From NCBI GenBank assembly GCA_014649555.1, contig BMTG01000027.1, positions 1 through 40,275 on the forward strand: a DNA stretch of 40,275 nt. Reading direction: 5' to 3'. The stretch is from Streptomyces globisporus. GTDB taxonomy: Bacteria; Actinomycetota; Actinomycetes; Streptomycetales; Streptomycetaceae. The notes beneath the pieces were generated by a model that made no database searches, was not told the origin of the DNA, and saw nothing but the letters and a program-made list of their open reading frames with translations. A program made the position numbers and the translations under genes. Positions 1 through 40,275 of the stretch are shown here, piece by piece (the stretch's first letter is position 1; every line of letters begins with the position of its first letter).

Positions 1-57
1 GTGCTGCGCCGCGGCAAGAAGAACCTGGCGGCCGTGGAGGTCAGCCCGGCGGGCTGA
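1..57 (+). CDS. 3' end of an unidentified plus-strand gene
   Basis: Frame 1 reads through from the first base and stops with TGA at 55-57. The visible peptide is an 18-residue tail, LRRGKKNLAAVEVSPAG after the first codon. A strong hairpin follows 20 bp later, which supports this being a true gene end. The start and domain lie outside the window, so no function can be given. It is convergent with the leftward operon that ends at 200. Confidence 0.5.
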   Translation: MLRRGKKNLAAVEVSPAG

Positions 58-76
58 CCCGCCCCCGCGTAGAGGT

Positions 77-118
77 GCCGCCGGCCTCGACCGATCCCCC
101 TCGGTCGGGGCTGGCGGC
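77..118. terminator. Terminator-like hairpin after the partial gene
   Basis: Bases 77-94 pair with 101-118 as an 18-bp stem with two G-T wobbles, closing a 6-base loop (TCCCCC). It lies just past the plus-strand stop at 57. No T-tract follows, as is common in high-GC actinobacteria. Confidence 0.65.
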
Positions 119-165
119 ATCCGGTCCCGCAACCGTCACACGGTCCGTCCCGGATAGGGAGGGCG

Positions 166-194
166 GTGTGGCAGCCCCTCGCGCCTGCCGACAC
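166..194. terminator. Hairpin ending the conjugation operon
   Basis: GTGTGGCAG (166-174) pairs with CTGCC-G-ACAC (185-194), with one bulged G and a 10-base loop. It sits a few bases beyond the stop of the last leftward gene (200). With the hairpin at 77-118 it separates two convergent transcripts. Confidence 0.45.
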
Positions 195-199
195 GGCTG

Positions 200-1252
200 C
201 TAGACAGGTGCGTTGACGCCGTATACCGCTGAGCACTCCCAGCAGTACGCCGACCCGGGCCGTACTGGGCGGCCGCACATGCCGTCCTTGCCGTCGCACT
301 CCTGGTTGACTCGCTGGATGTCCACGGCGTGCTGGTCCACCCACTGCGGCGGAGTCGGTGTCGCCGGACCCTCCACATGCCGTTCAGGCTGCAGCGGCAA
401 CCGAGGAGCAGACGAAGGCGGGCCACTGGCGATTGCGTCACGCAGCCTCCTGGCGACGATCGCCCCCACTGTCGTCTTCACCTCCTCCGGCAGCGGCCGG
501 CCAGCGACGACTTGCCGCAGTTGCTGCTCCGTCCACCCTTCCAGCAGCATCCCCGTTACCGTCAGACCCTGATCCGTCAGCGTCTTTCCTGTCAGCAGGA
601 ACGACGGATCCGCCGCCGCGACCGCGAGCAGCAGTTCGGCTCCTGGACTCCGATCCGACGTCTCGCTGCCGTCCGTCCCTTCCTGGCCACTGTCAAGAGC
701 GCCTGTAGACATGGAAGGACGGCTAATGGCTTCACCTGGTGGATCACTGATGGATTGCAGGTCAGATTGCCCTCTGCCATAGGTCACTTTGACCTGTCCG
801 TTGGTGCAATCTGACCTGTGGTCCAGGTCAGATTGCACTGTTCGCAGGTCAGAGCCCTGTTGGGAGCTCAGGTCAGATTGAACTGTCTGCTGGTCAGAGG
901 CGGTACGCGGCCCCTCCGTGGCAGGGGCACTGTCGAATGACAGGCGATCGATCTCGTTGTCGTCGTACGCCCGCCGGGCCCGGGCCATCGACGCCAGCAG
1001 CGGAAGGTTCACACGTGCCAGATTGCTCGTCTCCGGCCGGCGGACCGAGCGCACCAAGTTCTTGCTGATCAGCTTCTTCTTGGTCCGCCGCACCGTGCTC
1101 ACGGACGTACCGGTGTCCTCGGCGAGACGCTCCTCGCCAGGCCAGCAGTAGCCGTGCGGGTCGGTGTAGTTCGTGAACGCCAGGAGAAGCAGCTTCTCGC
1201 CGCCCTCCAATCCCTCTGCGGCGAACACCATCGCCATGTGCTCAACACTCAT
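200..1252 (-). CDS. HTH-domain protein, candidate replication initiator, with zinc-binding tail
   Basis: 350 aa from ATG 1252, which overlaps the upstream stop (ATGA). The N-terminal ~75 residues (MSVEHMAMVFAAEGLEGGEK, then a segment around CWPGEERLAEDTGTSVSTVR) form a winged HTH typical of Streptomyces plasmid and phage replication or regulatory proteins. The middle is low complexity with repeated QSDL peptides, which are the coding reading of a DNA repeat cluster at 757-900. The C-terminus carries a CDGKDGMCG...CWEC four-cysteine motif, likely a zinc site. A rep gene containing its own iterons is known in plasmids, so replication initiation is a reasonable inference. A purely regulatory role is equally possible. 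Confidence 0.6.
   Translation of the reverse strand: MSVEHMAMVFAAEGLEGGEKLLLLAFTNYTDPHGYCWPGEERLAEDTGTSVSTVRRTKKKLISKNLVRSVRRPETSNLARVNLPLLASMARARRAYDDNEIDRLSFDSAPATEGPRTASDQQTVQSDLSSQQGSDLRTVQSDLDHRSDCTNGQVKVTYGRGQSDLQSISDPPGEAISRPSMSTGALDSGQEGTDGSETSDRSPGAELLLAVAAADPSFLLTGKTLTDQGLTVTGMLLEGWTEQQLRQVVAGRPLPEEVKTTVGAIVARRLRDAIASGPPSSAPRLPLQPERHVEGPATPTPPQWVDQHAVDIQRVNQECDGKDGMCGRPVRPGSAYCWECSAVYGVNAPV
757..900. repeat. Iteron-like cluster of GGTCAGA repeats inside the HTH gene
   Basis: Within 145 bp the motif CAGGTCAGATTGC or its GGTCAGA core occurs at 758-770, 824-838, 845-854, 869-880 and 891-898, and in reverse at 804-818. The copies at 804-818 and 824-838 form a perfect 15-bp inverted repeat with a 5-bp spacer. 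AGGTCA-CTT-TGACCT at 781-795 is a related palindrome. The repeats read in both orientations relative to the gene, which suggests the DNA itself is under selection. Candidate initiator-binding iterons or operator. Confidence 0.6.
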
Positions 1253-1893
1253 GGGGTCACCCCGGGGTCCTCGACCGTGGCGTTCTTGCTGCTGTTGCAG
1301 GTGCGGCAGAGGGTCTGGAGGTTGTCGGCGCTGTTTGAGCCTCCGAGGACCCACGGGTGCACGTGGTCGAGCGTGAGGTCGTCGGCGTCGCCGCACCGGA
1401 TGCACCGGTAGCCGTCCCGCTCGTGGATGAAGCGGCGTAGCGCGTCCGAGATGCCCGTGCGCTGCCTCTCCGGCCCCAGAACGGTGCCGTAGTCCTTCCG
1501 CCGCGGCCTGGTGGGCGCCTCCTCCAGATCCGTCCGCGTATCGGGGCTCAGAGGAACCTCACCGCGAGCGGCCCGGTCGGCATTGACCTGATCGATGTCA
1601 GGGAAGGCCGAGTAGGGGATCAGGAGGTCGTAGACCTTAGGCCGGGACCGCTCAGGGCGGTGGGCGAGTAGGCCTTGATCCCCCTCGGCGATCAGGGCGC
1701 GTTCGCGAAGTGCTCCCAAGCGGCGCTGAACGGTCTTGACGTCCACGAGGGCGACCGCTGCGATCTCCTTCTTCGACAAGGCTGCGCCTGTGCCGTCACT
1801 CCTCGCCGCTTCCGCCAGAGCGATCAGGACCAGCCGCTCCTGGGTGTTGGCAGCCGGCGCCACCTTGAGCGCCCACCAGATGGGAAAGTTCAT
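1249..1893 (-). CDS. HTH and HNH endonuclease domain protein
   Basis: 214 aa from ATG 1893, behind GAGGTGACGGC. Residues ~1-75 contain a winged HTH (ALSKKEIAAVALVDVKTVQR). The C-terminal third, ~155-205, is an HNH nuclease: CIRCG, then LDHVHP, GG, NLQTLC and CNSSK supply the DH, the N/H positions and the four structural cysteines. It overlaps the next gene by 4 bp (ATGA) and follows the replication-relaxation gene by 34 bp, so it is in the transfer operon. HNH proteins here may nick or cut DNA. With no classical relaxase in view, this is one possible DNA-processing enzyme, but that is inference. Confidence 0.75.
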   Translation of the reverse strand: MNFPIWWALKVAPAANTQERLVLIALAEAARSDGTGAALSKKEIAAVALVDVKTVQRRLGALRERALIAEGDQGLLAHRPERSRPKVYDLLIPYSAFPDIDQVNADRAARGEVPLSPDTRTDLEEAPTRPRRKDYGTVLGPERQRTGISDALRRFIHERDGYRCIRCGDADDLTLDHVHPWVLGGSNSADNLQTLCRTCNSSKNATVEDPGVTP

Positions 1894-1927
1894 GCCGTCA
1901 CCTCGATCGCGTAGTCCTGGGCCGGGT

Positions 1928-2875
1928 TCACAGTTCCGTCCATGCGCGGCGCTCGTCCGACCCGGTCAGGGGCGTCCACACCGGCGCGGACGCCCCTGCG
2001 TCTTCGAGGTCCTCCAGCACAGCGGCCCCCAGGGCGACCTTGCCTGCGAACCGGGCAACCAGCTGGTGGCCTGCCGTCATCGCCCGCAGGTCTTCGATCC
2101 GGTTTCGCAGAGTGGCTGGTGAGGCGTTCGTGAGGACGAACAGCACCCGTGGGAACTTCGGATAGAACCGGTGCCAGGCGAGCATGGCCGCCTGGTCGGC
2201 GATGGTGCCGCGTCGCCCGACCGGCTGCGGCACGTAGTCGTGGAACCGGGCGTAGGAGATCAGCTTCCGGGCGAGCCGCTCGGAGGACATGGTCGTCCGG
2301 TCGACTTCGACGAACGCCCGGTACTGCAACCGTCGCGGGGACGTCGCGGTGTAGTGCAGCACGGCGTCCGCGATCAGCTTGTCTTCCCCTCCGGTGTCGG
2401 GGAGGCGGTGAGCGACTTCCGGCACCCAGTCCAGCGGACCGTACTCATCGCCGCGATCCCGCGCGGCCTCCAGGAACGTCAGGTGCGTGCGCAGGACGGT
2501 CAGCGTGTGACCGGTACGAAGGGAGGCATCCAGTCTGCTTTCCGGGGCCTGCACCGCCCGCCCTCGCAACTCCGGCCACCCGCCGGTGACCCGGGCGCCC
2601 TTCGCCGTGAGGAACCAGACGCGGAGCCGGCTGCTTCCGGGCACGAGAGTGAAGGTGATCAGTTCGTCCTCGCGGAGCCGGGTGAGGACTTGTGAGGTCC
2701 GCTGGTGGGACTTGCCGGGCGACAGCATCTGGTGCATCTGCGGTGTGGTGACCAGCCGGTGCTGCGCGAGAAGGGCGAGTGCCCGGTGGCCGGCGGTCTC
2801 GCCCGCCTGCGGCTGCACGGGCGCGGACACCGCTTCCGCCGCCGAAAGGGCATCGGTGAGGGGGGTGGTGCTCAT
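1928..2875 (-). CDS. Replication-relaxation family protein (MobC-like accessory)
   Basis: 315 aa from ATG 2875, which overlaps the stop of the coupling-protein gene (ATGA). An N-terminal winged helix (ALALLAQHRLVTTPQMHQML, ~30-90) is followed by a central alpha/beta region with FVEVDRTTMSSERLARKL and FPRVLFVLT. This pattern is typical of the replication-relaxation family found beside coupling proteins on Streptomyces and other Gram-positive conjugative elements. Family members are thought to help open DNA at origins or oriT. Its position directly after the VirD4-like gene supports a role in preparing DNA for transfer. Confidence 0.8.
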   Translation of the reverse strand: MSTTPLTDALSAAEAVSAPVQPQAGETAGHRALALLAQHRLVTTPQMHQMLSPGKSHQRTSQVLTRLREDELITFTLVPGSSRLRVWFLTAKGARVTGGWPELRGRAVQAPESRLDASLRTGHTLTVLRTHLTFLEAARDRGDEYGPLDWVPEVAHRLPDTGGEDKLIADAVLHYTATSPRRLQYRAFVEVDRTTMSSERLARKLISYARFHDYVPQPVGRRGTIADQAAMLAWHRFYPKFPRVLFVLTNASPATLRNRIEDLRAMTAGHQLVARFAGKVALGAAVLEDLEDAGASAPVWTPLTGSDERRAWTEL

Positions 2876-5517
2876 GCGTACTGCTCCTGGGGGGTGGTGT
2901 CATCGGGAGGTGAGTCGGGCCCGCCGCCGGGCGGGGCCGGGCGCGGCCGCGGGCGGTCGGTGAGGAACGTCTGGACGACGTCGCCCTGCCGGTCGGCGGC
3001 GGCGATCAGCTCGGCGAGCGGCCGGGCGCCGGTGTTGGTGTGCGCGGCGGACAGCAGGGCCCGGACCTTGCCCGGCCTGGCGAGATCGCCGAACAGCTCC
3101 TTCAGGACCGCGCCGCGGATCAGGAGCGGGCCGACCCGCTTGCCGTCGACGGTGAACGACGCCCAGTGGTGGTAGCGGTCGAGTTCGGCGGCCTGCGCGG
3201 GGGCGACCTGGTCGCCCCACTCGTCGGTGATGTGCCGGATCGCGTCGATGGACCCGGCCGTCGTCGACAGGCACGAGGCGTTCTGCAGGAGAGAGGTCCG
3301 CACGTCCGGGCTGAGCCGGTTGAGGAGCTGTGTCATGCCGTGCATCCGCACCCCGAACTTCCGCAGCTGCTCGGTGATCTCCGCGATCGACGCGGATGCC
3401 GCACCGACCAGCGAGATCAGCTCGTCCAGATACAGGCGGAACAGCGCCCGGTCGGCGGCCGCTGTGTCGCGGCGGGAGAGTCCGGCGCGGAGCATGTCCC
3501 GGAAGATCAGCGACACCAGCAGCCGGTCGGTGGGGCCGGTGCCGGCCGGGCAGATCCACACGACCTTCGACCGGTCCATGGCCTGGCGCATGTTGTAGCT
3601 GCCGACCGGGGAGCCGAGGAAGGCCCGGATGACGGGGGAGGAAGCGAGCCGGTCGAGCGGGTTGAGGACGGTGGGCAGGGCGTCCTTGGGGATCTCGGTG
3701 AACGACGTCTCCCACCAGCGGGCGGCCTCCGTGTCGAGGCGGCCGACCACGGCAGCCCGGAAGGCGGGGTCGCTGAGCAGCGGCCGGATCTGGAACAGGG
3801 TCGCCTGGGAGTGTTCCTTGCGGGCGGCGACGGCCTGGGCGTTGACCGCGACCAGGGCCTCGATGGCTTTCGTCAGGATGGTGATCGCCCTCGGTGCGTT
3901 CGCGTCTCCCCAGCCCAGGCCGGAGGCGAATCCGTCGACGGCCGCCGCGACGACCTCGTGCTGGGCGGGGGCGTCGGACATGCTCAGCGGGTTCCAGCAC
4001 GCCAGCCTGTCCTGCGGGTCACGGACGGTCAGGTCGTAGAGCATGGCCCGGCGCATGATGCTCGGATGCGCCAGGTACGGGGCGGCCTCGGCGAAGGAGT
4101 CGCGGTGCGGGTCGACGAACGCCAGCCCCCGCTTGCCGTGAGCGGCCTCGACCGCCTGGCACAACGCGCGCATCGTCTTGCCCCATCCGGCCTTCCCGGA
4201 CTGCACCTCGAACAGCGTGTCCTCCTCCCGGGTGGCGACCATCCGCTCCCGCCCGTCCGCACCGCGGTGCCAGCCCTGCGGGATCAGCCCCTTCCCCCGG
4301 CGGTAGGTCGGCAGGTCACCGAGCATCAGAGGAAGCCGCGCGAACCGGGTCGGGGGCTTCAGCAGACCGGCGAACTCCTCGACCCGCGCCCACGAAGCAC
4401 GCGACGGGCGCATCAGACCGGTGTCCCACCGGACGTCGAACTGGGCCCGCCACGGCCACCGGTCCGGCCCGAAACGCCACGGGCCCAGCGACCAGCCGGC
4501 GGAGGAGAGCCGGACCCGCGACGCGTAGATGTCCAGGCCCGCCTCGATGTGCCGCAGCCGCCGCTCCGCACGCCCCACCATGTCGGAACTGCTGCGCACC
4601 AGAATCTGCACGCGCACCAGGCCGACGTCCTCGACCAGCTTGCCGAGCACCTTGTCCCGCTCGACCCTCGGCGGCCGCGGCGACATCATCATCCGCCCGC
4701 CGGTGTTGTCCCGGCCGCGCTGGTCCGGCGGGACCAGCAGCCGCGTCACCTGCCACGCCAAGGCGTCCTCCATCGTGGCCGCGTCCTGCGACATCAGCCG
4801 GGCCTCGCGCCGCGATTCGCGCCTGGCTGCCTGCCGGGCGGCGTTTATCACCTGCCACCGGCGGGCCCGCAGCCCCCAGTTCGACGCCGGGGACAAGTCG
4901 ATGCACACCTCGGCGAGGTCACCCATGTCCGCTCGCAGGTCCGCGACGGCGTCGATCAGCGGCTGCAACGGATCCGGCTCCAGCGGAACATCCCGCAGCC
5001 GCGCCCCCGGGGCCCCGTGCAGTGCGAACACCGCACGCACCGTGTGCTTGCGCTCCTTGTCCCGGACCGGGCGGGCAGGTGTGGAGCGCACCTGGGCGTA
5101 CGGCGTCTGCCGCAGCAGATGCGCCGCCGAGGCCGGCCCCTCCACCCGGTAGGTCAGCGCCGAGGAGCCGTCCGCGCGCAGCCGGACCCGCACGGTCCGC
5201 GCTGCCCGCGGTGTCCACCACCGGCCCGCGCTCGCAGCCCGCGCCAACTGACCGCCGAACCGGAGGATCTCCTCCCCGGAAGCCTCGAACTGCTTTGTCG
5301 GCCGCAGCTCGACGTACGCCCGCTCGCCGAGCGCTTTGAGGGCCAGATGCCGTTCCAGGACCGTCCAGCCGACCCACAGGACCGCGCCGAACAGGGCCAG
5401 CCACAGCACCTGGTCATAGATCCAGCCCGCCGTCTCCCACAGGGCGGCGGCGAGGGCGACCAACCAGCCCCACAGGACCTGCGGTGCGCTCGACGCGGTC
5501 ACCGTTGCGGCGTCCAT
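2872..5517 (-). CDS. VirD4/TraG-like coupling ATPase
   Basis: 881 aa. ATG 5517 is chosen because AAGGTCAGGGAC precedes it and a membrane N-terminus follows; a longer frame upstream is unlikely. Two hydrophobic segments (about residues 14-45: LWGWLVALAAAL, then WLALFGAVLWVGWTVL) anchor it. The Walker A motif SGKAGWGKT lies near residue 444 and a Walker B-like FRLYLDEL near 695. The C-terminal half matches the TraD/TraG recognition fold. It would pump DNA into the secretion channel. It overlaps the upstream lipoprotein-like gene by 19 bp and the downstream gene by 4 bp. Confidence 0.85.
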   Translation of the reverse strand: MDAATVTASSAPQVLWGWLVALAAALWETAGWIYDQVLWLALFGAVLWVGWTVLERHLALKALGERAYVELRPTKQFEASGEEILRFGGQLARAASAGRWWTPRAARTVRVRLRADGSSALTYRVEGPASAAHLLRQTPYAQVRSTPARPVRDKERKHTVRAVFALHGAPGARLRDVPLEPDPLQPLIDAVADLRADMGDLAEVCIDLSPASNWGLRARRWQVINAARQAARRESRREARLMSQDAATMEDALAWQVTRLLVPPDQRGRDNTGGRMMMSPRPPRVERDKVLGKLVEDVGLVRVQILVRSSSDMVGRAERRLRHIEAGLDIYASRVRLSSAGWSLGPWRFGPDRWPWRAQFDVRWDTGLMRPSRASWARVEEFAGLLKPPTRFARLPLMLGDLPTYRRGKGLIPQGWHRGADGRERMVATREEDTLFEVQSGKAGWGKTMRALCQAVEAAHGKRGLAFVDPHRDSFAEAAPYLAHPSIMRRAMLYDLTVRDPQDRLACWNPLSMSDAPAQHEVVAAAVDGFASGLGWGDANAPRAITILTKAIEALVAVNAQAVAARKEHSQATLFQIRPLLSDPAFRAAVVGRLDTEAARWWETSFTEIPKDALPTVLNPLDRLASSPVIRAFLGSPVGSYNMRQAMDRSKVVWICPAGTGPTDRLLVSLIFRDMLRAGLSRRDTAAADRALFRLYLDELISLVGAASASIAEITEQLRKFGVRMHGMTQLLNRLSPDVRTSLLQNASCLSTTAGSIDAIRHITDEWGDQVAPAQAAELDRYHHWASFTVDGKRVGPLLIRGAVLKELFGDLARPGKVRALLSAAHTNTGARPLAELIAAADRQGDVVQTFLTDRPRPRPAPPGGGPDSPPDDTTPQEQYA

Positions 5518-6134
5518 GTCCCTGACCTTTCGTCTCGAATGAAGCGGACGGTCGCCGTGCGGCCGTCCATGAACGTCCCCGCGGGCCCGGCCCCGGCCCA
5601 GACCAGATGGACCACCGCACCGGGCCCGACCGGGTCCTTGCGGCCGATCGCCGCCTGGACACGGACCCGGGTGTAGAAGGCGGTGCGCGCGCCGCGGTCG
5701 GTGAAGTAGTCCGGCCACCGCTCCCGCCCCCGGCCGGTGACCTCTGCCAGCCACACCTCCACGCCCAGCTCGGCGACCTCGTTGGCGATGTCGGTGGGGA
5801 GGTCGGGCGGCACTGCGTCATCGAGGGCCCGTTGGACGACCGGGTCCGCCTCTGGACCGGACATGCTGGGCGGCAGGTTCTGCCGCCCCGGAGGTGACGC
5901 CGACGGGGACGACGCGGAGACCGACGCCGAAGAACCGGCGGCCGCGGACCGCTCCGCAGCTCCTGGATGGGACCGGCTCGTCGGTACGACCGGCGTGGCC
6001 GGACTTTCCGGGCCGGGAGTGCTCACGGCGGTAGGGCTGGAGGAGGTGCCGATGCCGATCAGCACCATGCCGGTCGCCGCGAGGAGGACGGTGGCGATGA
6101 TCAGGGCCGCAGGGCCGCGCGTTGTCGCGGTCAC
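5499..6134 (-). CDS. Membrane-anchored conjugation-operon protein of unknown function
   Basis: 211 aa from GTG 6134, which overlaps the stop of the wall-hydrolase gene (GTGA). One N-terminal membrane segment (AALIIATVLLAATGMVLIGI) is followed by a Ser/Pro/Ala-rich linker to about residue 90. A small folded domain then contains VEVWLAEVTGRGRERWPDYF and a beta-rich end. This is an exported domain on a flexible stalk, as seen in cell-envelope parts of Gram-positive transfer systems. No family is recognised. Context between the hydrolase and the coupling protein suggests a channel accessory. Confidence 0.7.
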   Translation of the reverse strand: MTATTRGPAALIIATVLLAATGMVLIGIGTSSSPTAVSTPGPESPATPVVPTSRSHPGAAERSAAAGSSASVSASSPSASPPGRQNLPPSMSGPEADPVVQRALDDAVPPDLPTDIANEVAELGVEVWLAEVTGRGRERWPDYFTDRGARTAFYTRVRVQAAIGRKDPVGPGAVVHLVWAGAGPAGTFMDGRTATVRFIRDERSGTWTPQR

Positions 6135-7276
6135 AGGACTCTCGCCCCGCCTGCGAAGCCGCCCATGGAGCTCAGCGGGTCGATTCGGACCTTCCCGCCG
6201 GGCCGGGGAGCGTTGATCATCTGCCCGTCGCCGACGTAGATACCAACGTGATAGATCGAGCTGTCCCGGGCCGGGACGTATCCGAAGAACACCAGGTCAC
6301 CCGGTTTCAGCGCCTTGAACCCGGCCGACGCGGGGATCCTCCTGCCCACGCCCGCCTGATCCGCCGCCAGGCGCGGGAGGCTCACCCCGGCCCGGGCGAA
6401 CGCGTACACCGTCAGCCCCGAGCAGTCGAACCCCACGACCTGGCGCCCGTCCTGCCCGCCCGGCGAACAGCACACCCCCCGCGACTTCCCGCGGGCGTTC
6501 CCGCCGCCCCACGAGTACGGGACACCCCGCTGGGACAGTGCCGCGTCCAGGACCGTCCGGGCGTCGCCCGTCGCCGACCCGACACCCCCGCCGCTGGTCG
6601 CGGCGGCGTCGTACCGGTCGATCCACCCCGCGACCTCGGCCACGTAGGCATCGGACCGGTTGTACGCGAACAGGGCACTGCGCAACTGCCGGTCATCTCG
6701 CAAGTTGCGTCCCTCACCGCACAGGTAGACCGCTGCGCCGAGGCCGGCGTCATCGGCGTTGTGCGGATCGACAGCGCCGTCGCCGTTGCCGTCGCGACCC
6801 ATCGACCGGAACGTCTGGGGCAGGAACTGGAAGGGGCCGACGGCCCGTTCGAACCTGCTGTCGCCGTCCCACCGGCCGCCGTCGGTGTCCGCGAACACCG
6901 TGGTGTTCCCGCCGGCCCCGGACCCGTTCAGGACCGGCCCCAGGATGCGCGGCGTGATCGCACCACTGGCCGCGATCGTGCGCCCGACCGCGTGGTTGGA
7001 CTCGATCTTGGCGATCCCGGCGAGCACCGGCCACCGCATCCCCCGGCACTTGGGCACCTCCTTCTTCACCAGCCGGGCGGCACCCTTGTACGCGGTGAGC
7101 ATCCGGTCGGGGATCCCGGCCGCCGACCCGCCCAGGTCCTCACCCCCGCCGGAACCGGCCGCGGCCATCCCCAGCGTCGAAGCCGCCGACATCATCTGGT
7201 TCAGCGGTGCCGCGCACGCCGCCGCGCAGCACACCAGCAGCACCACCAGGCACCCCGCCTTACGGACGGCGCTCAC
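6131..7276 (-). CDS. Bifunctional lytic transglycosylase / NlpC-P60 peptidase
   Basis: 381 aa from GTG 7276, overlapping the VirB6-like stop by 4 bp. A signal or anchor segment (CLVVLLVCCAAACAA) is followed by a transglycosylase domain. Its catalytic Glu is in AKIESNH near residue 92, and GPFQFLPQTF is the typical second motif. The C-terminal NlpC/P60 domain has PYSWGGG, the catalytic Cys in FDCSGL near 285, and a His in YHVGIYVG near 340. It would open peptidoglycan for the transfer channel, the role of TcpG, CwlT and VirB1-like enzymes in Gram-positive systems. Confidence 0.9.
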   Translation of the reverse strand: MSAVRKAGCLVVLLVCCAAACAAPLNQMMSAASTLGMAAAGSGGGEDLGGSAAGIPDRMLTAYKGAARLVKKEVPKCRGMRWPVLAGIAKIESNHAVGRTIAASGAITPRILGPVLNGSGAGGNTTVFADTDGGRWDGDSRFERAVGPFQFLPQTFRSMGRDGNGDGAVDPHNADDAGLGAAVYLCGEGRNLRDDRQLRSALFAYNRSDAYVAEVAGWIDRYDAAATSGGGVGSATGDARTVLDAALSQRGVPYSWGGGNARGKSRGVCCSPGGQDGRQVVGFDCSGLTVYAFARAGVSLPRLAADQAGVGRRIPASAGFKALKPGDLVFFGYVPARDSSIYHVGIYVGDGQMINAPRPGGKVRIDPLSSMGGFAGGARVL

Positions 7277-9849
7277 TCCTCATCACCCCCGCCCTGCTCA
7301 CCGTCGGCTCTCCAGCCACGGGTCGGCCACGACCTGCCCGGCACGGGCGGGTGGGTCGGCCAGGACGTCCGCTGCGCCTGCATCAGGGCGTCGAACACCC
7401 GGCGCCGCGCATCGACCGCGGGGTCCTCAGGCCGGGACACCGACGAGCCTGTGCTCCTCGGCTCGCTGCGCGGCGTGGCCACCGGTGCCGGGCGTGAGCC
7501 GACGATGACCGCGCTCGCGGCTGCGTTCCGGGCGGCGGTGCGGACCGCGGTCGGCGGGTCGTTGACCGTCCACGCGGTCGCCGCCCGCTGGGAGGCGTGG
7601 ACCGCACCGTCACGCACCGCCCTGCCCGCCCGCGCGGTGGCCTGGCCCACCGGCACCCACTCGGAGGCGTCCTCGCGGACCTGGTTCGCGGCGACCCGCA
7701 GCTGGGTCTGCGCGTCCTTGGTGTACTCCGACGCCTTGCGGCCCCCCGTTTTGACGTTGCCCGGCAGGCCGACCGTGGCCCCGTACCCGAACCGCGTGAC
7801 CGCGCTCGCCGCGCGGTAGGCCCGCAGCCGGGATGCCTTCGCGTGGACCCGCGGCCCCAGCAGCGGCCGATCAGATGCGGGATCGTGCAGGATCTCGCCG
7901 GTCTTCTTGTCCACCGCCATGTCCCCGCCCGCCACGGCGTGCGGGCCGTCCTTGGCGTGAACACCGCCGTGGGCGATGACCCGCAGCAGACGGACAGTCT
8001 CGCTCTCCTGCGGCGGCTTCTTCCCGATCAGCGCCCCGTACGCGCCGCGCAGCCCCAGCCCCCCGGCCTGCCCTGCAAGTGCGAGCGGGGCCAGGCCCCG
8101 GCGCCCCTCGGCCGATGCCGCGCCGAGCAGCGCTCCCGGTGCGAAGGGCATCCCGGCACCGTCGCCGGTCGCGGCGAGGCTGCCGAGCATCCGGTGGCGA
8201 AGCCCCAGCGCCTGATGAGCGCCGGACCCACCGGCGCCGAACAGCCCGCGCCCCCCGCCACCGTTGCCGGCGCCGTGCATGGCCAGAGCCGCACCGAGCT
8301 CGCTGTCGCCCGGCATGTGCGAACCGCCGACCTTCGCGTACCGCATGCGCGTGGACATGCGCCGTCCGAACAACGAGATCCCGGTCAGGAGATAGCGGTG
8401 CAGGGCCAGTCCGACCACGGCCAGCACGTCCAGGAGGAGCAGCCGCTCCACCATGAGGTCGGGGCCGTCGGTGAGGATCGCGTCCATCGCGATCCCGAGC
8501 AGCGGGATGAACATGCAGATCGCGAAGGTGGCGAGCATCGAGACCACGAACACCGACAACCACTTCCACACCGCCTGCCGGCTCGGGCCCGGAAGCATCC
8601 CGAGAACGAACGCGACCACCCCGCACGCGGCCGCGGCCACATCGGCGGCCTGCGCCCCGATGAGCACGATCGCGGCGGACAGCAACATGGCGCAGATCAG
8701 CGCAGCGGCGACCAGCAGCAGCGCCGCCCCGCCGGCCCGCGACCACGTGGGCGTCTGCGCGTACTCCGCCGAGGCCTTCCCGACCGGCCCGGCTTCCTTC
8801 AGCAGCGCCAGGGCGACCGCGAACTCCTGGTCCTCCGCGCTGAGAATCGGCCGGTCGGTCTCCAGCGCCTCGACGCCCTGCGTGATCTCCGGCTTCGTAA
8901 CCGGCTGCCGCTCCAGACAGAAATCCTTGATCGGCCCCCAGAGCTTCGAGCACGTTTTCCCGTCGGGCTTGTAGTCCTTCAGCCCGCCGCTCACGAGCTG
9001 GAGGTGGACGGCGTACGCCTCCTTGTCGGACTTCTTGCCGGGGTCCAGGATCCGCCCGTACTGCAGGAGCATGAACGGTTTGACGATCAGCGCGTTGGTC
9101 AGGGAATCCTGGATAGGGCGGGCGACGTCGGCCGCGCTGTAGGGCTTGTTGGCGTCGCGCTGGAAGCACTCGCGTTCCGCACCGCCGGTCGTGGACGCGC
9201 ACGGCTGCGGCCCGCTGGCGATCTTCCCGCCCCAGGAGTACGAGTCGACGGTGAGCTCGGCGACCTCGGCGGCGGCCTGCTGGGTTTCCATGAGCGGCCC
9301 GTCGGAGGACAGCAGGTAGTCCGGGCGGACGAACGCGGAGGCGGCGAACGCGGCGATGAGGAGGGTGAGGACGATCTCCCCCAGCCCCTTGCTCACCCGC
9401 CCGCGCATGAACATGACCAGCCCGAAGACGAACGCCCAGCTCAGCAGCAGCCCCTTGAGGCCGAGCGAGTCGACCACCACGTCCTTGTACGCGTCCGAGA
9501 CCTGCTGGGCCGGTTCGGCGAGCAGCCGCAGCAGCGGGAAGCGGAACGCGAACTCGATCGCCCAGCCCGCCAGACCCACCAGCATCCGCGTCAGGGTGAA
9601 CAGCCCGCTCAGCAGGAAGGAGATCGTCTGAGACTTGAACGACAGGACCGACCCGCCGTTGGCGTTCAGCTCGTACCCCTCGACGGGGACGCCCTCGGAG
9701 GTGGTGATGTTCAGCGGCGCGAGGAGATCACCGGACGAGCTGTCACCGGTGGCGGCATGCGCCACGGTCGCGTTGACGACGAGGAACACCACCGTCAGAA
9801 GGGCGACGAATCCCGCCGAGCGGGCCGTCCCACGGTCGAACCTCCTCAT
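7273..9849 (-). CDS. VirB6/TrbL-like polytopic membrane protein
   Basis: 858 aa from ATG 9849. A signal-peptide-like start (FVALLTVVFLVVNATVAHAA) is followed by a membrane helix cluster at about residues 50-165. An extracytoplasmic loop (~175-350) holds several cysteines (CASTTGGAERECF, CSKLWG, DFCLE). A second helix cluster spans ~365-500, and a long Gly/Ala/Arg-rich cytoplasmic tail follows. This topology is that of the VirB6-type channel protein in actinobacterial transfer systems. It overlaps both neighbours by 4 bp. The tail is poorly conserved in such proteins and its role is unknown. Confidence 0.75.
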   Translation of the reverse strand: MRRFDRGTARSAGFVALLTVVFLVVNATVAHAATGDSSSGDLLAPLNITTSEGVPVEGYELNANGGSVLSFKSQTISFLLSGLFTLTRMLVGLAGWAIEFAFRFPLLRLLAEPAQQVSDAYKDVVVDSLGLKGLLLSWAFVFGLVMFMRGRVSKGLGEIVLTLLIAAFAASAFVRPDYLLSSDGPLMETQQAAAEVAELTVDSYSWGGKIASGPQPCASTTGGAERECFQRDANKPYSAADVARPIQDSLTNALIVKPFMLLQYGRILDPGKKSDKEAYAVHLQLVSGGLKDYKPDGKTCSKLWGPIKDFCLERQPVTKPEITQGVEALETDRPILSAEDQEFAVALALLKEAGPVGKASAEYAQTPTWSRAGGAALLLVAAALICAMLLSAAIVLIGAQAADVAAAACGVVAFVLGMLPGPSRQAVWKWLSVFVVSMLATFAICMFIPLLGIAMDAILTDGPDLMVERLLLLDVLAVVGLALHRYLLTGISLFGRRMSTRMRYAKVGGSHMPGDSELGAALAMHGAGNGGGGRGLFGAGGSGAHQALGLRHRMLGSLAATGDGAGMPFAPGALLGAASAEGRRGLAPLALAGQAGGLGLRGAYGALIGKKPPQESETVRLLRVIAHGGVHAKDGPHAVAGGDMAVDKKTGEILHDPASDRPLLGPRVHAKASRLRAYRAASAVTRFGYGATVGLPGNVKTGGRKASEYTKDAQTQLRVAANQVREDASEWVPVGQATARAGRAVRDGAVHASQRAATAWTVNDPPTAVRTAARNAAASAVIVGSRPAPVATPRSEPRSTGSSVSRPEDPAVDARRRVFDALMQAQRTSWPTHPPVPGRSWPTRGWRADGEQGGGDEE

Positions 9850-10073
9850 CGCACCCGCCGCCCCACCAGCTCCGCCTCACCGGCAGCCGAGCCGCGCCCG
9901 GAGAGCGAAAGGAACTCCGCCGCGGACTGCTCGTACAGCTCGGAGAGGGAGGCATCCGTGACCCGCTCCAGGACCGCACTGGCTGGCGGCGTCCACACGG
10001 GGGCGGCCAGGGCCAGGACGGTGAGGCAGCACAGGGCCCACGCCACGAACAGATCAACGCTAGGCCTCGACAT
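9846..10073 (-). CDS. Small membrane protein of the transfer operon
   Basis: 75 aa from ATG 10073, overlapping the VirB4 stop by 14 bp and the VirB6-like start by 4 bp. One hydrophobic segment (VDLFVAWALCCLTVLALAA) is followed by a charged tail (LSELYEQSAAEFLSLSG). The overlaps on both sides support it as a real, translationally coupled gene. Its function is unknown. Confidence 0.65.
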   Translation of the reverse strand: MSRPSVDLFVAWALCCLTVLALAAPVWTPPASAVLERVTDASLSELYEQSAAEFLSLSGRGSAAGEAELVGRRVR

Positions 10074-12651
10074 CGACGCCCCCCTTCGACGCCTTGCCGG
10101 CCCCGGGGGTGGTGAAGATGGCCTCCTGGATGCGCTTGACCGGCGGGACGTACACCCGGACGCGGCCGACCTGCATCCGCGGATCGCGCAGCAGCATCTC
10201 GCCCGCCCGCCCCGCCTGTCCGGCCGGCGACAGGTCCATCGTCACCAGCCGCACCAAATCCTCGGATTCCGGGTCGAGCCCCAGATAGGCCAGGGCCCGC
10301 TTCGCCTGGGCCTTGTCGGTCGTGCGGGTGACGGCCCGGTAGGAGATCAGCCCGGCGCTGGCGCCCAGCTCTTCCCTGTCGTGCGCACCCAGGGCCGCTC
10401 CGGCGTAGTGCTTACGCCCGTCGTGGAGGATCTCGTGGACCAGAGCGCTGCCCTCGGCCGAGCTGGTCAGCCAGTAGATCTCGTCCATCACGACCATGCA
10501 GAACCGGTCCGGGTCCGTAAACGCGGCCTGACGGGCCATCGCCGCGACCAGATACAGGACGGCCCGGCCGATCAGCGCTTCCGGCGGCTGCTGGCGCAGC
10601 ACCTCGACGTCGGCGAACGCCTCGCGCGGCGGCAGCGTCAGCCCAGCCGTGGTGATGACCACCATGTCCGCGCCGAGATCGTCCGTCAGCGTCGCCACCG
10701 GCAGCGCCGGGTCGAACACCATCGCCGCCAGCGTGTTGGAGCTGATGATCTCCAGCAAGTCCGCCATCGTCGCGGCCGCGTCGCGCCGCACCGAACTCTC
10801 CGGCCCCTCGGCCAGCTCCCGCAGCGCGGGCAGCACCTTCGCCATCGACGGCTCCGCACCCGCAGCCACGGTCTTCACCGCCGTGTGGAGCACGGCCCCG
10901 GCCGCGGTCATCGGCCCCACACCCAACTGGAGCGTCAGGTACGCGTGGGCGTACTGCGTCGCCTCCCGCCCCGTGAAGGTCCGCAGCGGGTCGATGGAGA
11001 CCTCCGCCCGCGCCGCGTCGATGACCTGGCACCGCGCCCCGACCGCCGAACGCCCGAACCGGGCCCACTCCCGCAACGGCGTCCGGTCGATCACGATCGC
11101 CCGCGACCCCCGGTCGACCTCGGCCGCCGTCAGCTGCTTGAGCAATGTGGTCTTGCCCCCGCCGAGCTCACCGATCAGCGCGATCGACGCCGACATGTCC
11201 CTGCGGGGCGCGTCGCCGATGTTGATCAGGACCGGGCGGACCGTCCCGCAGTCCAGATCGATCCCGACCAGCGCACCGTTCGGATCCCCGACCCGCATAC
11301 TCGTGAACGCCCCCGACGCGGCCCAGTCCTCCGACAACTGGTGCTGCGTGAACTCCCGCACCTGCACCGGGCGGGCCGCCCCCGGCAGCCCCATCGAGAA
11401 CAACGCCTGCTGGAGCCCGTGCGGACGCACCAGCCGGTAGTTCCCACCGGCCACCATCGAAGCCAAGGCCCGAGCCCGCGCATCGCAGGTGACAGCGTCG
11501 TCCGCCCACACCGTCAGCACCGTCACCGACTGGACCTCGACCTCGACCCCCGTCAACGACAGCCGGGCATCCTCCTCACCCAGGTCCGCCGCCGCGCTCG
11601 GCAGCGAATGCGGCATCCCGGTGGGCTGCGCCCCGTACTGCTCGGCCTGGTCCAGCAATTCCTTCTTCTTCCGCTGGACCTGCTCCCGCGCCCGCTTGGC
11701 GGGGACGACCTCCATGTCGACGGTGAAGTCGACCGGGAAGTCCAGCACTTCCAGCTGCGCGAGCAGATCCGCGGAATCCATCGGCTGCGCCTTCGGAACC
11801 TCGGCCAGCACGAGATGCGCCTGATACCCGGTGCCCGCCTCGCACTCCACCTGCAGCCACCGCCGCAGCAGCGGGGACGCCCCGCCCTCACGCCACCACG
11901 GACCCGACTCCGACCGCTGCTTCGGCTTCGACTCCGCCTCGTCGTCTGCGGCCGGCTCCCGGCCGCCCTCGGCCAGACGCACCTGCCCCAGATCGGCATA
12001 CGACGGCGAGCGCAGCACACCCGCCCGCACCTGCCCGCCAAACTGCTCGGACCGCTCAGCCTCGACGAGCAGCGGCTCCTCAAGACCCCGGTGCACCGCG
12101 TGCTGCACCATCCAGACGATCTCCGCCGGAGTTGCCGGACGCAGCCCGAACGCCGTCCCCAGCGAGCTCTGCACCCGCTCCGCCCGCTCCCGGTACTCCG
12201 CTACCTTCTTCTGCGGAACCGGCGGCGGGGCGATTCCCAGCGCCCGGGAGAACTCACCGGTGAGCGACGACAGCGTCTCCGAGAAGTCGAACCGGCCCTG
12301 CCGGGACGCGAGCGGAACCGCCAGCCACAAGGTGCGCCGGTGCATCTCCTGCCCGGCCAGCATGTCCAGACTGGCCGCCACCGTCTCCGCCCACGGCGGC
12401 CGCCGCTCCCAGTCCACCCCCTCCACCATCCACTCGGCGAGCTCACCCGGATCGACCCGGGCCGCGAAGCCGAACAACCGCGGCGCCCCGGCCAGCGACC
12501 GCACCAAAGACGTCACCCGGCTCAGCAGCTCACTGCGCGCCTGCGGCGAGATGTAGCGGCCGCCGACCGGCTCCAGCCGCCACAGCGCCCACACGTTGCC
12601 CGACGTCGACCACACCAGATGCCCGGCGATGTGCCGGAACGGAACCTGCAT
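10060..12651 (-). CDS. VirB4-like conjugation ATPase
   Basis: 863 aa from ATG 12651, which overlaps the stop of the upstream gene (TGATG); an in-frame GTG one codon earlier is the alternative. An N-terminal domain of ~480 residues is followed by the RecA-like motor. The Walker A motif is GELGGGKTTLL near residue 495 and the Walker B motif MVVMDEIYWL near 720. The order PrgI/VirB3-like, VirB4, VirB6-like matches Gram-positive type IV secretion operons. It would energise channel assembly and substrate transfer at the inner face of the membrane. A charged linker (DDEAESKPKQRSES) divides the N-terminal domain. Confidence 0.88.
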   Translation of the reverse strand: MQVPFRHIAGHLVWSTSGNVWALWRLEPVGGRYISPQARSELLSRVTSLVRSLAGAPRLFGFAARVDPGELAEWMVEGVDWERRPPWAETVAASLDMLAGQEMHRRTLWLAVPLASRQGRFDFSETLSSLTGEFSRALGIAPPPVPQKKVAEYRERAERVQSSLGTAFGLRPATPAEIVWMVQHAVHRGLEEPLLVEAERSEQFGGQVRAGVLRSPSYADLGQVRLAEGGREPAADDEAESKPKQRSESGPWWREGGASPLLRRWLQVECEAGTGYQAHLVLAEVPKAQPMDSADLLAQLEVLDFPVDFTVDMEVVPAKRAREQVQRKKKELLDQAEQYGAQPTGMPHSLPSAAADLGEEDARLSLTGVEVEVQSVTVLTVWADDAVTCDARARALASMVAGGNYRLVRPHGLQQALFSMGLPGAARPVQVREFTQHQLSEDWAASGAFTSMRVGDPNGALVGIDLDCGTVRPVLINIGDAPRRDMSASIALIGELGGGKTTLLKQLTAAEVDRGSRAIVIDRTPLREWARFGRSAVGARCQVIDAARAEVSIDPLRTFTGREATQYAHAYLTLQLGVGPMTAAGAVLHTAVKTVAAGAEPSMAKVLPALRELAEGPESSVRRDAAATMADLLEIISSNTLAAMVFDPALPVATLTDDLGADMVVITTAGLTLPPREAFADVEVLRQQPPEALIGRAVLYLVAAMARQAAFTDPDRFCMVVMDEIYWLTSSAEGSALVHEILHDGRKHYAGAALGAHDREELGASAGLISYRAVTRTTDKAQAKRALAYLGLDPESEDLVRLVTMDLSPAGQAGRAGEMLLRDPRMQVGRVRVYVPPVKRIQEAIFTTPGAGKASKGGVDVEA

Positions 12652-13187
12652 CACGACCCCCCGACCGACGACGGCACCACCGGGAGACCGGCACCACCGA
12701 GCAACTGCGACAACCCGCTCGCAGGACCCGAATGCCTCACCGAGGCGACGCGGCCGCTCACAGCAGGAGCAGGAGCAGGAGCAGGAGCGGCCACCGCCCT
12801 GGGCGGCTCGATGACGAACGAACCCGTCAGCAGACGCGGCCGGACGTCGCGCGCCGCCCGGCCCGCGATCCGGCCCGACTGCGGCTGGCTCAGCAGCTGC
12901 ACCAGCCCGAGCACCGCCGTGGACGGCGAAACACCACCGATCTTCGCGCCACGTACCGCCCACGCCGCGACCAGCCACAGCACCACCGGGACCGGCCCCA
13001 GCCACGACCACCACGCGAACGTGTTGATCAGCAGCACCGCGCCGCCCCCGATCACCACCAACTGGGCAGGGGAGTAGGGGCCGAACCAGATCACCCAGTC
13101 GCCGAGCTTCCCCAGCACCCACGGATGGCGCCGTGCCGCGGTGTACGACCGCGCGAGCCGCCCGCGGGCCGCCGTCGCCCCGCTCAC
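12651..13187 (-). CDS. PrgI/VirB3-like membrane protein
   Basis: 178 aa from GTG 13187, overlapping the upstream stop (GTGA). Two close membrane segments at ~30-75 (LVVIGGGAVLLINTFAWW, then VPVVLWLVAAWAV) lie near the N-terminus, followed by a Pro/Ala-rich tail. The tail includes APAPAPAPA, coded by a short CAGGAG tandem at ~12763-12792. Its place immediately before virB4 and its two-helix N-terminus match the PrgI/VirB3 component that docks VirB4 at the membrane. Confidence 0.65.
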   Translation of the reverse strand: MSGATAARGRLARSYTAARRHPWVLGKLGDWVIWFGPYSPAQLVVIGGGAVLLINTFAWWSWLGPVPVVLWLVAAWAVRGAKIGGVSPSTAVLGLVQLLSQPQSGRIAGRAARDVRPRLLTGSFVIEPPRAVAAPAPAPAPAVSGRVASVRHSGPASGLSQLLGGAGLPVVPSSVGGS

Positions 13188-13489
13188 AGCACACCGCCCG
13201 TGCCCGGACGCTCCGTCAGCACGGCGGCCGGGGCGGACTGCGACGGATTCTTGACCTCGTCCTCGAACAGGTCCGCCAGCGAGTCGCGCGAGTTGTAGAT
13301 CCCCAACGCCAGACACATCGCCAGGAGCGCCCCGATGCCTGCCTTCAGCGAGGCCTTGCGCACAACGGTGATCACCACGATCGCCACGAGCGCGACCTGG
13401 AGCCCTCCGTCGGCCCAGTCCCCGAGCGTTCCGATGAACGAGTCGCCCAACTCTTCGAGCTTTCCGGCCAGCAGCATGTTCCCGGTCAC
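13184..13489 (-). CDS. Two-helix pilin-like (VirB2/TrbC-like) protein
   Basis: 101 aa from GTG 13489, overlapping the VirB8-like stop by 4 bp. Two hydrophobic helices (LQVALVAIVVITVV and GIGALLAMCLALGIY) separated by KASLK fit the small VirB2/TrbC type. The short C-terminal tail is acidic then Pro-rich. No cleavable signal is obvious, so it may be a channel subunit rather than a true pilin. Assignment rests on topology and gene order. Confidence 0.55.
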   Translation of the reverse strand: MTGNMLLAGKLEELGDSFIGTLGDWADGGLQVALVAIVVITVVRKASLKAGIGALLAMCLALGIYNSRDSLADLFEDEVKNPSQSAPAAVLTERPGTGGVL

Positions 13490-14508
13490 TTCGCCGCACC
13501 CCCGGCCGGGACCGAGCGAGCGGGGGCGGTTGCCCCGGCGTGCATGCCGGAGACCTCCCACCGTCCCGAGCGGGACCGCATCGACAGCTCGTACTCCAGG
13601 GGCCACTGGCCGCCCCCGCCGTCGACCGCGGTCACCGCCGCCCGCACCTGCACCTCGGTACCGTCAGCGGGCACCGCACCTTCGGCGACCTCGGAGTCCG
13701 CGCGGACCTCGCCGACCGCCACGGACCGGTAGTCCGATCCGCGCACCGGCGACAGCTTCGCCCCCGGCGCCAGGTACCGGCCCACCTCGCCGACCCCGAC
13801 CAGGTACGCGTCGAAGAACTCGCCCAGCGACACCGCCAGAGCACCCCGGCCCGGCAGCAGCGTCCCGAACGGCGGCTCGGCCACCTTCGCCCGACCGGGT
13901 CCCGCCACCTGGGCCGGTACACCGGTGACCGTGAACCGGCCCGCACCCTCGACGGCCGACGACGTCACCGGAACGGCGAAGTACCGCACGTCCGACTCGG
14001 AGGCCCCTTCGCTCGCCGCGCCGCCCGGTGCAGGTGCCCGGAAGTGCGCGGCGACCACGACCGACCAGGCGTCGCCCTCCACCTGGGCACTGCGAACGGC
14101 CACCGTCCGCAGCAGCTCCCCGCGGGTGAGGCCTTCGGGAAGGGCAACGTCGGGGGCGAGCGCCCGGACGGCGCGCACGGTCGCGGAGTCCGCAGAGTCG
14201 CCAGCAGACGCACCGGCGCGCAGCCACAGGTCGCAGAACAGCTCCGCCACCCCGGCGGGATCCACCCCGCGGGAAATGCCAGGCGTCGACGCGGGGCGAG
14301 ACGGAGGAGGCGTAGCGGACGGCGCGGGCGCGGCGACCGCGACCAGCAGGGCCACCGGCCCCGCAGCCACGGCAGCCCAGACCCCGGCCCGCACAAGAGC
14401 TACGCGGTGCGGGGAACGCTGCGTCGTACGGACGGCCGGCTCCGCAGCGGAGCGCAGCGAACCGGAAGACGATGCAGGCGATGGCCTGCGGGTTCGGCGA
14501 ACGGACAT
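13486..14508 (-). CDS. TcpC/VirB8-like conjugal transfer protein
   Basis: 340 aa from ATG 14508, with GAGGAGCCCGAGC as ribosome-binding site. A cytoplasmic Arg/Ser-rich N-terminus leads to one membrane helix at ~39-60 (VWAAVAAGPVALLVAVAA). Two alpha/beta NTF2-like domains follow (about 80-190 and 210-325, the second starting at FGTLLPGRGALAVSLGEFFDAY). This is the plan of TcpC/VirB8 proteins, which join the channel core to the membrane. It is the first gene of the leftward operon, so its promoter must lie in 14509-14700. Confidence 0.8.
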   Translation of the reverse strand: MSVRRTRRPSPASSSGSLRSAAEPAVRTTQRSPHRVALVRAGVWAAVAAGPVALLVAVAAPAPSATPPPSRPASTPGISRGVDPAGVAELFCDLWLRAGASAGDSADSATVRAVRALAPDVALPEGLTRGELLRTVAVRSAQVEGDAWSVVVAAHFRAPAPGGAASEGASESDVRYFAVPVTSSAVEGAGRFTVTGVPAQVAGPGRAKVAEPPFGTLLPGRGALAVSLGEFFDAYLVGVGEVGRYLAPGAKLSPVRGSDYRSVAVGEVRADSEVAEGAVPADGTEVQVRAAVTAVDGGGGQWPLEYELSMRSRSGRWEVSGMHAGATAPARSVPAGGAAK

Positions 14509-14707
14509 GCTCGGGCTCCTCGATGAGGCGATGGATCAGATGCCTCAAAGAACCCCGGCCTGCTCACCGGTTCACTCACCGCCCGAACCCACCTGCCGTC
14601 ACGGGCGTACAACAGAATTTCTGGTGACCTCACCAGCCACTCACCACAACTCCCCATGACACAAAAGGCCTACTTCCTGCCGGGCACCGTCTGGCAGGGT
14701 GTGGCAC
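14509..14707. promoter_or_regulatory. Divergent promoter region with CTCACC repeats
   Basis: This 199-bp gap separates the leftward transfer operon from the plus-strand gene. CTCACC occurs at about 14565, 14574, 14628 and 14641, the last within CAGCCACTCACCAC (14634-14647). The 14-mer recurs at 15748-15761. The hexamers could be an operator for transfer-operon control. No convincing -35/-10 pair was recognised on either strand. Confidence 0.4.
14634..14647 (+). repeat. 14-bp direct repeat, left copy
   Basis: CAGCCACTCACCAC, identical to 15748-15761. The two copies flank the plus-strand gene. Confidence 0.7.
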
Positions 14708-15655
14708 GTGACAGGCGAGGGCGATACCACTCGGGACGAGGCATGGGCGCTGGACATGCTTGCCCAGATTCATCGGGGCGCCCAGGAGGCGAAAGTACGC
14801 CGCGACATGCTGGCGGCAGCCGTCGATAACATGGCTGACGGCTTCACGCACCTGGGCCTCAAGCCGTGGAAGGGCGGTCCAGGGAGCCCGCTGCGCCAGG
14901 ACATGAAGGCCCCTCCTGTCCTGCTCGGAGACCGCACCGAGCCGGTTGCGGAGGTCCTCAGGTACGAAGCGCAGGTGAACATCCGGAGCGCCGCCGATCA
15001 GCTTCGCGGTTTCGCCGTCCTGCTTCGGGCAGAGGCATCGCTGATGGGCCCGGTCTCGGTCGCGCGGGGCATCTTCGAGGCATGCCTGTGGGCCACAGCG
15101 GTCATCGACCCGACCATCAGCACTGACGAGCGGATCCGACGCGCTCTGACACGGCGCCTCGCGCGCCTCTCGGCGGGCATCCGCCTTCAGGATCTGCTCG
15201 GCGGCACCGACCAGTTCGTGGCAGACGACGTCGACAGCGAGGACCCGCACGGAGCCAACCGCGATCCGGCGAAGGACATCGCGGACATCAAGGCCTACGC
15301 CACGAACCGGGGCTGGAAGGTGGGGAACGGCCGCCGTACCCCCGAGCTCACACGCCTCTCGGTCGACTGGCTCACCGAGAATCTTGAGCGCCGTATCGGC
15401 ATCGAGAAATATGCCTGGACAAGCGGATCATCGATGGCGCACGGCGAGCACGCCGCCGACACGGCCTTGTGGGTTGAAATGTCCCAGGACATCGGCACAG
15501 CTCCCGCCTGGCTGATCCAGCACTGGTCGAACGGTGCCTGGGCAGGACCGCGCCTCTTCCTCGCAGCGCTCGCCGACTACACAGGAAAGGACCACCTGCG
15601 CCGCGAGTATCAGCGATTCGAAAAGCTGTTCTTGAACGGGACCGGCCGGAACTGA
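14708..15655 (+). CDS. Lone plus-strand protein of unknown function
   Basis: 315 aa if GTG 14708 is used (GGCAGGG lies 8 bases upstream); GTG 14699 is the alternative. It is mostly helical and soluble, with segments such as SVARGIFEACLWATAVIDP (~120-140), an Arg-rich helix (RRALTRRLARLSAG) and SGSSMAHGEHAADTA near 240. The A-x-x-IFEA...W pattern with a later S-x-x-HG loosely recalls DUF5677/AbiV-like helical proteins, but the match is weak. It is the only rightward gene inside the window and is bracketed by a 14-bp direct repeat, so it may be an inserted cargo gene. Confidence 0.65.
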   Translation: MTGEGDTTRDEAWALDMLAQIHRGAQEAKVRRDMLAAAVDNMADGFTHLGLKPWKGGPGSPLRQDMKAPPVLLGDRTEPVAEVLRYEAQVNIRSAADQLRGFAVLLRAEASLMGPVSVARGIFEACLWATAVIDPTISTDERIRRALTRRLARLSAGIRLQDLLGGTDQFVADDVDSEDPHGANRDPAKDIADIKAYATNRGWKVGNGRRTPELTRLSVDWLTENLERRIGIEKYAWTSGSSMAHGEHAADTALWVEMSQDIGTAPAWLIQHWSNGAWAGPRLFLAALADYTGKDHLRREYQRFEKLFLNGTGRN

Positions 15656-16048
15656 GGTCGTCCAGACCCGCCGGAACTGCCCCTGTGGCGGCTGCACCCA
15701 CGTACCCGGGCTTGGCTGGCCAGAGACCAGAGGTCCAAGCATCACCACAGCCACTCACCACGCTGTCGGGCACGGTGTTCGATGCTCACCACACCGCGCG
15801 TAGTGAGACGAGCGGCCAGCGCCAGGTTGTCGCCAGCGCTGCTCCGTCCTGGAACTTGGAACGCTGTCGCTGGAGCGGTAGAGGCATTTGCCCAGTTCAA
15901 CGCGTTCCAACTCGGGTTCCAACCTCTGGAACTCACCTACCGGACGCGTGGTGAGTTCTCTTCCAGCTCGCTATTCGGAACTCACCACCGAACGAGAGCA
16001 TGGCGTTACGGTGCCGCGGGGCAGCGGCATGGTCGCCCCGGCCGGACA
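15656..16048. repeat. Repeat-rich intergenic region between convergent genes
   Basis: 393 bp with no convincing gene, between two genes that converge, so it is not expected to hold their promoters. GGAAC/GTTCC units occur at 15851-15855, 15858-15862, 15904-15908, 15916-15920, 15928-15932 and 15977-15981. TTGGAACGC (15856-15864) and GCGTTCCAA (15902-15910) form a perfect inverted repeat. GAACTCACC (15929-15937) mirrors GGTGAGTTC (15950-15958) and recurs at 15978-15986. A centromere (parS), replication origin or other protein-binding array would fit. Sequence alone does not decide. Confidence 0.5.
15748..15761 (+). repeat. 14-bp direct repeat, right copy
   Basis: CAGCCACTCACCAC, identical to 14634-14647. 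It lies 92 bp after the stop of the plus-strand gene. Confidence 0.7.
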
Positions 16049-16852
16049 CTAGGCGTTGGCCTCGCGAATGGACTGGAGGAGGCGGAAGACGGTCCGCTCG
16101 CTGATCCCTTCGACCTCTGCGAACTTCGCGAGCGCGGGGGCCGGCAGCTCACCATCGGGCGCGAGCTCCTGGAGGCGCGCCCGCCGAGCCTCCTTCTCGG
16201 CGTTGCGAGCGCGGGGCTTGGTCTCCTTGACGCCCTTGGGGCGCCCCCCGCCGGCCCGCTCACCCGGCCGGTTGGCGTCCCAGGAGCGGATGGTGAGGCG
16301 CTTCCAGTGCGGGACTCCGGCAACAGTGGTGTCCGGGTCGGGGACTCGGCCCTCGTGGATGTAGGAGCCCCACGCTCCGGCCGTGATCTGGTTGCGGAGC
16401 TCCAGGCGAGCTTCCTCCCGGTCAAGGAGGTCGTCACACCTGCGGATCGTCGCCCGCTTCCAGTGGGGGACGCCGTCGATGACCGTGTCGGGCGCAGGCA
16501 CGCTGCCGTCGCGGACATGCGCGTCGAAGGCTTCGGGGGTGGGGGCGTCCTGCAGTTCGAGTCGGGCCCGCTCCGCGTCCAGGAGCTCGTCGGCGTCCGG
16601 CATGCCGACGGACAGCTCCGGGATGGAGTCTCCGGCGACATGGGCTTCGATCTGCTCTGCGTCCCAGATGAAGGTCCGGGCGCCCTCGCGGCTGATCGGC
16701 GCGGGCAGGCTCTCGCGGGCCGTGCGCGACAGCGCCTTGCGGTTGAGGAGCGCGGCGACTTCGGCGGTACCGAGTCCTGTGCGGCCGGCGGGGATCACGT
16801 GGAGGTCCTTCCATGGGGCCGTACGGGACGGCGCGGTCGAGCGAGAGGCCAC
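16049..16852 (-). CDS. Repeat-built MerR/AlpA-like HTH protein, candidate regulator
   Basis: 267 aa from GTG 16852, about 12 bases after a promoter-like element, so the leader is very short. Residues 26-75 form a MerR/AlpA-like module (LGTAEVAALLNRKALSR, then RTFIWDAEQIEAHV). Two related half-modules follow at ~92-137 and ~145-188, each with an acidic ARLEL segment, then VPxPDT-V-x-GVPHWKR-x-TI. The C-terminus (245-263, AKFAEVEGISERTVFRLLQ) is a further HTH. Four DNA-binding-type units in one chain suggest binding to repeated sites. Its promoter is a variant of the one used by seven other loci here, so autoregulation and control of that set are plausible but unproven. Confidence 0.7.
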   Translation of the reverse strand: MASRSTAPSRTAPWKDLHVIPAGRTGLGTAEVAALLNRKALSRTARESLPAPISREGARTFIWDAEQIEAHVAGDSIPELSVGMPDADELLDAERARLELQDAPTPEAFDAHVRDGSVPAPDTVIDGVPHWKRATIRRCDDLLDREEARLELRNQITAGAWGSYIHEGRVPDPDTTVAGVPHWKRLTIRSWDANRPGERAGGGRPKGVKETKPRARNAEKEARRARLQELAPDGELPAPALAKFAEVEGISERTVFRLLQSIREANA

Positions 16853-16862
16853 CCCTGTGCGG

Positions 16863-16883
16863 TGACAGATAGAACTGTAACAG
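16863..16883 (-). promoter_or_regulatory. Variant regulon promoter before the HTH gene
   Basis: On the minus strand TGTTACAGTTCTATCTGTCA aligns with the shared consensus TGGTAGARTTYTAnnTGTCA, with TGn-TACAGT as an extended -10. Unlike other copies there is no hairpin leader: the GTG start follows within about 12 bases. It is also the most divergent core, as might be expected for the regulator's own promoter. Confidence 0.6.
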
Positions 16884-16989
16884 TAAACATGCGGCCCGGG
16901 GGTGAGGAGCCGCGCCTTTTCTGCCGGCGGATACCGGACGGGAAGGCCCCCGCCCGGTATCCGCCGGGCGGGGGCCTTGGGTGCCCGGG

Positions 16990-18270
16990 TCAGAGCAGGA
17001 CGGGGGCGATCCGTTCGCCGAGCCAGCGAGCGACATTGACCGGCACGGCGTTACCGACCTGCCGGGTCAGGTCAGCGGCCGTGGAGCCCTCGAACGTGTG
17101 CTGGTCGGGAAATCGCTGTGCGCGAGCCTTCGTGCGCAGGGAGATCATCTTCACTTCGCACTCGTTGATCGTGCGGCCCGGCTTCACGAGCATGTGGTGG
17201 TTGCCCTCGGCGGTGATGGCACCGATCGGCTCGTCCAGCGACTGCACGGTGCAGTGGTTCCGCAGGATCGCGAGGAAGGGTTCGCCCCCGAACCGCTCCA
17301 TCCCGATGGCGATCTTCCGACGGGTCTCCTCGGCGTACGGCTCGAAGTTCCGGCGGTTCGGGCGGCCCTGCCCGACCAGGCGGCCGGGCTCGGACAGGTC
17401 GATGTGCTCGCGGATGGACCGGGCCACCGGCTCCACCTGCCGTCGGCAGCGGTCGTCGGGGCAGCGGTAGTGGTACTGCTGACCGTACGTCCCGACCTTG
17501 AGCACCCCTGGCCGGAACCGCTTCCCCCACTCCTGTACGCCGTCAACCGGGCCGCACTCCGGGCAGATGCTGCGCGGCCGGACGCGGAGATCCGGGGCGG
17601 GAAGACCCTTCTTCGTGAACACGAAGAGCACACGGTGGCGGTGCTGCGGTGCCGCTTCGTTGCCAGGGCCGGAGATGTGCGCGGCATCGATCGAGACGAG
17701 CTGTCCGTCGTAGCCCATGGCGTCCCACACCGCGATCCACGCGACGAAGGGCTTCCAGCGGGTCGCGAAGTCGACCACGTTCTCCCCGCAAACGACGTCG
17801 TAGTCGTGGACCTCGGCGGCCCGCAGCAGGTCCCAGGCGGTGGCCCGCGTCCTGGACCACTGCGGTTCCGGAGCGCCGCCGTCCGGCGTGTTCTGCGGGT
17901 AGTGCTGGCTCGCCGTGGAGTTGCGGCCGGCGGGACTCGCCTCCTTACAGATCGGCGAGCCCACGGCCACGCGCGTTCTCGGGATGCTCCGGAAGTCGAG
18001 GTTGTTGATGTCGCACCGGCTGTAGCGGACGCCGGGGAAGTTCATGCGCAGCGTGCTGATGGCGGCGGCGTCATGGTTGGCGGCGTACTGCGGGTCGAAT
18101 CCGGCTTCGAGGAAGCCGAGGAGGTCACCGCATCCTCCGGCGAACAGATGCGTGGTGCTGGTGCCGTGGGCGACGATCGACCGCGGGGCGTACGCGAGGC
18201 CGCCGTCACGGTCCAGCGGGCCGGGGCCGTCCTCATGGTGTCCGGCAGGGTGGGAAAGCAGAAGAGACAC
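16990..18270 (-). CDS. Cytosine-C5 DNA methyltransferase (first of a tandem pair by position)
   Basis: 426 aa from GTG 18270, preceded by GGAG at 6 bases. Motif I is HLFAGGCGDLLGFLEAGF (~41-58). Motif IV is GSPICKEASPAG, keeping the catalytic Cys but replacing the usual PPCQ/PCQ with PICK. Motif VI is GENVVDF, motif VIII QHRHRVLF, and the C-terminal motif RQVGNAVPVNVARWLGERI. Between VIII and IX lies a target-recognition region with paired cysteines (CPECG ... CPDDRC), likely a zinc site. It follows the paralogue at 18359-19618 and has its own leader. No restriction enzyme is adjacent, so it is probably a solitary protective or regulatory methylase. Confidence 0.9.
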   Translation of the reverse strand: MSLLLSHPAGHHEDGPGPLDRDGGLAYAPRSIVAHGTSTTHLFAGGCGDLLGFLEAGFDPQYAANHDAAAISTLRMNFPGVRYSRCDINNLDFRSIPRTRVAVGSPICKEASPAGRNSTASQHYPQNTPDGGAPEPQWSRTRATAWDLLRAAEVHDYDVVCGENVVDFATRWKPFVAWIAVWDAMGYDGQLVSIDAAHISGPGNEAAPQHRHRVLFVFTKKGLPAPDLRVRPRSICPECGPVDGVQEWGKRFRPGVLKVGTYGQQYHYRCPDDRCRRQVEPVARSIREHIDLSEPGRLVGQGRPNRRNFEPYAEETRRKIAIGMERFGGEPFLAILRNHCTVQSLDEPIGAITAEGNHHMLVKPGRTINECEVKMISLRTKARAQRFPDQHTFEGSTAADLTRQVGNAVPVNVARWLGERIAPVLL

Positions 18271-18290
18271 AGTGACTCCAGGGCGTCGCA

Positions 18291-18338
18291 GGTTCGGAAG
18301 GACGGGCTCCCGGCGCCGGGGCCGACCGGCACCGGGAG
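18291..18338 (-). promoter_or_regulatory. Hairpin leader module before the first methyltransferase
   Basis: On the minus strand a 13-bp stem with one G-T (18307-18319 with 18326-18338) closes loop TCGGCC, then CCGAACC (18291-18297) lies before the ribosome-binding site. This is the only copy with C in the second loop position. The altered loop still pairs with CCGAACC with one bulged A. No own promoter of the shared type is seen, so it is intercistronic. Confidence 0.65.
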
Positions 18339-18358
18339 GCTCACATGCAGAACAGCGG

Positions 18359-19618
18359 TCAGAGGAGGCTGGGAAGCAGGCGCTCCCCCGCCCAGTGGGC
18401 GACGTTGACCGGGACCGCGTTGCCGACCTGGATGTACTGCTCCTCTACCGTCCCGGCTCTGCGGTAGGTGCTGGGGAACCGCTGCACCTGCGCGGTCTCC
18501 GAGGGGCGCAGCATGCGGATCGAGCAGTCGTCGACGGTCGAGGCGGTCCGCACGAGCGCGTGGTGAGGCCTGCACGCCACCGTGGTGAGTGGCCTGCGGA
18601 CGCTCCGGGGGTTCGCGGTGCGCCCCAGATGGACGATGACGAGCTCTCCCTCGGCGCGCTCACCACCAGGGCCGGCGAAACGACGGAGAGCGTCCGCGAT
18701 GCGGGCCCGGGTCGAAGACGCGTACGGGGTGAACACCCTGCAGTTGGGCTTGCCGTCGCCGACGCGCTGCTGCGGCAGGTCCAGGTCCAGGACGTCGAGG
18801 ACCGGATCGGTGACGGGCACGGTTCGCATGTGGCCGCAGGAGCGATTGGGGCACACGAAGTCGTACTGAACGCCGTACGATCCGACCTTCCGCCCGCGGG
18901 GGTTGCGCCAGTGCTGGATGCCGAGCACCGGCCCGCACTCCGGGCACACGCACTCCGGCCGCACCCGCAGGTCCGGGGGCGTGATGCCCTTGCGCACCAT
19001 GACGCCGATGAGCCGGTTGCGGTCCTGCCTGGCCCGAGGGTTCGAGCTGCCCGGCCCGCCGCCCAGGTGAGCCGCGTTCACCGACGCGACCTGGGGCACA
19101 TAGCCGAGCAGCTCCCAGGCCTTGAGCCACCAGTCGTACAGCGGCCAGGCGGTCGCGAACCGGGGGACGTTCTCCCACAGGACAGCGTCGTAGCGGTGGA
19201 CCTCCGCGGCGCGCAGAAGGTCGTAGGCCGTTGCCCGGGTCCGCTCCCAAGTCGCGGCCGGTGTGTAGTTCTCGGCGTCCTCGCCCTGGGGGAGCTCCAG
19301 CTGGGCACGCTCCATCTGGTTGCCGCCGGCCGGGCTGCCCTCTTTGCAGATGGGAGAGCCGAAGAGCACGCTGGTCCGGGGGAGGCGCCGCATGTCGTAG
19401 TTGTTGACGTCGGCGCAGTCGTGCGCGCAGTTGGGGAAGTTGAGCCGGTGACTGGCCACGGCGGTGGGCTCGTGGTTGAGGCCGAGGACCGGGTTGTACC
19501 CGGCCTCTTCGAAGCCGAGGGTGTCGCCGCCGATCCCGCAGAAGATGTGCGTGCTGGTCGGCCCGTCCTGCCCGGGGGGAGTTCTCCGAATGACGGACCG
19601 CGTGGTGAGTTGCTGCAC
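18359..19618 (-). CDS. Cytosine-C5 DNA methyltransferase (second of a tandem pair by position)
   Basis: 419 aa from GTG 19618, with AGGAG seven bases upstream. A longer frame to 19693 would translate the promoter and leader, so it is rejected. Motif I is HIFCGIGGDTLGFEEAGY, motif IV GSPICKEGSPAG with the catalytic Cys in a PICK context, motif VI WENVPRF, then RQDRNRL, and IQVGNAVPVNVAHWAGERL at the C-terminus. A paired-cysteine insert (CVCPECG ... CPNRSCGH) sits in the target-recognition region. It is clearly a paralogue of the protein at 16990-18270 but diverged across the recognition region, so the two may methylate different sites. Confidence 0.9.
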   Translation of the reverse strand: MQQLTTRSVIRRTPPGQDGPTSTHIFCGIGGDTLGFEEAGYNPVLGLNHEPTAVASHRLNFPNCAHDCADVNNYDMRRLPRTSVLFGSPICKEGSPAGGNQMERAQLELPQGEDAENYTPAATWERTRATAYDLLRAAEVHRYDAVLWENVPRFATAWPLYDWWLKAWELLGYVPQVASVNAAHLGGGPGSSNPRARQDRNRLIGVMVRKGITPPDLRVRPECVCPECGPVLGIQHWRNPRGRKVGSYGVQYDFVCPNRSCGHMRTVPVTDPVLDVLDLDLPQQRVGDGKPNCRVFTPYASSTRARIADALRRFAGPGGERAEGELVIVHLGRTANPRSVRRPLTTVACRPHHALVRTASTVDDCSIRMLRPSETAQVQRFPSTYRRAGTVEEQYIQVGNAVPVNVAHWAGERLLPSLL

Positions 19619-19637
19619 AGGGGCTCCTGGTGAGTGA

Positions 19638-19686
19638 GGTTCGGGTGTATCCGGGGCCAACCGGAATGACAAATAAAACTCTACCA
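19638..19686 (-). promoter_or_regulatory. Regulon promoter and leader of the second methyltransferase
   Basis: The minus strand has TGGTAGAGTTTTATTTGTCA (19667-19686), an extended -10 with TAGAGT. A hairpin follows (TCCGG and CCGGA around TTGGCC, 19650-19665), then CCGAACC (19638-19644) and AGGAG. Confidence 0.75.
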
Positions 19687-19708
19687 TTAACATCGCGTTC
19701 CGGGAAGG

Positions 19709-20206
19709 TCAGGCAGCCTCGCCCAGGCCCGAATCCCGGGGCCGAACGACACGACGAAGCGGCCAAGGACCGGACACCGCCGCCCGACCGGGACGAGCCC
19801 GGACGGCGGATGACACGGCGAGAGCTATGACTCCCCGCCCCGCCGCGACCCACAGCGCCTGGACGACGAACCACTCCGCGGCCGCCGACGACACATCGGA
19901 CGCCAGCACGGGGACACCCAGCTCCGCAGACTGCTCGAAGGGGATGAGCCACGGGAACGACGTGGTGAGCAAGGAGCTGTCGACCGACCCGCGGAACGTC
20001 ACCACGCCGACCAGGACCGGTCGACCGTCCTGCCCTGTGGGGCTCGGACCGAACAGCCCGACCGCGAGACGGAACGGCCCGCGCTGCTCCCCGGCAGGCA
20101 GGAACCTGCGGGCGCGGGCGGCAGAGATGACCCGTACCCGGTAACCGCGACGAGAGAAGTGGCGAGCCGAGCGGGACGGCGACGGGAACTGCATGGTGAG
20201 GGACAC
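19709..20206 (-). CDS. Mom-like / GNAT-fold putative nucleic-acid modification protein
   Basis: 165 aa from GTG 20206, behind GGAGG at 5 bases. The pattern FRLAVGLFGPSP, LVGVVTFRG, LTTSFPWLIPFEQSAELG, then AEWFVVQALWVAAGRGV resembles the actinophage Mom-family (adenine-modifying, GNAT-fold) proteins. Those typically continue with a D-P-x-P and a GHVGxIYQA segment. Here the Asn before E-S/A-WF and the C-terminal GHVG part are not evident (it ends RRVVRPRDSGLGEAA), so it may be diverged or shortened. It lies between two methyltransferase genes and a PP-loop gene, in line with a DNA-modification role. Family assignment is by remembered pattern only. Confidence 0.5.
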   Translation of the reverse strand: MSLTMQFPSPSRSARHFSRRGYRVRVISAARARRFLPAGEQRGPFRLAVGLFGPSPTGQDGRPVLVGVVTFRGSVDSSLLTTSFPWLIPFEQSAELGVPVLASDVSSAAAEWFVVQALWVAAGRGVIALAVSSAVRARPGRAAVSGPWPLRRVVRPRDSGLGEAA

Positions 20207-20370
20207 ACAAGCCTCCAGCTGGGAATGGAGCGGGAAGTTGACCGTGCTGAGAACGCGTAGGCCGGCGGTGCCGCCGCAATGGCGGGGGCGCTCGTAAGCA
20301 GTCACCGCACCGCCCGCTGCTGCCGCGCGGACGGGCGGCGAGCCCCCCGCCACATCGACCAGTTGCAACC

Positions 20371-21570
20371 TCAGACCGCGATGAGCGGCGCGACGGCGGC
20401 CGTCGGCGATGCCACGGCTGGCACACGGCCCGAGCGAGCCGGACTGGGCTGCTCGCGCAGCAGCGCGAGCCGATCCAGGTAGCGGCTGGCCGCGGACCTG
20501 CCGATGTACCCGGCCAGTGCGGTGCCTGCCGGCGGCCGGGCGGCGGGCCCGTGTTCGGCATCCAGCTCGGCCGCCCGCCGGATGATCTCCGCCATGGACA
20601 GACCCTTCTTGAAGTCGGCACGGACGGCGATCTCCTGCTCGGCGTACGCTGCCGCGAGCTCCGGAACCCGCCGTGCCCCGTTCACGAGGTCGCTGACGCA
20701 CCCGAGGACGCAGAAGACACAGCTCAACCGGCGATTCCCCCAGTCGTACGCCGGGTGATACGGCAGACCGGAGTCCGCGATCTCCCGCCAGACGAGAGCG
20801 TCGCTCCAGCCGTGAATCGGCCGCCATGTGGTGATGTGCCGCTTCCCGTTGCTCGCCGACCGGTTGACCTCCACCTCGGCGAGCTGGGCACGCTGGATGC
20901 TCTCGGCGGCACGCTGCCCGATGCACTCCAGGATCCGCACCGGCCGCCCCAGGTGCGCGAGCTCGGCCGTCAGCCGCGTATACAGCGTCCGGATCGGGCC
21001 CCGCTTCGCGTCCGGCGTACACCAGCGTGCCGAACTCGACGGCCACGCTGGCGCGACCTTCGCCGTTGCCGGGTCCTCGCCGCGCTCCAGAGCCTCTCGC
21101 TCCGCCTTCGCCTTGAGCTTGCCGTACCGGATGCCGACCCGTTCCAACAGATCAGCGCCCTGCGCCCGGACGACCTCGAATCTAGGCACTTCCAGCAGCC
21201 GCGCCTGCTCCTCGGCCAGCTCGCGCGTGCCCTCCCACTCGACCCGACCCAGGTCCGCATGGACCACCACAACCTTGTCGAGCATCCCCAGCGCGTCGGC
21301 GCGCCGGACGACGTACGACGCCATCGCCTGCGAGTCCTTCCCGCCTGAGGATGAGATGGCGACACGGTCGGCTTCCTCGATCAGCTCGTCGGAGACGGTC
21401 GTCGACGGCTTCATCGGAACCGATGGATGCACGGCACGCCGCCGGCGCCGCGGCTTCGGTACTGCGAGCTGGGGTGGCCGGGCAGCGTGCGCGGGCTCGG
21501 CCACGACATCGAACAGAGCGGTCTGGTCACAGCAGGTGCCGTTGCTCAGCGGCAGCGCAGGACTGTGCAC
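20371..21570 (-). CDS. PP-loop PAPS-reductase-like protein
   Basis: 399 aa from GTG 21570, behind AGGGAG. A disordered first ~50 residues is followed by an adenine-nucleotide hydrolase fold: the PP-loop SSSGGKDSQAM lies at ~73-83 and the next beta strand is VVVVHADLGRVEWEG. A central RWCTPDAKRGP segment and a cysteine cluster CVFCVLGC near residue 285 resemble the phage and plasmid branch of phosphoadenosine phosphosulfate reductase-like enzymes, not assimilatory CysH. Such proteins activate a substrate by adenylation and are found near DNA or tRNA modification genes. Met53 is an alternative start. Confidence 0.75.
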   Translation of the reverse strand: MHSPALPLSNGTCCDQTALFDVVAEPAHAARPPQLAVPKPRRRRRAVHPSVPMKPSTTVSDELIEEADRVAISSSGGKDSQAMASYVVRRADALGMLDKVVVVHADLGRVEWEGTRELAEEQARLLEVPRFEVVRAQGADLLERVGIRYGKLKAKAEREALERGEDPATAKVAPAWPSSSARWCTPDAKRGPIRTLYTRLTAELAHLGRPVRILECIGQRAAESIQRAQLAEVEVNRSASNGKRHITTWRPIHGWSDALVWREIADSGLPYHPAYDWGNRRLSCVFCVLGCVSDLVNGARRVPELAAAYAEQEIAVRADFKKGLSMAEIIRRAAELDAEHGPAARPPAGTALAGYIGRSAASRYLDRLALLREQPSPARSGRVPAVASPTAAVAPLIAV

Positions 21571-21642
21571 GGTGTTCTCCCTACGAGTGGTTGGTCTTTC
21601 GCGGCAGCCGTTCAGGCGGGCGGAGGACGCTCCGGACGCCGG

Positions 21643-22581
21643 TCAGGCGGTCAGGGTGAGGAGCTGCCGGTCCTCGGGCAGGGAGTTGAGCATCTGGTTA
21701 CGCCAGGCGCGGGCGTACCTGGGGCAACTGCTACAGCTCTGGTGCGTGCACCCGGGCATCGGCTCGCGGTACATGGCGTTCTTGGACCACGCCATGGAGT
21801 CGGAGGAGTAGAGCAGGTGGCAGGCCCCGTTGCGCAGCCCGGTGACCTTGAACCCGAAGCCGTGCAGCCGGATGCCCATCGACGCCAGGGTCTCGATGAT
21901 CCGGACGGCTTCCTTGGTGCCCTGGCGGCGGCAGACCGACCCGATCCCGACGACGGGTTCCAGGGTGAGGTCGACCCCGGCCTGGTCGTACAGGTCGACG
22001 CACCGCAGGTACTCGTCCAGGGTGAATCCCTGCAGGACGGGCATCCACGGCAGCTCGGCGTCCAGCGTCATCAGGTTCAGGAATGACGCCACGGTCCTGA
22101 GCTGGTGGTCCCACACGGTCAGCCCGGTCCGGGCGAGGACCTTTGCCTCCACCATCCAGTCCTGGATGGCGCAGGCGTCCATCAGCCCGATCTCGTCGTA
22201 GTACCGGCGGGCGGCCGCCGCGTACGCGTACGGGGTGACGGTCCACCGGCCCCGCTCCGAAAGCGTCGTGAACCCGCCGGAGTCGAGCATCCACGGTGTC
22301 ACCGCCCGTGGCAGGCTCCGACGGTCGTCGAGCCGGTGGTGGGAAACGCACAGCGGAATGCAGTCCTCGCCGAACTCCGGCCGTGCGAGCCACGACGGAT
22401 CGGGCGAACCGAGGTACGTCACGCGGTCGATGTCGGCGTACCACGTGCGCTCGACATGAACCGGCGCGGGACGCCTGGCCGCGGGCCTGCTCGTTGTCGG
22501 CGAGGGGAGCTCGAACAAGGTGTTCTGCGCTGACGGCACGGGGGTGTGGGCGGCGTGGTCGAGTTGCTGGGAGTTCCGCAT
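21643..22581 (-). CDS. TGT/DpdA-like (queuine transglycosylase-fold) protein
   Basis: 312 aa from ATG 22581, behind GAGGACGTC. The core contains MLDSGGFTTL (D100), matching the DSGGF active-site motif of tRNA-guanine transglycosylases and DpdA-type DNA enzymes. Further barrel-like motifs follow: AIQDWMVEAKVL, WMPVLQGFTLDEYLRCVDLY, EPVVGIGSVCRRQG, LHGFGFKVTGL and DSMAWSKNA. A C-terminal PGCTHQSCSSCPRYA suggests a metal site. It lies 61 bp downstream in the transcription sense from 22643 and 72 bp before the PP-loop gene. The family is common in actinophages and plasmids. A base-exchange role in DNA or RNA is inferred. Confidence 0.7.
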   Translation of the reverse strand: MRNSQQLDHAAHTPVPSAQNTLFELPSPTTSRPAARRPAPVHVERTWYADIDRVTYLGSPDPSWLARPEFGEDCIPLCVSHHRLDDRRSLPRAVTPWMLDSGGFTTLSERGRWTVTPYAYAAAARRYYDEIGLMDACAIQDWMVEAKVLARTGLTVWDHQLRTVASFLNLMTLDAELPWMPVLQGFTLDEYLRCVDLYDQAGVDLTLEPVVGIGSVCRRQGTKEAVRIIETLASMGIRLHGFGFKVTGLRNGACHLLYSSDSMAWSKNAMYREPMPGCTHQSCSSCPRYARAWRNQMLNSLPEDRQLLTLTA

Positions 22582-22642
22582 ACGACGTCCTCGATCGCTG
22601 TCGACAGGGAGAGGGGCGGCGGTCCGCAGGGCAGCGGGCGGG

Positions 22643-23716
22643 TCAGCGGTACCAGTGGCCGAACTGGTTGCGGCGGGTCACGTACATCTCCTCGTAGGGC
22701 TTGTCCGCCCATGGCCCCTGAGGGAGGGGGATGCGTACGAGGGCACCGAATCGGCAGGTCCGCGCGACCGTGCCCGGTGAGACGGTGGACAGCTGCACGG
22801 TGATGTCGTCGCCCGCCTTGAGCCCGAGGAAGTCCGGTGTCGGCACGCTCGCCGCGGTCTTCCACCAGGTCGCCCATGCCTCCGGCTCCCCCGAGGACCG
22901 CGGGAGCGGCCCGAAGACGTCACCGGCCCGGTGGCTGATGTGCTCCGCGGTGCCCTCCTTCGGGCTGAAGAGGTGCTCGCGGTCGTACGCGGCCGGGACG
23001 CTCGACACGGGCAGCTCTCCCAGCGGCAGCGGCAGCGGGGCGCGGCGCTGCGGGGCGCACGTACCCGGCCGGTGCGATGGCTGCTTCTCGTCGCCGTCGA
23101 TCAGGCGAACGGTGCGCGCGGCGTGGCGGATTTGGGCCGGGGTGACGCCGACGCGGTTGTACCTGTCGCCGACATACGCGCGGAGTGCCGCGCGCACCTT
23201 CACAACCAGCGCCTCTACGTGCGGCAGCCGCCCAGACCGGCGCAGCTCTGCCCGGCAGGCGCCGAACGCGTCGTCATCCGCCTCGTACGGCAGGCCGTAG
23301 GTGAGGAGGTGTACCAGAACCTCGCTGAGGTACTCGGCCTGACCGTCCGGTGCGACCCGGGAGTGCGCGACGGCAATGCGGTCAAGGGCCTCGGCCACCT
23401 CGGCAGGCGTGACCACGGGGGCTGGGGCCTCCTCGGCGGCCGGGGCCGGGTCGGCCTCGTGCTGGGGCTGCTCGGCGGGCTTGTCCTCGACGGCCGTCGC
23501 CGCCGTGGCCTCGTACCGGGAGGCGTACGGGTTCGAGGACCGGGGGGCCCGTACTGCCTTCTTGTGCTCGTCCTGCGAGCTGAACCCGGCGTGCACGAAC
23601 CCGTCGCCGAAGTCGGCCCACGTGATCCACAGGATCCGGCGGCCGCCCTTGGTGAACGTGACCGGCTTGCCGGTGGTCGGGTGCGTGGTGCTGTACGTGG
23701 TCTTGGTGCTGGCCAT
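22643..23716 (-). CDS. Conserved-type hypothetical protein
   Basis: 357 aa from ATG 23716, preceded by AGGAG. The N-terminus (KPVTFTKGGRRILWITWADFGDGFVHAGFSS) forms a beta-rich module. An Ala/Pro/Glu linker follows (~75-105), then a helical domain (VAEALDRIAVAHSRVAPDGQ, ~105-180), and finally a beta-rich end ~290-357 with DDITVQLSTVSPGTVARTC and YVTRRNQFGHW. No family was recognised. It begins a run of accessory genes without the shared leader. Confidence 0.6.
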   Translation of the reverse strand: MASTKTTYSTTHPTTGKPVTFTKGGRRILWITWADFGDGFVHAGFSSQDEHKKAVRAPRSSNPYASRYEATAATAVEDKPAEQPQHEADPAPAAEEAPAPVVTPAEVAEALDRIAVAHSRVAPDGQAEYLSEVLVHLLTYGLPYEADDDAFGACRAELRRSGRLPHVEALVVKVRAALRAYVGDRYNRVGVTPAQIRHAARTVRLIDGDEKQPSHRPGTCAPQRRAPLPLPLGELPVSSVPAAYDREHLFSPKEGTAEHISHRAGDVFGPLPRSSGEPEAWATWWKTAASVPTPDFLGLKAGDDITVQLSTVSPGTVARTCRFGALVRIPLPQGPWADKPYEEMYVTRRNQFGHWYR

Positions 23717-23756
23717 GATGCGATCTCCTGTCGTGGGTGCGGTACGCGGGGAGGAT

Positions 23757-23791
23757 GCCGGGGGCGCGGCCGTGTGCGCCGCACCCCCGGC
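23757..23791. terminator. Hairpin between two accessory genes
   Basis: GCCGGGGGCGCGGC (23757-23770) pairs with 23778-23791 with one mismatch, closing a 7-base loop. It follows the stop of the leftward gene at 23798. Confidence 0.5.
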
Positions 23792-23797
23792 GGGCGG

Positions 23798-24160
23798 TCA
23801 ACTGATGGCGGGCGCGGTGCGGATGCCATCGGACGGGGCGGAGGAAAACCATGCGGCGGCCGCCGCGCACGCCCCGGCTACCGCCTCCGCGAGGGGCAGT
23901 TCCGCACTGCCGTAGAACAGCTCTCCGAGGTCGTGAAAATCCTCACCGCCGTCGTGGGCGTACGCGCGGGCCCCGAGGATGGTGTGAGCCGGTGCAGGGG
24001 CAGCCATGTCCGCGAACGCGCCGATCAGGACGTGGACGCCCCGCATCGCGTCGGCGGCGGTGGTGGTCGCCGGGTGGACGATGACGCCGTCGTCGTCGGC
24101 ACGTCCGGCGAGTCCGTACCCGGGAAGTGCGGCAAGCACGGTTGCGGCAAGGGTGATCAC
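23798..24160 (-). CDS. Small hypothetical protein
   Basis: 120 aa from GTG 24160, behind AGAAGGG. The middle (GVHVLIGAFADMAAPAPAHT) and end (ELPLAEAVAGACAAAAAWFSS) are Ala-rich, with no membrane segment or known motif. It follows a strong terminator at 24255-24287 yet lacks the shared promoter, so its expression source is unclear. Confidence 0.5.
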   Translation of the reverse strand: MITLAATVLAALPGYGLAGRADDDGVIVHPATTTAADAMRGVHVLIGAFADMAAPAPAHTILGARAYAHDGGEDFHDLGELFYGSAELPLAEAVAGACAAAAAWFSSAPSDGIRTAPAIS

Positions 24161-24254
24161 GGGGTGCCCTTCTAGAGGTGCGGAGCCACGGGGGAGGGCG
24201 CCGTGGCGTGGCGCTGAGAGGCGGGGGGGCGTTCGCTTGATCCGCGGAAGTGCG

Positions 24255-24287
24255 GTCCCGGGCGGGCTCGTACCGCCCGCCCGGGAC
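24255..24287. terminator. Strong terminator hairpin
   Basis: GTCCCGGGCGGGC (24255-24267) pairs perfectly with 24275-24287 (13 bp) around a 7-base loop. It lies directly after the stop of the leftward gene at 24293. Confidence 0.65.
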
Positions 24288-24292
24288 GGGGA

Positions 24293-24793
24293 TCAGCTGG
24301 CTCGCTGATCCGGGACGCGGTAGAACTTCTGGTCGGCCCGGCGCGGGCCGCGCTCGTCCAGGGTGCGGATCAGGTCGCGGTCGACGCTCGACATCCGCCA
24401 CCACTCCCGCAGCACCCGGCCGTCAGCCGCGTAGTACGCGACGACCCGGGCCCAGGGGCTGCCGCCGGGAAGAGTGTGGGACACCTTGAACGCGAACCCG
24501 CTGTGCGTGAGCGTCACCGCGTCCTCCGGCCACCAGGCGCCCTCGTCGGCCGTGAAACTGGCGGGGCGCACGTGGTTGAGCAGGTTGAAGCTGCCTGAGG
24601 CGAGCAGGGTGTAACGCTCGCCCAGCGACTCGCAGTGGTCCTCGTCGTCGTGGTCCGCGGCCGAGTAGACCGTGTAGTGCGGGAAGAGCAGGAACCTGCC
24701 CTCGTGGTGCTCCGCGAGGCTGCCGTGATAGCGGACGGCCGTTCCAGCGACGGGCAGTTCAAGGGCGGTGGTGCGCGGCGAGGGGATGCTCAC
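24293..24793 (-). CDS. Hypothetical protein of the leader regulon
   Basis: 166 aa from GTG 24793, with AGGAGGACCCC as ribosome-binding site. A longer frame to 25141 runs through the promoter and leader and is rejected. The protein is beta-rich, with repeated segments VRYHGSLAEHHEGRFLLFPH, YTLLASGSFNLLNHVR and VTLTHSGFAFKVSHTLPGG, and a late WWRMSSVDRDLIRTLDERG. An acidic DHDDEDHCES stretch is notable. No family recognised. Confidence 0.65.
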   Translation of the reverse strand: MSIPSPRTTALELPVAGTAVRYHGSLAEHHEGRFLLFPHYTVYSAADHDDEDHCESLGERYTLLASGSFNLLNHVRPASFTADEGAWWPEDAVTLTHSGFAFKVSHTLPGGSPWARVVAYYAADGRVLREWWRMSSVDRDLIRTLDERGPRRADQKFYRVPDQRAS

Positions 24794-24820
24794 GGGGTCC
24801 TCCTGGTGCGTGGTGAGTGC

Positions 24821-24869
24821 GGTTCGGTGTCGATCGCGGCCAAACGATCTGACATATAGAACTCTACCA
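24821..24869 (-). promoter_or_regulatory. Regulon promoter and leader for the gene at 24293-24793
   Basis: The minus strand has TGGTAGAGTTCTATATGTCA (24850-24869). A hairpin GATCG ... CGATC (24832-24849) has TTTGGCC in its loop, then CCGAACC (24821-24827) and the ribosome-binding site. Confidence 0.72.
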
Positions 24870-25098
24870 GATTTACATGGATTGTCTAGTGGTGCCGCTC
24901 CGTGTCGTTCCGGCGCCGTCTCGCTGCGCACCCTGCTGGCGCGGCCGGGCTGGTGCCCGGTCGACGGTGGTGATCGCGGTGGAAGGCTTCCGGTGCGAGG
25001 GGGCCGCCGGCGGGGCCGCACCTGTGATGGCCCGCACCAGGAGAAGCCGCGAGACGCTGGGCGCCTGGGATCCGGTCGTCGCCGGGACTGGGGAGGGG

Positions 25099-25132
25099 GC
25101 TCGGGGGCTGCCTCGCTGGGCAGCCCCCGAGC
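25099..25132. terminator. Strong terminator hairpin
   Basis: GCTCGGGGGCTGCC (25099-25112) pairs with GGCAGCCCCCGAGC (25119-25132) over 14 bp. It lies just past the stop at 25138 of the leftward gene. Confidence 0.65.
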
Positions 25133-25137
25133 GGTCA

Positions 25138-25914
25138 TCACCGGCGCTTGCTGCGCTCTGCTACCTCTTGCAGGGCCTGCGCGCGGGCGCTGGCGGCAGG
25201 GCAGGGTCCCAGGAGCAGCGCGACGAGCCGGTTCAGCTCCTCCGGGGGGCCGGTACGCCGTGCGCGGGCCACCGACGCGAGCAGCTGGGCGGCACCGTCC
25301 GCGGTGACGGGGTGGGCTCCGGTGTCGTCACCGGGGGAGCAGGGGCAGGTGCTGGCAGGGGTGTACAGGCGGGCGATGGTCTCCGCGTGCTGCGCCATGG
25401 GCATGCATCCGTCGTGGCGGTTCTCCGGCCTCGGGGTGTTGTCGTTGTTCCGTCCTCGCAGGTGGGACCACCAGCGCGTTCCGGTCCAGCCGCAGAAGCA
25501 CTTCATGCGCCAGCGGTTGTCGGCCCCGGGGTAGCCCTCCAGGGGTTCCCAGGCCAGTTCGGCCAGACGCGCCAGGGCGCGGGCGGCGTTGATGATGTTC
25601 TGGGGAGTCGGCTTGAGTCCCCGCAGGTAGGGGACGGGAACCGGCTCGACGGTGCCTGCGGTCTCTGCGGGGGCCGCCGGGGCGGTGCCGAGGATCTCGC
25701 AGAGGTGGTCGGCCGCCTCCCAGCGGTCCGCGTGCTTCGTCCGGGCGGAATCCGGCTGCCCGGCCGGTACCGCGTACCACGCCCGGTGCCAGCGGTAGAT
25801 GTGACCGGCCATGACTCCGGCCAGGGAGGTGACGGGGTAGCGGCCGTCCTCGCCGCAGTCCCCGATGGTGTACTTCGGTTCGTCGCTGCTCTTGTGCTCG
25901 ATGTTCTGGGTCAC
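25138..25914 (-). CDS. Cysteine-containing hypothetical protein
   Basis: 258 aa from GTG 25914, behind AGAGGCATC. An N-terminal part (YTIGDCGEDGRYPVTSLAGV, HIYRWHRAWYAVPAGQ) is followed near ~135-170 by RMKCFCGWTGTRWWSHLRG, and later by DGCMPMAQH and STCPCSPG. The paired Cys could bind metal. A C-terminal helical stretch ends KRR. No family recognised. Confidence 0.55.
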   Translation of the reverse strand: MTQNIEHKSSDEPKYTIGDCGEDGRYPVTSLAGVMAGHIYRWHRAWYAVPAGQPDSARTKHADRWEAADHLCEILGTAPAAPAETAGTVEPVPVPYLRGLKPTPQNIINAARALARLAELAWEPLEGYPGADNRWRMKCFCGWTGTRWWSHLRGRNNDNTPRPENRHDGCMPMAQHAETIARLYTPASTCPCSPGDDTGAHPVTADGAAQLLASVARARRTGPPEELNRLVALLLGPCPAASARAQALQEVAERSKRR

Positions 25915-26003
25915 GATGCCTCTCGCGTGTTCTCGCGCGGCGGTGACTGCCTGGAACGGGATCCGCCCCGGGCCGGTCGTTCCGCGATGGATGGCTGTCG
26001 GTG

Positions 26004-26042
26004 CCCCGGTGCGGGCGTGGCGGTGCCGCGCCCACACCGGGG
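26004..26042. terminator. Hairpin after the gene at 26050
   Basis: CCCCGGTG (26004-26011) pairs with CACCGGGG (26035-26042), with an inner GGGCG/CGCCC stem. Confidence 0.5.
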
Positions 26043-26049
26043 TGGGGTG

Positions 26050-26445
26050 TCAGCTGGAGAGGCTGAGCGGGACCCCGCGGCCGATGTGCCGCACGACGCC
26101 CCGGTCGCGCACGACGTCGTCCAGGAGGTCAGCGACCTCGGGGATCACCGTGCGGGCCAGGGTGACCCGGGAGCCGAATCCGTGCGAGAAGTGGGGGAAT
26201 CCGTTGGGGCCGAACTTCGCGTCGATGACCCACTCCGGCTCATCCGTGAGCCTGGACAGGGAGTAGGTCACCGGCTTCTCGGCCCCGGGGGCGAGAAGGT
26301 CCATCCGGGCTTCCAGCCCGGTGCGGCTGCCGCCGAAGCCGTCCGGCTCGGTGCGGATCGCGACCTTGCCGACCGTGACGGACAGCGTGTGAGTGCTGCC
26401 GTCCTGGTCCACGGTGACGTTGAAGGTGTTGCTGTCGTCCGACAC
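26050..26445 (-). CDS. Hypothetical protein of the leader regulon
   Basis: 131 aa from GTG 26445, with GGAGAGCTT upstream; the longer frame to 26556 includes the promoter. The N-terminal half is beta-rich (TFNVTVDQDGSTHTLSVTVG) with AIRTEPDGFGGSRTGLEARM. It then has WVIDAKFGPNGFPHFSHGFG and a helical end with VTLARTVIPEVADLLDDVVR. It appears soluble. Function unknown. Confidence 0.65.
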   Translation of the reverse strand: MSDDSNTFNVTVDQDGSTHTLSVTVGKVAIRTEPDGFGGSRTGLEARMDLLAPGAEKPVTYSLSRLTDEPEWVIDAKFGPNGFPHFSHGFGSRVTLARTVIPEVADLLDDVVRDRGVVRHIGRGVPLSLSS

Positions 26446-26467
26446 AAGCTCTCCTGGTAGTTGGTGT

Positions 26468-26524
26468 GATTCGGAGATCCGCCGGAACGAGGGCCAACCC
26501 GTTCCGACAGTTAGAATTCTACCA
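26468..26524 (-). promoter_or_regulatory. Regulon promoter and leader for the gene at 26050-26445
   Basis: The minus strand has TGGTAGAATTCTAACTGTCG (26505-26524), then a GGAACG/CGTTCC hairpin with GGTTGGCCC in the loop (26484-26505). CCGAATC (26468-26474) replaces CCGAACC; the change leaves a G-U pair in the proposed loop interaction. Confidence 0.72.
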
Positions 26525-26609
26525 GAGAATGCCGGGCTTCGGGGGAAGGGGCTCACCCGGGAGTGTCGGCCCTGAACTGGCCTTCCGCTCCTCTGCCCGT
26601 CGTGGCGCC

Positions 26610-27494
26610 CTAGTCCCTCGCGGGCAGGCCCCTGCCCGGGTGGTGCGCGTCGGCTACGGTCGGCCGAAGAGGGTGCCGTTCGTCGGAGAGCAGCTCCACG
26701 GCCTCGTGAAGCGAGGCGACACCGATCACCCTGACCCCTGCAATGTCAACGTCGTCCACGGCATCCGCCGGAACCAGGATCACCCTCGCGCCCTGCGCGG
26801 CGGCCCCCTGAACCGCTTCAACCAACCCCCTCGGTGTCCTGACCGCACCGTCGAGACCGAGCTCGCCGATCAGCGCAACGTCCGACCAGCAGCCGCAGGG
26901 AATCTGGCCAGCGGCGACCAGAACGGAGCAAGCCAACGCAAGGTCCAGGGCGCTGGCCCCCGCGACAGACACATCCTTCCCGGCCGGCTCCAGCGGTGTG
27001 ACCTCGACCCGCACGCACGCCATCGGCCAATGCCTGCCGCTATTGATCACTCCCGCTCGCACACGATCACGGGTCGACGCCGCGCAACGGTCCGGCAGCC
27101 CCCGCACGTGGAAGCTCGGCACCCCAGGCAGCGCACTGGCCGCGACACCGAACGCAGCGTCCTTCGTGGCAGCCGCCACGCCCGCGCCCCCGTACAGCTC
27201 CGACGTGAGGGCCGGGCCCCACTCGCGGCCCCCGCTCAGGGCGTAGTGGTCGAGCCCTGCACGCTCGCGGCGCTCGCGCAGGACCTCGTGCACAGCTTCC
27301 TGGGCGGTGGCTGCGTAGGTCGTGAACAGCTCTCCGAACGCATCGAAGGCATCGATTCCAGCCTCCTCCAACATGATGGCGCGCCTGGTCGGGTCGGTCG
27401 GTGCTGGGTAGATGTCCCACAGATTGAAGGAGCTCCCGGTGTCCTGGCCCGCGACGATGAATTCGGTGTGTCCGGTGGTCGGTTCGGTGCTCAT
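26610..27494 (-). CDS. Stand-alone ComM/ChlI N-terminal (Lon-fold) domain protein
   Basis: 294 aa from ATG 27494, behind GGAGG. Residues ~118-270 match the Lon-protease-like first domain of ComM/YifB: GVPSFHVRGLPDRC, then RDRVRAGVINSGRHWP, DLALACSVLVAAGQIP, VALIGELGLDGAVRTPRGL and GVRVIGVASLHEAVELL. The AAA+ motor and zinc part of ComM, which normally follow, are absent. In their place is an extra ~110-residue N-terminal region with an internal FDAFGELFTTYAATAQEAV helix. ComM drives branch migration in recombination. A motor-less protein cannot do this alone, so it may compete or act as an adaptor. Confidence 0.75.
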   Translation of the reverse strand: MSTEPTTGHTEFIVAGQDTGSSFNLWDIYPAPTDPTRRAIMLEEAGIDAFDAFGELFTTYAATAQEAVHEVLRERRERAGLDHYALSGGREWGPALTSELYGGAGVAAATKDAAFGVAASALPGVPSFHVRGLPDRCAASTRDRVRAGVINSGRHWPMACVRVEVTPLEPAGKDVSVAGASALDLALACSVLVAAGQIPCGCWSDVALIGELGLDGAVRTPRGLVEAVQGAAAQGARVILVPADAVDDVDIAGVRVIGVASLHEAVELLSDERHPLRPTVADAHHPGRGLPARD

Positions 27495-27514
27495 CTGTCC
27501 TCCAGTGGCAGGGG

Positions 27515-27551
27515 GCCGGGCCTCAACGTGCTGGTCGTGCTGAGGCCCGGC
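27515..27551. terminator. Terminator-like hairpin after the Gp88-family gene
   Basis: GCCGGGCCTCA (27515-27525) pairs with TGAGGCCCGGC (27541-27551), 11 bp perfect, 15-base loop. Confidence 0.55.
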
Positions 27552-27575
27552 GGATACGGCGGTGGTCGGCGCCGG

Positions 27576-28364
27576 TCACGCGCGGCTGAAGATGCTGTCT
27601 TCCGGCTCCAGGTCCGGGGGCGGGCTGGCGGCCGGTGGACGCCGGGCGTTCTTCCGGTCGAGACGCGCGTCGCGGGCGCGTTGGAGCGAACCGAACGACT
27701 CCTTGGTGCCTTGCCTGCGGCGCAGGTGGGGGATGTTGTTGGCCGGGATTCCGACCCGTTCCGGCCCGTAGACAGCCAACAGATCCGATGGGGTCTGCGA
27801 CGCGTATCCGGCGCGGTCGATGGCCTCTTCGTCGGGGAAGACGTCCGCGTGGCGTCGGGTGAGGTCCACGTGCCGGTCCTCGCGCCCTCCCAGGCTCGGG
27901 CACCATGCGAAGTTGGGCGGGGCGTCCTCGCCGTTCTTCCCGATCACCCTGTGGAGAAGGGTGATTTCCTTCGAGTAGCAGTAGAAGGAAACGTCGGGGG
28001 CGCTGTCCGCGATGCGCAGCCAGGCTTCGAGGTACTCCCTGCTGTAGAAATCCCCGGCGTCGTGGATGCGGACGAATCGGCCCGCATACCGCTGGTGCTG
28101 AACCTCCTCGGTCATCAGCCGTTCGAACCGGGGGAGGTCCTCCAGCGTCAGCATGAGGTTCTGCATGTGCGCGGCGCGGACGTTGGAGAAGCGGTAGGTG
28201 CCCCAGCGCGCGAAACAGAGATCCGCGCAGACTCCGGCGCTCGGGCAGACGTTCATGGACCGGCCTGACGGCAACTGCACCACCCAGGCGGGCAGCGTCC
28301 AGACGTAGATGCTGTGTCGGCGTAGATCGGCGTTTCCCTGGCGGAGCAGCCATTTCCGGGCCAC
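27576..28364 (-). CDS. Gp88-family protein
   Basis: 262 aa from GTG 28364, with GGAGG upstream. A three-cysteine motif near residue 40-50 (NVCPSAGVCADLCFARWG) is followed by an aromatic core with VRIHDAGDFYSREYLEAWL, VSFYCYSKE and NFAWCPSLGG, as in the Gp88 family of actinophages and plasmids. Later motifs include IPANNIPHLRRRQGTKESFG. The family's role is not established. The spaced Cys and the D-x-GDF motif suggest a metal-binding enzyme, possibly on nucleic acid. It uses a different leader (CGGCCGG palindrome at ~28413-28430), without TTGGCC. Confidence 0.75.
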   Translation of the reverse strand: MARKWLLRQGNADLRRHSIYVWTLPAWVVQLPSGRSMNVCPSAGVCADLCFARWGTYRFSNVRAAHMQNLMLTLEDLPRFERLMTEEVQHQRYAGRFVRIHDAGDFYSREYLEAWLRIADSAPDVSFYCYSKEITLLHRVIGKNGEDAPPNFAWCPSLGGREDRHVDLTRRHADVFPDEEAIDRAGYASQTPSDLLAVYGPERVGIPANNIPHLRRRQGTKESFGSLQRARDARLDRKNARRPPAASPPPDLEPEDSIFSRA

Positions 28365-28512
28365 AGGGGATACCTCCGTCGTGAGACTGTGTGAGGAGAG
28401 CGCGGCGGCCCCGGCCGGACTTCCGGCCGGCGGGGGGCGTCGCAGTGACGTGCTGGAGCGGGGACGGTCCAGTCCCGCGCGCGGTCCGTCCGCAAAGGGC
28501 GGGTGCGGACCG

Positions 28513-28540
28513 GCGGGCCACCCTGTTTTGGGCGGCCCGC
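28513..28540. terminator. Terminator hairpin after the DUF3560 gene
   Basis: GCGGGCCACCC (28513-28523) pairs with GGGCGGCCCGC (28530-28540) with one mismatch, loop TGTTTT. It is just past the stop at 28548. Confidence 0.6.
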
Positions 28541-28547
28541 GGCGCGG

Positions 28548-29546
28548 CTACTCCTGCGGGCGCGCAGCCCTCCGCGAGCGGAGTTCCTTCATCCGGGCGG
28601 CAGACATCTGCCCCGTGACGCCGTCGTACGGCATGCGGTCATTCCACGAGTAGGCGCGGGTCGCATCGCTGATCACCGGCCGCACGTCCGGCCCGCCGGG
28701 AACCGTCAGCGACTTGGCGTTGACCCGCAGAACCTCGTACCAGCGGCCGTCATGCTGGGCGTAGTCACCCTTCACGAAATGTGATGGGCCGTAGACGATG
28801 AACCCGTCGGCTTCCGCCTGGGCGATGAGCGTGCGCCAGTAGGTGAGCTCGTCGGCGGTCTCCTCCTCCTCGCGGTGGAGCTCCGCGAGACCCTCCGGCG
28901 TCAACGACCGCTTGTGCCCGTTGGCGGACTGCCCGGCAAGCCACTTGTGGATGCGCCGCAACTGGGTCTCCAGGCGGCCGATGCGGCGCAGCGTCACGGC
29001 AGGGTCGTTGCGGTGCCGCTGGTGGTCCTCCGCAGCCCGGGCGCACGCGGCGAGATACGCGGCCCGCCTGCCCTCCTCGACGGCCTTGCCCCACATGCGC
29101 TGCGTCCGGTCGCGGGCCCGCCGGTCCGCCGGGAACGAGGAATGCCCGGGCATCGTCGGCTGCCCCAGCGGGATTGCCTCGCTGCGCTCCCGCGCCTGCT
29201 CGTTCAGCCGGTCGCTGTTCGCCTGCGCCTGGTCGGCCTGCTCGGTGTACTGCGCGGCCCGGCTCTCCGACCGGCTGTTGCGCTCGGCCTCGGCTACCGC
29301 GAACGGGCGCCGGTCGTCCTCGTCCACCACGGTCTGCACTTCGAACCCTGCGGCCCGCAGGGCTGCTGACGCGGCATTGATCTTCGACCGCTGAGCAGCC
29401 CGGTCCCGCGAGTTGCGGACGCCGAGCTGTTCGATGGACGGGAAGTAGTGGAAGCCGTGCGGGCGGACGATCTCGTAGACGCCGTCCCCCTTCGCACTGC
29501 CCTCGATGAGCGTTCCCTCGGAGCGGGTATGACGAATAGTGATCAT
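28548..29546 (-). CDS. DUF3560 protein
   Basis: 332 aa from ATG 29546, with AGGGAG upstream; the frame to 29612 includes the promoter. It follows the DUF3560 pattern closely: MITIRHTRSEGTLIEGSAKG at the start, then HYFPSIEQLGVRNSRDRAA, a long charged helical region (~85-140) with RNSRSESRAAQYTEQADQ, then PGHSSFPADRRARDRTQ. A late region has ITLRRIGRLE-type helices and GDYAQHDGRWYEVLRVNAKS. DUF3560 is common on Streptomyces conjugative elements and its role is unknown. The coiled-coil centre suggests self-association. Confidence 0.85.
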   Translation of the reverse strand: MITIRHTRSEGTLIEGSAKGDGVYEIVRPHGFHYFPSIEQLGVRNSRDRAAQRSKINAASAALRAAGFEVQTVVDEDDRRPFAVAEAERNSRSESRAAQYTEQADQAQANSDRLNEQARERSEAIPLGQPTMPGHSSFPADRRARDRTQRMWGKAVEEGRRAAYLAACARAAEDHQRHRNDPAVTLRRIGRLETQLRRIHKWLAGQSANGHKRSLTPEGLAELHREEEETADELTYWRTLIAQAEADGFIVYGPSHFVKGDYAQHDGRWYEVLRVNAKSLTVPGGPDVRPVISDATRAYSWNDRMPYDGVTGQMSAARMKELRSRRAARPQE

Positions 29547-29569
29547 TCGAACTCCCTGCTGATGCGTGC

Positions 29570-29626
29570 GGTTCGGTGCGGCGGGGAGGGCCAACCCCCC
29601 GCCGTCTGACATTTAGAATTCTACCA
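29570..29626 (-). promoter_or_regulatory. Regulon promoter and leader of the DUF3560 gene
   Basis: The minus strand has TGGTAGAATTCTAAATGTCA (29607-29626), then a GGCGGGG stem (29580-29603) with GGTTGGCC in the loop, then CCGAACC (29570-29576) and the ribosome-binding site. Confidence 0.78.
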
Positions 29627-29740
29627 TGATTGACGGGATTGGTGGTGGTCTGGCACGGCCACCTGGTGCCGCCGGTCGGGACACGGCGGCACCGGCGTTG
29701 AACTCCGGTCGTCATGTGGTCAGGCGGGCGGTGCTGGCGT

Positions 29741-29785
29741 CCCGGGGGTGCCGCGCCGGGCGGGTGTCGGCGCGGCACCCCCGGG
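29741..29785. terminator. Very strong 17-bp hairpin
   Basis: CCCGGGGGTGCCGCGCC (29741-29757) pairs perfectly with 29769-29785, loop of 11. It would stop leftward transcription from the 834-aa gene before the DUF3560 promoter. Confidence 0.65.
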
Positions 29786-29948
29786 AGGAGCCAGGGCCGG
29801 GCGCGCCGGTTGCAGGGGCGGGCGTTGTCGACGCGGACCAGTTCGAAGAGCTGGACCCACTTGCGCCATGTCTCCATGACCTCCCGCAGTCGGCACCGTT
29901 CCAGGGGCTGAAGGGACCGAAGAACCGAAGAGCCGTCACGGCCGCCCG

Positions 29949-29976
29949 GTGCCGCCCCGTGAGGACGCGGCGGCAC
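29949..29976. terminator. Hairpin after the 834-aa gene
   Basis: GTGCCGCC (29949-29956) pairs with GGCGGCAC (29969-29976) just past the stop at 29990. Confidence 0.5.
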
Positions 29977-29989
29977 TGGGCAGACCGGC

Positions 29990-32494
29990 TCAGACGCTGG
30001 GGTCGTTGACGAACTCGACCGGTACGCCGCTGTCGACAACCAGGCGGTGCGAGGTCAACAGGTTCCGCGCGTTGTCGGCCGCGTTCAGCCTCCGGTGGAG
30101 CTTCCGGAACTTGATCACGATCGGCGGGTGCGCGGGGATGTGCCCCAGCTCGCAGGAGATCCCGGCCGTGATGCGGGCGGTGCAGTTGGTGCCGGTCTTC
30201 TTGTCGCTGCTGCACCACACCCGGACCGTGGGCGTGCCCGTACCGACCGCTGCCAGCTCTTCCAGGGTGCCGGTCACGGTCAGGTACGCGCGGGTGGCCG
30301 CCCGGATCGTCTCGGCCGTTGTTGGGATGTCCGTCGGCCGGATACGCTCGGCGTTCGGCTGCACGGCAAGGATCGCCTGTCGGGTCGCGCCGATCGCCTC
30401 GTCGGCCTGGTGCCGGGCCGCGTTGACGACGGGGAGCTGTCCGGGCTTCCCCCGCCGCTCCGCAGCGGCCCTCAGCGACTCGGCGGCCGCCTCCAGGGCG
30501 TAGTGCGCGGTCACCAGCGCCCGCCGCTGCGGGGACGGGGCGCCGGGAGCCATGGACAGCAGATGCCGGGCCAGGCGCTCCAGGTCCTCCGGGGCCGGGT
30601 TCATGACGGTGTCGTTCGTCGCCTCGTACGCGGCCAGCGCGGTGAACAGCGGCGCGGGGCTCACCGCCGGGGTGTTCTCCGGCCGCCGGGCGTCCTCGGC
30701 CACGATGCGGGCATCCCACCCGGCGAGCTCTTGCCGCACGAGCGGGTACAGCTCCGGATCGAGCGGCCGCACGGTGTGCGCGAAGCACTCGGCCAGCGCC
30801 TCGTCCGTCGGCTCACGCCTCACCGGGGGCTCCGCGCACACCGTCTCGGCCCGCCACCGCGCCGCGAACCCGCGGGCACGCCGTACGTCCTTCTCCGACC
30901 ACTCCCGGGGGGCGGGGGCCGGCTCCGGGTTCCCGGCGGGGCGCTGCGGCACGTAACGCTGGTTCTCCACCACGATCGCCCCCTCCGCGTCCTGGTAGAA
31001 CGGGGCCCGCTTGAAGCGGAGGTTCTTCACGGCGCGCCGGACCTGATCGGCGGGCACCCCTTCGTGGCGCAGTTCCCCGGACAGGTACAGGTCGTGCGGC
31101 ACGTTGGCGACGTCGTCGACGGTCGGCGGTACCGGGCGCAGCTCCCGCACCGCGCACGGGCGTACCCCGTACGTGACGCCGTCCTCGTCGGGCTCCACCG
31201 CCCGGACGTTGTAGTGCCCGGCGACCCACTGCGTCACCGTGCCCTCGTACTCGTCCAGGACGTACGTACGGCGGGTCTCGTGCCGGTAGAACGTGCCCCG
31301 GACGATCACCCGGTCACCCTCCGCGTACCGCTCCCGCTCCGGCTTCTGTTCCGTGGCGATCTCGGCGGACGTCGCGGGGCGCAACCACACCTCGCCCCGG
31401 ACATCTCCGTAATCGATCCGGGCGGTCCCGGCAGACTCCGACATCTCCCGCACACCCCAGCTCATGGCGTTGTTGATCTCCCGCAGGGCGTCCAGGCTCG
31501 GGATCCGCTCCGGGGTACCGCCGTTCACCGTCCGCATGTGCCACCGCACCGGGCGCAGGTCCGACAGCAGCGGTACGCCCGGCTCACCCTCGGGGCCGTC
31601 GACCCGGGCGACGATCTGCCCGTCGGACACCCACACGTCCCGCAGGTGCCCGTACCAGGCAGGCACGTAATCCCATCCCTTGTCGGTCTCGACCTTGTGG
31701 CCGGAGACCTCCACCAGGTCACCGACGGACAGGCCCGACGCCTCCCGCGCCGCCTCCACGTCCACCGACGGAACCGCCGCGCGCCGCCGGAAAGTGAAGA
31801 CGATGTCCCCCGGACCCTTCTGGACCCCACGCCAGTCCACCGTGAACAGCTCGGCCGTGCCCTCGACCCGCGCCCCAGCACCGTGCTTGATCGCCACCGC
31901 CAGGGCCAGGCGCTTACCCGGCTGCGGCGGGCAGTGCCGCTTCACGCCGTCCTGGGACGCCGTGACGTCGTAGACCGCACTGGTCATGTCGGCAGCCGAC
32001 AGGGACCTGTACAGGGCCGGATACGGGTCAACGGCGGGCGTCTCCTCGACGGCGACCGTGGCCGGGTCCTTCCACAGGCGGATGGACACGGGCGTGCACC
32101 CGTACAGGCGGGCCGGGGTCGGCCGGTTGCTCCGGTGCGCGCCGATGGCGTCGACCAGTTCCTTGTCCCACCCCCGGGGGTCGTCGTCGCCCCCGTCCGC
32201 GATGCTGTCGGCGAGCGCGGCCACCTGGTCGGCCGTCATGTGGTGGAGCTGCTCCCGGATAGCCCAGTACCGCTCCTCACGGGTGAAGATGACCCGCACC
32301 CGTTCGATCTCGGCGCGCTGCCGGATGATGCGGCGCACCGTGGTCCTGTTCGCCTTGCCCTGTTCCGTGTCCGCGTCCCGGGACATCACCGCTTCCACCT
32401 CATCGACCGTCACGACATGGTGGTTGTGCAGGCGAGCGAAGATGAGGATCTGCTGTGCCATGTGCTGAGCGCGGTCAAGGGCCGACAGTGCCAT
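29990..32494 (-). CDS. Large multi-module hypothetical protein
   Basis: 834 aa from ATG 32494, chosen because AAGGAGCACCCA precedes it and the upstream frame is unlike protein. The N-terminus is helical, with an HTH-like section (RAQHMAQQILIFARLHNHHV, then RTTVRRIIRQRAEIERVRVI). The middle holds SH3/KOW-like beta modules (VGDLVEVSGHKVETDKG; EGDRVIVRGTFYRHETRRTY; VTQWVAGHYNVRAVEPDE). The last third is a helical region rich in Arg/Ala/Glu (RHLLSMAPGAPSPQRRALV). It is the longest accessory protein and no family was recognised. The mix of HTH and small beta barrels suggests nucleic-acid binding. Confidence 0.7.
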   Translation of the reverse strand: MALSALDRAQHMAQQILIFARLHNHHVVTVDEVEAVMSRDADTEQGKANRTTVRRIIRQRAEIERVRVIFTREERYWAIREQLHHMTADQVAALADSIADGGDDDPRGWDKELVDAIGAHRSNRPTPARLYGCTPVSIRLWKDPATVAVEETPAVDPYPALYRSLSAADMTSAVYDVTASQDGVKRHCPPQPGKRLALAVAIKHGAGARVEGTAELFTVDWRGVQKGPGDIVFTFRRRAAVPSVDVEAAREASGLSVGDLVEVSGHKVETDKGWDYVPAWYGHLRDVWVSDGQIVARVDGPEGEPGVPLLSDLRPVRWHMRTVNGGTPERIPSLDALREINNAMSWGVREMSESAGTARIDYGDVRGEVWLRPATSAEIATEQKPERERYAEGDRVIVRGTFYRHETRRTYVLDEYEGTVTQWVAGHYNVRAVEPDEDGVTYGVRPCAVRELRPVPPTVDDVANVPHDLYLSGELRHEGVPADQVRRAVKNLRFKRAPFYQDAEGAIVVENQRYVPQRPAGNPEPAPAPREWSEKDVRRARGFAARWRAETVCAEPPVRREPTDEALAECFAHTVRPLDPELYPLVRQELAGWDARIVAEDARRPENTPAVSPAPLFTALAAYEATNDTVMNPAPEDLERLARHLLSMAPGAPSPQRRALVTAHYALEAAAESLRAAAERRGKPGQLPVVNAARHQADEAIGATRQAILAVQPNAERIRPTDIPTTAETIRAATRAYLTVTGTLEELAAVGTGTPTVRVWCSSDKKTGTNCTARITAGISCELGHIPAHPPIVIKFRKLHRRLNAADNARNLLTSHRLVVDSGVPVEFVNDPSV

Positions 32495-32578
32495 TGGGTG
32501 CTCCTTCAGTTCGGGACGACTGGCGTTGCTCTCGCCCGGTGGTGACCGGCCGGGTGAGTGCTTGTGGGCGATGAGGTC

Positions 32579-32617
32579 GGCCGGTCCGCCCGGATGTGGC
32601 TCCTGGGCGGACCGGCC
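32579..32617. terminator. Strong 13-bp terminator hairpin
   Basis: GGCCGGTCCGCCC (32579-32591) pairs perfectly with 32605-32617, just past the stop at 32625. Confidence 0.65.
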
Positions 32618-32624
32618 AGACTGC

Positions 32625-33071
32625 TCAGTCGCCGAAGGTGCAGGTTCCGGCGCGTGATCCGCAGCCGCGGGAGGCGATAGTGGCGCCCTGGGTAATGAGG
32701 TCGTCGTGCTGGCCGTACTCGCGCCACCACCGGGCGCCAGAGTCCCAAGCGCTCTCGCCGACGATGAACCCCCGGAAGTCCCCGCCGTCATGAGTGCGGT
32801 ACAGACCGAGTCCGCTGGAGAGGTCCTGGCCCATATCGGGGCGAGCGGTCAGCACAGACTCGAAGACGGTTCGGACCGTGGTGGCGGTCCACGAGTCCGC
32901 GGGGTGAGGGAAGGACCGGAAGTATGCGCCCCGGGCGTTAGGGTCGATCCCCTCGCGCGATGCCGCGTTGAGCCGCCGGGCGATTTCGTCAGGAACGATC
33001 GCGTACAGGCGGCCGAAGTTGTCGGCTGTCACGGTTACATCGCTGGCGCTGAGCACGGGTGTACGAGCCAT
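32625..33071 (-). CDS. Hypothetical protein of the leader regulon
   Basis: 148 aa from ATG 33071, with AGGAG upstream. The first part has VTVTADNFGRLYAIVPDEIARRL, followed by FRSFPHPADSWTATTVRTVF and GLGLYRTHDGGDFRGFIVGE, with a Cys near the end (GCGSRAGTC). It appears soluble. Function unknown. It is followed by a strong terminator, so it is probably a single-gene unit. Confidence 0.65.
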   Translation of the reverse strand: MARTPVLSASDVTVTADNFGRLYAIVPDEIARRLNAASREGIDPNARGAYFRSFPHPADSWTATTVRTVFESVLTARPDMGQDLSSGLGLYRTHDGGDFRGFIVGESAWDSGARWWREYGQHDDLITQGATIASRGCGSRAGTCTFGD

Positions 33072-33103
33072 CGCGGAGCACTCCTTGAGTGTGTTGGGTC
33101 TGC

Positions 33104-33154
33104 GGTTCGGTGCCGTGAGGGGGCCAACCCTCGCTGACAGTTAGAATTCTACCA
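33104..33154 (-). promoter_or_regulatory. Regulon promoter and leader for the gene at 32625-33071
   Basis: The minus strand has TGGTAGAATTCTAACTGTCA (33135-33154), stem GAGGG/CCCTC (33117-33132) with loop TTGGCC, then CCGAACC (33104-33110). Confidence 0.78.
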
Positions 33155-33164
33155 CGGTAGAGCC

Positions 33165-33365
33165 CTACAGGCTCCACAAAGACACCTGTCGATACGACAG
33201 CGGCAATTCCGTCTGCCCGGGAATGGGCTCATCTCCAGCGTCCGGAAGCTGCCCACGCTTGCGGCGGGTGGCCCTCCGCTGAGGCGCTGACGCCCCCGCC
33301 TCGGAGTGACTGGCGGCGTCCTGCTCATCAGTTGCCGGAGAGCGCTGTGCTTCGGGGTTGGACAT
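33165..33365 (-). CDS. Small hydrophilic hypothetical protein
   Basis: 66 aa from ATG 33365, with GGAG four bases upstream. It is very charged, with an Arg/Lys block (RRATRRKRG) and an ending GQTELPLSYRQVSLWSL. The GQTELPL-type ending is common in small actinobacterial element proteins. It lies 31 bp past the metalloprotease gene, so it may be its last operon member. TTGGCC occurs in its leader without a clear stem. Confidence 0.5.
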   Translation of the reverse strand: MSNPEAQRSPATDEQDAASHSEAGASAPQRRATRRKRGQLPDAGDEPIPGQTELPLSYRQVSLWSL

Positions 33366-33396
33366 CCTTCTCCATCAGTCGGCGAAACGGGGCCAA

Positions 33397-34185
33397 TCAA
33401 GAGGGGCGTACATCGCCCATCCACACGGAACCGCCTTCCCGGTCCAAGCGCTGCTGCTCCTCCCGGGCCCCCGGCAACGCCCGCTCGGCCATGCGCCAGA
33501 ACTCCCGGCCGTGCGGCGCTCCGGCCGGCCGTGCGGCATGAGCCAGCTCATGCGCGAGGACGTACCGCGCGAGCGGCGCAGGGAGCTGCAACGTCTGCCA
33601 CGCGAGCGTTACCCGGTGCCTGGCTGGCTCGTACTTCCCCCACCGCTTCCGCCCGATGTCCGCCGCGCGCAGCACTGGCAAGGGCGTTCCCGGGCGGACG
33701 ATCCGCGACCACAGGGCCGGGGCCTCCCGCTGCGCCCACTCGGTCCCCTCGGCGCAGTACCAGCGAATGAGGGGGCGCGCGCCCTCGCGGGCCAAGAGGG
33801 CCCGGCCCGCGTGCATCCACCACCCGTGACCATCCTGGACGCGCACCACCGGGCCATGCCCGTCGAGGAGGCGCAGCCGCGCCGGGCGGCCCAGCCACGT
33901 GAAGCCCTGCCCGTTCACGAGGTCGACGACTTGGAAGTCGGGGGCGAACTCCCGGGCTCGGTTCACGTTCGACGCGATCCGATCCCGCATCCGGCCCAGC
34001 GCGGTCAGGGTGTCCTCGGGTGAGGCGGTCACCGGAACCGCGATCGACAGGACTTCCCCGCCTGGCTCCACGGTCACGCCGAACGACCGGCGGCGGCTGA
34101 CGCGCACCCGCAGAGTGAACCCGTCGAACAGCCCGGATGCCGCGATGGCCGCGTGGTATCGCTCTGATTCGGCGGTGTTACTCAT
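33397..34185 (-). CDS. YgjP/SprT-like zinc metalloprotease
   Basis: 262 aa from ATG 34185, overlapping the upstream stop (ATGA), with GAGGAGG upstream. The C-terminal third holds HELAH as the HExxH zinc site, followed by PHGREFWRMAERALPG with a third His, and WGKYEPARHRVTLAWQTLQL. This is the YgjP/SprT layout. The N-terminal part (TLRVRVSRRRSFGVTVEPGG) resembles the strand repeats before the active site in YgjP-like proteins. The frame further upstream reads unlike protein and is rejected. Its target is unknown. Confidence 0.8.
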   Translation of the reverse strand: MSNTAESERYHAAIAASGLFDGFTLRVRVSRRRSFGVTVEPGGEVLSIAVPVTASPEDTLTALGRMRDRIASNVNRAREFAPDFQVVDLVNGQGFTWLGRPARLRLLDGHGPVVRVQDGHGWWMHAGRALLAREGARPLIRWYCAEGTEWAQREAPALWSRIVRPGTPLPVLRAADIGRKRWGKYEPARHRVTLAWQTLQLPAPLARYVLAHELAHAARPAGAPHGREFWRMAERALPGAREEQQRLDREGGSVWMGDVRPS

Positions 34186-34727
34186 CGTCCGGCCTCCTCG
34201 TTCAGGTCGACGGTCATGAGGGTTTCGCCGCCGTGGGGAGCTACGTCCAGGACCGGCGGCCACGTATCCCGCTCGGCGTAGGACCGGAGCTGCTGGTACG
34301 CCTGTTGGGCGGCCTCGCGGGGGCTGTCCGCCTCGAACTCCGCTTTCCATGTGACAGTCCACTCGCGGGCCGGGCCCGGTGGCACGGGGCGGCAGCGCGG
34401 CACTACCAAAATCCACGCGTCCAGGTCGACGACGTAACCGTCTCCCTCCGCCTCGCAGAGCTGCACACGCCCGCCCTCTGCGGGGATCGGGTCGGCAGTG
34501 AACGCGTATCCCCAGTAACCGCGCAGCCGCTCCAGCGGCCCCGACCGGTCGGCGTAGCGGGCAGAGTCCAGGGTGCCGACCCATCGGTCTCCGGGGCGCA
34601 CGTCCCGGGCGCGGAGAGGTCGCACGGCGGCCTGGTCCGGCGAGCCGTACAGGCTGTGCCAAGGGGGCAGCGCGGGCACGGTCACACGGGACACCGTGGG
34701 GTCGAGGTCGAAGAACACATGGGGCAT
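34182..34727 (-). CDS. Hypothetical protein upstream of the metalloprotease
   Basis: 181 aa from ATG 34727, with GGAGG eight bases upstream. It has VFFDLDPTVSRVTVPAL, a central RGYWGYAFTADPIPAEGG, then VVDLDAWILVVPR and a DSPREAAQQAYQQLRSYAER helix followed by VLDVAPHGGETLMTVDL. It overlaps the protease gene by 4 bp, so the two are co-translated. Function unknown. Confidence 0.65.
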   Translation of the reverse strand: MPHVFFDLDPTVSRVTVPALPPWHSLYGSPDQAAVRPLRARDVRPGDRWVGTLDSARYADRSGPLERLRGYWGYAFTADPIPAEGGRVQLCEAEGDGYVVDLDAWILVVPRCRPVPPGPAREWTVTWKAEFEADSPREAAQQAYQQLRSYAERDTWPPVLDVAPHGGETLMTVDLNEEAGR

Positions 34728-34750
34728 AGGTCGGGCCTCCAGGGTCGACG

Positions 34751-34780
34751 GGCCGGGGCGCAGCAGGGCGCGCCCCGGCC
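34751..34780. repeat. Hairpin in the leader of the gene at 34182-34727
   Basis: GGCCGGGGCGC (34751-34761) pairs with GCGCCCCGGCC (34770-34780). It has no TTGGCC loop, so it is not the shared leader. Confidence 0.5.
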
Positions 34781-34791
34781 GGCGGGTGGCG

Positions 34792-34938
34792 TCAGTCACT
34801 GAGGGTGTCCGGGCGGCGGGCGGCGGCCGTCTCGCTGACCTCGCGGACGGTGGCCATGACCGTCTCGGCTTGCTCCGGGGTGAGGCGCTCCGCCCCTTCC
34901 CGGGGGCCTTCCCCCCGGCCGTAGCGCCGGACGGTCAG
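34792..34938 (-). pseudogene. Broken small ORF, 48 codons without a start
   Basis: The minus-strand frame reads LTVRRYGRGEGPREGAERL, then TPEQAETVMATVREVSE and a Pro-Thr end before TGA at 34792-34794. It looks like protein but is preceded in frame by TAG with no ATG/GTG/TTG and no ribosome-binding site. A nine-base C run lies just upstream (34960-34968), a typical slippage site. It is either the tail of a frameshifted gene or a coincidental frame. Confidence 0.35.
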
Positions 34939-34973
34939 CTACGACTCGGATACGTGAGCGGGGGGGGGCCGGA

Positions 34974-34996
34974 CCCGGGTGCCTTGGGCACCCGGG
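34974..34996. terminator. Terminator hairpin after the gene at 35006
   Basis: CCCGGGTGCC (34974-34983) pairs with GGCACCCGGG (34987-34996), loop TTG. Confidence 0.55.
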
Positions 34997-35005
34997 CCGG
35001 GGTGC

Positions 35006-35443
35006 TCAGGCCTCGTTGGCCTGCCGGATCGTGATCACGGGCTCGCCCTCGTCGCCGGGTCCAATGGAGCAATGGACCTGCACCAGCCGGGCCTTGACGG
35101 CACGACCGCCGCGGGGGACGCGGTAGAGCTCGGCAAGAAACTCGGTGGCGAATCCCCGGCGGGCCCGGGCCGCCGTCATGAACAGGACGTCCCACAACCG
35201 GCCCGTCTCGTCCTGCGGAACCTGCCTGGCGGTGTCCTCGTCACTCCATGCCACGCAGTCGTCCCACGCGGCGCGACTGATCGCGACGGGGGCGCGCCAA
35301 CCGGCCTCGGACGCGATGCCCGGCTCCACGGCGACGAGTGCGCCTTCTGCGATCGCCTGGGCGCGGGACGGGGCCGACCGCATGGCGTCCTCGCTGACCG
35401 ACAGGTCCCTGTCGATACGGCTCAAGATCCCGGGGTCCGTCAC
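35006..35443 (-). CDS. Hypothetical protein of the leader regulon
   Basis: 145 aa from GTG 35443, with AAAGGAGAG upstream; the longer frame to 35485 overlaps the leader. It has SRAQAIAEGALVAVEPGIAS, then RAAWDDCVAWSDEDTARQV, FATEFLAELYRVPRGGRAV and a final HCSIGPGDEGEPVITIRQ. It appears soluble and acidic at the end. Function unknown. Confidence 0.65.
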   Translation of the reverse strand: MTDPGILSRIDRDLSVSEDAMRSAPSRAQAIAEGALVAVEPGIASEAGWRAPVAISRAAWDDCVAWSDEDTARQVPQDETGRLWDVLFMTAARARRGFATEFLAELYRVPRGGRAVKARLVQVHCSIGPGDEGEPVITIRQANEA

Positions 35444-35459
35444 GTGCTCTCCTTTGTGC

Positions 35460-35520
35460 GGTTCGGACGTCGCGGGAGGGGCCAACCTCCCGCGACTTGC
35501 TGACAGTTAAAATTCTACCA
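35460..35520 (-). promoter_or_regulatory. Regulon promoter and leader for the gene at 35006-35443
   Basis: The minus strand has TGGTAGAATTTTAACTGTCA (35501-35520), a 10-bp stem GTCGCGGGAG/CTCCCGCGAC (35469-35496) enclosing GTTGGCCC, then CCGAACC (35460-35466). Confidence 0.78.
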
Positions 35521-35524
35521 TGAA

Positions 35525-36187
35525 TCATGCAGGTTTCTGGCTAAGATGCACCACGTAACGCCCGTCATCCAGAGCACCGCTCCTCCCGGACTCCCGACCG
35601 GCCCTCACCAGCACCTGCTCCGCCCTCGCCTTCCGGTGCACCCTGAACACCCAGTCACGAATCCGCTCCGCGCTCTCCAGAGCCGCGACGGTCCCGGCGT
35701 GAGGCACCCCCCGCGCCCGGTCGGCGAGGCGGCACACCTCCGCCGAAACCTCCGAGTGCGCGTGCTCAATAGCTGAGTACGCACCCCGACACCGCGTAAT
35801 CCGACTCCAAGCGCAGCCGCCTGCCTCCTGCTCCAGCACGGCGAGCGCGACCCTCGGCCACCGCTCCGCACCCTGCGCAGGCTCGAAATGTGCATCAACC
35901 CAGCACGCGACCCGATGGTCGTGCAAAACATCGAACGGATGCGGCGTCTGGGGGGAGGGAACGGGCGCACCCGAATGCGCCCGAAGCTGCTCCGCGAATC
36001 CGGCAACGGTCGGCGGCTCCTGCGTGCGTTCCAGCCGCACCAGATGAGCGACGATCCGGGGCAGCTGCCAGGCAGGCGAACCGTACGGGGCGCTGGGCAT
36101 CGCCCAGCAACCACGCTCCGTACCAGTGCTGTCGGAGACCGACACCCGCAGCACGAACAGAGACGGGGAGACGACAGACAGACGCAT
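35525..36187 (-). CDS. Hypothetical protein with a complex leader
   Basis: 220 aa from ATG 36187, with GGAGCTGTCTCGT upstream. It has a beta-rich start (LSVVSPSLFVLRVSVSDS), WQLPRIVAHLVRLERTQ, HDHRVACWVDAHFEP, an IEHAHSEVSAEVCRLADRAR helix and a Lys/Arg-rich end. The stop comes 5 bp before the promoter of the next gene (35520), so transcripts are close. Its ~190-base leader holds the TTGGCC/CCGAACC module in a special form. Function unknown. Confidence 0.6.
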   Translation of the reverse strand: MRLSVVSPSLFVLRVSVSDSTGTERGCWAMPSAPYGSPAWQLPRIVAHLVRLERTQEPPTVAGFAEQLRAHSGAPVPSPQTPHPFDVLHDHRVACWVDAHFEPAQGAERWPRVALAVLEQEAGGCAWSRITRCRGAYSAIEHAHSEVSAEVCRLADRARGVPHAGTVAALESAERIRDWVFRVHRKARAEQVLVRAGRESGRSGALDDGRYVVHLSQKPA

Positions 36188-36219
36188 ACGAGACAGCTCC
36201 AGATAGAGAGGGCCGGGCG

Positions 36220-36249
36220 GTGCCCGCTCCGGCCGGCCGGAGCGGGCAC
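36220..36249. repeat. Perfect 30-bp palindrome in the leader
   Basis: GTGCCCGCTCCGGCC (36220-36234) is the exact reverse complement of 36235-36249. It could act as an attenuator or terminator between the leader module and the start at 36187. Confidence 0.6.
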
Positions 36250-36276
36250 CCAGCGGCCGGCCGGGCGCGGTACCCT

Positions 36277-36304
36277 GAACGAGTCACGACTCACGGACTC
36301 GTTC
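36277..36304. repeat. Inverted repeat in the leader
   Basis: GAACGAGTC (36277-36285) pairs with GACTCGTTC (36296-36304), loop of 10. Confidence 0.5.
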
Positions 36305-36314
36305 GGTGTGTTGT

Positions 36315-36382
36315 GGTTCGGAAAGGTCCGGCGGTTGGGCCAACCGCGCAAGCGGTCCGCTTCGGCGGACAACCGCCGGACC
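36315..36382 (-). promoter_or_regulatory. Leader module with two exclusive folds
   Basis: On the minus strand GGTCCGGCGGTT (36371-36382) pairs with AACCGCCGGACC (36325-36336), 12 bp perfect. Inside, GTCCGC-CGAA-GCGGAC forms a stable tetraloop hairpin. GCGGTT-GGCCC-AACCGC (36331-36347) uses the same AACCGC strand, so it excludes the outer stem. GGTTGGCC and downstream CCGAACC (36315-36321) are conserved. No promoter of the shared type is seen. Confidence 0.55.
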
Positions 36383-36410
36383 ACCCCCTACAACCGGCAG
36401 CGGCTGGGGC

Positions 36411-36599
36411 CTAGGCCTCCCAGATATAGCCATGAGGCTTCTCGTACGGGCGGCAGTGATCCGACATGCGGCCCAGTGCGTTGTAGGTGCAGTCGGGGTG
36501 ACACTTCTCCTCCGGCTCGTACTGGTAGCAGCCGCAATCGCACAGACACGCTCGGCATTCGCAGTGGGAACCGTGGCGGGGAAGCGAACGAGCAGACAA
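36411..36599 (-). CDS. Small cysteine-rich protein
   Basis: 62 aa from TTG 36599, with GGAGGGTCC eight bases upstream, an uncommon start supported by that site. A dense cluster CECRACLCDCGCYQYEPEEKC then HPDC (residues ~13-38) gives eight cysteines with His, well placed for metal clusters or disulfides. It lies between ParB and the complex leader. No family was recognised. A small metal-binding regulator is possible. Confidence 0.55.
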   Translation of the reverse strand: MSARSLPRHGSHCECRACLCDCGCYQYEPEEKCHPDCTYNALGRMSDHCRPYEKPHGYIWEA

Positions 36600-36664
36600 G
36601 AGGACCCTCCAACAGCGGTGACGGGCGGCAGTAGCTAGGCGGGCGGGCTCACCGCGCGCGGAGC

Positions 36665-36691
36665 GGCGCAGGGCCGTTCAGGCCCTGCGCC
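36665..36691. terminator. Terminator hairpin after parB
   Basis: GGCGCAGGGCC (36665-36675) pairs with GGCCCTGCGCC (36681-36691), 11 bp, loop GTTCA. It follows the stop at 36701. Confidence 0.65.
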
Positions 36692-36700
36692 ACTTGCGTT

Positions 36701-38383
36701 CTAGCGGCGGGTGTCGGCCTCGGGCTCGGCCTGGGCGTTGGGCTCGGGCTCGGCGTCGGCCTCGGGCTCGGCGTCGGGCTCGGGCTCGGCGTCGGGCTCG
36801 GCGTCGGCCTGGGCGTCGGCGTCGGCCTCGGCGTCGGCCTCGGCGTCGGCCTGGGCGTCGGCCTGGGCGTCGGCGTCGGCCTCGGCGTCGGCCTCGGCGT
36901 CGGCGTCGGCCTCGGCGTCGGCGTCGGCGTCCGGCTTCTGGCGCTTGGCGAACGCCTCGATCACGCCGCGCTCGTGATCAGAGAGGGTGTAGCCCTCGGC
37001 GGCCAGGAACTCAAGCCACTGGATGTCGTCGGCCGTCGGGTTCGCCCATGCCTTGTCGCCCATGGCGGACTCGTACGCGGCCGCAACCTGCGCCAGCAAC
37101 AACTGGGGACGGCGTGCCTTGCCCGTCCGCTGAATCGCCTTCGCGAAAGGCTCACTGCCCTTCTCCGGCGTGGCTCCGGCGAACGCGCCCACCATGGCCG
37201 CAGCCTTGTCACCGGTCTTGTTCAGGAACCGGCGGTAAACGTCTGAGCCGTTCACCACCGTAGAAAGGATCAGCAACCATCCCCCGTCCGACACCGACTT
37301 GCCCTTGCACAGCTCCGCAATGAACGAATGACGGACTTCACGCGCTGCCCTTGCAGCGCGGTTCTGCTCGATCACGGTCTTCCGGTACTTGCGCTCCTCC
37401 TCCTTGGCGCGCGTCTCCTCCTCGACGGTCGGCCCGTCACTGGCGCGGTGCCCGTACTCCTGCGGGCGGGTGCAGAAGTAGATGGGGTTCATTTCGTCGT
37501 CCAGCCATGCCGCGTGCCCGGCGCACGCCGCGCTGTGAGCCTCCGGCGTGAGGGCGCGCCCGGTCGCCGTGGTGAGCTCCGACAACGCCCGTGCGTCATC
37601 GTGCCAGCGGGGGCGGGGCAGAACCTTGACGCCCGCCTCTTCGAGGGCTTGCGTTGCGGCCGCGACCTTCCGGGCCTCGTCCTGACGCTGGCGCAGTGCA
37701 GCCAACGCGTGCTTCCAGTGGCCGTTGCCCTTGCGTGCTTCCTGATCCTGCCTCTTGGCGCGGGCCAGCGTCTCCGCTGCGCCGTTGACCTCTTCGACTT
37801 CCTGAAGGTCGGCAAGCTCGATGAGATCGAACCCGTACCGGTCCCCGTCCTGCATGCCCTCCGGGGACAGTTCGGCCGCCCTCTTGGCGGCCTTCAACTG
37901 CTCGCGCTTGATTCCCAGAATGGCGGCCGCGCGCCGACGCTCCGTCTCCGACGTCCCGATCAGTTCGAGCTGCGCGGCCCCTTTCACCTGGTCGTGGTGC
38001 GTCATCCGAACACGCTGCGTGTTCTCGACCAGAGAGAGAAGCAACGCCTCATGATCGGCGTCGGTGAGGCTGGCGCGAACGAACGCAGGGATGGGACGCC
38101 AGGGCTTGCCCTTCGTGGTGGCCTTCTTCTTGGCGGCGAGCGCGGCAAGCCAACGCCGTTGACCCTTGAACACGCCGTAGCGGCCGTCGTCCAGCGGCCG
38201 CACACTGATGGGCTCCTGGACGCCGATGCGCTCGACGGACGCCAAAAGCCCGGCGTCCGGCTTGACGTTCTGGGTCCGCGCGTTTCGCTCGTCCAGTACC
38301 ACCATCTCAGGGTCAAGCTCGACCAGTTCGCCCAAGTCGCTCAGAACGCCGAGCGGCTCTACCGGAGTGTTCTTCGTGTTCAC
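36701..38383 (-). CDS. ParB-family protein with acidic repeat tail
   Basis: 560 aa from GTG 38383, with GAAGGGAACC upstream; the frame to 38521 is rejected because it runs through the leader. Residues ~25-190 form the ParB core: [29 protein letters not shown] (GQRRW in place of GERRxR), [10 protein letters not shown], then an HTH region with [21 protein letters not shown] long middle contains [20 protein letters not shown]. The last ~75 residues are repeats of AD/AE, with some EP. ParB CTPases bind parS and load partition complexes. No ParA gene is in the window. Confidence 0.8.
36714..36931. repeat. Hexanucleotide tandem repeat coding the acidic ParB tail
   Basis: Nearly continuous GCGTCG/GCCTCG/GGCTCG units over ~218 bp. 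They are read on the minus strand as Ala-Asp/Ala-Glu, with Glu-Pro near the end. Such arrays often change copy number by slippage. Confidence 0.8.
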
Positions 38384-38406
38384 GATGGTTCCCTTCAGTG
38401 ATGTGT

Positions 38407-38449
38407 GATCCGGAATGCCGGGGGTGCCGGGGCCAACCGGCACCCCCGG
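38407..38449 (-). promoter_or_regulatory. Hairpin leader of parB
   Basis: A perfect 13-bp stem (38418-38430 with 38437-38449) closes loop TTGGCC, followed by CCGGATC (38407-38413), a degenerate CCGAACC that can still pair with the loop using G-U pairs. It has no own shared promoter and lies between the gene at 38457 and parB. Confidence 0.65.
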
Positions 38450-38456
38450 GAAAGGC

Positions 38457-38774
38457 TTACGCTGCGCAGTAGCACTCAGAGGGCGGAATTTCGCCGCACT
38501 GGAAATGTGCGCAGAATCCAACTGCCCGGAGAAACGGCGTGCCTCGCGGGACTCGCGGATTCACTGCAACATAGGCGACGCTCACGCCATCGCACATGAG
38601 TTCCACGTAAGCGCGTCGGTGGTACTGGTGGAAAGCGCGGATTGCTGATGAGAGTGCGGGGCTAGGATCGCCTACCCACTCACCCACTACCCTCTCTTCG
38701 CCACCGGGAAGAATTGCCACGACACCGTGATAGCTGCGCGCATTCACTTCTACGCCCGGAAACGGATAAGGCAA
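38457..38774 (-). CDS. Small hypothetical protein upstream of ParB
   Basis: 105 aa from TTG 38774, with GAGGAGAG five bases upstream. It has VEVNARSYHGVVAILPGGEE, then RVVGEWVGDPSPALSSAIRAF, FHQYHRRAYVELMCDGVSV and a C-terminal CAHFQCGEIPPSECYCAA with four Cys. It may be read with ParB from the promoter near 39334. Function unknown. Confidence 0.6.
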   Translation of the reverse strand: MPYPFPGVEVNARSYHGVVAILPGGEERVVGEWVGDPSPALSSAIRAFHQYHRRAYVELMCDGVSVAYVAVNPRVPRGTPFLRAVGFCAHFQCGEIPPSECYCAA

Positions 38775-38795
38775 GATCTCTCCTCAACTCGCTAC

Positions 38796-38828
38796 GTTGG
38801 TGGGCGGTGCACTTCACCGCCCACCAAC
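38796..38828. terminator. Strong hairpin between two leader-regulon genes
   Basis: GTTGGTGGGCGGTG (38796-38809) pairs perfectly with 38815-38828 (14 bp), loop CACTT. It follows the stop at 38838. Confidence 0.55.
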
Positions 38829-38837
38829 ACCGAACGC

Positions 38838-39266
38838 TTAGGCAGTGAGCGCGAATGCCTGCCCGTAGCGCGTGGCCGAGCTACCGCTGTGGCGCGATGC
38901 GCACTCCTCGGCGGTCAGGGCGGCCAGATCGGCGCTCCAGTCCCCCTTTTCCCACATGCGGGCTACGGTCCGGGTGCGGCGGCCCGGCGCGGGGGAATGA
39001 AGCTCGACGGTGACCGAGCTGCCGAACATCTGCATTCCGGCCCCCAGCACGGTGCTGAACGCGTCTCGCTGTGCAGGCTCCATGACGACGATCCCGCACT
39101 CGTCAGTGACGTTGATGAGCACGCGGCCCGGCACTACCTGCCCGGTGATCGCCTCGACGCGGACGGAGAGCAGATGAAGCCCCGGGCCAAGCGCGGGAAG
39201 GAGGCGGTCAAGAATCTGCCCCCCTGCGGCCATTGCAGAATTGCGGGATGCGGTAAGAGTCGACAT
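38838..39266 (-). CDS. Hypothetical protein, first gene after the telomere-proximal promoter
   Basis: 142 aa from ATG 39266, with GAGGGAG upstream. It has NSAMAAGGQILDRLLPALGP, a beta region (LHLLSVRVEAITGQVVPG, RVLINVTDECGIVVME), AQRDAFSTVLGAGMQMFG, then ARMWEKGDWSADLAALTAEE. It is soluble and function is unknown. It is the outermost complete gene seen before the chromosome or plasmid end. Confidence 0.65.
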   Translation of the reverse strand: MSTLTASRNSAMAAGGQILDRLLPALGPGLHLLSVRVEAITGQVVPGRVLINVTDECGIVVMEPAQRDAFSTVLGAGMQMFGSSVTVELHSPAPGRRTRTVARMWEKGDWSADLAALTAEECASRHSGSSATRYGQAFALTA

Positions 39267-39293
39267 GGCGTTCTCCCTCGGTGCGGTTACTGC

Positions 39294-39353
39294 GGTTCGG
39301 CGTCGGAAGGGGGGCCAACCCCTCCCGACCTGCTGACAAGTAAAACTCTACCA
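39294..39353 (-). promoter_or_regulatory. Regulon promoter and leader for the gene at 38838-39266
   Basis: The minus strand has TGGTAGAGTTTTACTTGTCA (39334-39353), an 11-bp stem with one G-T (39302-39312 with 39319-39329) closing TTGGCC, then CCGAACC (39294-39300). Confidence 0.78.
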
Positions 39354-39725
39354 TGGATCATGCGGTGGCGGGGGTGTACCGCTCTATCAGGGAGGCGTGT
39401 TGCCCAGCGGGCGGACCTGGCATCGGATAGCGCAAAGGGGGTTGCGTAGGCCGTTTCACTTGAAGTGTCAGAGAGGGTTGCAATGGAGGTTGCAGTGAGA
39501 TTCACCATTCACGCCGTTCGCACTGCTCAGAGCCTGGTGACCGGCCCGACTTCCTCTTGTGACGCCCCTCTCCTACTCTGATGACGGGAATGGTTGGGTG
39601 AGCTGGGATGGCCGCAGAATCGGAACGGTCGCCGCTGCGCTGGCCTCTTAGGGCCGCGTCAGCCAGGGGCTTCCGCGCGCCCAGGAAAGGCCCGGATCGG
39701 GCCGCCTTCGTGACTGCAAGGGAAA
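39354..39725. other. Gap without convincing genes; short repeats
   Basis: Three GGTTGC units lie at about 39440, 39476 and 39488, the last two 12 bp apart (GGGTTGCAAT, then GAGGTTGCAGT). CACTTGAAGTG near 39458 is palindromic. They may be an operator upstream of the outermost promoter. Longer open frames to ~39876 show no protein-like features. Confidence 0.4.
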
Positions 39726-39845
39726 TTAGCCGTCCCCGTTTCGGCACCCCGGATGCACGGGTCGGGGGTAGAGCGGAAACCCAATTCCGTCCTGGATCTG
39801 CTGGCGGTAGTGCGCAGCGATCGCGTACCCGGTCGTCTCGGGCAT
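39726..39845 (-). pseudogene. Truncated start of a GntR-type regulator
   Basis: From ATG 39845, behind a strong GGGAGGAG, the frame reads MPETTGYAIAAHYRQQIQDG and then unrelated residues to a stop after 39 codons. The opening resembles the first helix of GntR-family HTH regulators, which would normally continue with a PGDxLPS loop and the recognition helix. Those are absent in all three minus frames nearby. A good ribosome-binding site on a beheaded reading frame suggests recent truncation, perhaps by terminal recombination. A short functional peptide cannot be excluded. Confidence 0.45.
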
Positions 39846-39911
39846 ACCAGTCTCCTCCCTGCTGTCCGTTGAGCATCCGGGGGTGTCACCCGGTTCTGCC
39901 AATCCAACATG

Positions 39912-39930
39912 CTGCATCAACCTGATGCAG
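39912..39930. promoter_or_regulatory. Operator-like palindrome upstream of the truncated GntR start
   Basis: CTGCATCA-ACC-TGATGCAG, with a further GGATGCA at 39933. Dyads of this size upstream of gntR genes are commonly autoregulatory operators. Confidence 0.4.
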
Positions 39931-39974
39931 GCGGATGCACTCCCGGTCCCGGGCACCCTCCCTCGTAGCCAGCC

Positions 39975-40275
39975 TGGCCCGCGTCAGCGGGCCATACGGT
40001 CCTGGAGGCGTAGCCGGAGGGGCCGTTGGGCGGGGGAGCGCAGCGGACCCCGCCCCGAGCGGGCCGGAGTGAAGCGGAGGCCCGTTCAGGCCCGGCGCAG
40101 CCGGGCCCGGTCCGGGAGCGTAGCGGACGGACCGTCACCTCCCGGACGCAGTCCGGGAGGTGAGCCCGGGGCGCAGCCCCGGGCCAGCGCTCACGCGGAG
40201 CGGGAGCGCAACCACCCCGCGCAGCGGGGTGGTTCGCTTGCCCATCGCGAAGCGATGGGGTACCCGCTCCGCGGG
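39975..40275. repeat. Linear-replicon telomere with palindrome array
   Basis: Read inward from 40275 the sequence is CCCGC-GGA-GCGGG, then GGTACC, then CCCATCGC-TTC-GCGATGGG (40241-40259), AACCACCCCGC closed by TGC (40210-40234), GCCCGGGGC closed by TGC (40164-40184), a 13-bp stem closed by TGC (40135-40163) and GCCCGGC closed by TGC (40090-40106). GGCCCGC palindromes lie further in (39975-39994). Order, three-base loops and the first 17 bases match the archetypal Streptomyces telomere, which folds at the single-stranded 3' end for patching by the terminal protein. Confidence 0.88.

Follow-up and report, generated by a model that had tools for sequence, protein, structure and literature searches.

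A repeated hairpin-and-tag leader that may mark the establishment genes of a Streptomyces plasmid as one regulon

A short leader, composed of a hairpin with a near-fixed loop and a downstream tag, is repeated among genes of the leading-region type in the terminal, telomere-bearing part of a linear Streptomyces plasmid. We give slightly better than even odds (a probability of about 0.53) to the reading that this is a cis-acting RNA which groups a conjugative plasmid's establishment (leading-region) genes into a single regulon, most likely acting at the level of translation or mRNA and read by a plasmid-specific trans factor. The window, i.e. the whole stretch of 40,275 nucleotides analyzed here (Streptomyces globisporus contig BMTG01000027.1), contains an array of genes for methylases and for PAPS-reductase-like, DpdA-like, ChlI-domain, DUF3560, YgjP-like, DUF6573 and ParB-like proteins. 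Besides the methylases of the window, ArdC-like or SSB genes neighbor the element on related plasmids, and these three kinds are placed among leading-region or establishment genes in two published works (PMC11541004, PMC8708921).

The sequence-only reading had listed ten minus-strand leaders with a hairpin, a TTGGCC loop and a CCGAACC tail, and nine of them are as described (Table 1): an uninterrupted stem of 5-13 bp (G-U allowed) closes a T(T/C)GGCC hexaloop, and a CCG(A/G)A(C/T)C tail follows 1-9 nt past the stem. The methyltransferase copy at 18325 has a UCGGCC loop and the other eight have UUGGCC; the tail is usually CCGAACC, with the two variants reported earlier located at 26474 (CCGAATC) and 38413 (CCGGATC). 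The remaining leader, the one before 36187, is unusual: nothing but an outer pair of 13-nt arms, enclosing a 26-nt insert, closes the loop at 36343, and the tail lies 127 nt from the ATG of the gene at 36187, with no named start at the usual distance. The copy at 24821, previously regarded as a weak fit, is a good one when its U-G pair and UGUC/GACA foot are included. In all nine typical leaders the tail ends 16-32 nt before a named start codon.

Table 1. Positions of the leaders, promoter-like blocks and surrounding features in the window.
Feature	Position	Strand	Details
Leader, class A	39294..39329	-	11-bp hairpin; loop TTGGCC 39318-39313; tail CCGAACC 39300-39294
Promoter-like block	39335..39353	-	TGGTAGAGTTTTACTTGTC; before the 39266 leader
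Leader, class B	38407..38449	-	no promoter block; 13-bp hairpin, TTGGCC, CCGGATC; ParB-like gene
Atypical copy	36315..36382	-	TTGGCC at 36343, hairpin with 26-nt insert; tail CCGAACC 36321-36315
Leader, class A	35460..35496	-	11-bp hairpin, TTGGCC, CCGAACC; DUF6573 gene
Promoter-like block	35502..35520	-	TGGTAGAATTTTAACTGTC
Leader, class A	33104..33139	-	inner 5-bp stem and UGUC/GGCA foot, TTGGCC, CCGAACC
Promoter-like block	33136..33154	-	TGGTAGAATTCTAACTGTC
Leader, class A	29570..29604	-	10-bp hairpin, TTGGCC, CCGAACC; DUF3560 gene
Promoter-like block	29608..29626	-	TGGTAGAATTCTAAATGTC
Leader, class A	26468..26510	-	13-bp hairpin, TTGGCC, CCGAATC
Promoter-like block	26506..26524	-	TGGTAGAATTCTAACTGTC
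Leader, class A	24821..24854	-	6-bp stem and UGUC/GACA foot, TTGGCC, CCGAACC
Promoter-like block	24851..24869	-	TGGTAGAGTTCTATATGTC
Leader, class A	19638..19671	-	5-bp stem and UGU/ACA foot, TTGGCC, CCGAACC; DNA cytosine methylase gene
Promoter-like block	19668..19686	-	TGGTAGAGTTTTATTTGTC
Leader, class B	18291..18338	-	13-bp hairpin, loop TCGGCC, tail CCGAACC; DNA cytosine methylase gene
Plasmid telomere	39876..40275	.	in most listed rows the match is close to or at the end of a Streptomyces plasmid record
Gene array served by leaders	16990..39266	-	leading region assigned by gene content

A scan of the window found the nine hairpin-plus-tail copies all on the minus strand, and a chance origin was rejected, given that 60 shuffled versions of the window (first-order Markov) contained 0.07 copies on average and never more than 1. 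When loop core and tail were searched for with no stem requirement, ten sites were obtained, nine of them with 4 bp or more of stem; the mean stem was 8.5 bp, versus 2.7 bp after arms were swapped between copies (5.3 bp in the top one of 200 swaps). The stem covariation score was 0.764, a value reached in none of 500 shuffles, although the rows (A2/R1) came from a scan that demanded stems of 4 bp or longer, so that the inner four pairs are ascertained, a demand that the arm-swap analysis drops. Both results bear out the earlier claim that the stems differ between copies yet stay paired. Across the nine copies identity was 0.96 in the loop, 0.91 in the tail and 0.30 in the 5' arm, and folding z-scores of single leaders were modest (-2.9 to +1.4, n=9).

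Seven of the nine hairpins are directly preceded by a shared promoter-like block, TGGTAGARTTYTANNTGTC, which the sequence-only reading had missed. In leaders of class A a -10-like hexamer, sought with patterns written after the leaders had been viewed, lies exactly 7 nt before the first G of the hairpin in 72 of 73 copies on nine plasmids. L024 and L113 were measured again with suitable patterns, and L111, L023, L028 and L116 were added: the spacing was 6 nt in 7/9 copies of L024, 6-10 nt in L111, L023 and L028, and the three real leaders of L113 gave 7-8 nt. Given the position of this box, class A RNA should begin with the hairpin: transcription would start at its first G, and the mRNA would open with a stem-loop of about 10-13 bp. 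Copies of class B are found between genes and have no promoter block; here the same hairpin would act from just ahead of the next start.

This layout bears on whether the element works as DNA on the transferred strand, as a repressor operator or as a single-stranded DNA promoter or initiation site of the Frpo/ssi type. Such promoters are known on other plasmids (PMC11541004), and the single orientation, the leading-region-type genes, the palindromic TAGAATTCTA in three promoter blocks and the placing of part of the -10 within a local 3-5-bp stem in some single-strand DNA folds would all be in keeping with it. We nevertheless regard it as quite improbable, considering that the hairpin begins about 7 nt past the -10-like box, that no TTGN was present in the -35 window when the seven copies here with a promoter block were examined, that none of seven single-strand DNA folds (z-scores -1.95 to +0.47) has -10 and -35 together in a long stem, and that class B copies have no promoter block and the element keeps its position with respect to the start codon. 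A separate operator within the promoter block is possible.

Inspection of leaders by eye revealed the same architecture in 15 of 20 related plasmid regions, a proportion that is not a prevalence because the regions were chosen by hand from sequence-search matches. Most have their own version of loop and tag, such as UUGGCC/CCGAACC, RUGGCA/CUCGAAACC, AUGGCAG/CCCGAACCUUCAAC and ACCGACAC/CACCGCCCAC; the code is near-uniform within many plasmids and diverges between them, with lower uniformity in L021, L023, L024, L028, L111 and L113. Strand counts are 30/0 in pZL1 and 38/1 in an S. xanthii plasmid (W02), both for the tag CUCGAAACC and for CTCGAAACC, 17/0 for GAGACCGACACC in a Nocardiopsis plasmid (W10) and 13/0 for CCCGAACCTTCAAC in W03. 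The distance from tail end to annotated start is 17-30 nt for 26/28 tails in L026 and 18-29 nt for 13/15 in L027; with heuristic starts, W03 tails finish 12-18 nt ahead of the start, and in the Nocardiopsis plasmid it is the loop, not the tail, that lies 29-47 nt away. The stem-free-selection analysis gave 0/13 stems in W03, where the loop has 7 nt and the analysis assumed 6. A covariance model (R1) matched 7 of 295 Streptomyces genomes at E <= 0.01, with more than one match only in the window's own genome (8) and in G244 (3); the former correspond to eight of the nine window copies (the 24843 copy was missed), to which one weak intragenic match on another contig is added. Of 80 GTDB loci surrounding DUF3560, four (L033, L041, L062, L084) show the element, as judged by eye, in the leader of the DUF3560 gene itself, and a simple loop-in-stem count summed over these 80 loci was no higher than in two permuted controls. 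A phage origin is disfavored, since, for each of two patterns run against viral_contigs, every matched contig had a single match (80/80 among the matches listed, from at least 120 stretches, and 10/10).

The versions suggest plasmid-specific joint control of genes. They could also have arisen by drift and shared descent around a generic 5' stabilizer or translation-enhancing stand-by structure that relies on host machinery alone, an explanation we hold to be unlikely, if well worth weighing. Transcripts are predicted to open with a hairpin, and loop and tail consensus overlap partly between versions (UGGC, CGAACC), so a host factor also fits. Moreover, 5' arm identity is 0.53-0.54 in L025-L027, and shared descent could therefore explain part of the copy uniformity; strong stem divergence is restricted to the window type, in a comparison of arms and of loop-tail pairs that took in eight of the nine window copies, the identities given above covering all nine. 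However, stability requires a stem and not an identical loop and tag, while in the window loop and tag are near-fixed and stems diverge, and the fixed letters differ between plasmids of one genus.

According to the plasmid-specific reading that we prefer, the conserved hexaloop (NYGGCN in most versions) and the tag, ending some 15-30 nt before the start codon, where the ribosome footprint has its upstream limit, would be read by a plasmid-matched trans-acting factor, most likely a plasmid-encoded RNA-binding protein, which would set translation or mRNA survival of all the leader-bearing genes jointly. These genes might be kept low in an established host and released when the DNA enters a naive cell. 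A broader proposal, to which we lend somewhat less than even odds, is that actinobacterial conjugative plasmids use a private RNA address code, with the leader on up to about 40 genes and a co-evolving plasmid-encoded RNA-binding regulator, which together would make up an orthogonal post-transcriptional regulon, switched on when a new host is entered. Among the plasmid proteins examined no universal candidate for a cognate RNA-binding protein emerged: in a BLASTP comparison over five plasmids DUF3560 alone was present in all five, and among the 15 element-bearing plasmids it is found in 14 (it is absent from W15) and ParB_N in 13. A plasmid-specific code would also be accounted for by a small antisense RNA pairing with the loop and tag of all leaders. 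This seems very improbable to us, and an exact partner is disfavored, as there is no exact complement of tag or loop on the opposite strand in pZL1, W03 or W10 and only one in W02; the search covered exact complements, and shorter or imperfect matches or an RNA from elsewhere would escape it.

The sequence-only reading had proposed an undescribed cis-regulatory RNA, perhaps a pseudoknot. The structured leader, its covarying stems and its placement for control at the RNA level support the first part; the second was not supported. It is true that GGUUGG can be written as pairing with CCGAACC-type tails with one bulge, and in the window type (L021) six pairs and one bulge are kept in 16/18 copies despite tail variation, a weak constraint because U pairs with either purine. 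Yet across seven plasmid versions, hand-listed with L021, L028 and L111 left out, cognate loop-tail pairs were weaker than mismatched ones (mean energy -4.3 versus -5.7 kcal/mol), and 4984 of 5040 reassignments were as good or better; loop-tail pairing as expected of an H-type pseudoknot is thus not maintained between versions. On geometric grounds, stems of 11-13 bp with linkers of 1-4 nt (39318, 38436, 35485, 26497) would also leave the loop out of the reach of the tail unless the lower stem opens. A loop-tail pseudoknot switch is in our opinion a highly doubtful explanation.

How leading-region genes, with their establishment and anti-defense functions, are jointly switched on is unsettled beyond the single-strand promoters of F type. 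The element would define an establishment regulon by sequence alone, including genes lacking annotation, and could flag new establishment or anti-defense genes; with several divergent loop/tag versions at hand, the cognate reader could be identified by swapping them.

With respect to known systems, Rfam 15 gave no match at gathering score in the window or in L021 and L024-L027, and at E up to 5 over 18200-40275 there was one weak match on the plus strand (33952-33986, E 3.2), away from the leaders; literature searches returned no description of this leader element. ANTAR-responsive RNAs, which act by antitermination, also present a hexaloop hairpin in the leader, but they have two such hairpins and here there is one per leader. 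STAXI (RF01728) is likewise structured and lies close to genes for SSB, antirestriction and other DNA-handling functions, but it is an Enterobacteriales motif in which a pseudoknot unit, often with UUCG loops, occurs two or more times in tandem (PMC2864571), whereas each leader has one hexaloop hairpin plus tag and no RF01728 match was obtained. Frpo/ssi single-stranded DNA promoters share with the element the leading-region genes, the single orientation and the ability to form hairpins; the Frpo fold contains the -35 and -10 (PMC11541004), unlike the leader hairpin, which is downstream of the -10-like box. Closest in organization to a regulatory sequence set before many genes of one plasmid, as the leader is (9 copies in the window; 30 tags in pZL1; 38 in the plasmid of S. 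xanthii), are EGeRS1 and EGeRS2, the establishment gene regulatory sequences of pLS20-family Bacillus plasmids, which are repeated upstream of several establishment operons per plasmid, exist as two versions in different clades, and in the case of EGeRS1 act by a mechanism stated there as unknown (PMC8708921). EGeRS1 is about 400-750 bp long, with multiple inverted repeats and one copy per operon (PMC8708921), while the element described here, a hairpin and tag of about 35-50 nt that is present per gene and also inside gene runs, is set apart by its length and layout.

The hairpin with loop T(T/C)GGCC followed by the tail CCG(A/G)A(C/T)C was found in nine leaders of the window, all on the minus strand, with a chance expectation of 0.07 per window (60 Markov shuffles). 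The sequence-only reading had counted ten; nine fit, while the tenth, at 36343, carries an insert and is not followed by a start codon at the distance seen in the others. Its statement that pairing is kept despite differing stems was borne out: when 20 distinct copies (window plus three related plasmids) were aligned, both partners had changed in 8/9 pairs, and covariation scored 0.764, versus 0.227 for shuffles and no more than 0.204 for slid controls. Since the rows of this alignment had been picked by stem, the stem test was repeated on sites selected by loop and tail only. Stems of at least 4 bp were present in 9/10 sites in the window and, among related plasmid regions, in 5/6 (L002), 7/8 (L003), 26/29 (pZL1), 26/27 (L026), 14/14 (L110) and 12/12 (L114). 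Mean stem length exceeded the arm-swapped mean in every one of these sets, the best of 200 arm swaps equalling the observed mean in L002. The leader elements are a real family. A long palindrome that differs from the other leaders (GGTGCCCGCTCC, GGCCGGCC, GGAGCGGGCACC; 36215-36260, minus strand) lies shortly before the 36187 gene.

The hexaloop hairpin is part of the predicted minimum-energy structure of 9/9 window leaders, three of which, with short inner stems, also pair a UGU(C) foot directly before the tail; folding z-scores of individual leaders are modest. The promoter-like block TGGTAGARTTYTANNTGTC is present in seven window copies, and in copies of this type (class A) the distance from the -10-like hexamer to the first hairpin G is exactly 7 nt in 72/73 cases from nine plasmids. 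This spacing is 6 nt in 7/9 copies of L024 and 10/10 of L116 (the latter by first G), and ranges from 6 to 10 nt in further versions. From this spacing, class A transcripts are predicted to start with the hairpin or very near it. The remaining copies, class B (two in the window, at 18325 and 38436, and many in L021, L026 and L027), have no such block and lie in intergenic gaps. In 9/9 window copies 16-32 nt separate the end of the tail from the named start codon; to the annotated start this distance is 17-30 nt in 26/28 (L026) and 18-29 nt in 13/15 (L027). In three window promoter blocks (26521, 29623, 33151) TAGAATTCTA forms a perfect palindrome across the -10-like box, which may be a separate operator. 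The class A stem of L026 and L027, GUUGG-GA-GGGG / CCCC-GA-CCGAC, appears by eye as two short helices, between which tandem G-A pairs could form.

Twenty plasmid regions (L001-L003, L021-L028, L109-L117) were hand-chosen from database matches and copies were judged by eye. Fifteen of them showed the architecture in three or more copies and L109 showed it once; no copy was seen in L112, L115 or L117, nor, by descriptor, in L022, an unannotated region. The family is more general than first noticed, with loop and tail letters that depend on the plasmid (see table). Over whole plasmids, strand counts of the tail or loop sequence were 30/0 (pZL1), 38/1 (S. xanthii plasmid), 17/0 (Nocardiopsis plasmid) and 13/0 (W03, a further plasmid). 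NZ_CP061283.1 carries a one-strand array at both record ends (1-19000 and 97000-125386), so that this plasmid, recorded as linear, may be circular.

Gene regions of the window and loop and tail versions of the leader in related plasmid regions
Feature	Location	Strand	Basis or remark
Transfer-type genes (AAA_10, TcpC-like, Replic_Relax)	window 1-17000		
Gene run with leaders	window 16990 to 39266	minus	Pfam matches
UUGGCC + CCGAACC	window, L001-L003		
UUGGCC + CCGAACC, CCAGACC, CCAAACC or CCACGCC	L021		
(A/G/U)UGGC(A/G) + CUCGAAACC	L026, L027 (pZL1), L110, L114		
GUGGCA + ACCGAAAACC-like tails	L024, L111		
AUGGCAG + CCCGAACCUUCAAC	L025		
CGGCAA + CCAACC- or CCGACC-like tails	L023		
GGCA-containing loops + CGAAUC-like tails	L028		more variable
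CCGACUA + CGCCGAACCCAUC	L113		three copies
ACCGACAC + CACCGCCCAC	L116 (Nocardiopsis exhalans)		

The loop had been proposed to pair with the tail in a pseudoknot, in which case each plasmid's own tail should be the best partner of its loop. In L021, where tails vary, pairing with the loop around one bulge is still possible for 16/18 of them; yet across seven versions, listed by hand, the cognate fit was not the best, mean energy being -4.3 kcal/mol for cognate and -5.7 for non-cognate pairs, and 4984/5040 reassignments were as good as or better than the cognate set. The pseudoknot is not supported.

The window is a contig from an 8.2 Mb genome, and its positions 18000-40275 match the linear S. 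globisporus plasmid NZ_CP108666.1 (96.8% identity, 94% of query), its final 400 bases also matching terminal sequence in records of other Streptomyces plasmids. The leader-bearing run encodes two cytosine methylases, PAPS-reductase-like, DpdA-like, ChlI-domain, DUF3560, YgjP-like, DUF6573 and ParB-like products, and proteins with no Pfam match; in relatives, genes for ArdC-like proteins, SSB and a MobF relaxase are found next to it. Leading regions are reported to hold methylases, SSBs and anti-defence genes (PMC11541004), and by gene content we would call the array a leading region. The PAPS-reductase-like and DpdA-like genes (20501-23033), whose family names suggest 7-deazaguanine-type DNA modification, share 78% DNA identity with Streptomyces phage Gilgamesh.

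Across the nine window copies identity is 0.96 in the loop, 0.91 in the tail and 0.30, near chance, in the 5' arm. Copying or homogenisation is disfavoured, since stems would have stayed alike too. Letters fixed within a plasmid and changing between plasmids of the same genus are, we infer, the trace expected of a co-evolving recognition factor, an argument that is weaker in L025-L027, where 5' arm identity is 0.53-0.54. By BLASTP families, only DUF3560 is common to all five plasmids compared, and it is absent from the L003 plasmid, which bears the element, so the trans factor was not identified; a host factor rather than a plasmid-encoded one could also read the leader. The best explanation would be a cis-acting leader RNA, with a putative regulatory role, that marks establishment genes as one regulon read by a plasmid-matched trans factor. 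We rate this slightly better than even (about 0.53), as stems diverge less in plasmids unlike the window's own type, which weakens the trans-factor argument. A private RNA address code, read by a co-evolving plasmid-encoded RNA-binding regulator and firing on entry into a new host, is a more tentative proposal, somewhat short of even odds and marked down a little for the same reason.

Among 392 Streptomyces genomes, the pattern TGGCACC...CTCGAAACC formed an array in one only (32 copies, one strand), with one or two copies in each of 31 further genomes and at most one match per genome for the reversed-pattern control. The strict window-version pattern gave 4 matches in its own genome and one or two in each of 17 others; among the latter, G244 contains a genuine relative. 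A murC leader look-alike in two Streptomyces genomes (L016, L017; ~1510, plus strand) has a TTGGCC or TCGGCC loop, then CCGAACCGCAG and a start codon; this single-copy case could have arisen by chance or belong to the host.

No description of such a leader in Streptomyces plasmids was found in the titles and abstract openings of mainly open-access literature, and the family is apparently undescribed, as had been suggested. A Frpo-type DNA promoter may be an alternative, less probable reading of the leader. The nearest published ideas are EGeRS1/2 (PMC8708921), STAXI (PMC2864571) and Frpo (PMC11541004).
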